Shown one piece after another: positions 1-64,000 of a DNA stretch of 64,000 bases. The DNA comes from Pelomonas sp. Root405. Lineage in GTDB: Bacteria > Pseudomonadota > Gammaproteobacteria > Burkholderiales > Burkholderiaceae_C. The DNA lies in assembly GCF_001425165.1 (NCBI RefSeq), contig NZ_LMDU01000001.1, positions 218,075-282,074 on the forward strand, written 5' to 3'. Position numbers and translations under genes: made by a program. The notes under the pieces were generated by a model. That model had not been told where the DNA came from. It made no database searches and worked only from the letters and a program-made list of their open reading frames with translations. Position 1 is the first letter of the stretch, and every line of letters starts with the position of its first letter.

Positions 1-1749
1 TTCTATGCGCGCTACCCCGGCAGCTATGTCGAGGACCGGCTGCGCAACGACTGGCTCCTGGAACTGGGCCGCCGCCGCGACTGGGCCAACTTCCGGCGCG
101 ACCATGTGCCCTACCAGATGCGCGATGACCGCGAGGTGGCCTGCTATGCACTGCTGGCCGACCATGCGGCCGGCAGCAAGGTCGCCACCGACACTGCCCG
201 GGAAGCCTGGATGGGCCAGAAGGACGGCGACGACGGTTGCCAGCAGCTGGCCAAGGCCATGCTGGAGGCCGGCCAGTTCAAGCCCGACACTGTCTGGGCC
301 AAGGCGCGCTTGGCGATCGAGCAGAGCCGCCCGCGCGCCGCGCGCCAGGCCGTCGCGCTGCTGGGCAGCAAGCCCTTCGATCAGAAACTGGCCGAACTGC
401 AGGACAACGCCGGCCGCTACCTGACGCGCAAGGCCCGCACCTCACCGCGCGCGGAAGCGGAACTGACGGCGCTGGCCCTGGCCCGCGTCGCGGCCAACGA
501 CCCCGAGCAGGCCGGCGACCTGCTGGGCGACAAATGGAGCCGCCTGCCCGCCGACCTGCAGGCCTGGCTGTGGGCACAGATCGGCCGCCAGTCGGCGCTG
601 CGCCTGCGCGACGACGCCATGCCCGCCTTCGAGCGCGCCGCCAAGCTGGCGGCCGAGCTGGACTGGAGCGACGACACGCTGGCCTGGGCCGCGCGCGCCG
701 CGCTGCGCGCCAAGCAGCCGGCCGTCGCGCTGCGCGCCATCGAGAAGATGAGCCCGGCCGAGCAGCGCGACCCGGCCTGGGTCTACTGGAAGGCCCGCGC
801 GACGCGCATGCAGGGCGATGCGCCGACGGCACGCGCCCAGCTCGCCGCGATGGTGGCGTCGCCCCAATACGGGCCGCTGAACTACTTCGGCCGCCTGGCC
901 GCCGAGGACCTCGGCCTGCCGACGCCGCTGCCATCCCCCCCCGCGCCGCTGACCGCCGAGGAGCGCCGCGCCGCCCGCCAACACCCCGGCCTGACGCGCG
1001 GCCTGCAGCTCATCGAGTTCGGCCTGCGCAGCGAGGGCGTGCGCGAGTGGAATTTCTCGCTGCGCGGCATGGGCGACCGCGCCCTGCTGGCCGCCGCCCA
1101 GGAAGCCTGCGACCGCGAGGTCTGGGACCGCTGCATCAACACCAGCGAGCGCACCAAGACCGAGATCGACATCGCCCAGCGCTACCCCCTGCCGTTCCGC
1201 ACCGAACTTCAGCGCGAGGCGCAGAACGCCGGCCTGGACCCGGCCTATGTCTACGGCCTGATCCGCCAGGAATCGCGCTTCGTGCTGGACGCGCGTTCCC
1301 ATGTCGGCGCGTCGGGCCTGATGCAGGTCATGCCCGCCACGGCCAAGTGGACGGCCAAGAAGGCCGGCCTGGACTACAGCCCCGCCCGCATCCACGACCG
1401 CGACTTCAACCTCCGCATCGGCACCCATTACCTGAAGCTGGTGCTGGACCGTTTCGACGGCGCCCAGGCCCTGGCCGCGGCCGCCTACAACGCCGGCCCC
1501 GGCCGCCCGGCGCGCTGGCGCGATGGCCCCGTCATCGACGCGGCCATCTGGGCCGAGAACATTCCCTTCACCGAGACGCGCGACTATGTGCGCAAGGTGC
1601 TGCTCGGCGGCGCGGTCTACGCCCAGGTGCTGGGCCTGCCGGCCACGCGCGTGCGCGAGCGCCTCGGCGCCAGCGTCGGCCCGGCCGGCATGCGCGCCGC
1701 AGATGTCAGCGATGTGCCGCCGGCGGCGGCGGGGGATGCCAAGTCATGA
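1..1749 (+). CDS. slt: Soluble lytic murein transglycosylase (5' end outside window)
   Basis: Periplasmic enzyme that cleaves the MurNAc-GlcNAc bond of peptidoglycan, forming 1,6-anhydro products. The frame is already open at base 1, so the start and signal peptide lie upstream and about 582 residues are visible. The long Ala/Arg-rich helical part resembles the superhelical U/L domain of Slt70. The catalytic domain begins near the motif YGLIRQESRF, whose Glu is the expected catalytic acid. It continues through GASGLMQVMP and AAYNAGPGRP, all hallmarks of the SLT domain. The gene ends in an ATGA overlap with the downstream epimerase-like gene, so the two are probably co-transcribed. Family assignment is firm. 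The exact paralogue (SltY-type) is inferred from length and the N-terminal helical region. Confidence 0.95.
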   Translation, partial: FYARYPGSYVEDRLRNDWLLELGRRRDWANFRRDHVPYQMRDDREVACYALLADHAAGSKVATDTAREAWMGQKDGDDGCQQLAKAMLEAGQFKPDTVWAKARLAIEQSRPRAARQAVALLGSKPFDQKLAELQDNAGRYLTRKARTSPRAEAELTALALARVAANDPEQAGDLLGDKWSRLPADLQAWLWAQIGRQSALRLRDDAMPAFERAAKLAAELDWSDDTLAWAARAALRAKQPAVALRAIEKMSPAEQRDPAWVYWKARATRMQGDAPTARAQLAAMVASPQYGPLNYFGRLAAEDLGLPTPLPSPPAPLTAEERRAARQHPGLTRGLQLIEFGLRSEGVREWNFSLRGMGDRALLAAAQEACDREVWDRCINTSERTKTEIDIAQRYPLPFRTELQREAQNAGLDPAYVYGLIRQESRFVLDARSHVGASGLMQVMPATAKWTAKKAGLDYSPARIHDRDFNLRIGTHYLKLVLDRFDGAQALAAAAYNAGPGRPARWRDGPVIDAAIWAENIPFTETRDYVRKVLLGGAVYAQVLGLPATRVRERLGASVGPAGMRAADVSDVPPAAAGDAKS

Positions 1750-2699
1750 GCTTTTCGGTCCTGGTTCTGGGCGGCAGCGGCTTTGTCGGCCGCGCGCTGT
1801 GCGAGCAGCTGATGCGCCGGCTGGGCGCCGGCGTGCGCATCACCGTGCCGACGCGCCGCCTGGCCCATGCGCGCGACCTGCAAAGCCTGCCCGGCGTGAC
1901 CGTGTTGCAGGCCGATGTCTTCCGCGACCTGGCCACGCTGCTGTCTGGTCATCACGCCGTCGTCAACCTCGTCGCCATCCTGCAAGGGAATGCCGCCGCC
2001 TTCGAACATGTGCACGTGGAGCTGCCCAGGCGCATTGCCGCCGCCATGGGCGCGGCCGGCCCGCGCCGCCTCGTGCATGTCAGCGCCCTTGGCGTGGCTG
2101 AGCACGCGCCCTCGCGCTATCTGCGCAGCAAGGCCGCCGGCGAGGCCGTGCTGCAGGTCGCCACCCAGACCGGCGCGCTGGAGCTGAGCTTGCTGCGCCC
2201 GTCGCTCGTCTTCGGCGACGGCGACAAGAGCGTCAACCTGTTCGCCCGGCTGCAGGGCCTGTTCCCGCTGATGCCGTTGGCCGGCTCCGGCGCACGGCTG
2301 CAACCGGTCTGGGTGCAAGACCTGGCACGCGCCATCGTCGAGGTGCTGATGCGCCGCGACACCATCGGCCAGACCTTCGAGATCGCCGGCCCGCGCGAGC
2401 TGACGCTGGCCGAACTGGTGCGCCTTGCCGGCCGCACCGCCGGCCACGAACGCACCGTGCTGGCCCTGCCCGGCCCGCTGGCCACGCTGCAGGCGCTGGC
2501 CATGGAATGCCTGCCTGGCGAGCCGCTGCTGTCGCGTGACAACCTGGCGTCGCTTTCCGTGCCCAATGTGCCGAGCGGCCAACTGCCCGGCCTGGCCGAG
2601 CTTGGGATCACCCCGGCCTCGCTGGAGGCGGTGCTGCCGACTTACCTGGCGCCTGGCGCCGGCGTCGCCCGGCTGAACGCCTGGCGCGCCAGGCGCTGA
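1746..2699 (+). CDS. NAD(P)-binding epimerase-like protein, complex I NDUFA9-like family
   Basis: A 317-residue short-chain/extended Rossmann protein. The N-terminus carries the dinucleotide motif GGSGFVGRAL, followed by acidic and basic residues at the ends of the next strands. The central HVSALGV and the YLRSKAAGEAVL segment replace the usual YxxxK with a spaced Y...K, as in the atypical epimerases related to NDUFA9 (YfcH/YwnB-like). This group often acts on quinone or ubiquinone-associated pathways, but no substrate can be read here. The start is the ATG inside the ATGA overlap with the transglycosylase gene, which indicates translational coupling. Immediately after the stop begins the first copy of an interspersed repeat. 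Family call is good; specific function unknown. Confidence 0.85.
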   Translation: MSFSVLVLGGSGFVGRALCEQLMRRLGAGVRITVPTRRLAHARDLQSLPGVTVLQADVFRDLATLLSGHHAVVNLVAILQGNAAAFEHVHVELPRRIAAAMGAAGPRRLVHVSALGVAEHAPSRYLRSKAAGEAVLQVATQTGALELSLLRPSLVFGDGDKSVNLFARLQGLFPLMPLAGSGARLQPVWVQDLARAIVEVLMRRDTIGQTFEIAGPRELTLAELVRLAGRTAGHERTVLALPGPLATLQALAMECLPGEPLLSRDNLASLSVPNVPSGQLPGLAELGITPASLEAVLPTYLAPGAGVARLNAWRARR

Positions 2700-2703
2700 A
2701 CTG

Positions 2704-2930
2704 AAGCCCCTCGCCCGGTCTTGCCCGGCTGAACGCCGGCAAGCCCAGTCGGTCTTGCAGACCGCGCTGCGGCAGTGCCGCAGCCCTTCGGCAGGCACAT
2801 CACATCCACTGGATGTGATGTGTCCGGCCTCAGCCCCCTGGGGGACGGCGATGCTTGCGGCATCGAGCCGCAAGCACATCGCCAGCGCGGGCCGGCTTGG
2901 GGCGGCCCGGCGCTCTGCCCGAAATACTTT
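2704..2930 (+). repeat. Interspersed 3'-end repeat, copy A (with internal insertion)
   Basis: Starts five bases after the stop codon of the upstream gene and runs almost to the stop of the convergent gene. Outer parts (about 2704-2755 and 2836-2930) match two other copies in this window (14402-14545 on the minus strand and 63548-63692). Shared blocks include CCCCTCGCCCGGTC, GCTGAACGC, GACGGCGATGCTTGCGGC and GGCCGGCTTGGG. Copy A alone has about 80 extra bases. These hold two perfect palindromes, 2766-2784 (9-bp arms) and 2796-2822 (13-bp arms CACATCACATCCA, 1-base centre). A third hairpin, 2848-2881, with GCTTGCGGC and GCCGCAAGC arms, belongs to the repeat core. Confidence 0.85.
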
Positions 2931-2932
2931 CT

Positions 2933-4198
2933 TTATGCGCAGCGGCGGGCCGCACCGGCCACCAGTGCCAGGCCGGCCAGCAGCAGGGCATAGGTCTGCG
3001 GCTCGGGGATGGGCGCATTGATCGACAGCGCGACGAACTGGGTGAACTGGCTGCCGCCGAAGTTGTTGTCGGACACCAGGATCAGCGTCTGCTTGCCATC
3101 GATGACCGGGCCCAGCGTCAGACCCTCGATGTTGTCGAGAGCGAGCGCGCTGCCGTCGTCGTGCTTGAGCGTCGACAGGTCCAGCAGCAACTCCTTCTTG
3201 ACGGCCGTCACCGCTGCGCCGGCAATCGAGGTCAGGCCCGACACATCGGTCGCCCCGCGCGCATCGGCATAGAAGAGGCGGATGGTGTTGCCGGTGGGCT
3301 GTCCGTTGGTGGTGGCCGCCACGCCGGGTGTGGCCGCGCCGACGGCAAAGCTGCGTTCGATGGTGATGAACTGGCGGTCACCGATGGCGAGCATGTCGGC
3401 CAGGCCGTTGGTGGCGAACAGGCCGGGGAAGATCGGCGGCAGGGCCACCGGGGACACGTCGTACACATACTCCGCGCCGGCCAGGCCGGTGGCGGCGTCA
3501 AAGCCCAGCAGGCGGGCGCGGCTGCCGTGGGTCACGCTGCTGGGCGGGCCGTCCTGGGCCAAGGCGTTCTCTGTGGCAGTCCACAGCGTCTTGCCGTCGC
3601 GCGACAGGGTCAGGCTCTCGAAGGCGAGGTTGTTGTAGATGCCGGTGTCACCGGCGTTCAGGCCACCGCTGGAGCCGGCCGGCTTGTAGTGGGTCGGCAC
3701 GGCAAAGGTGCTGACGTAGCTGCCGTCGAGCCTCATGCTGCGCACGGTAGGGTCCTGGAAGCCGGCCGACGTGCGTTGACCTTCGTTGCTCCAATAGAGC
3801 TGGCCGCGCGCCGCGTCGTAGCGAATGCCCTCCGGGTCGACCTGGTTGGTGCCGAAGGGCAGGCCGTCGACGTTGGCGATGCTCGTCACCGCATGGAAGC
3901 TGACACCCAGACTGCCCGGCGTGGCGCTGCGCTGGAACTGCGCCAGGTCCAGCGACAGCTCGTAGAAGCGCGCCGGGTTGAGGGCGCTGCGGTCGTCGCT
4001 GATGGCGAAGTGCCGCTGCGTCAGCGGGTTGTAGTCGATGCCGGACAGGCCGCCCACCGCCGTGCCGCCGAACTGCCGGCCGGTTTCGACGATCTGCTGG
4101 CCCAGATAGACGAGCGGGTCGGCATGCGCCGGTGGGAGGGCGAGCGCCGACACAGCGAGGGCCAGCGAAGCCACCAGGGGTTTGGGCAGGATGTCCAT
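2933..4198 (-). CDS. Secreted esterase-like/phytase-like protein with PEP-CTERM anchor
   Basis: A 421-residue exported protein. The chosen ATG follows an AAGG ribosome-binding site with a 7-base spacer and opens a normal signal peptide ending in PPAHA. A 16-residue longer start exists but lacks these features. The body contains GLSGIDYNP, FAISDDRS and DNIEGLTLGP, the signature of the esterase-like activity of phytase family (PF13449), a beta-propeller whose substrate is not established. The last 24 residues are a PEP-CTERM sorting signal: PEP, then a hydrophobic helix LLLAGLALVAG, then Arg-Arg. This implies processing by an exosortase elsewhere in the genome. It converges on the upstream gene across repeat copy A. 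Confidence 0.88.
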   Translation of the reverse strand: MDILPKPLVASLALAVSALALPPAHADPLVYLGQQIVETGRQFGGTAVGGLSGIDYNPLTQRHFAISDDRSALNPARFYELSLDLAQFQRSATPGSLGVSFHAVTSIANVDGLPFGTNQVDPEGIRYDAARGQLYWSNEGQRTSAGFQDPTVRSMRLDGSYVSTFAVPTHYKPAGSSGGLNAGDTGIYNNLAFESLTLSRDGKTLWTATENALAQDGPPSSVTHGSRARLLGFDAATGLAGAEYVYDVSPVALPPIFPGLFATNGLADMLAIGDRQFITIERSFAVGAATPGVAATTNGQPTGNTIRLFYADARGATDVSGLTSIAGAAVTAVKKELLLDLSTLKHDDGSALALDNIEGLTLGPVIDGKQTLILVSDNNFGGSQFTQFVALSINAPIPEPQTYALLLAGLALVAGAARRCA

Positions 4199-4379
4199 GG
4201 GTCGGCCTTCATGACGTGAGGGGGAGGGACTCGCGGCAATGCGCATGCCTGCAAAGGCGTCGCAGCCTAGTCGCCCGACATGACATCGCTGCGTCGCGCA
4301 TCAATGCCATGCGGATTGCTCACCGCCGGCCGCCGCGCGCCGGCATAAGCTTGCACGGCCCCCATGAATGAAAGGTCCC

Positions 4380-5060
4380 ATGAAGCTCTACATCGGCAAC
4401 AAGAACTACTCGTCCTGGTCCATGCGCAGCGGCGTCCTGCTGGCGGCTTTCGGCATTCCCGTCGACGAGGTCAAGCTACGCTTCGACTTCAGCGAGGGCT
4501 CTGAATGGAGCCGCGTCATCTCGGGCATCACGCCCACCAAGCGCGTGCCGGTCATCGTCGAGGATGACGGCTTCACCGTGTGGGACACGCTGGCCATCAC
4601 CGAGTACATCGCCGACCGCCATCCCGAGCACGCCATCTGGCCGCGCGACGTGAAGGCCCGCGCCCGGGCGCGCAGCCTGTGTGCGGAGATGCATGCCGGC
4701 TTCATGCGGCTGCGCACCGTCTGCCCGATGAACATCGAGGTGTTCTTCCCCGATGTCGGCGCCAGGCTGTGGGCCGAGGACGAGGCGCTGCGTGCCGATG
4801 TGGCCAGGCTGGATGCGGCCTGGAGCGATGCGCTGGCCGGCAGCGGCGGCCCCTTCCTGTTCGGCGCCTTCAGCGCGGCGGATGCCTACTTTGCGCCGGT
4901 CGCCGTGCGGCTGAGCCGATTTGGCTTGCCGGTATCCGAGGCGGCAGCGGCCTATCGCGACGCGCTGCTGGCGCATCCGGCGGTGGAGGACTGGGTGGCG
5001 GACGCGCTGCGGGAGCAGGACTTCATCGTCGAGGACGAGCCTTACCGCAAGAGCCGCTGA
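4380..5060 (+). CDS. Glutathione S-transferase family protein
   Basis: A 226-residue cytosolic protein with a thioredoxin-like N-terminal domain (KLYIGNKNYSSWSMR, then KRVPVIVEDDG with the cis-Pro that binds glutathione and DTLAITEYIAD) and an all-helical C-terminal domain. The Ser in the NYSSWS loop is the likely thiol-activating residue. This is typical of the bacterial GST subgroup that starts MKLYxGNKNYSSWS. The ATG at 4380 has AAAGG four bases upstream and gives that canonical start. An in-frame ATG at 4368 adds only four residues. It stands alone between the PEP-CTERM gene (divergent) and pepQ. Substrate unknown. Confidence 0.92.
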   Translation: MKLYIGNKNYSSWSMRSGVLLAAFGIPVDEVKLRFDFSEGSEWSRVISGITPTKRVPVIVEDDGFTVWDTLAITEYIADRHPEHAIWPRDVKARARARSLCAEMHAGFMRLRTVCPMNIEVFFPDVGARLWAEDEALRADVARLDAAWSDALAGSGGPFLFGAFSAADAYFAPVAVRLSRFGLPVSEAAAAYRDALLAHPAVEDWVADALREQDFIVEDEPYRKSR

Positions 5061-5230
5061 CCCAGTTGGCGTTGCGTCCGGGCTGCGAGCATTGCGGGGC
5101 CCTGCTGCCGCCTGGAAAGTGCTCGCGTCTTTGCGGCGGCGGCGTCTGCCAGACAATCCAAAGTCCACCGTATCGCCACAAGCGATGCCCCAAGCTGCAA
5201 GCCGAAACCGCTGAGATCCAGGACCGCCGC

Positions 5231-6547
5231 ATGAGCCTTTACCTCGACCATCTCGCCACGCTGCAACGCCAGGCGGAATCCGCGCTGGAGCGAACCGGCT
5301 TCGACATGCTGCTGATCGCCTCCGGCATCGAGAAGTACGCCTTCCTCGACGACCGCCCCTATCTCTTCCAGCCCAACCCGCATTTCAAACACTGGCTGCC
5401 GCTGACGAATCACCCGCACTCCTGGCTGGCGGTCAGGCCCGGCAGGAAGCCGCGCGTCGTCTACTACCAACCCGACGACTACTGGCATGTGCCGCCGAGC
5501 GCGCCCAGCGGTGAATGGGTGGATGCCGTCGAGCTCGTCGTCATCCGCGAGCCCGAAGATGCGGCCAAGGCGCTGGCCGATGTAGTCACGCCGCGCTCCG
5601 CCATCCTCGGCGAGCCCGACGCGGCCCTGCCTGGGCTGCTGCCCAACAATCCCGAGCCGCTGCTCAACCTGCTGCACTGGGCGCGCGGCGTGAAGAGCCC
5701 GTATGAGCTGACCCAGATGCGCGCCGCCCAGCGCCGCGCTGTGCCAGGGCACAACGCAGCGCGCGCGGCCTTCCTGCGCGGTGAGAGCGAGGCGGGCATT
5801 CATCGCGCCTACCTGCTCGCCACTGGCCACACCGACCGCGACCTGCCCTACAGCAACATCGTCGGTCTCAACGAGCATGCGGCGGTACTGCACTACCAAT
5901 ACCAGGACGAGAGCCCGCCGGCCGAAGTGCGCAGCTTCCTCATCGATGCTGGCGCGCAGGTGAACGGTTATGCCAGCGACATCACACGCACCTGGGTCGC
6001 GCCCGGCCATGACGAATTCGCGGCGCTGGTCGCGGCAATGGAGCGTGAACAACTCGGCCTAGTCGACCAAGTGCGTGAGGGCGTCGACTACCGCGACATC
6101 CACCTCAGTACCCACCGCCGCATCGCCCGCGTGCTGCGCGGGGCGGGCGTCGTCAACATGAGCGAGGAGGCCATGGTGGAAGAGGGCGTCACCAAGCCCT
6201 TCTTCCCGCATGGCATCGGCCACCTGCTGGGCCTGCAGGTGCATGACGTCGGCGGTTTCATGGCCAGCGAGACCGGCGGCGTGGCCGACAAGCCCGAGGG
6301 CCACCGTTACCTGCGCCTGACACGGCCGCTTCAGGCCGGCATGGTGGTGACCATCGAGCCGGGGCTCTACTTCATCCCGACGCTGCTGCGCCAGCTGCGC
6401 GCGTCGCCGCAGGGCGCGAACGTCGACTGGGACTGCGTCGAGCGCTTGTCGCGCTACGGCGGCATCCGCATCGAGGACGACGTGGCCTGCCGCCCCGCCG
6501 GCGAGGCGCCGGAGAACCTGACACGGGACGCGTTCGCAGTGGGGTGA
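5231..6547 (+). CDS. pepQ: Xaa-Pro dipeptidase PepQ
   Basis: Cytosolic metallopeptidase (M24B) that hydrolyses dipeptides with C-terminal proline. It has 438 residues, close to the 443 of the E. coli enzyme. The five metal ligands are recognisable: the two Asp of LIDAGAQVNGYASDITRTW, His in HGIGHLLGLQVHD, Glu in VTIEPGLYF and Glu in GGIRIEDDV. The N-terminal part SGIEKYAFLDDRPYLFQPN is specific to PepQ rather than PepP. ATG 5231 has AGGA upstream. The two genes that follow start within a few bases and may be read from the same transcript, though they look functionally unrelated. Confidence 0.95.
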   Translation: MSLYLDHLATLQRQAESALERTGFDMLLIASGIEKYAFLDDRPYLFQPNPHFKHWLPLTNHPHSWLAVRPGRKPRVVYYQPDDYWHVPPSAPSGEWVDAVELVVIREPEDAAKALADVVTPRSAILGEPDAALPGLLPNNPEPLLNLLHWARGVKSPYELTQMRAAQRRAVPGHNAARAAFLRGESEAGIHRAYLLATGHTDRDLPYSNIVGLNEHAAVLHYQYQDESPPAEVRSFLIDAGAQVNGYASDITRTWVAPGHDEFAALVAAMEREQLGLVDQVREGVDYRDIHLSTHRRIARVLRGAGVVNMSEEAMVEEGVTKPFFPHGIGHLLGLQVHDVGGFMASETGGVADKPEGHRYLRLTRPLQAGMVVTIEPGLYFIPTLLRQLRASPQGANVDWDCVERLSRYGGIRIEDDVACRPAGEAPENLTRDAFAVG

Positions 6548-6550
6548 CGC

Positions 6551-7378
6551 GTGCAAGCGGTGCTGAAGTGCGCAGCAAGCCTCGTCTTGGCGAGTGGCGC
6601 CGCCGCGGCGGCGGCGAGCGCGGAACTCGTGCTCCCTTGTCCAGGCTACAGCGGCCAAGCGGTCCCTGACACCATCGTCAAGGCGGTCCGGGAAGACTAC
6701 AGCGGTGCGGAGATCATTGGCAGGGGCAGCAATGGCGTCTGCCGGATCGTGCTTCCGCCGGGGGCCTTCTGGGTGAAGGCTGAGTCGTCTGAGGCGCGCT
6801 CCGTGGCAATCCGCGTAGTCGACGCCACGGCGCCGGGACGCATTCTGCGCATGCTGCCGTTGAAGGGTGCCGAAGCAGACTTGCAGCAGAGCTTGGCAGC
6901 GATGGTCCGGCGTGATCAGCAGGTGCGCCGCGCCCTTGAGGCCGCGCAGACCCAGGCCGATCAGACGCGCATTCAGGAGGCAGAGCGCGCGTTGATGGAA
7001 GCAGACGCGGTCCATGCGTCCGAACTCAAGCGTCTGCTGGAGACGCGTGGTATCCCCACGGCTGCCGAGGTGGGTATCGATGGCGTCGGCGCCGTGTGGC
7101 TGCTGCTTCAGCATTCACCGGACCTGATGGCGCAGCACATGCCGGGCTTGCGTGCGGCGGCGGCGGCGGGAGAAATTCAACGGTCCAATCTGGCGCTCAG
7201 CGAGGACCGCGTCGACATGATTCAAGGGCGACCGCAGCGCTACGGCAGTCAATTGCAACCCGGCCCGGACGGAAGATTGGCGCGGTACAGATGGGCCGAC
7301 CCCGACGACGTTGATGTCCGTCGCGCAGAGATGGACCTGGAGCCACTGCGCGCCTACCTGAAGCGCTTCGATCCATGA
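6551..7378 (+). CDS. Exported DUF6624-type protein of unknown function
   Basis: A 275-residue protein starting at a GTG three bases after the pepQ stop. It has a short signal peptide rich in Ala ending near AAASAE. The C-terminal half resembles the DUF6624 family: a helical DxxxHxxxLKRLLETRGIPT segment, WLLLQHSPDLMAQ, SEDRVDMIQGRPQRYGSQ and an acidic tail. The conserved His, Gln, Asp-Arg and QxYG residues look like an active site, but no reaction is known. The middle (about residues 100-150) is strongly charged and helical. The gene overlaps the next by four bases (ATGA), so the pair probably works together. Confidence 0.75.
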   Translation: MQAVLKCAASLVLASGAAAAAASAELVLPCPGYSGQAVPDTIVKAVREDYSGAEIIGRGSNGVCRIVLPPGAFWVKAESSEARSVAIRVVDATAPGRILRMLPLKGAEADLQQSLAAMVRRDQQVRRALEAAQTQADQTRIQEAERALMEADAVHASELKRLLETRGIPTAAEVGIDGVGAVWLLLQHSPDLMAQHMPGLRAAAAAGEIQRSNLALSEDRVDMIQGRPQRYGSQLQPGPDGRLARYRWADPDDVDVRRAEMDLEPLRAYLKRFDP

Positions 7379-8415
7379 GGGGTGCATGCTTGCTTTGCAT
7401 GGCAGTCGGTGCCGCCGGTGCGTGGGCCGCGGACGCGCAACTCGGCCGTGTCGAGGTGCAGGGCGAGGCGGCCATCGCGCGCGAGAAGAAGACGCTGGCC
7501 CAGCTCTTCAAGGCCCAGGCGCTGTTCGAGAAGTACCACGCGCTGGCGCCCGCCGCTGCGCTGAAGTTCAAGGTCTATGCGCGCACCCAGGCGGAGAGCG
7601 CGCAGCGCCTTGAGCTGGCCCTGGTGACGCCGGCGGGCCGCCAGCCGGTGCCGCTGGACGACGAGGACCGCTTCGTCATCGACCCCGCCTGGCGCGTGCT
7701 GGATGAACGCATCGAGCTGCGCAGCCGCCTGGGCGATGGCCGCGTGACCTGGCGGCCCGACATCCGCACGCCTGGCGTGGCCGAAGGCGAGCGCCGCCTG
7801 GGCGACCTGCGGCTGCAATGCCGCGTCGGCTTCGGCAGCGGCGTGGCGCGTGGCAGCAGCTGGTTCGGCGGGCTGCTGTCCTTCAGCTTCGATGACTGCT
7901 GGGACCCGGACTGGAGCCCCAGCAACTTCGCCGACCGGCCGGTCTTTGCGGTGACGCTGGTGCATGGCGAGCGCCGGCGGGTGCTCGGCGCGCGCCTGCT
8001 GCACGGCCTGCGCGACGACGGCGGGCCGGACTACGACTGGGGCTATTCGCTGCGCGAGCGCATGTTTCGGCTGCCCATCGGCGACACCAGCTGGCCGGAC
8101 GACACGCGGGTGGTTTTCGAGGCCATGGACGACCCGCCCGCCCCGCCCGACCCGGCCGTGCAGGCGCTGCCGCAGTCTTGGGCCAAGGCGGCGCTGGCCT
8201 TGTCACCCGGCCTGTCGCCGGCCGAGGTGGCCGAGCGCATGGGCGCGGCGCGCGACGACCTGCGTTTCGAATCGGGCCGGCGGTTGCAACGGCACCTGCA
8301 CGAGATCGGCACGCCGGATCAGCCCCGGCAGCTGGAGCTGGTCACGCTGTTCGACGCGGAGGACCGGCTGCTCAAGTCGTCGTTGCGGCGGCTGGCGCCG
8401 CCTGTCAAACGCTAG
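7375..8415 (+). CDS. Secreted protein of unknown function
   Basis: A 346-residue protein with a signal peptide (residues 1-19, ending GAWAA) and no family I recognise. Visible features are a repeated beta-rich pattern (RLELALVTPAGRQPVPLDD, RFVIDPAWRVLDE), a pair of Cys at about residues 145 and 169 that could form a disulphide in the periplasm, and a central aromatic Gly-rich stretch (SSWFGGLLSFSFDDCWDPDW). The N-terminal segment after the signal (LGRVEVQGEAAIAREKKTLAQLFKA) resembles the region following a TonB-receptor signal peptide, but no plug or barrel follows. Translationally coupled to the DUF6624 gene. It converges on the GH74 gene with a 14-base gap. Confidence 0.7.
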   Translation: MRGACLLCMAVGAAGAWAADAQLGRVEVQGEAAIAREKKTLAQLFKAQALFEKYHALAPAAALKFKVYARTQAESAQRLELALVTPAGRQPVPLDDEDRFVIDPAWRVLDERIELRSRLGDGRVTWRPDIRTPGVAEGERRLGDLRLQCRVGFGSGVARGSSWFGGLLSFSFDDCWDPDWSPSNFADRPVFAVTLVHGERRRVLGARLLHGLRDDGGPDYDWGYSLRERMFRLPIGDTSWPDDTRVVFEAMDDPPAPPDPAVQALPQSWAKAALALSPGLSPAEVAERMGAARDDLRFESGRRLQRHLHEIGTPDQPRQLELVTLFDAEDRLLKSSLRRLAPPVKR

Positions 8416-8429
8416 CGGCTGTCACGTTG

Positions 8430-10685
8430 CTAGGGCCTGGGGTCGCCGTAGAGCACACCCCGCCCATGCGTGCCGACGTAGACGCGGCCGTAGACCTTGG
8501 GGTCGCCGCTGACATGCAGGATCAGCCCCCACTGATGCGCGTCGTCCTTGATGCGCCGCCAGGTCGCTGCCCCGTCGGTCGAGCGGAAGACGCCGTACTG
8601 GCCCGAGACGGTGCCGACGAGATACAAGGCGGGCTCCGCAGCGCCGGGCGCCGCGCGGCCGAAGCCGAAGGCGTGGATCTGCGTGACGGCGGGCTGGCGC
8701 TTGAAGGCCTTGCCGTCGCCAGCGCGGTACAGCCCGTGGAAGGCGGCCAGCCACAGATCGCTTTCGCGACCCGGCGTGGCGTAGAGGCGGTCCTGGCCGC
8801 CGCGGCTGTCGCCCCGGCCGGTGAGGTTGTGGCTGCCGGTCGTGGCGCGGGTGACGGGGCCGTCAGGCAGGGCGAGGGGTCGGGCGCTGAAGCTGAGCCC
8901 CGCGTCGTCGCTCGCATAGATCTTGTCGTCGAACAGCGCCATCGCGTGGAAGCGCCGCGGGTTCACGCGGTCGGCGATGACGCGGGTGCCGGCGGGGAGG
9001 CCTTTCACGGCCGTCCAGCTGTCGCCGCGGTCATGGCTGACGTGGGGCGTGCTTCCCTTGGGTGTCCAGATCCAGGCCTGGCCGTTGGCGGACACGGCAA
9101 CGTGGCCGTCGCCCGATTTGGCAGCGGGGACGGTGGCGGGTTGGTGCCAGGTCTTGCCGCCGTCCAGCGAGTAGCCCAGGTTCTTGCCGCCGTCGCGTGC
9201 GTTGCCGATGCGCACGATGACTTCGGGCGCGGCTTCAGCGCCAGCCACGTCGTGCGTGTTGCCGAAGAAGGGCGGCTTGGGGTTGCCGGGTGCGGGCTTG
9301 TCGAGGTCGGCATGCACGAAGCCCGAGTAGTCGCCGATGGCCGTCACCAGTGGCACGCCCTGGGTCGGGCTGTGCAGGGCCAGCGCGACCGTTTCCTCGA
9401 TGCCGGTGGCCATGATGCGCCAGTGCGTCGGCTTGCCGGCGTCGGCCTGCGTCAGGTCCAGCGTCTCCCAGCCGCCGTAGCCGGTGGTGAACAGCGCGTG
9501 GTCAGGGTTGGCGGGGTTGATCTTGACATCGTAGAGCCAGTGCAGGTGGGTGTCCGCGGCGTAGGGCGCAAACGCGGCATCGAAGCTGGCGCGATTGAAC
9601 AGCGGCTGCCAGGTGGCGCCGCCGTCCGTGCTGCGGAAGAGCTCGTCCCCACCGGGGCGGCCGGCGGTGCTGGCGAGCAGGCGCTGCGGGTGGGCCGGGT
9701 CGACCGTCACGGTCGCATAGCCGAAGGGCTTGGTGGCGCTGGGGCGCTCGGGGGTGATGTCGGCCCAGGCCTGCTTGGCGACGTCGTAGCGCCACAGGGC
9801 GCCGTCCTTCATGCGGTGCGGGCCGGGATCGCTGGCGTAGGCGACGTACAGGTGCCCATCGCTGGCCAGCGACGCCCGCATCGGGCGGTGCTGTGTGGGC
9901 GCGCCGGGCACGGCCTGCCAGCTGGCGCCGGCATCGCGGCTGACCCACAGGCCGGGCCGACCGACGACCGACACGCCGGCGTAGATCGTGCGGCTGGGCT
10001 GGCCGCGTGTGCCGCTTGCGGGGTCGAAGAGCACGAAGTTGATGGTCGCCTTGCCATCGCTGCCGCCCCAGCTCGGCAGCGGGCCGTCAGCGGCGTCGCG
10101 GCGCCAGGCCGAGTCGGGAAAGGCATCCACGCGCTGGAAGCTGGCGGCCGCGTCGGTGCTGCGCCAGAGGCCGGCCTGGCGGCTGCCGAGGTAGAGCACG
10201 CGGCCGTCGTTGGGGTCCACCGCCAGGCGCTCGCCGTTGCCGCGCCCGCCCTCATTGCCACCGAGCTTGAAGGGCAGGTCGGTGCGCTGGAAGGTGCGGC
10301 CGCGGTCCTTCGAGCGCAGCACCGCGCCGTTGGGCACGGCGGGGTTCGTGTAGGTGCCGCAGGCGAGGTAGAGCGCGTCGGGGTTGTTCGGGTCGACGGC
10401 CAGGCTCTCGACACCCATGAGGTTGACTTCGGCCAGCGGCAGCCAGTCCAGCAGCGGTTGCCAGGGGCCGGTGGCCGTGTCGCGGCGGTAGGCGCCGCCC
10501 ATGTCGGTGCGGGCATATGTCAGGCCCGGCACCGCCGGCTGGAAGACGATGCCGTCGACAAAGCCGCCGCCGACGATGGCGACGGGCCGCCAGTGGTAGG
10601 GCGCATGGGCCGGCGGCGCGGCCTGGGCCGATGCGCTGGCGAGCGCCAGCAGGGCAGCGCCCAGCAAGGGCTTGATGGGGTTCAT
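8430..10685 (-). CDS. GH74 family xyloglucanase (BNR/sialidase-fold propeller)
   Basis: A 751-residue secreted glycoside hydrolase with a 22-residue signal peptide ending SASAQA. Two seven-bladed propellers are expected. Repeated blade motifs such as SKDRGRTFQRT, STDGGATWQPL, SRDAGASWQAV and SLDGGKTWHQP are BNR/Asp-box units. The motif TYARTDMGGAYR places a candidate catalytic base at Asp61, and AIGDYSGFVH places a candidate acid at Asp452, both matching GH74 active-site contexts. GH74 enzymes cleave xyloglucan (endo or exo), so the organism probably meets plant cell-wall material. There is no carbohydrate-binding module. A perfect palindrome at 10725-10747 lies just upstream and may control it. 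Confidence 0.9.
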   Translation of the reverse strand: MNPIKPLLGAALLALASASAQAAPPAHAPYHWRPVAIVGGGFVDGIVFQPAVPGLTYARTDMGGAYRRDTATGPWQPLLDWLPLAEVNLMGVESLAVDPNNPDALYLACGTYTNPAVPNGAVLRSKDRGRTFQRTDLPFKLGGNEGGRGNGERLAVDPNDGRVLYLGSRQAGLWRSTDAAASFQRVDAFPDSAWRRDAADGPLPSWGGSDGKATINFVLFDPASGTRGQPSRTIYAGVSVVGRPGLWVSRDAGASWQAVPGAPTQHRPMRASLASDGHLYVAYASDPGPHRMKDGALWRYDVAKQAWADITPERPSATKPFGYATVTVDPAHPQRLLASTAGRPGGDELFRSTDGGATWQPLFNRASFDAAFAPYAADTHLHWLYDVKINPANPDHALFTTGYGGWETLDLTQADAGKPTHWRIMATGIEETVALALHSPTQGVPLVTAIGDYSGFVHADLDKPAPGNPKPPFFGNTHDVAGAEAAPEVIVRIGNARDGGKNLGYSLDGGKTWHQPATVPAAKSGDGHVAVSANGQAWIWTPKGSTPHVSHDRGDSWTAVKGLPAGTRVIADRVNPRRFHAMALFDDKIYASDDAGLSFSARPLALPDGPVTRATTGSHNLTGRGDSRGGQDRLYATPGRESDLWLAAFHGLYRAGDGKAFKRQPAVTQIHAFGFGRAAPGAAEPALYLVGTVSGQYGVFRSTDGAATWRRIKDDAHQWGLILHVSGDPKVYGRVYVGTHGRGVLYGDPRP

Positions 10686-10724
10686 GTCTCCGGCACCGTC
10701 TCGTTAGATGTGCCGGCAATCGTA

Positions 10725-10747
10725 ATTTGTTCGCCTGGCGAACAAAT
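10725..10747. promoter_or_regulatory. Perfect 11-bp palindrome upstream of GH74 gene
   Basis: ATTTGTTCGCC and its exact reverse complement separated by one base. It lies 40 bases upstream of the GH74 start codon, between that gene and the phosphatase gene transcribed in the same direction. The AT-rich outer arms and the absence of a following T-run on either strand argue for a repressor or activator site rather than a terminator. The shape (TTTGTTCGCC with one central base) fits sugar-responsive repressors of LacI or IclR type, but I cannot assign the protein. Confidence 0.6.
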
Positions 10748-10786
10748 CAGGCTTACCCCCGGAAACTCGCTGTCACCGCCGCTGGT

Positions 10787-11251
10787 TCAGCGCTTGCGCA
10801 GCGTGGCGATCAATCCGTCGCAGGCGGCTTCCACCAGGTCCAGCACCTCGTCGAAACCCGCCGCGCCACCGTAGTAGGGGTCGGGCACATGCTGCTTGCC
10901 GGTATGCGGCGCGTAGTCCAGCAGCAGCTTCAGGCGATGGCGCTGCGCCGGCGGGCAAAGGCGTTCGGCATGGGCAAGGTTGTCAGCATCCATCGCCAGC
11001 ACGAGGTCGAAGCGCTCGAAGTCCGCCGCCAGCAGCTTGCGGGCGCGCAGCGGGCTCAGGTCGTAGCCGCGTTTGGCGGCGTGCTCCTGGCTGCGTTCGT
11101 CGGGCGGCGCGCCGATGTGATAACCGTGCGTGCCAGCGGAGTCGACCTCGATGTCCAGCCCCGCCGCCTTCAGCTTGGCGCGCATGACGCCGTCAGCCGT
11201 CGGGCTGCGGCAGATGTTGCCCATGCAGAAGAAGAGGATGCGGCGCGTCAT
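10787..11251 (-). CDS. Low-molecular-weight protein-tyrosine phosphatase
   Basis: A 154-residue cytosolic phosphatase. The N-terminal P-loop CMGNICRS fits C(X)5R-S with catalytic Cys9 and Arg15. The C-terminal DPYYGG supplies the general-acid Asp and the adjacent aromatic residues. Length and layout are those of ordinary LMW-PTPs, which act on phosphotyrosine proteins or low-mass phosphoesters. No tyrosine kinase or capsule genes are nearby, so this is not obviously a Wzb-type partner. It lies 19 bases downstream of the TonB-dependent receptor gene on the same strand and could be co-transcribed with it. Confidence 0.95.
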   Translation of the reverse strand: MTRRILFFCMGNICRSPTADGVMRAKLKAAGLDIEVDSAGTHGYHIGAPPDERSQEHAAKRGYDLSPLRARKLLAADFERFDLVLAMDADNLAHAERLCPPAQRHRLKLLLDYAPHTGKQHVPDPYYGGAAGFDEVLDLVEAACDGLIATLRKR

Positions 11252-11270
11252 GGCCGCATTCTCGGCGCGC

Positions 11271-13580
11271 TCAAAAGCGCATGTCGGCCCGCAGCGAGAT
11301 CACCCGGAAGGTCTTGTTGCGCGACCAGCTCTCGGTCAGGTATTCGTGCTGGGTGACGCTGTTGCTGCTGATGCCCTCAGAGCGCGCCTCGGCATCTCGC
11401 GGCAGCAGGTTGGCCATGGACAGGCGCCAGTTGATGCCGTCGCGCACCGCGCCGCTGCTCCACGACAGGTAGGCGTCGAACTGGCGGCGGGCGTTCTCGT
11501 CGCGGCGCAGCGTTTGCGTCTGTTGCACGCGCGTGCCGGGCACGTAGCTGGCGTTGAAGCCGCTGCCGAAGTTCTGGCCCAGCGCCTTCCAGCGGTGGTC
11601 GATACCGAAATTCAAGCTGCCGCGCGGCTGCTGGTCGAGCCGGTTGTTGGCACCGGAGATGCCTTTGACCTTGCTGTCGAAGACCGCGAGGTTGAAGCGC
11701 AGCAGCATCAGCTGCAGCTCCGCCGGCGCGTCCTCCCAGAGTTCGTCCATGCGGGCCTTGAACTCGAACTCGACGCCCATGGTGCGCGCGCCTTCCATGT
11801 TGCGCGGCCGGCTGACCCAGCGCTGGGCCGTGTCCCAGGAGACGGTCTCCAGCATCACCTCGCTGCGGATCAGGCTCTTGATGTCGCGCACAAAGGCCGT
11901 GCCCGAGATGACGCCACCGGTCGGCAGCCAGTGCTCCAGGCTCAGGTCGACGCCGGTGGCCAGCTCGGGCTTGAGGTCCGGGTTGCCGGCGCGGTCGGCA
12001 TGGGTCTGGTAGTTGGGGCCGTCGGGGTAGGTGGCGTTGATGCTGGGCCGGGCGACGAGGTCGTTGAGGTTGGGCGAGCGATAGCTGCGCGTCAGGCTCA
12101 GGCGCACCTGGTCCTTGGGGAAGGCGGCGGGCTTCCACAGCAGGTGGAACAGCGGCGACACCACCTGCGACACATTGCGCGTCTCGGGCAGCACGCCACT
12201 GGCGTCGGCCGTGGTCTCGATGCGCTCGTAGCGCAGGCCCGCGTAGACGGACCATTGCTTGGTGGGGCTCCACTCGTCCTGGGTGTAGGCGGCGAAGCGC
12301 TCGTTACGCGAACCCAGCGTTTTGCCGAACCTCACCAGGCCGGGCAGCACCTGGCCGTTGACGAGCGTGTCGCGCACCTGCGTGCGCTCGCTGCGCTCGG
12401 CCTCGAAGCCGCTGACCCACTGGTGCTCCTGCGCGGTCTTCAGGCTCCACTTGCCGCCCAGGCTGTTTTGCGTTTCCTCGACGCTGTTGTGGTCGTCTTG
12501 AATGCGCTGGGTCGTGACGCCCGCAACGGTCAGCGTGTCGCGACGGTGGCTGTTGCCGGTGTTCTTGAAGCCACCCGTGCCCAGACGCAGGTCAAAGCTT
12601 TCGCCGACCTTGGGGCGGTAGTTGGCCGACAGGTTGAGCCGCACGTTGTGCATGCGGCCGTCGTTGTCACCGCTGATGTCGCGAAAGCGTGTGCCCTCGG
12701 CGTTGCTCTGGCTGCTGCCCTCGTTCTGCGAGAAGGCGAAGAAGGGCGAGATGTTGAAGCTGAGCGTGTCGCTGTACTTCCAGCGCAGCCGCGCGTTGCC
12801 GTTGAGGTTGGCGCTGTTGCCTTCGCTGGTGCCGACCTGCGTCGTCTCCTCGACGATCTGGCCAGTCTCGGTGTCGGTGACGCGGTTGCCCGAGTCGATG
12901 TTGTTGAAGCGCCGCCGGATGCCGCCGTTGGTGGACACCGCGCCAACGAACTCGTCGTTGTTGGCGCCGCCCCAGCGCAAATTGCGCGTCCAGCTGAAAT
13001 CGGCCTGCGGTTCGTTGCGGTCCTGGCCCAGCGTGAAGCGCAGTTCGTGGTTGGCCTTGACCAGCGGCTCGCGCAGGATGATGTTGATGGTGCCGGCGAC
13101 GGCCCGCGCACCGGTCTCGGCGGTGGGGGCGCGGTAGATCTCGATGCGCTCGATCTGGTCGGGCGGCAAGTCCTCGACCGCAAAGCCGGCCGGCGCGCGC
13201 TCGCCGTCCACCAGGATTTGCGTGAAGCCGCTGCCCATGCCGCGCATGCGGATGTCGCCGCCGCGGCCCGGGCGGCCACCAAGGGTGACGCCGGGCAGGC
13301 GGCGCAGCACGTCGCCCAGCACGGTGTCGCCGTACTTGTCCAGGTCCTCGCGGTCGATGACGATCTTGCTGGCCGTGCTGTTACGGCGCCGGCTGTTGGC
13401 CGTGGGGCCGCTGCTGACCTCGACGCGTTCGAGCTGGTTGGCGCTGCTGGCGGCCGACGCCGGTACGCTGGCCGCCGGGGCGGATTGCGGGGGCTGGGCA
13501 GAAGGGCGGGCGGGCGGGGTCTGGGCCGTGCAAACGGCGCTGACGCAAAACCCGGCCAGCGCGAGGAGTAGGCGGCTCAT
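11271..13580 (-). CDS. TonB-dependent outer-membrane receptor
   Basis: A 769-residue outer-membrane protein. It has a signal peptide of about 20 residues, then an Ala/Pro-rich linker. The plug domain begins at LERVEVSSGP and contains LGDVLRRLPGVTL, IRMRGMGSGFTQILVDGE and IERIEIYRAPTAE. A long 22-strand barrel follows and ends in Phe (SLRADMRF), the normal BamA recognition end. No N-terminal signalling domain is present, so it is a transducer-free transporter. Substrate cannot be read. The absence of nearby siderophore, heme or B12 genes, and the GH74 gene two genes away, leave either iron complexes or plant oligosaccharides possible. Transcribed with the phosphatase and preceded by ompW. Confidence 0.93.
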   Translation of the reverse strand: MSRLLLALAGFCVSAVCTAQTPPARPSAQPPQSAPAASVPASAASSANQLERVEVSSGPTANSRRRNSTASKIVIDREDLDKYGDTVLGDVLRRLPGVTLGGRPGRGGDIRMRGMGSGFTQILVDGERAPAGFAVEDLPPDQIERIEIYRAPTAETGARAVAGTINIILREPLVKANHELRFTLGQDRNEPQADFSWTRNLRWGGANNDEFVGAVSTNGGIRRRFNNIDSGNRVTDTETGQIVEETTQVGTSEGNSANLNGNARLRWKYSDTLSFNISPFFAFSQNEGSSQSNAEGTRFRDISGDNDGRMHNVRLNLSANYRPKVGESFDLRLGTGGFKNTGNSHRRDTLTVAGVTTQRIQDDHNSVEETQNSLGGKWSLKTAQEHQWVSGFEAERSERTQVRDTLVNGQVLPGLVRFGKTLGSRNERFAAYTQDEWSPTKQWSVYAGLRYERIETTADASGVLPETRNVSQVVSPLFHLLWKPAAFPKDQVRLSLTRSYRSPNLNDLVARPSINATYPDGPNYQTHADRAGNPDLKPELATGVDLSLEHWLPTGGVISGTAFVRDIKSLIRSEVMLETVSWDTAQRWVSRPRNMEGARTMGVEFEFKARMDELWEDAPAELQLMLLRFNLAVFDSKVKGISGANNRLDQQPRGSLNFGIDHRWKALGQNFGSGFNASYVPGTRVQQTQTLRRDENARRQFDAYLSWSSGAVRDGINWRLSMANLLPRDAEARSEGISSNSVTQHEYLTESWSRNKTFRVISLRADMRF

Positions 13581-13618
13581 GACGGCCGCGATTCTCTATG
13601 CGCGGGCAACCCGCCCGC

Positions 13619-13641
13619 CATGTAAAGCGCGCATTTACATG
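13619..13641. promoter_or_regulatory. Inverted repeat between ompW and TonB receptor gene
   Basis: CATGTAAA and TTTACATG arms separated by seven bases (GCGCGCA), placed immediately after the ompW stop and about 40 bases before the receptor start. There is no downstream T-run, so it looks more like a protein-binding site than a terminator. A GC hairpin (GCGGG/CCCGC) follows at 13602-13614. Either could affect read-through from ompW. Confidence 0.4.
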
Positions 13642-13642
13642 A

Positions 13643-14272
13643 TCAGAAGCGCCAGCCCAAGCCCACGCTCGCCAGCGTCGGGTCGACCTTGAACTTGCCG
13701 ACCGCCGCGCCACCGGAATACACGGTGGTCTTGAGAGCCACCTTCTTCAGGTCGACGTTCAGGGAGAGCCCCGGGCTGATCTCGATGTCGGCACCGGCCT
13801 GCCAAGCCAGGCCGACGCTGTTGTGCTTGATGCTAGGTTTCAGCGCGGCCTGCACGGCGGGCGCGAACTTGACGCTGGAGAAGTTGGTGTAGTTCAGGCC
13901 CGCGCCAACATAGGGGCGCACGCCGCCTGTCCGGTTGAAGTGGTACTGCAGCGTCAACGTGGGCGGCAGATGCTTGAGCGAGCCGATCTCGGCGCCGTTG
14001 GAATACAGCCTGTGCTTTTGCGGATAGGTCAGGACCAGCTCGGCAGCGATGTTGGGCGCGAGGAAGTAGCTGATGTCCAGCTCGGGAAAGGTCTTGTTGT
14101 TGACCGACAGGCCCAGGCCCAGGCCCGTGCCGTCCTTGTTGGCCGAGTCCAGGTGCAGGGCGCGCACGCGCACCAGCCACGGGCCTTCGTCGCCATCCTT
14201 GGCCAGGGCGGGCTGCAGGCTGAGTGCGGCAGCGGCCAGGGCGGCCAGGCGCAGGGCGGGGAGGAACTTCAT
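13643..14272 (-). CDS. ompW: OmpW family outer-membrane protein
   Basis: A 209-residue small beta-barrel. The ATG at 14272 has GGAG six bases upstream and gives a clean signal peptide ending QPALA. A longer in-frame start would add 26 residues of non-signal-like sequence and is rejected. OmpW hallmarks are the opening WLVRVRALHL, GLSVNNKTFPELDISYFLAPNIAAEL, the AELVLTYPQKH segment, YHFNRTGGVRPYVGAGLNYT and the final GLGWRF ending in Phe. OmpW proteins form eight-stranded channels for hydrophobic small molecules. In many proteobacteria they respond to oxygen or stress, but no regulator site is evident here. Confidence 0.95.
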   Translation of the reverse strand: MKFLPALRLAALAAAALSLQPALAKDGDEGPWLVRVRALHLDSANKDGTGLGLGLSVNNKTFPELDISYFLAPNIAAELVLTYPQKHRLYSNGAEIGSLKHLPPTLTLQYHFNRTGGVRPYVGAGLNYTNFSSVKFAPAVQAALKPSIKHNSVGLAWQAGADIEISPGLSLNVDLKKVALKTTVYSGGAAVGKFKVDPTLASVGLGWRF

Positions 14273-14401
14273 CAATGACTCCAGGTGATGGGACGAATCC
14301 CGATGGAGACATTGCACGCGCCGCCGTGCCGGCGCGATTTGAGGCAACACAAGCTCGCGTTCAAACGCGAGCCGGGTCAGTCGTGAGTTTGCGTTGGATC
14401 A

Positions 14402-14545
14402 GACTTGCGGGCCGAGCGCAGGGCCGCTCCCAAGCCGGTCCGCGTGGGGTGATGCTTGCCGGTCGATCCGGCAAGCATCAACGTCCCCAAGGGGGACCGA
14501 CCGGGCTTGCCCGCGTTCAGCGAGGCAGACCGGGCGAGGGGCTCT
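14402..14545 (-). repeat. Interspersed 3'-end repeat, copy B
   Basis: Second copy of the repeat described at 2704, here in minus orientation. It begins inside the end of metF: the bases coding the last eight residues (SPSPGLPR) and the stop codon are repeat sequence. The core hairpin is strongest in this copy, with TTGATGCTTGCCGG and CCGGCAAGCATCA arms around GATCGA (about 14459-14491). The block ending in GGCTTGGGAGCGG is shared with copy C. In the direction of metF transcription it could form a stable RNA end structure. Confidence 0.85.
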
Positions 14546-15377
14546 GACGATCGAGGCCGAGGCGCTTGCATAACTCCAGCGTCAGCGCGCTCTGGTTGAG
14601 CGTGTAGAAGTGCAGGCCCGGCGCGCCGCCGGCGATAAGGCGCTCGCAGAGCTTGGCGGCGACATCCAGGCCGAACGCGCGGATGCTGGCCGTGTCGTCC
14701 ATGAAGCCTTCCATCTTCATCTGCACCCAGCGCGGGATCTCGATGCCGTCGCGCTGCGCGAACTGGGCGATGCGGCCATAGTTGTGGAAGGGCATGATGC
14801 CCGGCACGATGGGTTGCGTCACCCCGAGCCTGCGGGCCTCGTCGACGAAGTGGAAGTACGCGTCGGCGTTGAAGAAGAACTGCGTGATCGCACCGTCGGC
14901 GCCGGCGTTCATCTTGTCGGCGAAGTGCTGCATGTCCTTGGCGGCGTAGCGCTGCTGGGGGTGCACTTCCGGGTAGGCCGCGACCTCGATGTGCCAGTCC
15001 TTGCCTTGCGTCTCGCGGATGAAGCTGACCAGCTCGGACGCATAACGGAATTCGCCGGCGGTGGCCGTGCCGCTGGGCAGGTCGCCGCGCAGGGCGACGA
15101 CGCGGTGGATGTCCTGGGCGCGATAGGTGGCCAGGATCTCAGCGATGTTCTCTCGCGTGGAGCCGACGCAGCTGAGATGAGGCGCGGCCTCGAAGCCGGC
15201 CGCGGCAATGTCCATCACCGCGCCCAGCGTCTTGTCGCGCGTGGAGCCGCCGGCGCCGTAGGTGACGCTGAAGTATTGGGGCGCGAGCGCGCCCAGCTCC
15301 TGCACGACGGTCTTGAGCTTCTCGACGCCGACGGGCGTGTTGGGGGGGAAGAATTCGAAACTGACAGGGGTGGTCAT
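14517..15377 (-). CDS. metF: Methylenetetrahydrofolate reductase
   Basis: Reduces 5,10-methylene-THF to 5-methyl-THF, the methyl donor for methionine synthesis. It is a TIM barrel with FAD. Family motifs seen are SFEFFPPNT with the catalytic Glu, SVTYGAGGSTRD, HLSCVGSTREN, ALRGDLPSG, ITQFFFNADAYFHF and PGIMPFHNY. It has 286 residues, normal for MetF. The ATG at 15377 overlaps the tlyA stop by four bases, so translation is coupled. An ATG four codons upstream is possible but lies inside tlyA. The last eight residues and the stop come from repeat copy B, which suggests the natural C-terminus was replaced when the repeat inserted. Confidence 0.97.
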   Translation of the reverse strand: MTTPVSFEFFPPNTPVGVEKLKTVVQELGALAPQYFSVTYGAGGSTRDKTLGAVMDIAAAGFEAAPHLSCVGSTRENIAEILATYRAQDIHRVVALRGDLPSGTATAGEFRYASELVSFIRETQGKDWHIEVAAYPEVHPQQRYAAKDMQHFADKMNAGADGAITQFFFNADAYFHFVDEARRLGVTQPIVPGIMPFHNYGRIAQFAQRDGIEIPRWVQMKMEGFMDDTASIRAFGLDVAAKLCERLIAGGAPGLHFYTLNQSALTLELCKRLGLDRQSPSPGLPR

Positions 15378-16120
15378 CGAGTGGCCCACAAGAAGAATTC
15401 TCGGTTGCCATCACCGCCGGTGATGGAGCTGTCGAAGTAGTCGAGCACGCGCAGGCCCAAAGCGGTGCAGGCCAGGCGCACGCGGCCTTCGAGGCGGGCG
15501 TAGTCGGCCGGGTCCTTGACGAGGCCGCCCTTGCCCAGGGCCTGCGGCCCCAGTTCGAACTGCGGCTTGATCAGCACCAGCAGATGGCCGTGCACTTCCA
15601 GCCAGGGCAGCAGCTCGGGCAGGCTGCCCACCATGGAGATGAAGCTCAGATCGCCGACGATGAGCGGAAAGCCACCGGTCGGCGAGTGCGCGCGCAGCAC
15701 GTCCAGCTCGCGCACATGCGTGCCCTCCAGCGCCGTCACGCGCTGGTCGTCGTGCAGGCGGGCGTGCAGCTGGCCGTGGCCCACATCGATACCGACGACA
15801 TGGTTGGCGCCATGGGCAAGCAGGCAGTCGGTGAAGCCCCCGGTGCTCTGGCCGATGTCGAGTGCGGTGACGCCCTTGATGTCGGCCTGCGTGCGGGCGA
15901 TGGCGCCTTCCAGCTTGAGCCCGCCGCGCGACACATAGCGCAGCTCCGCGTCGTCGGTGACGCGCAGCTGCGCTGTCTCGTGCAGGTCCTCGCCCGCCTT
16001 CTTCAGCGCGGTCCAGCCGGTGGGCGAGGCCCATTCGGCTGCGCCGTTGCCGATCAGGCGCTGCGCGGCCGAGCGCGTGGGTGCCAGGCCCTGGGCGACG
16101 AGAAGCTGGTCAGCGCGCAT
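15374..16120 (-). CDS. tlyA: TlyA-family rRNA 2'-O-methyltransferase (hemolysin A family)
   Basis: A 248-residue protein with an N-terminal S4 RNA-binding domain (MRADQLLVAQGLAPTRSAAQRLI) and a C-terminal FtsJ/RrmJ-type methyltransferase domain. The SAM-binding motif is LDIGQSTGGFTDCLL, followed by GIDVGHGQLH and LIVGDLSFIS. A Lys in VLIKPQFE completes the expected catalytic K-D-K-type set. TlyA enzymes methylate ribose in 16S/23S rRNA; the older name 'hemolysin' is historical. It lies nine bases after ahcY and overlaps metF, so a SAM-consuming, SAH-producing enzyme sits in the middle of the methyl-cycle operon. Shared control by the SAH riboswitch is likely. Confidence 0.92.
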   Translation of the reverse strand: MRADQLLVAQGLAPTRSAAQRLIGNGAAEWASPTGWTALKKAGEDLHETAQLRVTDDAELRYVSRGGLKLEGAIARTQADIKGVTALDIGQSTGGFTDCLLAHGANHVVGIDVGHGQLHARLHDDQRVTALEGTHVRELDVLRAHSPTGGFPLIVGDLSFISMVGSLPELLPWLEVHGHLLVLIKPQFELGPQALGKGGLVKDPADYARLEGRVRLACTALGLRVLDYFDSSITGGDGNREFFLWATR

Positions 16121-16129
16121 CGACTCTTT

Positions 16130-17548
<1,419 letters not shown>

Positions 17549-17620
17549 GCAGAGCTCCTTCAAGCGAATGAAGCCGCTGGTGCACGCGAGGGGATCAGGA
17601 CATCACCCAGGCACGGTCGG

Positions 17621-17696
17621 CCAGCGGGTGAGCGCAGTTGCAAGAAGAGTTCCGAGCCTGGCCTCAAAAGGTGCTGAGGTTGCAACGCTCCTCGGA
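17621..17696 (-). ncRNA. SAH riboswitch in the ahcY leader
   Basis: Reading the minus strand from 17695, the sequence opens with CCGAGGAGCGTTGCAA, then a short hairpin (CCTCAGCACC...GAGG), AGGCTCGGAA, and later TTGCAACTGCGCTCACC. These are the conserved blocks of the SAH riboswitch class. P1 pairs CCGAG with CTCGG, and the pseudoknot pairs GAGCG with CGCTC; a UUGCAA segment is also repeated and self-complementary. The element ends about 75 bases before the ahcY start codon. Known members switch gene expression on when S-adenosylhomocysteine accumulates, which fits ahcY and the two downstream genes. Confidence 0.93.
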
Positions 17697-17766
17697 AGCC
17701 GCGCATTCTAGGCGGCTCGACAGGGCCTTTGCAGCTCGCGCGATGATGACCACAAGGAGTTCCCCG

Positions 17767-18773
<1,007 letters not shown>

Positions 18774-18777
<4 letters not shown>

Positions 18778-19871
18778 AGGCCGAGGAAACCGGTCAGGCG
18801 CTGGATCTCTTCCTCCAGTGCCGCCTTGAAGCCGGCGTCGCGCGGCGCGCGGCCACTGACATAGCCGCAATCCACCTGCAGCTGCCCGCCGCGCACGCCA
18901 GCGTTGGCCCAGCCGATGACCTGGTCGCGCCACAGCAGCGGCAGCGCGTAATGGCCGCGCACCCGCTTGGCCGCCGGCGTGTAGGCCTCGAAGCGGTAGG
19001 CCCAGCCCCACAGCAGCTCGAAACGCCGGCGGTCCCAGACGACGGGATCGAAAGGCGCCAGCAGCCGCACTTGAGACGGGATGCGCCAGCCACGCGCCGG
19101 GTCTTCGTCGGCCGGCCAGTACCAGTCGGTGCCGTCGATGGTGGCATGGCCCAGGCGTTCCTTGGCACGCTGCAGCGTGGTCTTGCGTAGGGACTCCCAC
19201 TGGTGGGCGCCGTGGAAGAGCATGTTGATGAGCTGGGACAGGCTGCCCGCCGGCAGCGGCGCGTATTTGCGCACCAGCACGTCGGCCATCGCGTCCATGG
19301 CGGCCTGCGGGTCGGCGTGCGCCTGCCAGCCTTCGGCCAGCCGGTAGACCCGCGTGCCGCTGTCGCGCCGGACGACGTCGAGATGGCCGCGGTAGTGCAG
19401 GCCGTCAAGCAACTCGGTCGACAGCCGGCTGTTGCCGCCGAACCAGTTCTTCACCGGGCCGTGGCCGAGCGCGGCGTCGACCTGGGCGGGGTGGGCCTCG
19501 CCCAGGCGCTCGACCTCGGCCAGCACGGCCCGGGCGAGTTGCCAGCGCGGCTCTTCCCAGACGCGGCGTGCCGTGCGCGGATGCATCAGCGCCCGCAGCT
19601 CGGGCGTGACGAAGCCGTAGTTGATGAAGAAGTCTTCCTGCAGCGGCAGGCGCGGGTAGCGGCGCTCAAGGTCGCCGGCCTGGTAGCCCTTGACGCGGTG
19701 GCGCAGCGTCAGGTCTTGCGCGCGGGCCGGTGCGCGCAGCGGGTCGGCCTGAACGAAGCCGCCGAGCTTCTCGATGGCCTTGAGCAACGTTGTCGGTGTG
19801 AACAGGCTGCGCGCCACGGCATGGCGGCGCAGCGCCGGGAGGTCGAGGCGAGAGTCAGGGCTTTGAGGCAT
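18774..19871 (-). CDS. YcaQ-like crosslink-repair DNA glycosylase (winged-helix protein)
   Basis: A protein of about 365 residues in the HTH_42/YcaQ family, a set of winged-helix tandem domains some members of which unhook DNA interstrand crosslinks. The motif [18 protein letters not shown] contains the QxD residues (QAD) that act in catalysis in YcaQ. Further family marks are [32 protein letters not shown] and [21 protein letters not shown]. The chosen start overlaps the upstream diguanylate cyclase by 17 bases and lacks a clear ribosome-binding site; an in-frame start at 19919 is also possible. Glycosylase activity is inferred from the family motif. Confidence 0.82.
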
Positions 19872-21618
19872 TGCTGGTGGGGGGCTGCTGCTTGCGGGCG
19901 TACATGTCGGCGTCAGCATGCCGCAGCAGGCCCTCGGTGTCTTGGCCGTCGTCGGGATAGAGGGCGATGCCGAAGCTGGCGCCGAGCTGGAAGTCGGCTG
20001 GCGCTATTGCCCCCAGGCTTTCCAGCGGCGCGCGCACTGCGGCCTCCAGGTGGGCGCGCGCGGCTTCGGCATCGGCGCGGTTCTCGACCGAGTCGAGCAG
20101 CAGCACGAATTCATCGCCGGCATAGCGCGCCACGATGTCGCCGATGCGCACGCCCGCTCGCAGGCGCTGCCCGGTCTCCTTCAGCACCGCATCGCCGACG
20201 CCATGGCCGAAGCGCTTGTTGATGTCCTTGAAGCGGTCGAAGTCGATGAACATGACGGCGAACGGCCAGCTGTCGCCGCGGCGGCGCTGCTGCAGGATGC
20301 GGTCCTCGATGCGGCGCAGGATGGCGCTGCGGTTGGACAGGCCCGTCAGCTGGTCGGTCAGCAACCGCCTTTGCATGTCGGCAAAGCTGCGCGCAAGCTC
20401 GCCAAGCTCGTCGGTGCGGTGCACGTCGGGCGGCTCGTCCAGCACGCCGTCGCCGACGCGGCGGGCGGCTTCGGCCAGCTCGCGCAGTTCGCGCGTGACG
20501 ATGCCCAACACGGCCCAGCCGAGGCCGAGTGCGATCACCACGCCAAGGCCCGCCAGCACGGCGGCCTGCACGAAGTTGCGTTGCACGCCGGCCAGGAAGT
20601 CGGCGCGTGGCACGGCGACGATGATGAGCCAGTCCAAGCCCAGCGCCGGGTCGAGGCGGGCATAACCGAGCTGCACACTGCGCCCGTCGGCGTCGCTGAA
20701 GCTGGTCGTGCGCGGCGCCGTGCCGGTCGCGTCGCCGCCGGTGGCGCCCTGTCGGCGCACGGCGTCGAAGGCGGCGGCCACGAGGGGGTCGGGGCTCTGG
20801 GCCGCGGTGAGGCGCTCGTGCCGTCCTGCGGCCAGCGTCTGCATGTGCGCGCCACGCGACACGCCGATGAGCTGGCCATCGGCCTCCATGACCATGGCAA
20901 CGGCGTTCTCGGTCAGCGCTGCGCGCTGCAGCAGGGCGTTGACCTGCTTGAGCGGCAGGTCGGTCGCCGCCACGCCTTCGGGCTCGCCCACGTCGTTGCC
21001 GACGCGCTTGGTACGCGTGGCGACCAGGTCCAGCGTCTTGAAGTCGATGTAGACCGGTGTCCAGCTCAGGGGCGCGGGACTGGCCAGGGCGGCCTGGTAC
21101 CAGGGCCGCTCGCGCGGCTCGAACACCTTGTCTTCGATCACCGGTGAGCGGGGCTCGCCCGTGATGCCGCTGAGCCGGTAGAGGGTGCGGGGACCCTCCC
21201 CCAGCACTCGCAGGCGCAGCTCGGCCTCCTGCTCCGAGAACCGCCACAGACCAATGAAATGACCATGCCGGTCGCCGTAATAGACGTAGTTGTTGGGATC
21301 GCGATGCACCGATGTGGCCAGCCAGAAGCGGCTGCGCAGGCTGTCCAGCTCGCGCTCGATGTTCCCGGGCGCCGGCAGGCCGGTGGGCGCCGCCGCTTCG
21401 AGCACGGCATCGGCGCCGCCGACATGGCCCTCAAGCGCCGCTGCGATGCGCCCGACTGCCTCGACGAGGAGCTGGCTGGACAGGGTGTCCACCGTGTCGC
21501 GCCCGGCCCGCCAGGACAGCGAGCCCATCAGCAGCACCAGCGCCAGCACCAGCACGACGTAGGGCAGCGTCAGCAAGCGGCGCAGGCTCAGTCGGTCAGT
21601 GAGTCTCCTGATCGGCAA
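19855..21618 (-). CDS. Membrane diguanylate cyclase with periplasmic sensor domain
   Basis: Inner-membrane protein of about 587 residues. It has a first helix (YVVLVLALVLLMGSL), a periplasmic dCACHE-like sensor of about 270 residues (FWLATSVHRDPNNYVYYGD, RERPWYQAAL, FVEP-type pockets), a second helix, a HAMP-like linker and a GGDEF domain. The active-site motif is AGDEF in RYAGDEFVLLL, an accepted active variant. The inhibitory RxxD (RIGD) sits nine residues before it, so product feedback is likely intact. The start is uncertain: an upstream GTG at 21720 would add 34 residues of non-coding appearance and run into the yajC promoter region, so the TTG at 21618 is preferred. Confidence 0.87.
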   Translation of the reverse strand: MPIRRLTDRLSLRRLLTLPYVVLVLALVLLMGSLSWRAGRDTVDTLSSQLLVEAVGRIAAALEGHVGGADAVLEAAAPTGLPAPGNIERELDSLRSRFWLATSVHRDPNNYVYYGDRHGHFIGLWRFSEQEAELRLRVLGEGPRTLYRLSGITGEPRSPVIEDKVFEPRERPWYQAALASPAPLSWTPVYIDFKTLDLVATRTKRVGNDVGEPEGVAATDLPLKQVNALLQRAALTENAVAMVMEADGQLIGVSRGAHMQTLAAGRHERLTAAQSPDPLVAAAFDAVRRQGATGGDATGTAPRTTSFSDADGRSVQLGYARLDPALGLDWLIIVAVPRADFLAGVQRNFVQAAVLAGLGVVIALGLGWAVLGIVTRELRELAEAARRVGDGVLDEPPDVHRTDELGELARSFADMQRRLLTDQLTGLSNRSAILRRIEDRILQQRRRGDSWPFAVMFIDFDRFKDINKRFGHGVGDAVLKETGQRLRAGVRIGDIVARYAGDEFVLLLDSVENRADAEAARAHLEAAVRAPLESLGAIAPADFQLGASFGIALYPDDGQDTEGLLRHADADMYARKQQPPTSNASKP

Positions 21619-21775
21619 GGAAGTGTTCCGCAGCGGTGGTGGCCGCAGCAGGTTAGCAGGCCGCGGGGCGCTCGCGCAGCTCGGCCGACAACGCTGGCCA
21701 GAGCGAGAACAGCGCCGCACTAGAATTCAAGGTTGCTCTGCAGTTTGTCGCGGCGGCTCACCCAAGGAATTCAAC

Positions 21776-22099
21776 GTGTTCATCTCCAACGCCTATGCCC
21801 AGGCCGCCCCGGCGGCCGCCAGTTCCGATTCCGGCCTCCTCGGCATGCTGCCGCTGGTGCTGATGTTCGTGGTGCTGTACTTCGTCATGATCCGGCCGCA
21901 GATGAAGCGCCAGAAGGAACACAAGGCCATGATCGAGGCGGTGCAGAAGGGCGACGAGGTCGTTACCGCCGGCGGTGTCCTCGGCAAGATCAGCAAGCTG
22001 GGCGACAACTTCATCCACCTTGAAGTCAGCAATGGCGTGGAACTGCAGATCCAGCGCAGTGCCATCACCCAGGTTCTCCCTAAGGGCAGCTTGAAGTAA
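21776..22099 (+). CDS. yajC: Sec translocon accessory subunit YajC
   Basis: A 107-residue single-span inner-membrane protein that associates with SecDF and SecYEG. The GTG at 21776 has AAGGA seven bases upstream and gives the normal short N-terminus. Longer in-frame versions reach into non-coding sequence and are rejected. Visible are the periplasmic Ala-rich start, the transmembrane segment LLGMLPLVLMFVVLYFVMI, then RPQMKRQKEHKAM and GDEVVTAGGVLGKI, the conserved cytoplasmic motif. First gene of yajC-secD-secF. Here the usual upstream tgt/queA are missing and a diguanylate cyclase gene diverges instead. Confidence 0.97.
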   Translation: MFISNAYAQAAPAAASSDSGLLGMLPLVLMFVVLYFVMIRPQMKRQKEHKAMIEAVQKGDEVVTAGGVLGKISKLGDNFIHLEVSNGVELQIQRSAITQVLPKGSLK

Positions 22100-22155
22100 C
22101 CGGCCCTGCGCCCATCTCCGTCGGCAGCCGTCTAGGCGCCGACAAGGAAGTCCCC

Positions 22156-24060
22156 ATGAACCGCTATCCGCTCTGGAAGTACGCGATCCTGCTGGTCGCG
22201 CTGCTGATCGGCACCCTGTACACCCTGCCCAACCTGTTCGGCGAAGCGCCCGCGGTGCAGGTCTCCAGCGCCAAGGTGACCGTCAAGATCGACACCTCGG
22301 TGCAGGAGCGCATCGAGGCAGCGCTCAAGGCTGCCAGCATCCAGGCGGACTTTGTCCAGCTGGAAGGCAATTCGATCAAGGCCCGGTTCGGCGACACCGA
22401 CACCCAGATCAAGGCCAAGGACACGATCAGCAAGGCGCTGAACCCCGACCCGGCCGACCCCACCTACATCGTCGCGCTGAATCTGCTGTCGCGTTCGCCG
22501 CAATGGCTGAGCAAGATGGGCGCCTTCCCGATGTACCTGGGCCTGGACCTGCGCGGTGGCGTGCACTTCCTGATGCAGGTCGACATGAAGGCCGCGCTGA
22601 CCAAGAAGGCCGAGGCGCTGACCGGCGACGTGCGCCTGATGCTGCGCGAGAAGAGCATTCGCCACGCCGGCATCAGCCGTGACGGCAACGTCGTGCAGAT
22701 CGCCTTCCGTGACGCGGAGCAGCGCGCCAGCGCCACCGAGCTGCTGAAGACGCAATTGCCCGACGTGGTCTGGACCCCGCAAGGCGAAGGCGGCGAACTG
22801 CGCCTCGTCGGCAGCCTGGCACCCCAGACCCAGGTGGCCGTGCAGGAAGCGGCGCTCAAGCAGAACATCACCACGCTGCACAACCGCGTCAACGAGTTGG
22901 GCGTGGCAGAGCCCGTCATCCAGCAGCAGGGCCTGGACCGGGTCGTGGTGCAGTTGCCCGGCGTGCAGGACACAGCCAAGGCCAAGGACATCATCGGCCG
23001 CACCGCGACGCTTGAGCTGCGCATGGTCGACGACAGCACCGAAGCTTTGGAGGCGTTGCAGGGCAATGGCCCTGTGCCCTTCGGCACGGAGCGCTTCATC
23101 GACCGCGGCTTCGGCCCCATCATCGTCAAGCGCCAGGTCTTGCTGACTGGCGACAGCCTGAACGACGCTCAGCCGGGCTTCGACCAGAACCAGCAGCCGG
23201 CCGTGCACCTGACCGTGGACGCCAAGGGCGCGCGGATCATGAAGGAAGTCTCGCGCGAGAACATCGGCAAGCGCATGGCGATCCTGATCTTCGAAAAGGG
23301 CAAGGGCGAAGTCGTCACGGCCCCCAAGATCAACGACGAGCTCGGCAACCGCTTCAGCATCTCCGGTGCCATGACGACGCAGGAAGCCGCTGACACGGCG
23401 CTGCTGTTGCGCGCCGGCTCGCTGGCCGCGCCGATGGAGATCATCGAGGAGCGCACCATCGGCCCGAGCCTGGGCAAGGAGAACATCGAGAAGGGCATCG
23501 CCAGCGTCACCTGGGGCTTCGTTGCGGTGGCTGCCTTCATGTGCGTCTACTACCTGTTGTTCGGCGTGTTCTCGTCGCTGGCCCTGGGCTTCAACCTGTT
23601 GCTGCTGATTGCGGCGCTGTCGATGATGCAGGCCACGCTGAGCCTGCCGGGCATCGCGGCTATCGCGCTGGTGCTGGGCATGGCCATCGACTCCAACGTG
23701 CTGATCAACGAGCGCGTGCGCGAGGAACTGCGGGCGGGCGTGTCGCCGCAGCAAGCCATCCACCTCGGCTACGAGCGCGCCTGGGCGACCATCTTTGATT
23801 CGAACGTCACGACGTTGATCGCCGGTGTGGCCCTGCTGGTCTTCGGTTCCGGCCCGATCAAGGGCTTTGCCGTCGTGCATTGCCTCGGCATCCTGACGTC
23901 AATGTTCTCGTCCGTCGTGTTCTCGCGCGGCCTCGTCAACCTCTGGTACGGCCGCAAGAAGAAGCTCAAGAGCGTGTCCATCGGGCAGATCTGGCGGCCA
24001 GACGCCGACAAGCCCGCCGCAGGGGCGACCGAAGTGACCGACGGGGCCGCCAAGGCTTAA
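22156..24060 (+). CDS. secD: Protein translocase subunit SecD
   Basis: A 634-residue RND-related inner-membrane protein that, with SecF, uses the proton gradient to complete export of preproteins. The first helix (YAILLVALLIGTLYTLPN) is followed by a large periplasmic P1 domain. Then come LGLDLRGGVHFLMQVD, the family signature, and five C-terminal helices with the conserved LGMAIDSNVLINERVREEL containing the proton-relay Asp. ATG 22156 is preceded by AAGGAA. It is 9 bases from secF and 56 bases from yajC, forming the usual operon. Length is close to other betaproteobacterial SecD proteins. Confidence 0.98.
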   Translation: MNRYPLWKYAILLVALLIGTLYTLPNLFGEAPAVQVSSAKVTVKIDTSVQERIEAALKAASIQADFVQLEGNSIKARFGDTDTQIKAKDTISKALNPDPADPTYIVALNLLSRSPQWLSKMGAFPMYLGLDLRGGVHFLMQVDMKAALTKKAEALTGDVRLMLREKSIRHAGISRDGNVVQIAFRDAEQRASATELLKTQLPDVVWTPQGEGGELRLVGSLAPQTQVAVQEAALKQNITTLHNRVNELGVAEPVIQQQGLDRVVVQLPGVQDTAKAKDIIGRTATLELRMVDDSTEALEALQGNGPVPFGTERFIDRGFGPIIVKRQVLLTGDSLNDAQPGFDQNQQPAVHLTVDAKGARIMKEVSRENIGKRMAILIFEKGKGEVVTAPKINDELGNRFSISGAMTTQEAADTALLLRAGSLAAPMEIIEERTIGPSLGKENIEKGIASVTWGFVAVAAFMCVYYLLFGVFSSLALGFNLLLLIAALSMMQATLSLPGIAAIALVLGMAIDSNVLINERVREELRAGVSPQQAIHLGYERAWATIFDSNVTTLIAGVALLVFGSGPIKGFAVVHCLGILTSMFSSVVFSRGLVNLWYGRKKKLKSVSIGQIWRPDADKPAAGATEVTDGAAKA

Positions 24061-24069
24061 GGATTCAAG

Positions 24070-25104
24070 ATGGAACTCTTTCGCATCAAGCGCGACCTGC
24101 CGCTGATGAAGCATGCGTTGATCTTCAACGCCATTTCCTTCATCACCTTCGCCGCCGCCGTGTTCTTCCTGGTCACGCGCGGCCTGCATTTCTCAATCGA
24201 ATTCACCGGCGGGACTGTCATCGAGGTGGCCTATGCGCAGGCCGCCGAAGTCGAGAAGACCCGACATACCGTCGAGCAGATGGGCTACGGTGAGGTCCAG
24301 GTGCAGAACTTCGGTTCTTCGCGCGACGTCATGATCCGCCTGCCGATACGTCCGGGTGAGAAGCAGACCGAAGTAGTCGACAAGGTTTTCAGCCAGCTTT
24401 GCAAGGCCGAGGTGGGGACCGTCACCCACCACAACCAGATCACACCGCAAGGCGAACAGGTCGACAAGCAGATCTGTGCCAAAGCCGATGGCGCCGAACC
24501 GATCAAGCTGTCGCGCTCAGAGGTTGTCGGCCCTGCCGTCGGCGCGGAACTCGCGCAGGACGCAGCCAAGGCGCTGGCCGTGACGGTCATCGGCATCATG
24601 ATCTACTTGGCGATCCGCTTCGAATGGAAGTTCGCAGTCGCCGGCATCATCGCCAACCTGCACGACGTGATCATCATCCTGGGCTTCTTTGCCTTCTTCC
24701 AGTGGGAGTTCTCGCTGGCGGTGCTGGCGGCCATCCTGGCGGTGCTGGGCTACTCGGTCAACGAGTCCGTCGTCATCTTCGACCGGGTGCGCGAGGCCTT
24801 CCGCAAGTTCCGCAAGATGAACACGCACGAAGTCATCGACCACGCCATCACGTCGACGATGAGCCGCACCATCATCACGCACGGCTCCACTCAGCTGATG
24901 GTGGTGTCCATGCTGCTGTTCGGCGGCCCGACGCTGCATTACTTCGCCGTCGCGCTGACCATCGGCATCCTGTTTGGCATCTATTCCTCGGTGTTCGTTG
25001 CTGCGGCGATCGCGATGTGGCTGGGCGTCAAGCGTGAAGACCTGGTGAAAGTGGCCGTCAACCGCGACGACCCCAGCGACCCGAACTCCGGGGCCGTCGT
25101 GTAG
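24070..25104 (+). CDS. secF: Protein translocase subunit SecF
   Basis: A 344-residue partner of SecD with six membrane helices. Signatures seen are FSIEFTGGTVIEV after the first helix, VVGPAVGAELAQDA before helix 2, and VLGYSVNESVVIFDRVRE in helix 4, where the Asp and Arg form the conserved coupling site. The periplasmic loop carries two Cys (SQLCKAEVG and KQICAKADG, about 22 residues apart) that could form a disulphide; many SecF proteins lack this, so it is a lineage feature. Closely follows secD. The next gene (DUF1631) begins 45 bases later and may be in the same unit. Confidence 0.98.
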   Translation: MELFRIKRDLPLMKHALIFNAISFITFAAAVFFLVTRGLHFSIEFTGGTVIEVAYAQAAEVEKTRHTVEQMGYGEVQVQNFGSSRDVMIRLPIRPGEKQTEVVDKVFSQLCKAEVGTVTHHNQITPQGEQVDKQICAKADGAEPIKLSRSEVVGPAVGAELAQDAAKALAVTVIGIMIYLAIRFEWKFAVAGIIANLHDVIIILGFFAFFQWEFSLAVLAAILAVLGYSVNESVVIFDRVREAFRKFRKMNTHEVIDHAITSTMSRTIITHGSTQLMVVSMLLFGGPTLHYFAVALTIGILFGIYSSVFVAAAIAMWLGVKREDLVKVAVNRDDPSDPNSGAVV

Positions 25105-25149
25105 AGTGAAGCGAACCCCGCCAACCAGCCGAGTCGCCGCCCTCGCTCC

Positions 25150-27633
25150 ATGACCGCCGCCCGCAACCAGGCCCTGGCCACCCAGGCACGGCGCGTCTAT
25201 CTTGAAGCGCTGGTGCGCGGCTTGACGCCCCTGGTGGCCGCGGTCGGCCAGGGTGCCGGCCAGCTGCTGGCACAGGGTGCGCCGCACGCCATCATGATGG
25301 CGCGTCGTGACGCGGTGCAGGCCTGGCAGAAGTTGGGGCCGAACTGGCAGATGGCGGTCGTTGGCGCGCTGCGCCACGCGGCCCTGCACGGTGTCTCAGA
25401 CAACGCTCGCGACCCTGAACCTGCGGCGCCGGCCCAGTCGCAGAAGATGAGCCTGGTCGACGACTCGACCATCGAGCGCGAGATCATCAGCTCACGCCTG
25501 GCCCTGGTCATGATGGACCGTGCCACCTGGGAGTTCACCGACCTGCGCACCCGCATGCAGGTGCTTGAGGCCCATGATGATCTGGAGCCGCTGGACCTGC
25601 TGCGCGCCCATGTCATTGCCCGCGTTGCCTTGGATGCCTGGACCCGCGTTGGCCTGGACGCCAACGTCTGGCAGCTGCTGCACAACGAGCTGCACGAGGA
25701 GTTCGCCCAGCTCATCAGCGAGGCCTATCACGAGACCAACCGCTGGCTGATCGCGCAGAAGGTGTTGCCCGACGTCGACCTGCGGCCCTTCATCCGGCGC
25801 ACCGCCCAGACCCCGGTGGCGGCAACGGCCCCGGCTGCGGGTGTGCCTGCAGCCCCGTCAGCGGCGCCGTCAACATCATTCCCCCCCTTTCCGCCGTTGC
25901 CGCCGGTTTCGCCGGGCCCTGGCCTCGGCCCCACTTCCGGCCCGGGGGCCATGCCCGCGCTGCCCTCGGTGCGCAGCAAGGCCAGCAGCCAGGCCGATGA
26001 AGTCATGGCCCAGCTGCAGCGGGTGCTGGCCCGTCACGTGCCGGGCTTTCCGGTTACCAAGAGCCAGGTGCCCGCCCGGCCTGGCGGCGGCAAACCCAGC
26101 CTTGCCGACGTGACACCGAGCCACCCGGGCGCGCTGACCGGCGGCGCTGGGCGCCCGGTCGCCGACGCTGCCAGACCTTCGCTGGCTGACGCGCCGTCGG
26201 TCGCCGCCTCGCCGCGGCTGATGGGCGCCATCAAGCATGCCCAAGAGTCGCTGCAGCGTCGCCCCGCCAGCGCTGGCGATACCGGCGGCGGTGCCATCAG
26301 CACACCGCGTGCGCTGGAGGAGATCGGCGCGCGCAACCAGGCCTTCAAGCAGGTCCTGAAGCAGGCCGCCAACACGCCGGCCGAGCGCGCGACCATCGAG
26401 ATCGTCGCGATGATGTTCCAGAGCATCCTGACCGAAGAGCGCATCCCGGCCACCGTGCGGGTCTGGTTCGCGCGGCTGCAGATGCCCGTGCTGCGCGTGG
26501 CCGTCAGCGAGCCCGACTTCTTTGCCGCCGCCGACCACCCGGCGCGCCGCCTCATCGACCGCATGGGCGCCTGCGTGATGGGGTTCAACACGGCGCACAA
26601 CAGCGGCCCCGGCACCGAGCGCGCCAGCAGCGATGCGCTGGAACGCGAGATCAAGCGCGTCGTGCAGGTCGTGGAGGCCTACCCCGACACCGGCCGGCGC
26701 GTCTTCGCGACCGTGCTGACCGAGTTCGAGAAGTTTCTCGACCACTACTTCGAGAACGAGAACCAGGCTTCCAAGCGCGGCGTCTCACTGGCTCAGCAGG
26801 TCGAGCAGCGCGAGACGCTGGCCATCCAATACACCATCGAGCTGCGCAAGATGCTGTCCGAAGTGCCGGTGCAGGACGGTGTGCGCGACTTCCTCTTCCA
26901 TGTCTGGGCCGATGTGCTGGCCGTCACGGCCGTGCGCGCCGGTCCGCAGGCCGACGTGACCAAGGTGATGAAGCGCGCCGCGGCCGACCTGATCTGGAGC
27001 GCAAGCTCCAAGGCCTCGCGCGAGGAGCGCGCCGACGTCATCCGCCGCCTGCCGCCGCTGCTCAAGACGCTGCGCGACGGCATGAGCCATGCCGGCATCC
27101 CGATCGACAAGCAGGATGAGCATGTGCGCCAGCTCAACAACGCGCTGGCCGCGGCCTTCACGGCCAAGACCGCCGCCATCCCGCGCGAGCGCCTGGACGA
27201 GCTGATGGACCAGCTCGAAACGCTGGAGGCCATGCTGCCCGAGAACGTCGACGGTGACACCCATGTCGACGAGATGCTGGTGCGCGACCTGTCCGGCCAC
27301 GAGTCCGACGGCATGGAAGTGGTGGCCGAGGGTGGCTCCGCGCCGACGCCGGCCATGGTGGCCTGGGCACGCGAGCTGCAGGTCGGCGGCTGGTTCATGC
27401 TGGACTACCGTGGTCGCAACGAACAGGTGCAGCTGGCCTGGCGCGGTCTGCGCAAGCAGCTGGCACTGTTCGTCACGCCCAAGGGCCGTGGCGTGCTGTT
27501 CTCGCTGAACCGCATGGCCGCCTTCCTGCAGGCCGGCCTGTTGCTGCCAGCGCAGGACGAGGCGCTGACCGTGCAGGCCACGCGCAAGGCCCTCGCCAAG
27601 CTGGATGCCGACCCCGAACAGCTGCTGAAATGA
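25150..27633 (+). CDS. DUF1631 family protein
   Basis: An 827-residue cytosolic protein of the DUF1631 family, common in betaproteobacteria and sometimes mis-named thymidine phosphorylase. Recognised segments are EREIISSRLALVMMDRATWEFTDLR near residues 115-135, a Pro/Ala-rich low-complexity linker at about 225-270, and the C-terminal block GGWFMLDYRGRNEQVQLAW followed by VTPKGRGVLFSLNRMAAFLQAG. That last block reads like a PilZ-like or adaptor beta-barrel. No catalytic site is evident. Mostly helical. It may be co-transcribed with secF but has no known link to export. A GC hairpin at 27636-27656 ends it. Confidence 0.88.
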   Translation: MTAARNQALATQARRVYLEALVRGLTPLVAAVGQGAGQLLAQGAPHAIMMARRDAVQAWQKLGPNWQMAVVGALRHAALHGVSDNARDPEPAAPAQSQKMSLVDDSTIEREIISSRLALVMMDRATWEFTDLRTRMQVLEAHDDLEPLDLLRAHVIARVALDAWTRVGLDANVWQLLHNELHEEFAQLISEAYHETNRWLIAQKVLPDVDLRPFIRRTAQTPVAATAPAAGVPAAPSAAPSTSFPPFPPLPPVSPGPGLGPTSGPGAMPALPSVRSKASSQADEVMAQLQRVLARHVPGFPVTKSQVPARPGGGKPSLADVTPSHPGALTGGAGRPVADAARPSLADAPSVAASPRLMGAIKHAQESLQRRPASAGDTGGGAISTPRALEEIGARNQAFKQVLKQAANTPAERATIEIVAMMFQSILTEERIPATVRVWFARLQMPVLRVAVSEPDFFAAADHPARRLIDRMGACVMGFNTAHNSGPGTERASSDALEREIKRVVQVVEAYPDTGRRVFATVLTEFEKFLDHYFENENQASKRGVSLAQQVEQRETLAIQYTIELRKMLSEVPVQDGVRDFLFHVWADVLAVTAVRAGPQADVTKVMKRAAADLIWSASSKASREERADVIRRLPPLLKTLRDGMSHAGIPIDKQDEHVRQLNNALAAAFTAKTAAIPRERLDELMDQLETLEAMLPENVDGDTHVDEMLVRDLSGHESDGMEVVAEGGSAPTPAMVAWARELQVGGWFMLDYRGRNEQVQLAWRGLRKQLALFVTPKGRGVLFSLNRMAAFLQAGLLLPAQDEALTVQATRKALAKLDADPEQLLK

Positions 27634-27635
27634 CA

Positions 27636-27656
27636 AACGGCGCCCGGGGCGCCGTT
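27636..27656. terminator. Hairpin between convergent DUF1631 and smg genes
   Basis: Perfect stem AACGGCGCC / GGCGCCGTT with a three-base loop, starting three bases after the DUF1631 stop and 19 bases before the smg stop. The flanks are only weakly T-rich (GTTTGTCATTT on the minus strand), so it is a modest bidirectional terminator. Confidence 0.7.
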
Positions 27657-27674
27657 GCTGCGATATGGGCGATC

Positions 27675-28127
27675 TCAGTGGATCAGCCGGTCCTCAGGGG
27701 CGACGAACAGCTCGTCGAGGATCAAGGCATCGGGTTCCTCGCCGAGGCTCCAGAACACCATCAGCACGATGATTTTCAGATCCTCGAGATCCATGGGTGC
27801 GCCGGGAATGGCCATCGCGCGGTCGATGACCATCTCGCGCATCGGGCCGGGCAGCACGCCAGCGGATTCCAGGAAGCTGACGAAACCGACCGAGGCTTCG
27901 CCCAGGTGCTCGATCTCGACGGGCGAGTAGACGCGCATGGCGTTCTCGCTCTGCTCACCCTGGTAGGACTCGCCGGCCGCAGCCAGGCCGTCAAGCCAGG
28001 ACAAGGCTTCCTGGATTTCGTCGTTCTCGAACCCTACCGCCGTCAGCTTGCGCGCGAGCTGCGCGTGATCGGGGCAGGCGTCCGGGCGCCAATACGTCTC
28101 GTAGAGATAAACCAGGACATCGAACAT
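27675..28127 (-). CDS. smg: Smg family protein (DUF494)
   Basis: A 150-residue acidic protein of the Smg/DUF494 family. Conserved features are the N-terminal MFDVLVYLYETYW and the helix LARKLTAVGFENDEIQEALSWL. Next come VYSPVEIEHLGEASVGFVSFLE and DLEDLKIIVLMVFWSLGEEPDALILDEL (given here in two overlapping parts of the C-terminal half). The family travels with dprA and topA in beta- and gammaproteobacteria, but its biochemical role is not established. Here it follows dprA on the same strand with an 86-base gap, in the standard order LysM-dprA-smg. Confidence 0.95.
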   Translation of the reverse strand: MFDVLVYLYETYWRPDACPDHAQLARKLTAVGFENDEIQEALSWLDGLAAAGESYQGEQSENAMRVYSPVEIEHLGEASVGFVSFLESAGVLPGPMREMVIDRAMAIPGAPMDLEDLKIIVLMVFWSLGEEPDALILDELFVAPEDRLIH

Positions 28128-28213
28128 TGTGAGGGGATGATAGCCCAGGGTCCGGAGCGCCCCTGACGCGAATAACCCCGGGGATCGGGCTCTGATATCC
28201 CCGGTTAAGCTCT

Positions 28214-29308
28214 TCAGCCCTGACCCCTGCGCTGGAACAGTTGGCCCGCCAGCCGGGCGACCCGGCCGTCCAGTTCCAGCTCCAGCAGCGCCCCGCTGAG
28301 TTCGGCCGCCGGCCAGCCGCTGCGGGCCATCAGCGCGTCCAGGCTGACGGGGTCGAAGCCCATCGCATCCAGCAGCGCCTGTTGTTCATGAGGGGTTTCC
28401 GGCATTTCCGGCGCCTTTTCACGTGGGGTTGCGAGCGGACGCAGTTCCTCCAGCACGTCCTGCGCCGATTCGACCAGCTTGGCACCCTGACGGATCAATG
28501 CGTGGCAGCCACGGGCCTGCGGCGAATGGATGGAGCCGGGGATGGCGAACACCTCCCGCCCCGCCTCGACCGCCAGCCGTGCCGTGATCAACGAGCCCGA
28601 CTGCACGGCGGCCTCGACGACGAGGCAGCCCTCGGATAGGCCGGCAATGATGCGGTTGCGCTTGGGGAAGTTGGCCTGCGTGATGGGCGTCCCCAGCGAG
28701 TATTCGCTGACGATGAGGCCGCCGCCGGCCAGCAGCCGGGCGGCAAGATCTGCGTTGCGGCGCGGGTAGACCTGGTCCAGCCCGGTGCCGACGACAGCAA
28801 TGGTCGTGCCGGTAGCGTCGAGCGCCCCCTCGTGCGCTGCGGCGTCCACGCCCAGGGCGAGGCCCGAGATGACGGTGTAGCCCGCACCGGCCAGGGCCCG
28901 GCCAAAGGCGCGGGCGTTGTCGCCGCCCTGGGCAGTCGGGTTGCGGCTGCCGACGATGGCGATGGACGGCGTGCCCAGCAGCTCGCGCCGCCCCTGCAGC
29001 CACAGCAGCAGCGGCGGGTCGGCGGTGGCCAGCAGGCGCGGCGGGTAGTCAGGGTCGCCAAGCACCAGCAGATCGTGACCGGGCTCCGCCAACCAGGACT
29101 CGGCCTTGACGAACAGCTCGTCAAGATGCTCGGGCGGCCGGTTGAAGGCTTCGCGCTGCTTGGCCGTCAGCGCCTGGTCGAGTGCTGCCGCGGGCAGCCG
29201 CAGAGCAGCCTCGGGGTTGCCGGCCATGGCCAGCAGGCGCCGCACCGAGCCGGCGCCGAGGCTTTCGGTCAGCCGTAGCCAAGCGGCCAGCTCGGCCGGG
29301 TCGAGCAT
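28214..29308 (-). CDS. dprA: DNA-processing protein DprA
   Basis: A 364-residue cytosolic protein that binds incoming single-stranded DNA and loads RecA during natural transformation. It has an N-terminal SAM/HhH-like part (LTESLGAGSVRRLLA). The Rossmann-like core holds AIVGSRNPTAQG, VISGLALGVDAAAHEGAL, VVGTGLDQVYPRRN, SEYSLGTPITQANFPKRNRIIAGLS (core motif quoted in part), GSLITARLAVEAGREVFAIPG and a winged-helix DML1-like end. Its ATG is four bases after the LysM gene stop. Presence of DprA alone does not prove competence. Confidence 0.97.
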   Translation of the reverse strand: MLDPAELAAWLRLTESLGAGSVRRLLAMAGNPEAALRLPAAALDQALTAKQREAFNRPPEHLDELFVKAESWLAEPGHDLLVLGDPDYPPRLLATADPPLLLWLQGRRELLGTPSIAIVGSRNPTAQGGDNARAFGRALAGAGYTVISGLALGVDAAAHEGALDATGTTIAVVGTGLDQVYPRRNADLAARLLAGGGLIVSEYSLGTPITQANFPKRNRIIAGLSEGCLVVEAAVQSGSLITARLAVEAGREVFAIPGSIHSPQARGCHALIRQGAKLVESAQDVLEELRPLATPREKAPEMPETPHEQQALLDAMGFDPVSLDALMARSGWPAAELSGALLELELDGRVARLAGQLFQRRGQG

Positions 29309-29312
29309 GCGC

Positions 29313-30479
29313 TCAGGGTTGGGTGAAACGATCGCCCGGCTTGACCGGCTCGTTGACCGAGATGATCAGCGCGTAGGAGACGCGCTCGTACACCTCGAAG
29401 ACGAAGAGCACGCCATGGCGTTCGTCCGGCAGCTTGATCGCCTGGGCACGTGCCATCGTCTTGTCGACGGCGGCCTCGCCGTCACGCCAGAGCGCCAGCA
29501 CATGGCCGCGCTCCACGCCGTCGCGCTTGCCGCGGTTCAGGGCGACGATCTGGTTCTGGCCCGCATTCAGCGCGTCGCCGTAAATGGCCGCGATTTGACC
29601 CGCCATGGGTTTGTCGGGCGCGTGGGGCACATAGCGTTCGAGGTTGCGCTGTGGCGCGGGGGCCAGGCGGTCGCCGACGCCGACTTCCTGCTTGACCTGC
29701 TTGACCTGGATGGTGGCCGGCACGATCTCGGTCTTGCCATCGGCCGTCGCGCGGTTCTCGCCGCTGCGGATCAGCTCCGCCGTGCCGACGTAAGGCGCCT
29801 CGTAACCCAGGATTTCCCGGGTGGTCGGGTCGCGCAGCGTGCGGGCGGTACGGAAGACGCGGAAATCCGTGCCGTTGCCAAAGTCGCCACGGGCATAGGC
29901 GAGATCGCCCTTGCCGACCAGCACACGCCCCTCCTGCGTCGCGACCACGCGCGGCGCCGTGGCCAGCGCATCGGTGTCGAAGACGACCGCGTCGGTCAGG
30001 AAGGGTTGGATCAGGTGCAGGGGGATGGCAGCAATGGGGCTGCTGTCCATCGCCGAAACGCGCATCTGCGGGCGCAGCTTGACCGTGTCGCCCGTCCCGC
30101 TGCCACCGCGCCCCTGGGCCAGCTGCAGCCGCGCGCGGCCGTCCACCTTGACGAGCATGAGCACCTGGCCGGGGTAGATCAGGTGAGGATTGCGGATCTG
30201 CTCGCGGTTCATGCCCCAGAGTTCGGGCCAGCGCCAAGCGCTTTTCAGGAACAACCCGGAGATGTCCCACAAGGTATCGCCCGGCTGCACCGTGTGCTGG
30301 TCAGGCGCGTTGGGCGCCAGCTCGGACAGCGGCACGCCGACGCTGGCGACCTCGTCGGCGGTGCGGCGTTGCTCCTGCGTGATGGGCAGCGTGCTGGTTT
30401 GGGCCCAGGCCGCAGTCGTCGCGAGGGTCAGGCAGGCCGCAAGGACGGAAAAATGGGCGGGGCGAGCAGCTGGTATCAA
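29313..30479 (-). CDS. LysM-domain periplasmic protein
   Basis: A 388-residue exported protein. A TTG at 30479 has GGAG seven bases upstream and opens a signal peptide ending TTAAWAQ. An ATG 57 bases further upstream would place 19 basic, Pro-rich residues before the signal and is less likely. The LysM domain ([17 protein letters not shown]... [11 protein letters not shown]) lies near residues 60-110 and would bind peptidoglycan. The rest is a beta-rich domain of unknown role, conserved in betaproteobacteria beside dprA. It diverges from def, so both promoters share the 113-base gap. Confidence 0.88.
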
Positions 30480-30592
30480 GCGCGGTCTCCGAAGGGATTG
30501 CCGGATCGGCGAAAATCCAGGCGATTCTGCCCGCATTCAGAAGGGGCAACCAACAACCGCTAGCGCTCGTTTGCGAGTGCTTACAAGGCGCC

Positions 30593-31129
30593 ATGGCCCA
30601 ACTTGACATCCTCCGCTATCCCGATCCACGTCTGCACACCGTCGCCAAGCCGGTGGCGGTGGTCGATGAGCGCATCCGCGAACTCGTCGACGACATGCTG
30701 GAGACCATGTATGCCGCCGACGGCGTCGGCCTGGCGGCGACCCAGGTCGATGTGCACGAGCGCGTCATCGTCATCGACACCTCGCAGGACCGCGACACGC
30801 CGCGCGTGCTGATCAACCCCGAGCTCGTGAAGACCAGCGAACGCATGGTCGATGGCGAGGAAGGCTGCCTGTCGGTGCCGCAGATCTACGACAAGGTGCC
30901 CCGCCATGCCGAAGTCACGGTGCGCGCCACCGGCCGCGACGGCGAGGTCTATGAGTTGGAAGCGGATGGCTTGCTGGCCGTCTGCGTGCAGCACGAGATG
31001 GACCATCTGGCGGGCAAGGTCTTCGTCGAATACCTGAGCCCGCTAAAGCGCGACCGCATCAAGACCAAGATGATCAAGAAGGCGCGCGAGGAAGAGATCG
31101 AGGCCAAGAAGCGCAACCAGAGGTTCTGA
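30593..31129 (+). CDS. def: Peptide deformylase
   Basis: A 178-residue metalloenzyme that removes the formyl group from nascent proteins. All three active-site motifs are present: [16 protein letters not shown] with the metal-binding Cys, and QHEMDHLAG with the two metal His and catalytic Glu. The C-terminal Lys/Arg/Glu-rich helix ([17 protein letters not shown]) resembles the ribosome-binding tail of the E. coli enzyme. Its stop shares one base with the fmt start (TGATG), so the formylation and deformylation enzymes are translationally coupled. Confidence 0.98.
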
Positions 31130-32061
31130 TGCGCGTCATCTTTGCCGGCACGCCGGAGTTTGCCGCCATCGCGCTGGATGCGCTGCTGCAGGCCGGCTTC
31201 AGGGTGCCACTGGTGCTGACCCAGCCGGATCGCCCGGCCGGCCGCGGCATGAAGCTGCAGGCCTCCGCCGTCAAGCAGCGCGCCGTCGCGGCGGGTATCC
31301 CGGTCGCGCAACCGCAGGGGCTGAAGCTCGACGGCAAGTACGCCGCCGATGCCGAGGCAGCGCGCCAGGCGCTGATCGCCGCCGATGCCGACGTCATGGT
31401 CGTGGCGGCCTATGGCCTTATCCTGCCGCAGTGGGTGCTGGACCTGCCACGCCGGGGCTGCCTGAACATCCATGCCTCGCTGCTGCCGCGCTGGCGCGGC
31501 GCCGCGCCCATCCACCGCGCCATCGAGGCCGGCGATGCCGAGACCGGCATCACCATCATGCAGATGGACGCCGGCCTCGACACGGGCGACATGCTGCTCA
31601 TCGGCCGTGAGACCGTCCGCGCTGACGACACGACGGCGGCGCTGCATGACCGCCTTGCCGACCTGGGTGGCCGCTTGATCGTCGAGGCGCTGCAGGCCGC
31701 CAGCCTCACGCGCACGCCGCAGCCGGCCAATGGCGTCACCTACGCCCACAAGATTGAGAAGGCCGAGAGCGTGATCGATTGGACGCAGCCGGCCGCCGAG
31801 ATCGAGCGCCGCCTGCGCGCCTTCGATCCATTCCCCGGTGGTGTCGCCATGCTGGCGGGCGAGGCGGTCAAGGTCTGGCGCGGCGAAGTGGTCGAAGGCA
31901 GCGGCGCGCCGGGCGAGGTCATCGCGCCCGGCCCGGTCGTCGCCTGCGGCGAGGGCGCGTTGAAGCTCACCGAGGTGCAACGCGCCGGCGGCAAGCGCGG
32001 GCCGGCGGCGGCCTTTGTACAGGCCCGGCCGATTGCGGTGGGCGAACGCTTCGGCGCTTGA
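31129..32061 (+). CDS. fmt: Methionyl-tRNA formyltransferase
   Basis: A 310-residue enzyme that formylates initiator Met-tRNA using 10-formyl-THF. N-terminal signature [18 protein letters not shown]; catalytic Asn-His and the tRNA loop in [17 protein letters not shown]; catalytic Asp in DAGLDTGDM. The C-terminal OB-like domain begins around [15 protein letters not shown]-type sequence (here [13 protein letters not shown]) and binds tRNA. Length is normal. It directly follows def and is 58 bases before htpX, the usual Burkholderiales order. Confidence 0.98.
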
Positions 32062-32119
32062 AATCCGGCGCGCGTGGCACCATCTGCCACGCCATTCGTC
32101 ACCGCAGGAGCACCCTGAG

Positions 32120-32965
32120 ATGTTCAACCTGGTCAAGACCGCTGTCCTGATGGCCGCCATCACGGCGCTGTTCATGGCCGTCGGCGCCATGATCGGTGGC
32201 CAGACTGGCATGCTGATCGCGCTGGCGGTCGCCGTCGGCATGAACTTCTACAGCTACTGGTTCTCCGACAAGCTGGTGCTGAAGATGTACAACGCCCGCG
32301 AGGTCGATGCGAGTTCGGCGCCGCAGTTCTACGGCATGGTGCGCGAACTGGCCCAGCGCGCCAACCTGCCGATGCCCAAGGTTTACCTGATCGACGAGGC
32401 AGCGCCCAATGCCTTCGCGACTGGCCGCAACCCGGAGAACGCCGCCGTCGCCGCGACGACCGGCATCCTGCGCGTGCTGTCCGAGCGCGAGCTGCGCGGC
32501 GTGATGGCGCATGAGCTGGCCCACGTCATGCATCGCGACATCCTGATCAGCACCATCAGCGCGACCATGGCGGGTGCAATCTCGATGCTGGCCAATTTTG
32601 CCGCCTTCTTCGGCGGCCGCGACGAGAACGGCCGGCCCAGCAACCCGATTGCCGGCATCGCGGTCGCCATCCTGGCGCCGCTGGCGGCCAGCCTGATCCA
32701 GATGGCCATCAGCCGCGCGCGCGAGTTCGAGGCCGACCGTGCCGGTGCCGAGATCTCGGGCGACCCGCAGGCACTCGCCTCGGCGCTCGACAAGATCCAT
32801 CGCTATGCCCAGGGCATCCCGATGGCGCCGGCCGAGGCTCACCCCGAGACGGCGCAGATGATGATCATGAACCCGCTGTCCGGCGGTGGCCTGCGCGGGC
32901 TGTTCTCCACCCATCCGGCAACCGAGGAGCGCGTCGCGCGCCTGCTCGCGATGGTCAGGCGCTGA
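32120..32965 (+). CDS. htpX: Membrane zinc metalloprotease HtpX
   Basis: A 281-residue M48 inner-membrane protease that degrades misfolded membrane proteins. Two N-terminal helices ([19 protein letters not shown] and [18 protein letters not shown]) are followed by the zinc motif HELAHV. Two further helices come next, then [11 protein letters not shown], which supplies the third metal ligand. ATG 32120 has AGGAG about nine bases upstream; earlier in-frame starts run back into fmt. It may be expressed with def-fmt and also from its own promoter. Confidence 0.97.
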
Positions 32966-33001
32966 TTCAAGTTCCCGGTGGCGAGGCCGATACCTGAGCA
33001 G

Positions 33002-33355
33002 ATGAAGCGCATCCTTCTTGCCCTGCCCCTGCTTGCAGCCCTGTCGGCCTGCGAGCAGTTGGGCATCGACGACCCTGCCAAAGTGGCCGCCAACAAGGAG
33101 GCCGAAGGGAAGGCCATCGGCAGCGCCTGCCGCCATGCGATGCGCGCCATCGAGGACTGCTACGTGCTCAACCCCAAGGCGCAAAAGGCCGCTGTGTATA
33201 CCGGCTGGCGTGAGATGGACGAGTACATGCGCGAGAACAAGCTCGAAGGCGTCGTGCCCGTCGTGCCGCGCCCGGGTGCCAAACCTGCCCAGGTGCCCGA
33301 CGAGGCCGAAGCCAAGGCGTCGGAGCCGTCCGGTGAGAAGGCCAAGACCAAGTGA
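33002..33355 (+). CDS. Small lipoprotein of unknown function
   Basis: A 117-residue protein with a lipoprotein signal (MKRILLALPLLAALSACEQ) and lipobox LSAC, so it is probably anchored to the outer membrane. The mature part has two further Cys (GSACRHAMRAIEDCYVL) about 11 residues apart, which could form a disulphide, then a helix YTGWREMDEYMRENKLEGV. It ends in a Pro/Ala/Lys/Glu-rich low-complexity tail. I do not recognise the family. Position after htpX suggests an envelope role only by proximity. An alternative GTG start eight codons earlier would spoil the signal peptide. Confidence 0.8.
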   Translation: MKRILLALPLLAALSACEQLGIDDPAKVAANKEAEGKAIGSACRHAMRAIEDCYVLNPKAQKAAVYTGWREMDEYMRENKLEGVVPVVPRPGAKPAQVPDEAEAKASEPSGEKAKTK

Positions 33356-33490
33356 TCCGACGGCTGGGCACGCGCCCAGCCGCCGAAATTGCATTTCGGG
33401 CCTCCTATCCTGCGCATCGTCGCGCCGCCTTTCCAGGGCAGCCGGGGCGCCGGCAAGATGCGAGCCATCACAACCTTGATGGAGCCCGCC

Positions 33491-34249
33491 ATGAACACCA
33501 CCCGTCGCCTCTTCACCGTCGGCCTCATCTGCGCCGCCGCAGCCCTCAGTGGAACCGCCCAGGCGTGGAGCTGGAACAAGGGTGAACGCGTGACCGGCAA
33601 TGGCGACATCGCCACCGAGGCGCGCGACGCTGGCGCCTTCGATGCGGTGTCACTGAGCGGCGGCTTCAATGTCGTCGTCCGGCAGGGGCAGGCCAACAAG
33701 GTCGAGGTCAAGGCCGACCGCAACCTGCTGACCTACATCGAGACCCGCGTCGTCGAGGGCAGCAAGGGCCGCACGCTGGAAATCGGCCCGAAGAAGGGTT
33801 TCAACATTTCCACCTCCAACAACCCCAGCCTCGTCATCGAGATGCCGGCCCTGCGCGCCGTCGCGGTGGCCGGTTCGGGCACGATCAAGGTCGAGGCCAT
33901 GAAGACCGGCGGCGTCGATGCCTCCATCGCCGGCTCGGGCGACATCCGCTTTGCCGGCCTGGATGCCGAACGCCTGGGCATGAAGGTCAGCGGCAGCGGC
34001 GACATCGTCGCGGCCGGCCGCTGCGGCAGCGCGACCGTCTCGATTGCCGGCAGCGGCGACGTCAAGGCGGCCGAACTGGTCAGCGACGAAGTCAAGGTCA
34101 GCATCGCCGGCAGCGGGGATGCCCAGGTCAATGCCACCAAGAAGCTGAATGTTTCCATCGCCGGCAGCGGCGACGTGAAGTACGCCGGCTCGCCGGAGGT
34201 CAGCTCCTCCATCGCCGGCAGCGGCAAAGTCCGTCGTCTGGAGAAGTAA
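33491..34249 (+). CDS. Secreted DUF2807 / head-GIN domain protein
   Basis: A 252-residue exported protein with a signal peptide ending SGTAQA and GGAG six bases upstream of the ATG. After FDAVSLSGGFNVVVRQGQANKVEV, the head-GIN/DUF2807 entry, the C-terminal half is built from repeats of the type S-I-A-G-S-G-D-V (at least six), which form the rungs of a right-handed parallel beta-helix. At the DNA level the rungs share GCCGGCAGCGGCGAC, so the array could expand or contract by slippage. Function of the family is unknown. An adhesin-like or structural periplasmic/outer-membrane role is a guess. Confidence 0.9.
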   Translation: MNTTRRLFTVGLICAAAALSGTAQAWSWNKGERVTGNGDIATEARDAGAFDAVSLSGGFNVVVRQGQANKVEVKADRNLLTYIETRVVEGSKGRTLEIGPKKGFNISTSNNPSLVIEMPALRAVAVAGSGTIKVEAMKTGGVDASIAGSGDIRFAGLDAERLGMKVSGSGDIVAAGRCGSATVSIAGSGDVKAAELVSDEVKVSIAGSGDAQVNATKKLNVSIAGSGDVKYAGSPEVSSSIAGSGKVRRLEK

Positions 34250-34274
34250 TCCGCTTGCCGCCGAGAATGGCGGC

Positions 34275-34994
34275 ATGAGTTTGATTGCCAGGCTGCGCGC
34301 GCTCGCGGCCGACCCCGATTTCCGAGCCGGCGCGCGCGACATGGCCTCGCCCTCCCTGGGCCTGGCGGCCTGGGGCCTGGTGACCGGCATGACCATGATC
34401 AAGAGCGGGCTGACCATCCCGCTGGCGATGGGTATGTCGCTGCTGGTGTTTGCCGGCAGCGCGCAGCTGACGGCCCTGCCACTGATCGCCTCCGGCGCGC
34501 CGCTGTGGGTGCTGCTGGCCACAGCCTTCTGCGTCAACCTGCGCTTCGTCATCTTCAGCGCGCAGTGGCGCCACTACTTCGGCCACCTGCCGCGCTGGCG
34601 CCGGCTGATGACCACCTACTTCGCGGCTGACCTGAACTTCGTCTATTTCGTCAAGCGCTACCCCGACCCCGTGCCGGCGCCCAGCCAGCAGCGCTATTTC
34701 TGGGGTGGCGTCGCCGTCAACTGGCCGACCTGGCAGCTGACCGCCTTGGCGGGCATCCTGCTGGCCGACCGCATCCCGACCCACTGGGGCATCGGCTTCG
34801 CCGGCGTGTTGGCCCTGCTCGGCCTGTCCTATTCGCTGCTGACCGAGAGGATGCTGTGGTGGGTGGCCGTGACCGCGGCTGCCGTGTCGATTGCGACCTA
34901 TTCGCTGCCCCTCAAGCTCAACATCCTCTGCGCCATCGTCGGGGCGGGCGCCGTGGGCTGGTGGCTGGACAGCCGGAGGGCGCGCAATGCCTGA
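34275..34994 (+). CDS. azlC: AzlC family branched-chain amino-acid exporter large subunit
   Basis: A 239-residue inner-membrane protein. AzlC hallmarks are GLAAWGLVTGMTMIKSG, FAGSAQLTALPLIASGAP and VNLRFVIFSAQWRHYF near residues 95-110. About six to seven helices are visible. With AzlD it forms an exporter for branched-chain and related amino acids. The stop overlaps the azlD start by eight bases. The N-terminal helix is slightly longer than in typical homologues. Substrate is inferred from the family. Confidence 0.95.
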   Translation: MSLIARLRALAADPDFRAGARDMASPSLGLAAWGLVTGMTMIKSGLTIPLAMGMSLLVFAGSAQLTALPLIASGAPLWVLLATAFCVNLRFVIFSAQWRHYFGHLPRWRRLMTTYFAADLNFVYFVKRYPDPVPAPSQQRYFWGGVAVNWPTWQLTALAGILLADRIPTHWGIGFAGVLALLGLSYSLLTERMLWWVAVTAAAVSIATYSLPLKLNILCAIVGAGAVGWWLDSRRARNA

Positions 34995-35316
34995 GTGGCT
35001 GATCTGGATCGCCCTGTTCGGCCTGGGCGCCATCACGGTGGTGACGCGGGGTTTCTTCATGATCGGCGACCGGCAACTGCCCATCCCCGACTGGCTGCGC
35101 GAACTGCTCAAGGTGGCGCCGCTGGCCGCGCTGGTGGCCGTCGTCGCGCCCGAGGTCTTCATGACGCAGGGCCAGGTCATCACCACCTGGCAGGACGCAC
35201 GCTGGCCGGCCGCGGTTGTCGCCACCGGCTATTTCTTCTGGCGCCGCGACATCCTCGGCACCATCGTCAGCGGCATGGTGGTCATGCTGACGCTCAAGCT
35301 CGGTCTCGGCTGGTAA
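34987..35316 (+). CDS. azlD: AzlD family small exporter subunit
   Basis: A 109-residue protein with four hydrophobic helices: [46 protein letters not shown] and [19 protein letters not shown]. This is the small partner of AzlC. The TRGFF/TVVTR motif after helix 1 and the Pro-Leu-Ala-Ala-Leu-Val helix are family features. The ATG lies inside the azlC stop region (eight-base overlap), so equal expression of the pair is expected. Transcription may end in the 59-base gap before pgk. Confidence 0.95.
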
Positions 35317-35347
35317 CTGCGCGGAACCCGGGGGCGGAGAGAATCGC

Positions 35348-35366
35348 GGCAGTTTTCTCAACTGCC
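35348..35366 (+). promoter_or_regulatory. Hairpin in the pgk leader
   Basis: Perfect stem GGCAGTT / AACTGCC with a five-base loop (TTCTC), ending nine bases before the pgk ATG. There is no obvious ribosome-binding site in the remaining bases, so the hairpin would cover or replace that region in mRNA. It could also be an operator in DNA. No T-run follows, so it is not a terminator. Confidence 0.45.
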
Positions 35367-35375
35367 TCGCCCATC

Positions 35376-36569
35376 ATGAACGTCATCCGCTTCTCCGACC
35401 TGATCGCTGCCGGCAAGGCCTCTGGCCAACGCGTCTTCATCCGTGCCGACCTCAACGTGCCCCAGGACGATGCGGGCAACATCACCGAGGACACCCGAAT
35501 CCGCGCGTCCATCCCGGCCATCGAAGCCGCGCTGAAGGCGGGTGCGGCCGTCATGGTCACCTCGCACCTGGGCCGTCCCACCGAGGGCGAGTTCAAGCCC
35601 GAGGATTCGCTCGGCCCCGTGGCCAAGCGCATGGGCGAGCTGATGGGTCGCCAGATCCCTGTGGTCGCCAACTGGGTGGACGGCGTCAGCGTTGCGCCGG
35701 GGCAGCTCGTCATGCTGGAGAACTGCCGCCTGAACAAGGGCGAGAAGAAGAACAACGAGGCGCTGGCCCGCAAGATGGCGGCGCTGTGCGACATCTTCGT
35801 CAACGATGCCTTTGGCACTGCCCATAGGGCCGAGGGCACGACCTACGGCATCGCGCAGTACGCGCCCATCGCCTGCGCCGGCCCGCTGCTGGCCGCCGAG
35901 ATCGACGCCATCACCAAGGCGCTGGCCAACCCGCGGCGGCCGCTCGTGGCCATCGTTGCCGGCTCCAAGGTCTCGACCAAGCTGACCATCCTGAAGGCGC
36001 TGTCAGCCAAGGTCGATGGCCTCATTGTCGGTGGCGGCATTGCCAACACCTTCATGTTGGCCGCGGGTCTGAAAATCGGCAAGTCGCTGGCTGAGCCCGA
36101 CCTGGTGGGCGAAGCCAAGGCCGTCATCGAGGCGATGGCCGCCCGCGGCGCCGCAGTGCCCATCCCGGAAGACGTCGTCACGGCCAAGACCTTCGCCGCC
36201 GGCGCCACGGCGGCCGTCAAGGCCGCCACCGACGTGGACGACGACGACCTCATCCTCGACATCGGCCCCAAGACCGCCGCCAAGCTCGCCGAGCAACTGA
36301 AGGCGGCCGGCACCATCGTCTGGAACGGCCCGGTCGGCGTCTTCGAGTTCGACGCCTTTGCCCACGGCACCGAGGCCATCGCCCGCGCGATTGCCGAGAG
36401 CGTCGCCTTCAGCATCGCCGGCGGCGGCGACACGCTGGCCGCGATTGCCAAGTACGGCATCGAGAAGGACGTCGGCTATATCTCCACCGGTGGCGGCGCC
36501 TTCCTCGAAGTGCTGGAGGGCAAGACGCTGCCGGCGTTCGAGATCCTCAGCCGACGCGCAGCCGGCTGA
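35376..36569 (+). CDS. pgk: Phosphoglycerate kinase
   Basis: A 397-residue glycolytic enzyme that transfers phosphate between 1,3-bisphosphoglycerate and ADP. The signature [23 protein letters not shown], the basic patch at [51 protein letters not shown] and [13 protein letters not shown] are all present, covering both Rossmann-like domains. The chosen ATG is standard for the family; upstream in-frame sequence overlaps azlD. It stands alone, not in a gap-pgk operon; pyk lies 7 kb away. Confidence 0.98.
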
Positions 36570-36658
36570 TACAAGTCCGCCCAGCCTCGACGGACCGATT
36601 TCACGCACGGCCGGGGGGCGCGTGACAGTTTGATGACGGCGGCCACCACAATGGCCGC

Positions 36659-37915
36659 ATGGTCCTACGCTGGCTGCTTGCCCTGCTCGTCCTGGCGACG
36701 CTGCTGGGGTTGTATGCCAATGAGCATTGGATGACGCGCCGTCTGTCGCTGGACGGGCGCGGCGTGGGCCAGCACCTGGAGCTGGTCGACGACCGCGGCA
36801 GCGGCGGTGCCAGCAGCGCGGTGCTGGAGGCGCCGCCCAAGGGCCCGCTGACGATGCGCTGCGAGATCCGCGCCGGCTTTGAGTGGCCATTCTGCGAGCT
36901 GCAGATCGAGATGCGGGAGCAGGACCTGGACCTGCGACCCTTCAGCCATATCCGCCTTTGGTTGCAAGCCGAAGGCCCGACCAAGGACCAGGGCCCGGCG
37001 CAGGTCCGCGTCTTCCTGCGCAACTTCAACCCGGCCTACTCCGGCCAGGGCGGCGCCATCGACCTGAAGCCGCACGAGGTCATCTTCTCGCCCAGCGCCC
37101 AGCCGCAGCCGGTGGAACTGAGGCTGTCGCAGTTCATGGTCAGCTCCTGGTGGGCGCAGACCCATCCGCTGCCGGTCGCCCTGGTCGGGCCTGAGCTGGA
37201 CCGCATCCGCATCATCAGCTTCAGCACCGGCGGCCAGACGGCGCCTGGCAAGCACTTCATCCGTGTCAACCGGGCCGAACTGGTGGGCAACTGGATTGCG
37301 CCCGAGACCTTCCGCCTTGGCCTCGTCGGGTTGTGGATGTTCAGCCTGCTGGGCTATCTCGCGTGGGAAAGCTGGATGGTGCGCGGTCGCCTGCGCCTGT
37401 CGATGAAACGCTCGCGCGCGCTGGAGAAGATGGCTCTGCGCGACCCGCTGACCCGGGTGGCCAACCGCGACGGCATGGACCGCGCGCTGGAATTGCTGCT
37501 GCAGGTGCAGGGCGAGATGGGCTTCCCGCTGTCGGTCGTTTTTGTCGACGTGGACCACTTCAAGCGCGTCAACGACGAGCACGGCCATGAGATCGGTGAC
37601 CAGGTGCTGGTGCTGCTGGCGCGTACGCTGCGCGCCAACCTGCCGCGCGACGACCTGCTGGCGCGTTGGGGCGGCGAGGAATTCGTCATCGTCATGCCGC
37701 AGACGCCGGTGGACGAAGCCATCGCCGTGGCCGAGCGGCTGCGCATGGTGCTGTCCCAAGTCGAGTGGCCGGCCGGCCTCAAGGTGACGGCGAGCTGGGG
37801 CGTCGCCCAGGCCGCAGCGGCGGCGGATGTCGACAGCGCGCTGCGCGAGGCCGACCAGGCCATGTACCGCGCCAAGCATGAAGGCCGCGACCGCGTGATA
37901 TCCGCTTCGGCATAG
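36659..37915 (+). CDS. Membrane diguanylate cyclase with periplasmic sensor domain
   Basis: A 418-residue inner-membrane protein. It has an N-terminal helix (LLALLVLATLLGLYA) and a periplasmic beta-sandwich-like domain of about 200 residues (FSHIRLWLQAEG, VRVFLRNFNPAYSG) resembling carbohydrate-binding or CIA30-like folds. A second helix (LGLVGLWMFSLLGYLAW) and a complete GGDEF domain follow. The active site is WGGEEFVIVMP, so synthesis of c-di-GMP is expected. The inhibitory RxxD is absent: at the aligned place the sequence is PRDD, so feedback inhibition through that site is unlikely. What the sensor binds is unknown. Transcribed alone between pgk and maeB. Confidence 0.9.
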   Translation: MVLRWLLALLVLATLLGLYANEHWMTRRLSLDGRGVGQHLELVDDRGSGGASSAVLEAPPKGPLTMRCEIRAGFEWPFCELQIEMREQDLDLRPFSHIRLWLQAEGPTKDQGPAQVRVFLRNFNPAYSGQGGAIDLKPHEVIFSPSAQPQPVELRLSQFMVSSWWAQTHPLPVALVGPELDRIRIISFSTGGQTAPGKHFIRVNRAELVGNWIAPETFRLGLVGLWMFSLLGYLAWESWMVRGRLRLSMKRSRALEKMALRDPLTRVANRDGMDRALELLLQVQGEMGFPLSVVFVDVDHFKRVNDEHGHEIGDQVLVLLARTLRANLPRDDLLARWGGEEFVIVMPQTPVDEAIAVAERLRMVLSQVEWPAGLKVTASWGVAQAAAAADVDSALREADQAMYRAKHEGRDRVISASA

Positions 37916-37990
37916 ATCGCCAAAAAACCAGCATCGGCAGGCGCCGAAACGCGGCGTAATCTTCAGGGTTCCCCCTGGAGACACGCCCTC

Positions 37991-40318
37991 ATGGAAAAGA
38001 ACAACGCTCCCTTGTCACCGGCCGAAGCCGCGCTGCGCGACGCCGCGCTCGACTACCACCGCAGCCCGACGCGCGGCAAGATTTCGGTCACGCCGACCAA
38101 GGCGCTGAGCAACCAGCGCGACCTGTCGCTGGCCTATTCGCCGGGCGTGGCCTATCCCTGCCTGGACATCGAGCGGGACCCGGGGCTGGCGGCCGACTAC
38201 ACCTCGCGCGGCAACCTGGTGGGCGTCATCACCAACGGCACCGCGGTCCTGGGCCTGGGCGACATCGGCCCGCTGGCGGCCAAGCCGGTCATGGAAGGCA
38301 AGGGCTGCCTGTTCAAGAAGTTCGCCGGCATCGATGTGTTCGACATCGAGCTGGCCGAGCGCGACCCGGACAAGCTCGTGGAAATCATCGCGGCAATGGA
38401 GCCGACGCTGGGCGGCGTCAACCTCGAAGACATCAAGGCGCCCGAGTGCTTCTACGTCGAGAAGAAGCTGCGCGAGCGCATGAACATCCCCGTCTTCCAC
38501 GACGACCAGCACGGCACGGCCATCATCTCGTCGGCGGCGTTGCTCAACGGGCTGGAGCTGGTGGGCAAGGACATCGCGAAGGTGAAGGTCGCGGTCTCCG
38601 GCGCGGGCGCGGCGGCCATCGCCTGCCTGGACGTCATGGTGGGCCTGGGCGTCAAGCGCGAGAACGTCTTTGTCTGCGATTCACGCGGCGTCATCCAGAG
38701 CGAGCGCGAGGACGCCAAGGCCGGCAAGCTGGACGAATCCAAGCAGCGCTATTGCCAAATCACGGCGGCTCGCACGCTGGCCGATGTCGTCGATGGCGCC
38801 GACGTTTTCCTCGGCTGTTCGGCCGCTGGCGTGCTGACGGCGGAGATGGTCAAAACGATGGGCACGCAGCCCATCATCCTGGCGCTGGCCAACCCCGAGC
38901 CCGAGATCCGGCCCGAGCTGGCCAAGGCCGTGCGGCCGGACTGCATCATGGCCACCGGACGCAGCGACTACCCCAACCAGGTCAACAACGTCCTGTGCTT
39001 CCCCTACATCTTCCGCGGCGCGCTGGACTGTGGCGCGACCAAGATCACCGAGGGCATGAAACTGGCCTGCGTGCGCGAGATCGCGGCACTCGCCAAGGCC
39101 GAGACCAGCGATGAGGTCGCGGCCGCCTATGCCGGCCAGGAGCTGGCCTTCGGGCCCGAATACCTGATCCCCAAGCCCTTCGATGCGCGCCTGATCCTGC
39201 GCATCGCGCCCGCCGTCGCGGCGGCCGCGGCGGCGGATGGTGTCGCGACAAGACCTGTCACCGACCTCGTCGCCTACCGCCAGTCGCTGGAGCGCTTCGT
39301 CTACCAGACGGGCATGTTCATGCGCCCGGTGTTCGCCGCCGCCAAGGCCGCACCGGCGCGGGTGATTTATGCCGAAGGCGAGGACGAGCGCGTGCTGCGC
39401 GCCGTGCAGGTGGCGCTGGACGAAGGCCTGTGCAAGCCGACCCTGATCGGCCGCCCCGAGGTGCTGGCCACGCGCATCCAGCGCGCGGGCCTGCGCCTCA
39501 AGCTGGGCGAGGACGTCGCCGTCATCGACCCCGAGGACGACCCGCGCTTCCGCCTCTACTGGGAGGCCTATCACGCGCGCATGAAGCGCAATGGCGTGAC
39601 GCCCGAGATGGCCAAGTCAGCCGTGCGGCGCTCCAACACGGCCATCGGTGCGCTGGCCATCGAGCTGGGCGACGCCGACGCCATGATCTGCGGCCTGGTC
39701 GGCCGCTTCGACCGTCACCTGGAACAGGTGCGCGACCTCGTCGGCCTGGCGCCGGGCGCACGCCAGTTCGCCGCGATGAACGCGCTGATCCTGGAGCAGA
39801 TGACGCTCTTCATCACCGACACCTTCGTCAACGATGACCCAAGCGCCGAGGAACTGGCCGACATCGCCGCGATGGCTTCGGAAGAAGTCAGCCGCTTCGG
39901 CCTGCCGCCCAAGCTGGCCTTCGTCAGCCACTCGATGTTCGGCTCATCGACGCGCCCGTCGGCGCTGAAGATGCGCCGCGCCCACGAGCTGTTCGCGGCG
40001 GCGCATCCCGAGGTCGAGTGCGACGGCGAGATGCATGGCGACGCCGCACTGTCAGAGAGCGTGCGCCTGGCCTTCCTGCCCGACAGCAAGCTCAAGGGCG
40101 CCGCCAACCTGCTGGTGCTACCGACACTGGACGCCGCCAACATCCTGTTCAACGTGCTGAAGATCAGCGCCAGTCACGGCGTGACGGTCGGCCCCATCCT
40201 GCTCGGCGCCGCGGCGCCGGTGCACATCCTGACCCCGTCGGCGACGGTGCGCCGCATCGTCAACATGACGGCTCTGGCGGTGGCGGACGTGCGGGAGGCC
40301 CGGGCCGTGAAGGGCTGA
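37991..40318 (+). CDS. maeB: NADP-dependent malic enzyme with phosphotransacetylase-like domain
   Basis: A 775-residue two-domain enzyme converting malate to pyruvate and CO2 with NADPH. The malic domain (1 to about 430) shows [23 protein letters not shown] with the catalytic Tyr, [28 protein letters not shown] with metal ligands and [13 protein letters not shown] for NADP. The C-terminal half ([17 protein letters not shown] onward, [16 protein letters not shown]) is a phosphotransacetylase-like regulatory domain that binds acetyl-CoA in the E. coli protein. Length equals that of known MaeB. The last 59 bases overlap the convergent EamA gene. Confidence 0.97.
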
Positions 40319-41192
40319 ACTGCGCGAGGGCGACACCGGCAAGGATGACGCCGGCGCCGAGCAGCTTGGGCGCGCTGAACTGCTCGCCGCCCCACAGCCA
40401 CGCAATGAGGCCGGCGACGAGCGGCATCAGGTAGATCAGCGGCGCGGTGCGGGCCACGCCGCGCTTCTCGTTCGCCCAGCCCCAGGCCAGCCAGCCGATG
40501 AAGCCGCCGCCGGCCACCTGCCAGACGGTGCCGCTCCAGACCCAGGCCGGTTGCGCCTGCCAATCTAGTGCGGCCAGCGACGGCGCGCACCACAGCAGCA
40601 TGGGCAGCGTGCAGACCAGGCTACCGTATCCCAGCACCGTCACGCCGCCGTGATGCAGGATCAGCGGCTTGCTCGCGACCGTGTAATAACTGAACAACGC
40701 AGCGGCGGCCAGCAGCGTGAGGTCGCCGATGCCGGCATGCCAGTCGGCTGCCAGCAGCTTGTCGGAGGTGAACAGCAGCGCCCCCGCGGCGGCCGTCGCC
40801 ACGCCCGCGACCTGGCCACGGGACAGCCTTTCCACGCCACTGGCGCGCAGGATCAGCAGCGTGAACACCGGCCCGCAGGCCAGCAGCACGCTGGCGCTGA
40901 AGGCGGTGGAGCCCTGCATGCCATAGGCCGACAGCAGCAGGTGCAGCCCCTGGCCGATCAGCGTCAGCCGCACCAGTGGCCAGACTTCGCTCCGGTCCAG
41001 TCGTGGCCAGCGCCAGCCGAAACGCCAGCACAGCAAGGCAATGGCACAGAAGGGCACGATCAAGTAGCGCAGGCCCAGAAAACCGACCGGGCCGACCTGG
41101 CCGAACAGCGCCTTCTGCAGCGGGAAATTGAAGCCCCAGGTCAGCACCACCGCCAGCGCGGCGATCAGCGGGGCAGTGTGGCGATCTCTCAT
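40260..41192 (-). CDS. DMT superfamily exporter (EamA family)
   Basis: A 310-residue inner-membrane protein with ten predicted helices in two EamA repeats. Examples are LIAALAVVLTWGFNFPLQKALFG at the start, with the conserved W-G-xNF motif, and APLIYLMPLVAGLIAWLWGGE near the end. Such proteins export amino acids or metabolites. ATG 41192 is preferred over one four codons upstream. Its last 59 coding bases lie inside the 3' end of maeB on the other strand. It diverges from an XRE-cupin regulator, with possible operator half-sites between them, so that regulator probably controls it. Confidence 0.92.
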   Translation of the reverse strand: MRDRHTAPLIAALAVVLTWGFNFPLQKALFGQVGPVGFLGLRYLIVPFCAIALLCWRFGWRWPRLDRSEVWPLVRLTLIGQGLHLLLSAYGMQGSTAFSASVLLACGPVFTLLILRASGVERLSRGQVAGVATAAAGALLFTSDKLLAADWHAGIGDLTLLAAAALFSYYTVASKPLILHHGGVTVLGYGSLVCTLPMLLWCAPSLAALDWQAQPAWVWSGTVWQVAGGGFIGWLAWGWANEKRGVARTAPLIYLMPLVAGLIAWLWGGEQFSAPKLLGAGVILAGVALAQFSPSRPGPPARPPPPEPSC

Positions 41193-41230
41193 ATCGGCTA
41201 GCATATTCCCGTATGAGAGAAAAGTTCTCT
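41185..41230. promoter_or_regulatory. Candidate operator between exporter and XRE-cupin regulator
   Basis: Three copies of a TCTCT/AGAGA half-site: TCTCTCATA at 41185-41193, TATGAGAGA at 41212-41220, and TTCTCT at 41225-41230. The first two form a perfect inverted repeat with an 18-base centre, and the last two form AGAGAA-AAG-TTCTCT. Part of the symmetry arises because both genes begin with ATGAGAGA. The third half-site and the AT-rich centre, the only place for both promoters, still favour an operator. Confidence 0.5.
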
Positions 41231-41806
41231 GAAATGAACGACGAGGGTCAGTTCGAGCTGCAGCTTGCCGAGCGCCTCGCTGCGTTGCGCCTGGCCGCGG
41301 GCTGGTCCTTGGACGAACTGGCCACGCGCAGCGGCGTCAGTCGGGCGACGCTATCCCGGCTTGAGCGTGCCGAGGCCAGCCCGACCGCCACGCTGCTGTC
41401 GCGCCTGGCGCGCGCCCATGGGCTGCCCTTGAGCCGGCTGCTGGCCGACGCCGAGGCCCTGCCGGTGCGGCTGCTGCGCGCGGCCGACCAGCCGCGCTGG
41501 CACGACCAGCAAAGCGGCTTCGAGCGCCTGATGCGCTGCCCGCCGCTGGCCGGCTTCGCCACCGAGGTCATCGAGGCCCGCCTGGCGCCTGGCGCCGAGC
41601 TGGTCTACGAAGAACCCACCGTCGCCCGGCTGGAACACCACCTCTGCCTGCTCGAAGGCGACGTCAGCCTGACGCTGCAGGGTCAGGTCTATACCTTGAC
41701 GGCGGGTGACTCGATCAGCTTCCGTGTCACCGGCCGCAGCGTTTTCGCCAACCCCGGCACCGAACCCGCGCGCTACCTGCTCGCGATGACCGTTCCCACC
41801 CTGTAA
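41213..41806 (+). CDS. XRE-family regulator with cupin sensor domain
   Basis: A 197-residue transcription regulator. The N-terminal helix-turn-helix (LAALRLAAGWSLDELATRSG, then VSRATLSRLERAEASPT) is followed by a C-terminal cupin_2 barrel (APGAELVYEEPTVARLEHHLCLLEGDVSL and LTAGDSISFRVTGRSVFAN). This architecture is typical of regulators of small-molecule exporters. It lies five bases upstream of a GNAT gene in the same direction and diverges from the DMT exporter, so it likely controls both sides. The start may instead be the ATG at 41234: neither candidate has a clear ribosome-binding site, and the palindrome at 41216-41230 would sit just before the later one. Confidence 0.9.
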   Translation: MREKFSEMNDEGQFELQLAERLAALRLAAGWSLDELATRSGVSRATLSRLERAEASPTATLLSRLARAHGLPLSRLLADAEALPVRLLRAADQPRWHDQQSGFERLMRCPPLAGFATEVIEARLAPGAELVYEEPTVARLEHHLCLLEGDVSLTLQGQVYTLTAGDSISFRVTGRSVFANPGTEPARYLLAMTVPTL

Positions 41807-41811
41807 CCGCC

Positions 41812-42288
41812 ATGCAGCTTTCGCCACTCGACCCGACCAGCCCCGACGCTCAGGCGTTGATCGCCCAATCCGAGGCGCTGATGACGGCGCTCTACCCGAG
41901 CGAGAGCAATCATTTCGAGCCTGCGGCCAACCTGCGGCCGCCGCACGGCGCCTTCTGGGGCGCGTGGGTGGACGCCCGCCTCGTGGGCTGTGGCGGCGTG
42001 AAGCACCATGCGCCCTCAGGAGAGCCGGCTTACGGCGAGATCAAGCGGCTCTTCGTGCTCGACAGCGCCCGCGGGCGCGGCGTTGCCAGGCAGCTGATGG
42101 CGCGACTGGAGGCCGAGCTGACGGCGCGCGGCGTGGGGCTGGCGCGGCTGGAGACCGGCATCCACCAGCCCGAGGCGCTGGCGCTGTACCGACGCCTGGG
42201 CTACCGCGAGCGCGGGCCCTTCGGCGACTACGCGCCTGACCCGCTCAGTGCCTTCTTCGAAAAGGAGCTGACGCCCACGCAGATGTGA
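41812..42288 (+). CDS. GNAT family N-acetyltransferase
   Basis: A 158-residue acetyl-CoA-dependent acetyltransferase. The central strand (GEIKRLFVLDSARGRGVARQLM) contains the R/QxxGxG/A pyrophosphate-binding motif as RGRGVA. Downstream, LETGIHQPEALALYRRLGYRERGPFGDY is the usual motif B. This subtype resembles PhnO/YncA-like amine acetylators. It follows the XRE-cupin gene by five bases, so the regulator, exporter and acetyltransferase form a small locus that may modify and expel a common amine or amino-acid compound. That last step is inference. Confidence 0.92.
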   Translation: MQLSPLDPTSPDAQALIAQSEALMTALYPSESNHFEPAANLRPPHGAFWGAWVDARLVGCGGVKHHAPSGEPAYGEIKRLFVLDSARGRGVARQLMARLEAELTARGVGLARLETGIHQPEALALYRRLGYRERGPFGDYAPDPLSAFFEKELTPTQM

Positions 42289-42355
42289 AATACGAAGAAA
42301 CTCGCGCCAGGCTTGGCGGACCATAATTCCGCGCCTTCCAAGAATCGAGACAGCC

Positions 42356-43786
42356 ATGACCCGCGCCACCAAGATCGTCGCCACCCTCGGCCCTGCTTCC
42401 AACACGCCGGAGATCTTGGAGAAGATGCTCCGCGCCGGTGTCGACGTGGTGCGGCTGAACTTCTCGCACGGCAAGGCGCAGGACCACATCGACCGCGCCA
42501 CCATGGTTCGCGCGGCGGCCGAGCGGGTCGGCAAGTCGGTGGCCATCATGGCGGACCTGCAGGGCCCGAAGATCCGCGTCGGCAAGTTCGAGGGCGGCAA
42601 GATCGAGCTGATCCCCGGCAACAAGTTCATCCTCGACGCCGACCGCACCGAGCTGGGCAACCAGGACATCGCCAGCCTCGACTACAAGGAACTGCCGCGC
42701 GATGTGAAGCCCGGCGACACCCTGCTGCTGAACGATGGCCTGCTGGTGCTGACGGTCGACCATGTGCGAGGTGCCCAGGTGCACACCACCGTCAAGCTCG
42801 GCGGTGAACTGTCAAACAACAAGGGCATCAACAAGCAGGGCGGCGGCCTCACGGCACCGGCGCTGACCGGCAAGGACATGGAGGACATCAAGACCGCGAT
42901 GTCCTTCCAATGCGAATACCTGGCCGTCAGCTTTCCGAAGAACGCCACCGACATGGAGATGGCGCGCCAGCTGGCCAATGTGGCCGGCGAGCCCTATCGC
43001 CACAAGCCGGCCATGATCGCCAAGATCGAGCGCTACGAGGCCATCCCCCACCTCGAAGCCATCCTCAAGGCCAGCGACGGCATCATGGTCGCGCGCGGCG
43101 ACCTGGCCGTTGAAGTGGGTAACGCGGCGGTGCCGGCGCTGCAGAAGCGCATGATCAAGATGGCCCGCGAGCTGGACAAGGTGTCCATCACGGCCACGCA
43201 GATGATGGAGTCCATGATCGTCAACCCGGTGCCCACGCGCGCCGAGGTCAGCGACGTGGCCAACGCCGTCCTCGATGGCACCGACGCCGTCATGCTGTCC
43301 GCCGAGACGGCCGCCGGCCGCTACCCTATCGAGACCGTCGAGCAGATGGCCAACATCGCGCTGGAGGCGGAGCGCGCCGAGTTCGTCAGCCTGGACACCG
43401 ACTTCGCCGGCCGCCAGTTCGGCCGCATCGACCAGTCCATCGCCATGGGCGCGCTGTTCACCGCCTACCACCTCGGCTGCAAGGCCATCCTGGCGCTGAC
43501 CGAATCCGGCTCCACCGCGCTGTGGATGAGCCGCCATCGCATCCAGGTGCCCATCTTCGGCCTGACGACCCAGCCGATCAGCCAGCGCAAGATGGCGCTG
43601 TACCGCAACGTGCTGCCGCTGCTGATGCCGAAGTTCGACGACCGCGACACGGCCCTGGCTGCGGCCGAGAAGATCCTGGTCGAGCGCGGCGTGCTGATGC
43701 CCGGCGACACCTATGCCATCACCTGCGGCGAGCCGATGGGCTACCCCGGCGGCACCAACATGTTGAAGGTCTGTCGCGTGGGTTGA
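42356..43786 (+). CDS. pyk: Pyruvate kinase
   Basis: A 476-residue glycolytic enzyme making pyruvate and ATP from PEP and ADP. Seen are RATKIVATLGPASN, VVRLNFSHG, the B-domain, MIAKIERYEAIPHL with the catalytic Lys, SDGIMVARGDLAVEVG with the metal ligands, and SITATQMMESMI and DAVMLSAETAAGRYP. The C-terminal domain is complete. Length and motifs match the type II (PykA-like) enzymes. It is preceded by a 67-base gap with a weak CATAAT box and converges on the MerR gene with a 4-base gap. Confidence 0.98.
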   Translation: MTRATKIVATLGPASNTPEILEKMLRAGVDVVRLNFSHGKAQDHIDRATMVRAAAERVGKSVAIMADLQGPKIRVGKFEGGKIELIPGNKFILDADRTELGNQDIASLDYKELPRDVKPGDTLLLNDGLLVLTVDHVRGAQVHTTVKLGGELSNNKGINKQGGGLTAPALTGKDMEDIKTAMSFQCEYLAVSFPKNATDMEMARQLANVAGEPYRHKPAMIAKIERYEAIPHLEAILKASDGIMVARGDLAVEVGNAAVPALQKRMIKMARELDKVSITATQMMESMIVNPVPTRAEVSDVANAVLDGTDAVMLSAETAAGRYPIETVEQMANIALEAERAEFVSLDTDFAGRQFGRIDQSIAMGALFTAYHLGCKAILALTESGSTALWMSRHRIQVPIFGLTTQPISQRKMALYRNVLPLLMPKFDDRDTALAAAEKILVERGVLMPGDTYAITCGEPMGYPGGTNMLKVCRVG

Positions 43787-43790
43787 CGAC

Positions 43791-44213
43791 CTAGTGGCTG
43801 TGCCCCACGTGGCCCTTGAGCGGTAGCTCCGCCCCGGGCTGCGCCAGGCCTTCCAGGATGGCGCAGGCCGGCTCGTCGCCCTTGCAGCGCGCCCGCAGCG
43901 CCAGCAGCTCCGCCTGCAGTTCCTGCAGCGCCGCGATGCGCGCGCTGACATGACCGATGTGCTCGTCCAGCAGCGCATGGGCTTCCCCACCATGCCCGCC
44001 GCCCTGCAGGGCCAGCAGCGCCCGCACCTCCGCGAGGTTCATGTCCAGCGAGCGGCAGCGGCGGATGAAGTGCAGGCGTTCGGCGTCGGCCGGGCCGTAG
44101 ACGCGGTAGCCGGCATCCGTGCGCGGTGGCGGCGCCAACAGGCCCTCGCGCTCGTAGTGGCGGATGGTGTCGACCGGGGTCGCGGTCTGGCGGCTCAACT
44201 CTCCGATGCGCAT
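43791..44213 (-). CDS. MerR-family metal regulator, CadR/PbrR-like
   Basis: A 140-residue regulator. ATG 44213 gives the standard start MRIGELSRQTATPVDTIRHY. An upstream in-frame start would enter the operator. After the winged-helix part, the dimer helix HALLDEHIGHVSARIAAL and the metal loop RCKGDEPACAILEGL (Cys110 and Cys117) follow the Cd/Pb-sensor pattern. The first Cys of the usual triad, expected just before the dimer helix, is replaced: the sequence there is GGHGGEAH. The protein ends in a His-containing tail (GHVGHSH), so the metal preference may have shifted. It controls the divergent CDF gene from the site at 44229-44259. Confidence 0.92.
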   Translation of the reverse strand: MRIGELSRQTATPVDTIRHYEREGLLAPPPRTDAGYRVYGPADAERLHFIRRCRSLDMNLAEVRALLALQGGGHGGEAHALLDEHIGHVSARIAALQELQAELLALRARCKGDEPACAILEGLAQPGAELPLKGHVGHSH

Positions 44214-44228
44214 GCAACGATTGTGAGC

Positions 44229-44259
44229 TTGACTCTGGAGTGGCTCCAGGGTTTGCAAT
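44229..44259 (+). promoter_or_regulatory. MerR-type promoter/operator for the CDF gene
   Basis: A -35 hexamer TTGACT (44229-44234) and a -10 hexamer TGCAAT (44254-44259) are separated by exactly 19 bases, the overlong spacer that MerR proteins correct by DNA twisting. The spacer holds the perfect dyad CTGGAG-TGG-CTCCAG (44235-44249), extended by AC/GT. The arrangement closely follows known CadR/PbrR/ZntR operators. It lies between the divergent regulator and transporter. Confidence 0.92.
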
Positions 44260-44287
44260 GCAGGCCTGTGTCGTCCAAGGTCTTCTC

Positions 44288-44908
44288 ATGAGCCACGCCT
44301 GTCATCACCACCATCACGAACCCAGCCCCGGCAACACGCCGGCCTACCGCCGCGTGCTGTGGGCGGCGCTGGTCATCAACGCCGCGATGGCCGTCGTCGA
44401 GATCACGGCCGGCTGGCGTGCCGGCTCGCTGGCGCTGTGGGCCGACGCGCTGGACTTCGTCGGCGACGCCGCCAACTACGGCGCCTCGCTCGCCGTGCTG
44501 TCGGCTGGCCTGCTGTGGCGAGCCCGGCTGGCCTGGTTGAAGGGCTTGGCGATGGCGATCTTTGGTGTCGGCGTGCTGGCGCGTGCCGCCTGGGCGGCGC
44601 TGCACGGCGAGCCGCCGCAGGCCGCGACGATGGGCATCGTCGGCACGCTGGCCCTGCTGGCCAATGTGGGGGTGGCGGTCATGCTCTACGCCTGGCGCGA
44701 GGGCGATGCCAACATGCGCGCCGTCTGGCTGTGCAGCCGCAACGACGCGCTCGGCAACGTGGCCGTGGTGGCCGCCGCCGGTGCCGTGGCGCTGACCGGC
44801 CAGGCCTGGCCGGACCTGCTGGTGGCCGTCGTCATGGCCAGCCTGGCCCTGCATTCGTCGCGCGACGTGCTCCGGCAGGCGCGGGCCGAGATCCGCTCGG
44901 CAGCCTGA
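44288..44908 (+). CDS. CDF-like cation efflux transporter
   Basis: A 206-residue inner-membrane protein with about six helices and a His-rich cytoplasmic N-terminus (MSHACHHHHHEP). Helix 2 carries LALWADALDFVGDAANYG and helix 5 SRNDALGNVAVVAA, matching the two Asp-containing metal sites of cation diffusion facilitators. In these the first His/Asp is varied, and the large C-terminal cytoplasmic domain is missing. This short form commonly accompanies CadR-like regulators. Expression is expected to be metal-inducible from the promoter at 44229-44259. Which metal (Zn, Co, Cd or Pb) cannot be decided. Confidence 0.9.
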   Translation: MSHACHHHHHEPSPGNTPAYRRVLWAALVINAAMAVVEITAGWRAGSLALWADALDFVGDAANYGASLAVLSAGLLWRARLAWLKGLAMAIFGVGVLARAAWAALHGEPPQAATMGIVGTLALLANVGVAVMLYAWREGDANMRAVWLCSRNDALGNVAVVAAAGAVALTGQAWPDLLVAVVMASLALHSSRDVLRQARAEIRSAA

Positions 44909-45004
44909 GGCCGACTCGGCGCCACGCCGGTTTCCGTGCGCTGCGCACGTTGGCGATCAGCCCTGGGCGCCCACAGGCCATTTCTGCGCGGCATGATGCC
45001 GGCC

Positions 45005-45757
45005 ATGAAAAGGGCAGGGCGTCGCTGGATACGGCAGGCATGGGCGGGTCTGGTCGCCCTGTTGCTGTGTCCGCTCGCCAACGCCGAGCCGAACCGGCCG
45101 CCGCTGGTGCTGCTGGTCGAGACCAGTGCCCTCATGCCCCATGCACGCGTCGACGGCGACCAGGTGGTCGAGGGCCTGAACCTGGACATCGGCCGGGCGC
45201 TGGGACGGCGCCTGGGGCGCGAGCTGGTGGCAAAACCGGTGCCCCGCAAGCGACTGGCCGAGGCCCTGCAGCGCGGCGAGGGCGACCTGCTGTGCGACTA
45301 CCAGAGCGACTGGCTGCCCGGCGCCTTCGCGTGGAGCCGCGCCTTCATTCCCGACCAGGCACTGCTCATCAGCGCCGCCGCGGTGCCTGCACCGAAAGGC
45401 CTGGTGGGGGTAGGCGGCCAGCCGGTGGGCACGGTGCGTGGCTATATCTACCCCGAGATGGCCGACATGCTGCGGGCCGGCTTCCTGCGCGACGACGCGC
45501 CCGACGCGGTGACCAACCTCGAGAAGCTGGCACGCGGTCGCGTGAACCATGCGCTGACGGGCCGGCGGGTGCTGGAGTACCAGCAGCGCATGGGCCACTT
45601 CAAGCTGGCACTACACCCGCCGCTGGTCGTCTCCGAGGTGCTGGCGCAATGCGCGCTGTCGCCCAGCAGCTCGGTGGGACTGGCGGCCTTGAACGCGGCC
45701 ATCCAGGGCTTGGTCAACGAGGGTGAGCTGGCGCGTCTGATGGCGCGTTACCGATAA
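45005..45757 (+). CDS. Periplasmic solute-binding-like protein (SBP_bac_3 family)
   Basis: A 250-residue protein with a signal peptide (basic start, then WAGLVALLLCPLANA). The mature protein resembles extracellular solute-binding family 3: VLLVETSALMPHA at the first strand, GLNLDIGRALGRRLGREL, GEGDLLCDYQSDWLPGAFAWS, VGTVRGYIYPE and a final helix LNAAIQGLVNEGELARLMARY. No transporter subunits are nearby, so it may act as a lone sensor or orphan binding protein. Ligand unknown. It converges with the ECF sigma gene. Confidence 0.85.
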   Translation: MKRAGRRWIRQAWAGLVALLLCPLANAEPNRPPLVLLVETSALMPHARVDGDQVVEGLNLDIGRALGRRLGRELVAKPVPRKRLAEALQRGEGDLLCDYQSDWLPGAFAWSRAFIPDQALLISAAAVPAPKGLVGVGGQPVGTVRGYIYPEMADMLRAGFLRDDAPDAVTNLEKLARGRVNHALTGRRVLEYQQRMGHFKLALHPPLVVSEVLAQCALSPSSSVGLAALNAAIQGLVNEGELARLMARYR

Positions 45758-45771
45758 CCCGCTGACCGTCG

Positions 45772-46293
45772 CTAGGCTGCCGTCAGCTCGCGGTGCAGCC
45801 AGGCGCGGGCCAGCGCCCAGTCGCGCTTGACGGTCGTGCGGCTCAGTTCCAGCACCTCGGCGATCTCTTCAAGCTCCAGCCCGCCGAAGAACTTCAGCTC
45901 GACAACCTTGGCCGCGCGCGCGTCCTGCTGTTCGAAGGCCAGCAGCGCCTCGTGAACCCGCAGCACGTCGGCGTCCACGCTGCCGGCCACCTGCTGGGCC
46001 TCGGTGAGCGTCAGCGGCACCAGCAGGGCCTCGCGCTTGGCGGCCTGCTTGGCCAGCGCATGGTTGACCAGGATGCGCCGCATCATCAGCGCTGCCACGC
46101 CCAGGAAGTGGCTGCGGCTCTGCCACGCGGTACGCGTCTGATCGGCCATGCGCAGCCAGGCTTCGTGGGTCAGCGCCGTGGCGCTGAGCGTGTGGCCGGC
46201 GTTCTCCTTGCGCATCTGCGCGGCAGCGCAGCGGTGCAGCTCGTCGTACAGGCTTTGGTTCAGCGCATCCGACGGCGCGGCAGGTTGGGGCAT
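45772..46293 (-). CDS. ECF-type sigma factor (kinase-linked group)
   Basis: A 173-residue protein of the Sigma70_ECF family (PF07638). Region 2 reads LYDELHRCAAAQMRKE, GHTLSATALTHEAWLRM and SHFLGVAALMMRRILVNHA. Region 4 reads VVELKFFGGLELEEIAEVLELSRTTVKRDWALARAWLHREL. No anti-sigma gene is nearby. Sigma factors of this type are usually encoded next to a Ser/Thr protein kinase, as here, and some are activated by phosphorylation. Start has no clear ribosome-binding site, but a CATGCA...TGCATG inverted repeat spans it (46291-46310), a possible autoregulatory site. Confidence 0.92.
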   Translation of the reverse strand: MPQPAAPSDALNQSLYDELHRCAAAQMRKENAGHTLSATALTHEAWLRMADQTRTAWQSRSHFLGVAALMMRRILVNHALAKQAAKREALLVPLTLTEAQQVAGSVDADVLRVHEALLAFEQQDARAAKVVELKFFGGLELEEIAEVLELSRTTVKRDWALARAWLHRELTAA

Positions 46294-46311
46294 GCAGAAA
46301 TTCTTGCATGC

Positions 46312-46343
46312 ATGGTCCTGGATGGTCCTTTTGGAAGCGGTCC
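46312..46343. promoter_or_regulatory. Direct repeats between ECF sigma and secreted-protein gene
   Basis: Tandem ATGGTCCTGG and ATGGTCCTTT (46312-46331, exactly one helical turn apart) and a further GGTCC at 46339. They lie in the 108-base gap between the divergent sigma factor and the secreted-protein gene, upstream of AGGAG. They could be a regulator or sigma-factor recognition array. This is inferred only from repetition and position. Confidence 0.4.
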
Positions 46344-46401
46344 GCTGCGTGTAGGGGAGGAGGCCCGGCAGTTGTCGGGCTCGTTCACCCCAGGAGCTTC
46401 C

Positions 46402-47448
46402 ATGTCGCCCCGTTCCTTCGCCATCGCCGCCGTGCTGTGCGGCAGCCTGCTGCAGCCCGCCCTCGCCAAAGACCCGGCGGCGCTGCCGTTGCCCGACCCC
46501 TTCGACGTCGCGTCGGCGGCGGCCAGCCTGGTCGAGGTGTCCGGCGTCAAGGCGCTCAAGGACATCAAGGGCAACCGGCGCGTGGCCGTGCCGCAGTTCA
46601 GCATCGAGTTCGTCACGCAGGACAGTGTCAGCTCCGAGACCTCGGGCTTCGCCGCTGCCGGCCGTGCCAGCGTCAGCGGCTACTACCGGCTCACCGGCGT
46701 GGCCGAGCCCGAGTTCCAGGCACTCACCGAGCAGCTCTACGCCAGCTTTGTGCAGGCGCTGCAGGCGCAGGGCCTGGAGGTGCTCACGCCTCAGCAGCTG
46801 GCCGCGTCGCCCACCTGGGCCAAGCTGACCGCCGGCGGCGTACAGATGCCGGTGCGCGGCGAAACGTCCATCACCGTCGCACCGCCCGGCATGGCCCTGT
46901 ACGGCACCCACCGCATGCTGGCCAACACCAGCAAGAAGGGCGCGCTGGCCGCGCTGGCCGGCTTCGGGGCGGCCGTCACCGGCATCTCGGAGTCGGTCGA
47001 GAACGTCACCCTCCAGAAGGAGCTGGACGGCGCCGCGCTGGTGGAGGTGTCGATGAAACTGCACTTTGCACAGTTGAAGAACGAGAACCGCGGCTTCCTC
47101 AGCGGGCTCAGCAACACGGCCGCCGTCAGCGCCAAGCTGCACCCCATCCTGACGCATGCGCGCATGACCGTCATGTCGGGGCCGGAGGGCTCGACGCTCA
47201 GCACCAAGGCGCCGCTGCTGCTGGACCCGGCCGCCTTCACCGAGGTGCGCAAGGAGGCCGCGACCACCGGCGAGATCGCTGGCGCGGTGGCTGTGGGCCT
47301 GCTGCGCATGGCCATCGGCTCCAAGGACAGCAGCTCCAGCGAGAAGTACGAGGTCGTCGCCGAGCCGCAGCGCTACCGCGAGCGCATCGCCGCCAACCTG
47401 GCGCAGACCCACGCGATGCTGATTGCCCGCATGGTCAGCGAGCAGTGA
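46402..47448 (+). CDS. Secreted protein of unknown function linked to kinase module
   Basis: A 348-residue protein with a signal peptide ending QPALAKD and AGGAG upstream. The family is not recognised. Sequence is alternating beta-strand and helix: VAVPQFSIEFVTQDSV, YYRLTGVAEPEFQALTEQLYASFVQAL, GMALYGTHRMLANTSKK and ALVEVSMKLHFAQLKNENRGF, then a Ser-rich stretch (GSKDSSSSEKYE). The strand-helix pattern with VEVSGVKALKDIKGNRRVAVP resembles periplasmic lipid- or envelope-binding proteins, but that is only a shape argument. It lies 17 bases before the kinase gene, divergent from the sigma factor, so it may be the input or the main target of the module. Confidence 0.75.
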   Translation: MSPRSFAIAAVLCGSLLQPALAKDPAALPLPDPFDVASAAASLVEVSGVKALKDIKGNRRVAVPQFSIEFVTQDSVSSETSGFAAAGRASVSGYYRLTGVAEPEFQALTEQLYASFVQALQAQGLEVLTPQQLAASPTWAKLTAGGVQMPVRGETSITVAPPGMALYGTHRMLANTSKKGALAALAGFGAAVTGISESVENVTLQKELDGAALVEVSMKLHFAQLKNENRGFLSGLSNTAAVSAKLHPILTHARMTVMSGPEGSTLSTKAPLLLDPAAFTEVRKEAATTGEIAGAVAVGLLRMAIGSKDSSSSEKYEVVAEPQRYRERIAANLAQTHAMLIARMVSEQ

Positions 47449-47465
47449 GGCCGGGACACTGGGGC

Positions 47466-50060
47466 ATGAGCAAGCCCGAAGAGTCCTGGAACCGCGTGAA
47501 GGCGTTGTTCGATGCGGTGGCCGAGCTGCCTCCCACCGAACGCGACGCAGTCATCGCCGAAGTCGCACTGCCGCCAGAACTGCTGGCCGAGTTGCGCAGC
47601 CTGCTGCAGCACCACGACGACGCCACCGGCGGCTTCCTCGCTGCGGCCGCGGCCATGCAGGTCGACGGCTGGACCGGCCGCCGCCTGGGCGCCTGGCTGC
47701 TGGTGCGGCTGGTGGGCGCGGGCGGCATGGGCGAGGTCTACGAGGCTCAGCGGGCCGATGGCAGCTACGAAGGCCGCGCGGCCATCAAGCTGCTGCAGGG
47801 CGGGCGCGGCGCCGGCTGGCTGGCGCGCTTCGAGCAGGAGCGCCGGCTGCTGGCGCGTGTCAACCATCCGCACATCGCCCAGCTGATGGACGCTGGCATG
47901 ACGCCCGAGGGCCAGCCCTATTTCGTCATGGAATTGGTCGATGGCCAGCCGCTGGACGAGGCCGCGCGCGGCCTGCCCGTCGAGGGCCGCATCGCGTTGA
48001 TGCTGCAGCTCTGCGACGCGGTCGCTTTCGCGCACCGTCAGTTGCTGGTGCACCGCGACCTCAAGCCCGGCAACGTGCTGGTGGATGCGCAGGGCCGCGT
48101 GAAGCTGCTGGACTTCGGCATCGCCACGGCCATCGCACCCGACGGCGCCGGGCTGGAAGATACGCAGGCCGGCGCGATGACGCCCAACTACGCCAGCCCG
48201 GAGCAGGTGCGCGGCGAGCCGGTGGGCACGGCCACCGACATCTACAGCCTGGGCGTACTGCTCTACCTGCTGCTGACCGGCGTGCGCCCCACCGGCCGCG
48301 ACGCCACCACGCCGCAGGAGGCCGCCCGCAGCGTGCTGGAGGACGAACCTAAGCGCCCCAGCCGCCTCAGCCCCGATGACGTCGGCAACCCGCGGTGGCA
48401 GGCGCAGGCGCGCACGCTGCAGGGTGACCTGGACAACATCGTGCTGAAGGCGCTGGAGAAGCAGCCCGAGCGCCGCTACGCCAGCGTCGACGCGCTGGCC
48501 GCCGACCTGCGCGCCTACATCGGCGGCTTCCCCGTCAGCGCCCGCGCGCCGACCTGGGGCTATCGCACGGCCAAGCTGCTGGCGCGCAACCGGCTGGCCA
48601 GCGGGCTGGCGTTGGTGAGTGTGCTGGCCTTGGTGGGCGGACTGGCCGCGACGACTTGGCAGGCTCGCGAGGCGCGGCTGGCGCAGGGGCTGGCCGAGCA
48701 GCGGCTGGCCGAGGTCAGGCGCGTCACGCACGACCTGGTGTTCGGCTTCGGCGACAGCGTGGAGTACCTGCCGGGCGGGCAGAAGATCAAGCTCGACCTG
48801 CTGCGTGACACGCACGCTGCGCTGGAGCGCCTGCTGCCCACGCTCGGCGGCGACACGGCGGTGGTGGCCGACATGGCGCAGGTCCAGGTGCGCATGGCCG
48901 AGGCGCTGATGCCGGGCTACCCCGGTTCGCTGGAGAAGCAGGACGATGCGCGCCGCCATGCCGAAGCCGCCATGGCGCTCGTGGCCCGGGCCTGGCCCAC
49001 GCAGAAGCGCAACGCGCTGTTCGCGACCTATGCCTCGCGCGCCTACAACGTGATGGCTTCGGCCGAGCAGGAGGCGGGACGCCTGGAGGAGGCCGTCGAG
49101 CTCACACGTCACGGCCTGAAGCTGGCCGAGGAGGGTTTTGTGCTGGCACTGCCCGGCGTGGACCGGCTGCGACTGTTGGGCGCCATCACGGCTTCGCAGT
49201 TCAACCTCGGCCTGCTGCTGGACGACAACGGGCAAGGTGTGAACCGGCCTGCTGAGGCCATGACGGCCTACGAGGCAGCGCGAGCAGGCGCCTTGGCGCA
49301 GCTGGGCATGACGGCGGAGATTGCTGCCGTCAACGCAGGCTTGCGGCCCGAGGAGACGCGGCTGGAGGCCGAGCTGGGGCAGACCCAGTCCGTCATCGCG
49401 GGCGCCATCGCGTCCTCCCGGCTGCGTCGGGGCGATTACGCCGGCTCAGCCGAGGCGCGCCGCGAGAACGTCCAGCATCTGCGCCGTGTGCAGCCCATGC
49501 ACCCCGAGCAGCAGCAGTTCTGGGCCAGCCTCGCGACCACGCTGTTCCTGCAGGCCGAACTGGCGCTGCAACTGGCACATCCGGCCGAAGCGTTGACGGC
49601 GATGCGCGAAAGCATGACCTGGACCGGGCGCCTGCTTGAAAAGGACCCCGACAACCCACGCTGGCCCGGCGACCGGGATTCGCGTGCATTGACGCTGGGC
49701 ACGGCGCTGGTGCTGAACGGCGCCGCGGTCGAGGCCCGGCCCTGGCTGGAGCGGACGCGCGCCTACTGGTCGGCGGAGACGGCCAAGGCTGGCAATGCGC
49801 GAAACCGGCGCTCGCTGGCCTTGAGCGAGCTGCGGTTGGCTGGCCTGCATGGCGATGCGAAGGCGATGAAGGCGGCCGCCGTGGCGCTGCAGGCACTGTC
49901 GGACGCCGAGCCCCGAAGCGCCGACAACGCGCTGGCCGCCGCCGAAGCTGCCTACATGCTGGCCGACAAGCCCGCTGCTTGTGCCGCCTGGTCCCGCGCC
50001 GCGCCGCTGCGGCCGCTGCCGCCGCAGGCGCAGGCCTGGCGCGCTGAACTGGGCTGTTAG
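47466..50060 (+). CDS. Transmembrane Ser/Thr protein kinase with C-terminal helical-repeat sensor
   Basis: An 864-residue Hanks-type kinase. The kinase domain (about 77-350) is complete: LVGAGGMGEVYEA, AAIKLLQ with the ATP Lys, VHRDLKPGNVLV, LLDFGIAT and MTPNYASPEQVRG. An N-terminal helical part (1-75) precedes it. One membrane helix at about 377-398 (ALVSVLALVGGLAATTWQ) follows. The remaining 460 residues are Ala/Leu-rich TPR-like helices, presumably periplasmic. It is probably co-transcribed with the secreted protein upstream and partners the divergent ECF sigma factor. The signal and phosphorylation site are unknown. Converges on cphA with a 12-base gap. Confidence 0.92.
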   Translation: MSKPEESWNRVKALFDAVAELPPTERDAVIAEVALPPELLAELRSLLQHHDDATGGFLAAAAAMQVDGWTGRRLGAWLLVRLVGAGGMGEVYEAQRADGSYEGRAAIKLLQGGRGAGWLARFEQERRLLARVNHPHIAQLMDAGMTPEGQPYFVMELVDGQPLDEAARGLPVEGRIALMLQLCDAVAFAHRQLLVHRDLKPGNVLVDAQGRVKLLDFGIATAIAPDGAGLEDTQAGAMTPNYASPEQVRGEPVGTATDIYSLGVLLYLLLTGVRPTGRDATTPQEAARSVLEDEPKRPSRLSPDDVGNPRWQAQARTLQGDLDNIVLKALEKQPERRYASVDALAADLRAYIGGFPVSARAPTWGYRTAKLLARNRLASGLALVSVLALVGGLAATTWQAREARLAQGLAEQRLAEVRRVTHDLVFGFGDSVEYLPGGQKIKLDLLRDTHAALERLLPTLGGDTAVVADMAQVQVRMAEALMPGYPGSLEKQDDARRHAEAAMALVARAWPTQKRNALFATYASRAYNVMASAEQEAGRLEEAVELTRHGLKLAEEGFVLALPGVDRLRLLGAITASQFNLGLLLDDNGQGVNRPAEAMTAYEAARAGALAQLGMTAEIAAVNAGLRPEETRLEAELGQTQSVIAGAIASSRLRRGDYAGSAEARRENVQHLRRVQPMHPEQQQFWASLATTLFLQAELALQLAHPAEALTAMRESMTWTGRLLEKDPDNPRWPGDRDSRALTLGTALVLNGAAVEARPWLERTRAYWSAETAKAGNARNRRSLALSELRLAGLHGDAKAMKAAAVALQALSDAEPRSADNALAAAEAAYMLADKPAACAAWSRAAPLRPLPPQAQAWRAELGC

Positions 50061-50072
50061 GCCGGGCAGCGA

Positions 50073-52646
50073 TCAGCCTTCGGTGATGCGCTTGGCCAGG
50101 TGGGCCAGCGCGTCCTCGACCTGGTCCACCAGCACCAGGCAGAGGTCACCCGGCTGCAGGCGTTCCAGCGCACGGTCGATGGCTGTGAACTCGCCGATGA
50201 TTTCCTCGATGTGCCGGGTGCGTGACGCCCCTTGCAGCCCCGCGCGCAGCAGCGCGACGACCTCGCCTGCCTCGCGGCCGCGCTGGCAGGCATCTTCGTA
50301 GAGGATGACCTCGTCGAAGGCAGCGCCGAGGATCTCGGTCTGTACGCGGATGTCCTCGTCACGCCGGTCACCGGCGCCGCTGATGACGACGCTGCGTGTC
50401 TTGGCTGGCAGGGCCGCGACGGCGCCGACCAGGGCCTTCATCGCGTCGCCGTTGTGGCCGTAGTCGGCAATGACCGTGGCGCCACGGTAGTCCATCACGT
50501 TGAAGCGCCCGGGCGCGTTGTCGGCGTCGTTGGAGAAGCTGCCGACACCGCGGCGGACGGTGTCCCAGTCCAGGCCCACGGCCCAGGCAGCGGCCACCGA
50601 GGCCATCGCGTTCTCGACCTGGAAGCCGATCAGGCCACCGCGGGTGATGGGGATGTCGCGCAGCGGGATGCTCTCGCGCCACACCCCTTGCGCGGCGACG
50701 AGTTGGTCGCCGTCCACGTAGACGCAGCGCTTGCCTTGCGCGCGGTGCGTGGCCATGACCGGGTGGTGGCGGTCGGCCGCGAAGTAGATGACCTGGCCGG
50801 GGCAGACGGCGGACATGCCGGCCGTCAGCGGGTCGGCCGCGTTCAGCACCGCATAGCCGTTGGGCGCCACGTTTTGCACGATGACGCGCTTGACGAGGAT
50901 GAGATCTTCGGCGGTGTTCAGGAAGTTCATGCCGAGGTGGTCGCCCGCACCGACATTGGTCACGACGGCCACCTGGCAGCGGTCGAAGCCCAGGCCCTCG
51001 CGCAGGATGCCGCCGCGCGCCGTCTCCAGCACGGCCGCTTCGACATCGGGGTGCATCAGCACATTGCGCGCGCTCTTGGGGCCGGAACAGTCGCCGCTGT
51101 CGATCTGGCGGCCGTCGACATAGACCCCGTCGGTGTTGGTCATGCCAACCTTGAGGCCACAGCTGGCAAACATGTGGGCGATCAGCCGCGTGACCGTCGT
51201 CTTGCCATTGGTGCCGGTGACGGCGACGACCGGGATGCGGCCATCCTCGGCCTTGGGCCCCTGACCGAACAGGTGGCCGACGATGGCCTCGCCGACGTTT
51301 CGGCCCTTGCCGTAGCTGGGGCTCAGGTGCATGCGCAGCCCAGGTGCGGCGTTGACCTCGACGATGCCGCCGCTGATCTCCTCCAGCGGGCGCAGCACGC
51401 TCTCGGCCACGACGTCGACGCCGCAGACATGCAGGCCCACGACCTGGGCTGCCGCGATGGCGCGGGCGGCGACTTCCGGATGCACGTCGTCCGTCACGTC
51501 GGTGGCCGTGCCGCCCGTGGACAGGTTGGCGTTGTTGCGAAGGATGACGCGCTGGCCCTTCTCGGGCACCGACTCGGGGGTCAGGCCTTGCTGGGTCAGG
51601 CGCGCGACGGCGATGTCGTCAAAGCGGATCTTGGTCAGCGATGTCGCATGGCCGTCACCGCGCTTGGGGTCGGCATTGACCTTGTCCACCAGCTGCTTGA
51701 CGGTGTGCATGCCGTCGCCGATGACGTGGGGCGGGTCGCGGCGCGCGGCGGCGATGAGCTTGTCGCCGATGACGAGCAGCCGGTAGTCCGACCCGGGCAG
51801 GAACTTCTCGACCATGACAGTGCCTATCTCGTCGGCCGCCTTGTAGGCCGCCTCGATGCCTTCGCGTGTCGTCACGTTGACGGTCACGCCCTTGCCCTGG
51901 TTGCCGTCCTGCGGCTTGACGACGACGGGCAGGCCGATGTCCTGCGCAACTTCCCAGGCGTCATCGATGGACTCGACCGGCCGACCCGTCGGCACCGGCA
52001 CGCCGGCGGCCTGCAGCAGGCGCTTGCAGAGATCCTTGTCCTGGGCGATGGATTCGCTGACGGCGCTCGTCGCGTCGACCTCGGCGGCCCAGATGCGGCG
52101 CTGCTTGGCGCCCCAGCCGAACTGCACGAGGCTGCCCTGCGTCAGCCGGCGGTAGGGGATGCCGCGCGCCAGTGCTGCGTCGACGATGGAGCCGGTCGAG
52201 GGGCCGAGGCGGATGTCCTCGTCGAGCTCGCGCAACTGCGCGAGGACGGCGTCGGCATCGAACTCGCCGCCGCCCTCATCACGTTGAAGCGCGGCCAGCA
52301 CCAGCTTGAGCGCATGCTCGAAGGCCAGGCGGCCGACGTCTTCCTCGCTGTATTCGATGACGAGCTGATAGGTGCCGGCCTCGGGCGTGACATGGGTCTG
52401 GCTGAAGGTGACCGGGCAGCCGGCCTGGGCCTGCAGGGCCAGCGTTGCCTGCTCCAGCACCTGGGCCAGCGAGGCGTCGCGGCGCAGCTCGCCGATGGTG
52501 GGGAAGAGCTGGCGCAGGCGCGACTCGAAGCCGGGCAGGCGTTCGAGCGACCGCTCTGACTCGTTGCAATGCACGACGGCCTCGATAGCCGTGTGGCGGC
52601 TCCACATATTGGGGCCGCGCAGCGCGCGGGTGCGGGAAACGTCCAT
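50073..52646 (-). CDS. cphA: Cyanophycin synthetase, complete two-site form
   Basis: An 857-residue enzyme that builds cyanophycin (poly-aspartate with arginine side chains), a nitrogen reserve. The N-terminal domain and ATP-grasp domain (VVVKPQDGNQGKGVTVNV, GGIVEVNAAPGLRMHL) add aspartate. The Mur-ligase-like domain adds arginine and keeps the P-loop GTNGKTT (Lys at about residue 482), NVGAGDHLG and a complete C-terminal lobe with ADYGHNGDAMKAL. Both active sites therefore appear intact. It follows the cphA' paralogue by 12 bases in one operon. Confidence 0.96.
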   Translation of the reverse strand: MDVSRTRALRGPNMWSRHTAIEAVVHCNESERSLERLPGFESRLRQLFPTIGELRRDASLAQVLEQATLALQAQAGCPVTFSQTHVTPEAGTYQLVIEYSEEDVGRLAFEHALKLVLAALQRDEGGGEFDADAVLAQLRELDEDIRLGPSTGSIVDAALARGIPYRRLTQGSLVQFGWGAKQRRIWAAEVDATSAVSESIAQDKDLCKRLLQAAGVPVPTGRPVESIDDAWEVAQDIGLPVVVKPQDGNQGKGVTVNVTTREGIEAAYKAADEIGTVMVEKFLPGSDYRLLVIGDKLIAAARRDPPHVIGDGMHTVKQLVDKVNADPKRGDGHATSLTKIRFDDIAVARLTQQGLTPESVPEKGQRVILRNNANLSTGGTATDVTDDVHPEVAARAIAAAQVVGLHVCGVDVVAESVLRPLEEISGGIVEVNAAPGLRMHLSPSYGKGRNVGEAIVGHLFGQGPKAEDGRIPVVAVTGTNGKTTVTRLIAHMFASCGLKVGMTNTDGVYVDGRQIDSGDCSGPKSARNVLMHPDVEAAVLETARGGILREGLGFDRCQVAVVTNVGAGDHLGMNFLNTAEDLILVKRVIVQNVAPNGYAVLNAADPLTAGMSAVCPGQVIYFAADRHHPVMATHRAQGKRCVYVDGDQLVAAQGVWRESIPLRDIPITRGGLIGFQVENAMASVAAAWAVGLDWDTVRRGVGSFSNDADNAPGRFNVMDYRGATVIADYGHNGDAMKALVGAVAALPAKTRSVVISGAGDRRDEDIRVQTEILGAAFDEVILYEDACQRGREAGEVVALLRAGLQGASRTRHIEEIIGEFTAIDRALERLQPGDLCLVLVDQVEDALAHLAKRITEG

Positions 52647-52658
52647 GGGTTTTTGGAG

Positions 52659-54833
52659 TTAGGCGAGGTGGAGTTCAGGCACGAAGGTGTCGAGGCCGGC
52701 GGCGATCAGTTCGGGTGAGATGCCCAGCGCCCAGGCCGCGGCAACGGCGGCAAGCAGCGTGGGCGCGTCGACGACCTGCGCGCCGAAACGGCGCAGCAGC
52801 GCTTCGATATTGGCCCCGGGCGTCTCCGCCGGGCCCTGGGCGAGCACGGCAGCGCCGCCGCGCAGGAAGACGGCACGGCCGCCGCGGTCGCGGTGCTGCT
52901 GGATGGCTGGCAGCGCGCCGTCCTCGGCATAGAAGACGACCTCGCCATCGCTCAGCTCGGCCATGTCGACCAGGCGCGGATGCGCGGCATTCAGCACGCT
53001 GGCGCCGTCGCTCAGCACCACGTCGACCTGCGTGCGCAGCACCTTGTAGAGCTGGTCCTCGTCCTGCACGTCGAACTCGGCCAGCGCGGCGATGCCGTCC
53101 ATGTCGGTGACCACGCCGACCTGGCAGCGGTCATAGGCCAGGCCATCGCGCAGCACCGAGGCCGGGTCGTTCTCGATGACGACGGCATTGACGCCGCGGT
53201 TCATCAGCAGGCGGTGGGCGGCGTCCCAGCGGGCACTGTTCTTCTTCTCGACGCGGCGCGTGCCGAGGAATAGGCCGTCGCGGCAGGCCAGGCCGACATG
53301 GCGGCCGTTGAGGTGCAGCAGCCAGGCGACGAGGCGCGAAATCTGCGGGCCACCGCGCGAGCCGGCCACGCCGACGATGGGGATGCGGCCGCTCTCGTCC
53401 TCGGCGAACAGGTGGTCGATGATGGCCTGGCCCACCGGCTGCGGCGCACCACCCGCGGGCTTGAGGTGCATCAGCAGGCCCGGCCCGGCATTGACCTCGA
53501 CGATGGCGCCGCCGGTTTCGCTCAGGGGCTTGCCGATGTCCTCGGTGACGAGGTCGACGCCGGCGATGTCCAGGCCGATGGTGCGCGCAGCCAGCGACAC
53601 GGCATGGGCGACCTCGGGGTGGACCTCGGGCGTGCAGTCGATCGCAACATTGCCGTTGCGCTGGATCAGCACCGACTTGCCCTGCGGCGGCACCGACTCG
53701 GGCGCAAAGCCCTGGCGCTGCAGGTCCAGCAGCACGACGGGGTCTTCGCCAAGGGTGATGCGGTTGAGCGGGAAGTCCTCGGTCAGGCCGCGGCGCGGGT
53801 CGGTGTTGATCTGCAGGTCGATGAGTTCGGCAACCGTGTGCACGCCGTCGCCATGCACCCAGGCCGCCTCGCCGCGCGCAGCGGCCACCACCTGCCCGCC
53901 GACAACGAGCACGCGGTGCTCATTGCCGCGGATATAGCGCTCCACCAGCACGGAGGAACCCTCGGCGTCGGCGAGCAGATAAGCCGCCTCGCAGTCGGTC
54001 TCGTTGGCGATGTCCAGCGTGACGCCACGGCCATGGTTGCCGTCGCTGGGCTTGATGACGACGGGCAGGCCCAGGTCCTGCGCGGCGCGCCAGGCTGCGG
54101 CGGCGGTCTTGACTTCCTCGCCCGCCGGCACCGGTACGCCGACGGCCTTGAGGAGGGTCTTGGTCAGGTCCTTGTCGCCGGCGATGCCTTCGGCGATGGC
54201 GCTGGTCATGTCGGTCTCGGCCGTCCAGATGCGGCGCTGGCGCGCACCGTGGCCGAGTTGCACGAGGTTGCCGTCGTTCAGGCGGATGTGCGGGATGCGG
54301 CGGTCGGTGGCCGCCGCGACGATGGCCGCGGTGGAGGGCCCCAGGTAGCAGTCGTCCAGCTTGTCGCGCACGCGGGCGACCGCAGCGGGCACGTCGAAGG
54401 GCTGGTCGTTGATGATGGCCATGATGAGGGCATGGCCCTCGGCCAGCGCCGCGCGCGCCACCTGCTCGTCGCGGGCGCGGAAGACCATGCGGTAGACGCC
54501 GCGTTTGGAGGTGGAGCGCGTCTGGCCGAAGCCGGTGGGCATGCCCGACAGGTTGAGCAGCTCGATGACGATGTGCTCCAGCACGTGGCCCATCCAGGTG
54601 CCGTCACGCAGGCGCTCGATGAAGCCGCCACGCTCGCCGACGCCGCAATGGTGTTCGATCAGGTTGGGCAGTGCGGCCGTCAGCCGGTCGTTGAAGCCGG
54701 GCAGCAGGTGGCTGGGGTGGTCCTCCAGCTCGCCCAGGTCCAGCCAGACCTCCAGCACGGGCCGGTAGGTCCACATGTTCGGCCCGCGCAGGTAATTGAT
54801 GCGCAGCAGCGCGATGTCGTTCTTCTGGCTCAT
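52659..54833 (-). CDS. CphA'-type cyanophycin synthetase paralogue with degenerate Mur-ligase half
   Basis: A 724-residue paralogue of the downstream cphA. The ATG at 54833 gives the usual start MSQKNDIALLRINYLRGPNMW; a longer version would read through the promoter region. The N-terminal and ATP-grasp parts are conserved (LPVVIKPSDGNHGRGVTLDI, GGAIVEVNAGPGLLMHL). In the Mur-ligase half the P-loop reads GSRGGPQ instead of GTNGKTT (Lys replaced by Gly at about 495), and the C-terminal lobe is absent, making it some 130 residues shorter. So arginine addition by this half is unlikely. It probably works with only the ATP-grasp site, like CphA2, or assists CphA. First gene of the operon, divergent from the ABC gene. 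Confidence 0.9.
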   Translation of the reverse strand: MSQKNDIALLRINYLRGPNMWTYRPVLEVWLDLGELEDHPSHLLPGFNDRLTAALPNLIEHHCGVGERGGFIERLRDGTWMGHVLEHIVIELLNLSGMPTGFGQTRSTSKRGVYRMVFRARDEQVARAALAEGHALIMAIINDQPFDVPAAVARVRDKLDDCYLGPSTAAIVAAATDRRIPHIRLNDGNLVQLGHGARQRRIWTAETDMTSAIAEGIAGDKDLTKTLLKAVGVPVPAGEEVKTAAAAWRAAQDLGLPVVIKPSDGNHGRGVTLDIANETDCEAAYLLADAEGSSVLVERYIRGNEHRVLVVGGQVVAAARGEAAWVHGDGVHTVAELIDLQINTDPRRGLTEDFPLNRITLGEDPVVLLDLQRQGFAPESVPPQGKSVLIQRNGNVAIDCTPEVHPEVAHAVSLAARTIGLDIAGVDLVTEDIGKPLSETGGAIVEVNAGPGLLMHLKPAGGAPQPVGQAIIDHLFAEDESGRIPIVGVAGSRGGPQISRLVAWLLHLNGRHVGLACRDGLFLGTRRVEKKNSARWDAAHRLLMNRGVNAVVIENDPASVLRDGLAYDRCQVGVVTDMDGIAALAEFDVQDEDQLYKVLRTQVDVVLSDGASVLNAAHPRLVDMAELSDGEVVFYAEDGALPAIQQHRDRGGRAVFLRGGAAVLAQGPAETPGANIEALLRRFGAQVVDAPTLLAAVAAAWALGISPELIAAGLDTFVPELHLA

Positions 54834-54934
54834 GCAACGTATCGAGTGAGGGGTTGTGCGCGGTGAAGGCGCGTGGAATTGTGCGCCGAAGTCATCAGCC
54901 AGAATCGCGACCGCCCGTCGCAACGAACAACAAC

Positions 54935-57181
54935 ATGCAAGACCTTCCTCCCGGCACCGCGCCGCATCCGCAAATGGCCGCCCTGCAGGGGCGACTCCAG
55001 GCTGGCGAGAACGTTGTGGCCACGCTGGAGGTTGACCTGGACGCCCAGGCGCGCTTTGCGCAGGGGCTGATCGCCCTGACGAATTCACGCCTGCTGACCT
55101 TTGATCCGGCCGCCGGCGGCTGGGCCGAGCATGCGCTGGCCCCGGGCCAGAGCCTCAAGCTCAGCGACCATGGCGGCCTGGCCTTCATGGAGCTGTTCGG
55201 CGCCGAGCGGCGCCTGGCGCGCTGGCGCTTCACGCTCGCCTGCAACCCGGCAGCGGTGCGCCTGGTCGAGGCGTTCGAGCGCGAGGTGCAGCGCCTGGCC
55301 GGCCATGCCATGCCGGAGGACGACGCAGCGGGCGAGGACTCGGGCTTCGACTTCGGCGAGGCCAGCAAGCCGCCCAGCACCTGGGTGCTGCTGCGCCTGT
55401 GGCGCTTTGCCCGACCCTATCGGGGCCAGCTCTTGCTCGGCTTCGCGTTGATGCTGGGGGCCACGGGCGCAACGCTGGTGTCGCCCTATTTGACGATGCC
55501 GCTGATGGACCGCGTGCTCATCCCCTTCCAGAACGGCCAGCAGATCGACCCTGGCCTGGTCGGCCTGCTGCTGAGCGGCCTGTTCGGTGCCGCGCTGTTG
55601 TCCTGGGGGCTGGGCTGGGCCAAGACCTATCTGCTGTCGCTGGTGTCTGAACGCATCGCGGCGGACCTGCGCACGGCCACCTTCGAGCATTTGCTGGGGC
55701 TGTCGCTGGAGTACTTCGGCAACAAGCGCACCGGTGACCTGATGGCCCGCATCGGCTCCGAGACCGACCGCATCTCGGTCTTCCTGAGCCTGCATGCGCT
55801 GGACTTCATCACCGACGTGCTGATGCTGGCGATGACGTCCATCATCCTGTTCAGCATCCACCCCGGCCTGGCGCTGGCCACGCTGGTGCCACTGCCCTTC
55901 ATCGCCTGGCTGATCCACCTCGTGCGCGACCGGCTGCGCACCGGCTTCGAGAAGATCGACCGCGTCTGGGGCGAGGTCACCAACATCCTGGCCGACACCA
56001 TTCCCGGCATCCGCGTCGTCAAGGCGTTTGCACAGGAAAAGCGCGAGGCCGCGCGCTTCCGTGACGCCAACCAGAAAAACCTGCAGGTCAACGACCGGCT
56101 CAACAAGACCTGGAGCCTGTTCACGCCCAGCGTGGCGCTGCTGACCGAGATGGGCCTGCTGGTCGTCTGGGGCGTGGGCATCTGGCTGATCTCGCACCAG
56201 AGCATCACCGTCGGCACACTGACCGCCTTCCTGGCCTACATCGGCCGCTTCTACGGCCGGCTGGATTCGATGAGCCGCATCGTCTCGGTGACGCAGAAGG
56301 CGGCGGCGGGTGCGAAGCGCATCTTCGACATCCTCGACCATGTCTCCAACGTGCCCGACCCGGTCAACCCGCAGCGTTTCGAGAACGTGACGGGTGCCAT
56401 CTCCATGCAGGGTGTCAACTTCCGCTACGGCTCGCGCTCGGTGATCCGCTCGCTGAACCTGGACATCCGGCCTGGCGAGATGGTCGGGCTGGTGGGCCAC
56501 AGCGGCTCCGGCAAGAGCACGCTGGTCAACCTGATCTGCAGGTTCTACGACGTGACCGAGGGTTCCATCCGCGTCGATGGCGTGGACCTGCGGCGCATCA
56601 AGGTGACCGACTACCGGCGCCACATCGGCCTGGTGCTGCAGGAGCCCTTTTTGTTCTTCGGCACAATCGCCGAGAACATCGCTTACGGCAAGCCCGACGC
56701 AACGCGTGAGGAGATCGTCAGCGCGGCCCGCGCTGCCCATGCGCACGAGTTCATCCTGCGCTTGCCGCATGGCTATGACAGCTTGGTCGGCGAGCGTGGC
56801 CAGGGCCTGTCGGGCGGCGAGCGCCAGCGCATCTCCATCGCACGCGCGCTGCTGATCGACCCAGCCATCCTCATCCTCGACGAGGCCACCAGCGCCGTCG
56901 ATACCGAGACCGAGAAGGAGATCCAGAAGGCGCTGGACAACCTGGTGAAGGGCCGCACGACCATTGCCATCGCCCACCGGCTGTCGACGCTGCGCAAGGC
57001 CGACCGCCTTGTCGTCATGGACCGCGGCGAGATCGTCGAGTTGGGACCGCATGACGAACTGATCGCCATGCAGGGCCACTACTGGCGATTGTGGGAAGCC
57101 CAGGCTCGCCGCGTCGATCAGGAAGACCTGGAAGAACACGACGTTGCCCCCAACCCCAGCGCGCACACGGAGAACGCATGA
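54935..57181 (+). CDS. Cyanophycin-locus ABC transporter (fused membrane and ATPase domains)
   Basis: A 748-residue half-transporter. Residues 1 to about 150 form an extra N-terminal domain of beta-rich, PH-like look (LDAQARFAQGLIALTNSRLLTFD). Six membrane helices from about 165 to 450 are followed by the ATPase with Walker A GHSGSGKST, signature LSGGERQR, Walker B AILILDEATS and the H-loop AHRLST. It is the MsbA/exporter type IV fold, likely a homodimer. It overlaps the DUF1854 gene by four bases and diverges from cphA'/cphA, the conserved setting of the 'cyanophycin metabolism-associated ABC transporter'. What it moves is not known. The start is uncertain; an in-frame GTG at 54854 exists. 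Confidence 0.9.
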   Translation: MQDLPPGTAPHPQMAALQGRLQAGENVVATLEVDLDAQARFAQGLIALTNSRLLTFDPAAGGWAEHALAPGQSLKLSDHGGLAFMELFGAERRLARWRFTLACNPAAVRLVEAFEREVQRLAGHAMPEDDAAGEDSGFDFGEASKPPSTWVLLRLWRFARPYRGQLLLGFALMLGATGATLVSPYLTMPLMDRVLIPFQNGQQIDPGLVGLLLSGLFGAALLSWGLGWAKTYLLSLVSERIAADLRTATFEHLLGLSLEYFGNKRTGDLMARIGSETDRISVFLSLHALDFITDVLMLAMTSIILFSIHPGLALATLVPLPFIAWLIHLVRDRLRTGFEKIDRVWGEVTNILADTIPGIRVVKAFAQEKREAARFRDANQKNLQVNDRLNKTWSLFTPSVALLTEMGLLVVWGVGIWLISHQSITVGTLTAFLAYIGRFYGRLDSMSRIVSVTQKAAAGAKRIFDILDHVSNVPDPVNPQRFENVTGAISMQGVNFRYGSRSVIRSLNLDIRPGEMVGLVGHSGSGKSTLVNLICRFYDVTEGSIRVDGVDLRRIKVTDYRRHIGLVLQEPFLFFGTIAENIAYGKPDATREEIVSAARAAHAHEFILRLPHGYDSLVGERGQGLSGGERQRISIARALLIDPAILILDEATSAVDTETEKEIQKALDNLVKGRTTIAIAHRLSTLRKADRLVVMDRGEIVELGPHDELIAMQGHYWRLWEAQARRVDQEDLEEHDVAPNPSAHTENA

Positions 57182-57651
57182 CCGACCTGCCTTTCCGCGA
57201 CCTGGCACTGGACGCCGCCGGCAAGCTGGTGCTGATCGATCTTGACGGGGTGGCCCATGTGGGCGTGACGCCCGTGCGCGCCCACCCGATTTCCGCGCCC
57301 GACGACGGCTTGAGCCTCGTCGGCGTGCATGGCCATGAGCTGGCCTGGGTGGCGCGCCTGTCGGCCCTGCCAGACGCCCCGCGCGGCCTGCTCGAAGCCG
57401 AGCTGGCCGCGCGCGAATTCCACCCCACGCTCAAGCGCCTGATCTCCGTGAACACCTTTGCGACACCCAGCACCTGGCGCGTCGAGACCGACCGCGGCGA
57501 GGTCGACTTCGTGCTGAAGAGCGAAGAAGACATCCGCCGCCTGGACGAGGGCCGGCTGCTGATCACGTCCAACCATGGCGTGCAGATGCAGGTGCCGGAC
57601 CGCTGGGCGCTGGACAAGCAGTCAAAGCGCCTGCTGGAGCGGTTTCTCTGA
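57178..57651 (+). CDS. DUF1854 family protein of the cyanophycin locus
   Basis: A 157-residue soluble protein of the DUF1854 family: KLVLIDLDGVAHVGVTPVRAHPISAPDDGLSLV opens it, followed by DAPRGLLEAELAAREFHPTLKRLISV and ETDRGEVDFVLKSEEDIRRLDEGRLLITSNHGV (motifs cited only by their key parts PISAPDDG, REFHPTLKRL and LITSNHGVQ). It has a mixed alpha-beta fold and no signal peptide. Translationally coupled to the ABC transporter (ATGA overlap). It is found in this context in other betaproteobacteria, so it probably acts with the transporter, but no biochemical role is known. Confidence 0.9.
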   Translation: MTDLPFRDLALDAAGKLVLIDLDGVAHVGVTPVRAHPISAPDDGLSLVGVHGHELAWVARLSALPDAPRGLLEAELAAREFHPTLKRLISVNTFATPSTWRVETDRGEVDFVLKSEEDIRRLDEGRLLITSNHGVQMQVPDRWALDKQSKRLLERFL

Positions 57652-57660
57652 CGCATGAAA

Positions 57661-57683
57661 AAGCCGCCTGCAAGAGGCGGCTT
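57661..57683 (-). terminator. Rho-independent terminator for bfr (and possibly the ABC operon)
   Basis: Stem AAGCCGCCT / AGGCGGCTT with a five-base loop. On the minus strand it is followed by TTTTTCATG, the expected U-run, so it best fits termination of bfr. It lies between the convergent DUF1854 and bfr genes and may also slow transcription from the plus side. Confidence 0.88.
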
Positions 57684-57710
57684 CGCTCGGTGACGCGGGT
57701 TGTCGGCTGA

Positions 57711-58187
57711 TCAGCTGGCCTCGCCCATTTGCGATTGCAGATAGTTCTGCTCGCCGACCGCGTTGACCAGCTCCAGCTGGGTTTCGAGGTGGTCGATGTG
57801 CTCCTCGGTGTCTTCCAAGATCTGTACGAACAGCTCGCGTGACACGTAGTCGCGCACGCTTTCGCAGTAAGCGACGGCTTCCTTCAGGTGCACATGCGAG
57901 GCCTTCTCGATGATGAGGTCGCAGCGCATCGTCTCGACGGCGTTCTCGCCGATGTAGATCTTGCCGAGGTCCTGCAGGTTGGGCAGGCCGTCAAGCGTCA
58001 GCACGCGCTCGATGAGCTTGTCAGCGTGCTTCATCTCCTCGATGGACTCTTCGTATTCGTGCTTGGCCATCTTCAGCAGACCCCAGTTCTTCAGCATGCG
58101 GGCATGCAAAAAGTACTGGTTGATGGCGGTCAGCTCCAGCTTGAGTTGCTGGTTCAGGTGGACGAGGACCTGGGCGTCGCCTTTCAT
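57711..58187 (-). CDS. bfr: Bacterioferritin
   Basis: A 158-residue iron-storage subunit; 24 assemble into a shell with heme at the interfaces. The heme ligand Met52 is present (EEMKHADK). Ferroxidase ligands Glu18, Glu51, His54, Glu94 and His130 are in place. At the position of Glu127 there is Thr (DTEEH, with Glu128 and Glu129 next to it), so the second iron site may differ from the E. coli type unless a neighbouring Glu substitutes. Diverges from bfd, with a Fur-like box between them. Confidence 0.95.
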
Positions 58188-58257
58188 GGGGAACTCCGAT
58201 TCGTGAAATTGAGCCGGAGTATCCCCAGCGAAAGCCCCCCAGCAAAACCAGTCTTTT

Positions 58258-58284
58258 TGCTAATGAGATCGATTCGCATTAGAC
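58258..58284. promoter_or_regulatory. Fur-box-like palindrome between bfr and bfd
   Basis: CTAATG and CATTAG arms (58260-58265 and 58277-58282) around GAGATCGATTC, a near-dyad resembling the AATGA-rich Fur consensus. It lies 12 bases before the bfd start and about 70 bases from the bfr start, in a good place to repress bfd when iron is sufficient. Assignment to Fur is by resemblance and context. Confidence 0.65.
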
Positions 58285-58293
58285 TCTGCATCC

Positions 58294-58518
58294 ATGATTG
58301 TTTGCGTCTGCCACCGCGTCTCCGACCGAGACATCGCGATTGCCGCGTCCAGCGGTTGCCCGAGCTTTGAGGCCTTGCAGGACGACCTGCGCGTGGCAAC
58401 GGCCTGTGGCGCTTGCCGGGACTGCGCCTGTGCCGTCTTCGAGGAGAGCCGCGTGGACGTCAGCGGGCCGCGAAGCCGCAGCATCGCTGTAACGATCAAG
58501 CCGTTGATGGCGGCCTGA
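58294..58518 (+). CDS. bfd: Bacterioferritin-associated ferredoxin
   Basis: A 74-residue [2Fe-2S] protein that delivers electrons to bacterioferritin to release iron. The four cluster ligands match the family pattern exactly: Cys4 and Cys6 (MIVCVCHRVS) and Cys38 and Cys41 (CGACRDC). Further Cys at 22, 44 and 46 are extra. Divergent from bfr, with a Fur-like box just upstream, which is the usual iron-starvation control of bfd. Confidence 0.95.
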   Translation: MIVCVCHRVSDRDIAIAASSGCPSFEALQDDLRVATACGACRDCACAVFEESRVDVSGPRSRSIAVTIKPLMAA

Positions 58519-58533
58519 ACTAGAATCCGCGTC

Positions 58534-58557
58534 GGCGCCGAATTCCGGCGCCTTTTT
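58534..58557 (+). terminator. Terminator or leader hairpin upstream of the cold-shock gene
   Basis: Stem GGCGCCG / CGGCGCC with a five-base loop followed by TTTTT. It fits intrinsic termination of bfd. It also lies downstream of a TAGAAT box at 58521-58526, so if that box is the cold-shock promoter the hairpin would be in its leader and act as an attenuator. Confidence 0.75.
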
Positions 58558-58643
58558 GTTGGTCTTGTTTCCTGAACGTCGTTGTGAACTCCGCAGCCGC
58601 TCTGGGGCGGGCCACGCAGCACGACACACAGTAAGGAAATTCC

Positions 58644-58859
58644 ATGAGCACCCTCCAAACCGGCACTGTCAAATGGTTTGACGACGGCAAGGGCTTCGGC
58701 TTCATCACGCCGGCCGACGGCAGCAAGGACTTGTTCGCCCACCACAGCGAAATCAAGAACAACGGCGGCTTCCGCACCCTGGCCGAAGGCGCCCAGGTCG
58801 AATTCGAAGTGAAGCAGGGCCCCAAGGGCCTGCAAGCCGCGAACATCCGTTCGCTGTAA
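58644..58859 (+). CDS. CspA-family cold-shock protein
   Basis: A 71-residue OB-fold RNA chaperone. RNP1 is KGFGFITP and RNP2 is [20 protein letters not shown] opens the fold. The gene has a leader of about 110 bases containing a hairpin, and AAGGAAA lies seven bases before the ATG. Cold-shock leaders of this type often control mRNA stability and translation with temperature. The protein is complete, ends with a normal stop and is followed by a terminator. Confidence 0.96.
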
Positions 58860-58885
58860 TCCTCACGGCTTCGGCCGTTGAGTCA

Positions 58886-58916
58886 AGCCCGCGCACTGCG
58901 CGGGCTTTGTGCTTTT
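58886..58916 (+). terminator. Rho-independent terminator of the cold-shock gene
   Basis: Stem AAGCCCGCGC / GCGCGGGCTT with a three-base loop (ACT), followed by TGTGCTTTTT. It starts 27 bases after the cold-shock stop and ends before the YgiQ start. Confidence 0.9.
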
Positions 58917-58943
58917 TGGGCGCGCCCAACGACAATCGCTGCT

Positions 58944-61205
58944 ATGTCTGCCTTACCCCTTCCGCCCAAGGCGCTGACCGCTTACCGCCCGTTCTGGGCC
59001 AAGCGCTTCGGCCCTGCGCCCTTCCTGCCCATGTCCCGGGCGGAGATGGAGCAACTCGGCTGGGACAGTTGCGACATCATCATCGTCACGGGCGACGCCT
59101 ACGTCGACCATCCCAGCTTCGGCATGGCCGTCATCGGCCGCACGTTGGAGGCCCAGGGCTTTCGCGTCGGCATCATTGCGCAGCCGGACTGGCAGAGCGC
59201 CGACGCCTTCAAGGCGTTGGGCAAGCCCAACCTGTTCTTCGGTGTCGCGGCCGGCAACATGGATTCGATGATCAACCGCTACACGGCTGATCGAAAAATC
59301 CGCAGCGACGATGCCTACACGCCGGGCGGCGAAGGCGGCAAGCGCCCCGACCGCGCGACGCTGGTCTACACCCAGCGCTGCCAGGAAGCCTTCAAGGACG
59401 TGCCCGTCGTCATCGGCGGCATCGAGGCCTCGCTGCGCCGCATCGCCCACTACGACTATTGGCAGGACAAGGTGCGCCGCTCCGTGTTGGTGGACGCCAA
59501 GGCCGACCTGCTGGTCTACGGCAACGCCGAGCGCGCCATCATCGAGATCGCCCACCGCCTGGCGCGCCGCGAGCCCATCGAGGCGCTGACCGACGTGCGT
59601 GGCACGGCGTTCATGCGCCGCACCGACGACCCGACGGCGGACGGCTGGTTCGAACTGGACTCGACCGAAGTGGACCGCCCCGGCCGCATCGACAACCTCA
59701 TCAGCCCTTACCAGATCGTCGATGACAAGGTCTGCGAGACCGCTGAGCCCGACGCGCCCAAGCCGATCACCATCCACAAGATCGGCCGCATCCAGATGCC
59801 GCCGCGCGACCACACCGTCGTGCGACTGCCGGCCTACGAGCAGGTCAAGAGTGACCCGGTGCTCTACGCCCACGCCAACCGCGTGCTGCACCTGGAAACC
59901 AACCCCGGCAACGCCCGCGCGCTGGTGCAGCGCCATGGCGAGCGCGACCTCTGGATCAACCCGCCGCCCATCCCGCTGACGACGCCGGAGATGGACCACG
60001 TCTTCGACCTGCCGTATGCGCGTGCCCCGCACCCGAGCTATGCGGATGAGGCCGGCAGCCACGACGGCGCGACCAAGATCCCCGCGTGGGAAATGATCCG
60101 CTTCAGCGTCAACATCATGCGTGGCTGCTTCGGCGGCTGCACCTTCTGTTCGATCACCGAGCACGAGGGCCGCATCATCCAGAGCCGCAGCGAAGACTCC
60201 GTGATCCGCGAGATCGAGGAGATGCGCGACAAGGTCAAGGGCTTCACCGGCATCGTGTCGGACCTGGGCGGCCCCACGGCCAACATGTACCGCATCGGCT
60301 GCAAGTCGCCTGAGATCGAGGCCGCCTGCCGCAAGCCCAGCTGCGTCTACCCCGGCATCTGCCCGAACCTCAACACCAGCCACGACCCGCTGATCAAGAT
60401 GTACCGCCGCGCCCGCGCGCTGCCGGGCGTCAAGAAGATCCTGATCGGCTCCGGCCTGCGCTACGACCTGGCCGTGCAGTCGCCGGAGTACGTGAAGGAG
60501 CTGGTCACGCACCACGTCGGCGGCTACCTGAAGATCGCGCCCGAGCACACCGAGGGCGGCCCGCTGTCCAAGATGATGAAGCCGGGCATCGGCAGCTATG
60601 ACCGCTTCAAGCAGATGTTCGAGGCGGCCAGTGCGGCGGCCGGCAAGAAGCAATACCTGATCCCCTACTTCATCGCAGCACACCCTGGCACCAGCGATGA
60701 GGACATGATGAACCTCGCCGTCTGGCTGAAGAAGAACGGCTTCCGCGCCGACCAGGTGCAAACCTTCTACCCCAGCCCGATGGCCACGGCCACGGCGATG
60801 TACCACTCGGGGCTTAACCCGCTCAAGGGCATCAGCCGCGACGAGGCCCGCGGCGAGAAGGTCGACATCGTGCGCGGCGAGCGCCGCCGGCGCTTGCACA
60901 AGGCCTTCCTGCGCTATCACGATGCCAACAACTGGCCGCTGCTGCGCGAGGCGCTCAAGGCCATGGGCCGCGCCGACCTGATCGGCAATGGCAAGCACCA
61001 CCTGATCCCGAGCTACCAGCCGCTGACCGACGGCAGTTACGACAGCGCGCGCCGCAAGAATTCCACCGTCGTCAAGCCGGCCGCCACGCCGGCATCGGCG
61101 CCGCGCAAGGGCCAGCTCTTGACCCAGCACACCGGCCTTCCGCCGCGCGTCACGGGCGCGGCGCGCACCCCCGCCGCGCGTCCGGGCAAACCCGGTAAGC
61201 GTTGA
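58944..61205 (+). CDS. YgiQ family radical SAM protein
   Basis: A 753-residue protein. The radical-SAM cluster motif is [18 protein letters not shown] (CxxxCxxC) near residue 390. The N-terminal UPF0313 domain shows [23 protein letters not shown] and [20 protein letters not shown]. The C-terminal part ([23 protein letters not shown]) completes the YgiQ family, whose reaction is not established. ATG 58944 is chosen; a longer in-frame start lies inside the terminator of the cold-shock gene. Extra Pro/Lys-rich tail (about 35 residues) at the end. Monocistronic. Confidence 0.92.
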
Positions 61206-61333
61206 CGCGAACTGCGGGACATTTGCCCGCGCTTTTCGTGGCAGCCCCTGCGCGGATGCACTACGCTTGCGGCTCTTGACCGACGAGGCTGCCGCTGCCC
61301 TGGCTGGCGCCCGTGCCCGGAGTCCTCGCCCCC

Positions 61334-63550
61334 ATGCAAGAAACGCCCGCCGCAGACGACGATCTGCTCGAATTGCTCGACGAGCCCGAGCACGCTGAAG
61401 GCGAACACCGCCCGCAGGATCGTCCCTGGCGCATCCTCATCGTCGACGACGACGGCGACGTCCACAAGGCCACCGAGCTGGCCATGCAAGGCCTGACCGT
61501 CGAAGGCCAGCCCCTGGTCTTCCTGCACGCCAGCTCCGCCGCACAGGCCCGACAGCTGCTGGCCAGCGAAGAAGACCTCGCCGTCGTGCTGCTCGATGTC
61601 GTCATGGAGAGCGAGGACGCCGGCCTGCAACTGGTGCGCCACATCCGCGACGAGTTGCGCATGAACGCTGTGCGCATCGTGCTGCGCACCGGGCAGCCTG
61701 GCTATGCGCCCGAGATCGAGACGGTGCAGGCCTATGACATCAACGACTACAAGACCAAGTCCGAGCTGACGCGCACGCGCCTGTACACGGTGCTCACCGC
61801 GGCCGTGCGCTCTTACCGCCAGATCTGCGCGCTGGAAGCCAACCGCCGCGGGCTGGAGATGATCGTCGAGAGCAGCACGTCGCTGTCGCGCATGCGCGGG
61901 CTGTCGCGCTTTGCTGAAGGCGTCGTCACCCAGCTCTGCGCGCTGCTGGGCATCCTGCCCGAGGGCCTGGTCTGCGCCCAGGTGGGCGGCGAGACCGGCG
62001 ACGAGGTCCGCATCGTTGCGGCCGCAGGCCAGTACAGCGGCCTGATCGACCGACCGCTGGCCCAGGTCAAGATTGCCACCGTGCGTGACCGGCTAGAGCG
62101 CTGCCTGCAGGAGGAGCGCAACCTCTACGACGACGGCACCGTCCTCTACTTCGGCATGGGCCAGGGCCGCGCGATGGCGGCGTTGGTGGACGTCGGTCGC
62201 CAGTTGGACGAGCTCGACCAGCAACTGCTGCGCGCCTTCTGCTCCAACATCGCCGTCGGCTTCGAGAACGTGGTGCTGTACAGCCAACTGCTGGACCAAG
62301 CCTACAACGACCCGTTGCTGCGCCTGCCGAATCGCAACCGCTTCGTCGAACTGCTCGACAAGAACCTGAAGGACCCGGCCGGCGTCACGCTCGCGCTGAT
62401 CGACATCGACGACTTCTCGGACATCAACGACGCCTTCGGCCACCACTTCGGTGACCAGGTCCTGCAGGCCGTGGTGCATCGCATGAGCGAGATGCTGGGC
62501 CTGAACACCGCGATGGCCCGCGTCGGCGCCGACACCTTCGGCGTGCTCGGGGAACACGCCAAGGTGTGTCCCGAGACCGTCAGCGGCGTCTTTGCCGAGC
62601 CCTTCATGGTCGCGGGTGAGCGCCTGCAGCTGTCGGCCACCACCGGCCTAGTTCGGCTGGGCGAATCCAAGGCCGTCGGCTCCGAACTGCTGCTTGATGC
62701 GCAGATCGCGCTCAAACGCGCCAAGCAGCAGCAGCGCGGCTCATCTCAGTATTTCTCGGCCGCCATGGGCAGCGATGCGCGCGAGCGCTTCAAGCTGCTC
62801 AAGGGCCTGCGCACGGGTTTCGAGGAGAGCCATCTTTTCGTCGTCTACCAGCCGCAGGTCGAGCTCAGCACCGGCCGCGTCATCGGCGCCGAGGCGCTGC
62901 TGCGTTGGAAGACGCTCGACGGCCGCTTCATCCCGCCCGACCAGTTCATCCCGCTGGCCGAGCAGAGTGGCTTGATCATTCCCATCGGCGAGTTCGTCAT
63001 GCGCACGGCTTGCGCCCAGCTCAAGAAGATGCAGGCGCTGGGCCATGCCGACTTCCGCATGGCTGTCAATGTGTCGATGGCGCAGTTCCGCCACCCCGGC
63101 TTCATCGACATGCTGGACCGCTCCTTGGGCGACTGCAGCGTTGTCGGCGAGAACATCGAACTCGAGATCACCGAGTCGATGGCCATGGAGGATGCCGACC
63201 TCGTGCTGCGCGTGCTGGCCGACATCAAGCGCCTGGGTTTCAGCGTCGCCATCGACGACTTCGGCACCGGCTTCTCCTCGCTCAGCCAGTTGCGCCAGTT
63301 GCAGGTGGACCGCCTCAAGATCGACCGCGCCTTCGTGCAGGAGGCGCAGGCCTCTTCCGCCGGCTCGACCATCGCGCAGATGGTCATCAACCTGGGTCGC
63401 GGCCTGGGCCTGACCGTCATTGCGGAAGGCATCGAGACCGAGGAACAGCGCCAGTACCTGATCGGCCTGGGCTGCCACGAAGGCCAGGGCTGGCTGTTCG
63501 CCAGGCCCATGCCGGCCGATCAGCTCGAAACATTCATGGCAAGAACCTGA
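61334..63550 (+). CDS. DUF3369 response regulator with degenerate GGDEF and intact EAL (c-di-GMP phosphodiesterase)
   Basis: A 738-residue cytosolic protein. The receiver domain (about 34-160) has ILIVDDDGDV, phospho-acceptor Asp in VVLLDVVM and Lys in DYKTKSE. A DUF3369 domain (about 165-300, TSLSRMRGLSRFAEGV) follows. The GGDEF-like domain (about 325-470) reads VGADTFGVLG, so synthesis is not expected. The EAL domain (485-735) is complete: GAEALLRWKT, NVSMAQFRHPGF, IELEITESMA, IDDFGTGFSSLSQL, KIDRAFV and AEGIETEEQ. It is most likely a phosphodiesterase switched by an unlinked kinase. Start taken at ATG; an upstream GTG at 61313 is possible. Repeat copy C begins at its stop codon. Confidence 0.92.
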   Translation: MQETPAADDDLLELLDEPEHAEGEHRPQDRPWRILIVDDDGDVHKATELAMQGLTVEGQPLVFLHASSAAQARQLLASEEDLAVVLLDVVMESEDAGLQLVRHIRDELRMNAVRIVLRTGQPGYAPEIETVQAYDINDYKTKSELTRTRLYTVLTAAVRSYRQICALEANRRGLEMIVESSTSLSRMRGLSRFAEGVVTQLCALLGILPEGLVCAQVGGETGDEVRIVAAAGQYSGLIDRPLAQVKIATVRDRLERCLQEERNLYDDGTVLYFGMGQGRAMAALVDVGRQLDELDQQLLRAFCSNIAVGFENVVLYSQLLDQAYNDPLLRLPNRNRFVELLDKNLKDPAGVTLALIDIDDFSDINDAFGHHFGDQVLQAVVHRMSEMLGLNTAMARVGADTFGVLGEHAKVCPETVSGVFAEPFMVAGERLQLSATTGLVRLGESKAVGSELLLDAQIALKRAKQQQRGSSQYFSAAMGSDARERFKLLKGLRTGFEESHLFVVYQPQVELSTGRVIGAEALLRWKTLDGRFIPPDQFIPLAEQSGLIIPIGEFVMRTACAQLKKMQALGHADFRMAVNVSMAQFRHPGFIDMLDRSLGDCSVVGENIELEITESMAMEDADLVLRVLADIKRLGFSVAIDDFGTGFSSLSQLRQLQVDRLKIDRAFVQEAQASSAGSTIAQMVINLGRGLGLTVIAEGIETEEQRQYLIGLGCHEGQGWLFARPMPADQLETFMART

Positions 63551-63692
63551 AACCCCTCGTCTGGTCACGCCGCGCTGAACGCGGGCGCACCCAGCCGGTC
63601 CCCGAGGGGACGGCGATGCTTGCGGCATTGAGCCGCGCGCACATCGCCAGACGGGCCGGCTTGGGAGCGGCCCGGCGCTCGGCCCACAAAGA
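63548..63692 (+). repeat. Interspersed 3'-end repeat, copy C
   Basis: Third copy of the repeat. Its first bases are the stop codon of the EAL gene (TGAAACCCCTCG). It contains the same order of blocks as copies A and B, including GCTGAACGCGGG, GACGGCGATGCTTGCGGC, a GCGATG...CATCGC hairpin and GGCCGGCTTGGGAGCGG. Orientation again matches the gene that precedes it. Confidence 0.85.
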
Positions 63693-63765
63693 CCACTGAA
63701 GCCCTGATTGCGTCGTCGCGGTGGAGTCCTAAACTCCGCCGTCCTTTCGACTGCCAGGAGCGTTC

Positions 63766-64000
63766 ATGAGTCTCGCCAAGATCCTCGTCGCCCAGGGTGG
63801 CGGCCCCACGGCCGTCATCAACCAGAGCCTCGTCGGCGTCGTGCTCGAGGCGCGCCGCCAGGCGGGGGTGGGCAAGGTCTATGGGGCGCGACACGGCGTG
63901 CGCGGCATCGTCAACGAGGACTTCGTCGACCTCACGCAGGAGACCAGCCACAACCTGGAGCTGGTGGCCAGCACGCCATCGTCGGCGCTGGGCTCCACGC
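63766..64000 (+). CDS. pfp: 6-phosphofructokinase, pyrophosphate-type (3' end outside window)
   Basis: The first 78 residues of a phosphofructokinase. The start MSLAKILVAQGGGPTAVIN carries the donor-binding loop GGGPTAVIN, with Pro-Thr where ATP-dependent enzymes have other residues. This is typical of PPi-using or mixed group enzymes, which make fructose 1,6-bisphosphate reversibly. Next come QSLVGVVLEAR and VYGARHGVRGI. The ATG at 63766 has an AGGAG about five bases upstream. The gene continues beyond base 64000, so length and the diagnostic second-site residues are not visible. The donor specificity is inferred. Confidence 0.88.
   Translation, partial: MSLAKILVAQGGGPTAVINQSLVGVVLEARRQAGVGKVYGARHGVRGIVNEDFVDLTQETSHNLELVASTPSSALGST

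Follow-up and report, generated by a model that had tools for sequence, protein, structure and literature searches.

Small repeats at the ends of genes are common in bacteria, and the usual view of known small bacterial repeats is that they build up in any place where they are harmless. Group IIC introns insert behind genes, at terminators. HEARO elements follow ATGA or GTGA and are inserted 3' of a fixed tetranucleotide without duplicating it, and HUH enzymes would not be expected to duplicate the target on insertion. The TAM described for DtIsrB is 5'-NTGA-3', and that for the IsrB of a Burkholderiales bacterium is NTGG (PMC9581776). For REPs a head of GT(A/G)G is described, with two inverted REPs flanking the rayt gene (PMC2817692); MITEs and the RU/ERIC repeats are described as short non-coding mobile repeats that lie between genes (PMC2759123, PMC2229807).

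The hairpin repeat considered here has likenesses to these systems. As in REPs and BIMEs, we see abundant, small, extragenic palindromes that are present in many copies per genome and are non-autonomous; as in MITEs and RU/ERIC, they are short, non-coding, intergenic and mobile, with empty orthologous sites in relatives at 18 sites. They share a short TG(A)-containing target with the IS200/IS605 IscB/IsrB elements (HEARO) and a location behind genes with group IIC introns. No Rfam 15 family matched the element at gathering score across the whole window, a low-threshold scan of one copy (copy 2 below) gave nothing credible, and word searches of the literature, judged by titles and abstracts, found no description of such a repeat family. 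As far as these Rfam and literature searches show, the family is thus an undescribed mobile, stop-codon-centred repeat, and its unusual features are the preference for stop codons and the duplicated junctions. Our preferred reading is that these are probably non-autonomous, non-coding mobile hairpin repeats of 81-220 nt with stop-codon-centred insertion.

The window, the whole stretch of 64,000 nucleotides of Pelomonas sp. Root405 that was analysed, holds three copies. The original prediction had described a threefold repeat at the ends of genes, and the three copies are real: alignment shows them to be homologous over their full length except for an insert in copy 1, and a covariance model scores them with E values of 6e-16 to 3e-21, the next match in the window having E = 0.04. 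The model was built from 25 copies in the same genome, copies 2 and 3 included, so that copy 1 alone is an independent model hit. Copies 2 and 3 are 137 nt long; copy 1 is longer (218 nt) because about 80 nt of additional hairpins lie between hairpins 1 and 2. Each copy shares the strand of its preceding gene. The copies and the associated features are as follows:

1746-2699, plus strand: epimerase-family gene (gene call; Pfam PF01370, NAD-dependent epimerase)
2697..2699, plus strand: TGA stop of the epimerase-family gene, copy 1 starting 6 nt later (gene call)
2706..2923, plus strand: copy 1, extra-long class A (cmsearch, 100.4 bits; alignment)
14399..14401, minus strand: probable former TGA stop of metF, now beyond copy 2, aligning with the stop of empty-site relatives
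14406..14542, minus strand: copy 2, class A (cmsearch, 121.1 bits; model member)
14517..14519, minus strand: present TGA stop of metF, within hairpin 1 of copy 2, in the conserved GCTGAAC
14517-15389, minus strand: open reading frame of metF (MTHFR; Pfam PF02219)
61313-63550, plus strand: GGDEF/EAL gene (gene call; Pfam)
63548..63550, plus strand: TGA stop of the GGDEF/EAL gene, copy 3 starting 1 nt later
63552..63688, plus strand: copy 3, class A (cmsearch, 130.9 bits; model member)
63697..63699, plus strand: TGA on the far side of copy 3; starting with this TGA, the DNA is similar to the empty site of relative G001 at and after the stop (GCTGAACCCCTGGTTGC)

All three copies had been placed at the ends of same-strand genes, each just after or inside the stop. 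This holds for the epimerase-family and EAL genes and is corrected for metF, the present stop of which lies inside copy 2; in the empty-site relative G009 the metF stop reads AAGTCTTGATCC and aligns with the TGA at 14399-14401.

Read in the sense of the upstream gene, class A copies consist of GCCCCTCG followed by hairpin 1, hairpin 2 (GGTCCCC..GGGGAC), hairpin 3 (GGCGATG..CATCGCC) and hairpin 4 (GGGCCGGCTTGGGAGCGGCCCGGCGCTCGGCCC). The elements are built of hairpins, are non-coding and range from 81 to 220 nt: a long hairpin 1 gives an element of about 138 nt and a short one about 120 nt, extra hairpins between hairpins 1 and 2 bring some copies, copy 1 included, to about 213-220 nt, and class B, without hairpin 3, measures about 81 nt. 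Tandem arrays are found at L014, L128, L119 and L166. The class A set used below holds 98 copies (69 of the 72 copies tabulated in the genome itself together with 29 taken from other records; partial copies and the second copies of tandems were dropped). Aligning 94 class A copies to the model gave standard pairs in 94.8% of the pair cells, and changes on both sides in 30 of 49 pairs, compared with 13.0 ± 1.6 in shuffles; sliding the partners abolishes the signal. This covariation supports the hairpins.

A covariance search of the genome and its relatives, which had been proposed as the check, found further copies with a non-random orientation and position relative to stops. The genome itself (5.8 Mb in 18 contigs) contains at least 87 model matches at E<=0.01, with 150 of the 12,696 candidates scored, and at least 43 BLAST matches to copy 3 (40 of 194 candidates scored). 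All 20 genomes of the Roseateles/Pelomonas group, this one included, carry matches at E<=1e-4, with lower bounds of 16 to 146 per genome, G008 having 125. In a sample of the family, at least 13 of 120 genomes, from 12 of 119 genera with its own genus included, match at E<=1e-7. These copy numbers are lower bounds, since 27-150 candidates were scored per genome. A scan of named genomes for the hairpin 4 pattern gave, among the matches listed, Roseateles, Pelomonas, Aquabacterium, Methylibium, Piscinibacter and Rhizobacter, and also Rubrivivax, Sphaerotilus, Ideonella, Rivibacter and others. Neither a plasmid collection nor a phage collection gave a match to copy 3.

Of the 87 matches of the genome itself, 72 were tabulated by position, the 15 weakest, including ones of about 81 nt, being left out; gene calling relied on codon usage learned from the window. 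A start between -1 and +12 nt from a same-strand stop was found for 62 of the 72 copies (distance 0 in 11, +1 in 19 and +6 in 11), while 4.4% of random noncoding strand-positions qualify, which corresponds to 3.2 of 72 by chance. The inference from three copies that their placement is no accident is therefore well founded. The ten copies outside this range are the metF copy with the stop inside, one second tandem copy, copies at +77 and +80, and six without a called sense gene; a tRNA scan of eight loci with exceptional copies found none. The stops near the 63 copies that lie within -60..+30 are TGA in 56 cases, TAG in six and TAA in one; TGA accounts for 450 of 580 stops in background genes, and its share at the copies is therefore not very unusual in itself. 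The base before TGA is more telling: A or G precedes it at 29 of 54 copies, compared with 105 of 450 in the background (p = 2e-6), an enrichment of RTGA. Only 24% of the TGA triplets in noncoding DNA, counted on both strands, are stop codons, so a TGA target alone fails to explain the focus on gene ends. The next gene downstream lies on the same strand in 48 of the 72 cases (37 of these 48 start within 60 nt) and is convergent in the other 24.

Class B copies were collected with an exact hairpin 4 pattern, which makes hairpin 4 look over-uniform in this class; 80 of at least 114 stretches were analysed, and the counts refer to 45 of 49 copies (44 for free energies and 39 for pair swaps), irregular and tandem ones being dropped. 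This class is mostly reversed relative to class A and lies between genes. On the gene strand its copies read hairpin 4', hairpin 2', hairpin 1', CGAGGGGC, four bases and ATG, so that the two classes share one end, which in class A stands as GCCCCTCG against the stop and in class B as CGAGGGGC before the next start. An ATG lies exactly at +4 from the element's end in 27 of the 45 class B copies, and ATGA or GTGA is found there in 23; 32 begin -3..+35 nt behind a same-strand stop, and four have the class A orientation behind a stop. The class B element ends in the Shine-Dalgarno-like GAGGGG. With an ATG at this spacing, GAGGGG could plausibly serve as a well-placed Shine-Dalgarno sequence, and it is a putative ribosome-binding site for the next gene.

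Filled and empty sites were compared at 18 orthologous sites, copies 2 and 3 among them; copy 1 and L049 were left out. Each of the 18 is empty in at least one relative, which has the stop there, and copies have therefore been gained and lost. The site between the EAL and phosphofructokinase genes is filled in this genome and G006, the metF site in this genome only, and the site at the OmpW gene behind metF in G005, G017 and G014. Among sites where the genes were named by eye, the intercistronic one before a TlyA-like gene is filled in G017, G014 and G011, the one before a low-molecular-weight phosphatase-like gene in G005, G017 and G012, and the lptB-rpoN site is empty in L184 and L219 (other named records). 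The L072 site is empty in G017, and the remaining sites compared are L159, L163, L131, L137, L088, L094, L010, L025, L030, L027 and L019. Copies are kept at orthologous gene ends of this genome and G005 in three pairs (L026/L232, L072/L234 and L005/L248). At the TlyA-like site G005 has a few bases whose counterparts in the filled site of G017 stand beyond the element, which resembles the scar of a deletion. Loss thus also occurs, and a single pair of filled and empty sites therefore fits insertion and loss alike. Sequence exchange was considered for L230 and L231, which differ inside the element and have identical nearest flanking stretches, and was set aside because their 340-nt flanks are only 90% identical.

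Five clean junctions show sequence repeated on both sides of the element, with lengths of 4, 4, 9, 9 and about 37 nt. At L285 (G007) GAAACTGAA stands on both sides, and the relatives G008 and G015 have one stop; at L159, which is the same as L258 (G008), CTGATGCGA flanks the element on both sides, two of three empty relatives have a TGATG overlap at the site, and this genome and G014 carry seemingly partial copies there. At L163 the arrangement is ATGA-element-ATGA, with a single ATGA overlap in G006, G008, G009, G001 and the present genome. L131 (G001, with G013 also filled) has ATGA on both sides and about 28 further nt inside the left ATGA, and the site is empty in G006, G007 and G008. At L137, a fabG-fabF-like junction (named by eye) that is filled in G007 and G016 and empty in G009 and G012, the tail of the first gene recurs behind the element over about 37 nt, with some differences; in G007 the GAGGGG..ATG of the element opens a frame of 13 codons that runs over the repeat and ends at the overlap with the second gene. 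The doubled stop often includes an overlapping start (ATGA, GTGA, TGATG or TGAAATG). With the stop/start sequence on both sides at the five junctions, both genes can still be read. Applied to 123 copies, a general test for target duplication gave no significant result (the observed value was reached in 18 of 200 permutations), and the case for duplication therefore rests on the five clean junctions together with weaker ones. The null result fits old, decayed copies, and duplication may also be rarer across the family than these five junctions would suggest.

The pairs themselves carry marks of the strand that folds. Where a single transition has broken or weakened a pair in class A, the forward (mRNA) strand has A.C in 98 cells and G.U in 44; an A.C there corresponds to G.U on the reverse strand. 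This bias has p = 7e-6, or 9e-4 without the strongest pair, if cells are taken as independent, which they are not because copies share ancestry. The ratio of A.C to G.U is 50/11 in hairpin 1, 28/16 in hairpin 3 and 14/7 in hairpin 4, whereas hairpin 2, with 7 and 11, opposes the trend. Two T.G pairs of hairpin 4 (92 of 94 and 81 of 94 copies), which stand outside the 98/44 count, favor the forward strand; at these positions class B has C.A in 39 of 39 and in 38 of 39 copies. In class B the reverse strand, which is there the mRNA strand, shows 11 G.U and three A.C. One position of hairpin 1 reads A.G in 51 and G.A in 32 of 94 copies on the class A reverse strand (C.T and T.C on the forward strand), and in class B G.A in 20, A.G in five and a Watson-Crick pair in 12 of 39. 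Calculated free energies make the forward strand the more stable in 30 of 98 class A and 36 of 44 class B copies. The swapped A.G/G.A pairs point to folding of the reverse strand in both classes, though it is the message only in class B, a point held with moderate confidence because the class B free energies disagree. In the class at stop codons the marks lie opposite the mRNA, and the fold is therefore probably kept for the element itself.

Closer comparison separates the element from the described systems. GT(A/G)G occurs near the left end in five and near the right end in eight of the 98 copies, and unlike REPs with their RAYT the element measures 81-220 nt, has mainly a single orientation at stops and is unlinked to Y1 genes: at the three Y1_Tnp loci of the genome no convincing copy lies within 1.5 kb on either side (best 13.3 bits, E = 0.12). 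REP/RAYT identity was rejected on this lack of linkage. In contrast to MITEs, none of the 98 copies has terminal inverted repeats (at least eight matches in the terminal 9-12 nt), and the length of the duplication is not fixed (4, 4, 9, 9 and about 37 nt). Against HEARO, and despite the enrichment of RTGA, the target is duplicated (ATGA on both sides at L163 and L131), and no Rfam HEARO match is found in the window. RRXRR (IscB/IsrB) matched none of the 20 genus genomes, where its controls were equally silent. Compared with group IIC introns the element is far too short, the window has no Rfam group II intron, and the genome has no RVT_1 match; this domain is present in 14 of the 20 genus genomes, with no match in the present one or in G001, G008, G011, G013 and G019. 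The Y1_Tnp, RRXRR and RVT_1 searches thus identified no mobilizing enzyme, and our preferred reading therefore needs an enzyme encoded elsewhere in the genome or now gone.

Much of this could be seen from the side of the host. A structure kept by the host at mRNA 3' ends or between cistrons, protecting the upstream message or uncoupling translation, would explain orientation and position, and the tight sense orientation at stops, the covarying hairpins and the copies retained at orthologous gene ends in this genome and G005 all speak for it. We nevertheless consider it unlikely, as the wobble and A.G/G.A evidence marks the other strand with free energies mixed, the 18 sites are each empty in at least one relative, and the 81-nt class is mostly oppositely oriented. 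A role at mRNA 3' ends, one of two explanations offered originally, is not supported as the main reason for the pattern on these strand marks and mixed energies, on the same-strand next gene in 48 of 72 cases and on the scarcity of T-runs. The last two points also speak against a family of intrinsic transcription terminators, a reading to which we give almost no credence: the hairpins are G+C-rich and lie behind genes, but four consecutive T are found within 12 nt of the end in two of 98 copies and five T within 50 nt in one, and 37 of the 48 same-strand genes start within 60 nt. Terminator identity was accordingly rejected.

An ordinary MITE/REP-like repeat could also insert at random and owe its distribution to selection that purges misplaced copies. 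Genes are dense, a copy inside a gene or promoter would usually be harmful, and small repeats at gene ends are established as common; we judge the idea improbable all the same. Between convergent genes 18 of the 24 copies still lie at -1..+8 of the sense stop, with the other gene's stop at -2 to 133 nt, and stops are only 24% of the noncoding TGA available. The variable length of the duplications and the structural marks on one strand in both classes would fit a retroposon-like process, in which a trans-acting reverse transcriptase copies a structured reverse-strand RNA into DNA at gene junctions. With no RVT_1 match in this genome, in G008 with its 125 matches, or in G001, G011, G013 and G019, we regard this as very unlikely. 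A mobile element that targets stop codons, the other original explanation, is supported as a pattern by the many copies, the empty sites, the duplicated stops and the 62 of 72 copies at same-strand stops.

Under our preferred reading of non-autonomous mobile repeats, we infer that an enzyme encoded elsewhere would recognize a short TGA-containing target together with a further feature of gene ends, and would act on the folded reverse strand of the element. Selection would retain those junction insertions that break nothing, and in class B the element's own end would take the place of the ribosome-binding site. Copies would later decay or vanish, and sequence exchange among them may occur. A bolder proposal, which we hold as a tentative possibility, is that integration is directed to translation stops as such, through a reverse-strand intermediate, duplication of the stop-start sequence and supply of a new ribosome-binding site, by machinery of an unknown kind, perhaps by way of translation termination or of the mRNA-DNA context at the end of a frame. 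To our knowledge, integration that senses stop codons would be a target rule without precedent. Where junctions are readable, the duplicated stop-start sequence allows entry into tight operons without breaking either gene; if the proposal is true, the element would be a junction-specific parasite that leaves operons functional. By splitting overlapping genes and altering translational coupling it provides a natural experiment, and if integration does sense stops, this would be testable in culturable environmental bacteria.

Tandem arrays of both forms of the repeat element were present among the compared loci: the long form (class A), which lies in sense orientation at the stop of the preceding gene, and the form of about 81 nt that lacks hairpin 3 (class B).

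L128:3690-4123, class A tandem array, three copies, the last one truncated by the locus end
L166:541-801, class B tandem array, three copies with a period of 90 nt

Between class A copies and the next gene, a stretch resembling ATGGANNNCTGA recurs in the right flanks of L089, L144, L010, L020, L164, L156 and L090, and is perhaps a 3' module or a ribosome-binding site. At the L274 junction (genome G007), a 13-codon reading frame opens with the start supplied by the element, runs through a duplicate of the upstream gene's tail and extends to the overlap of the next gene; a similar repeat is found at L275 (G016).

A stretch in L052 (G016), located 3' of the EAL gene and adjoining other DNA inserted there, looks by eye like an inverted class B copy that has decayed. 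Directly 3' of the stop of an OmpW-family gene in G012 lies a separate repeated hairpin sequence, distinct from the element, which is present again at further loci.

L031:10472-10630, other hairpin repeat
L068:14409-14483, other hairpin repeat
L222, L051, L164 and L058, other hairpin repeat

The window also contains a riboswitch.

17623-17699, minus strand, SAH riboswitch (Rfam RF01057, 62.4 bits)

Because the compared flanks of L168 (JAIPCJ010000105.1, titled Methylotenera sp.) are identical to those of G017, a genome of the Roseateles-type genus, that record may be misnamed. The orthologous copies L230/L231 and L246/L237 (G005/G017) differ mostly within the element and hardly at all in the sequence immediately flanking it on either side; this hints weakly at a possible exchange between copies.
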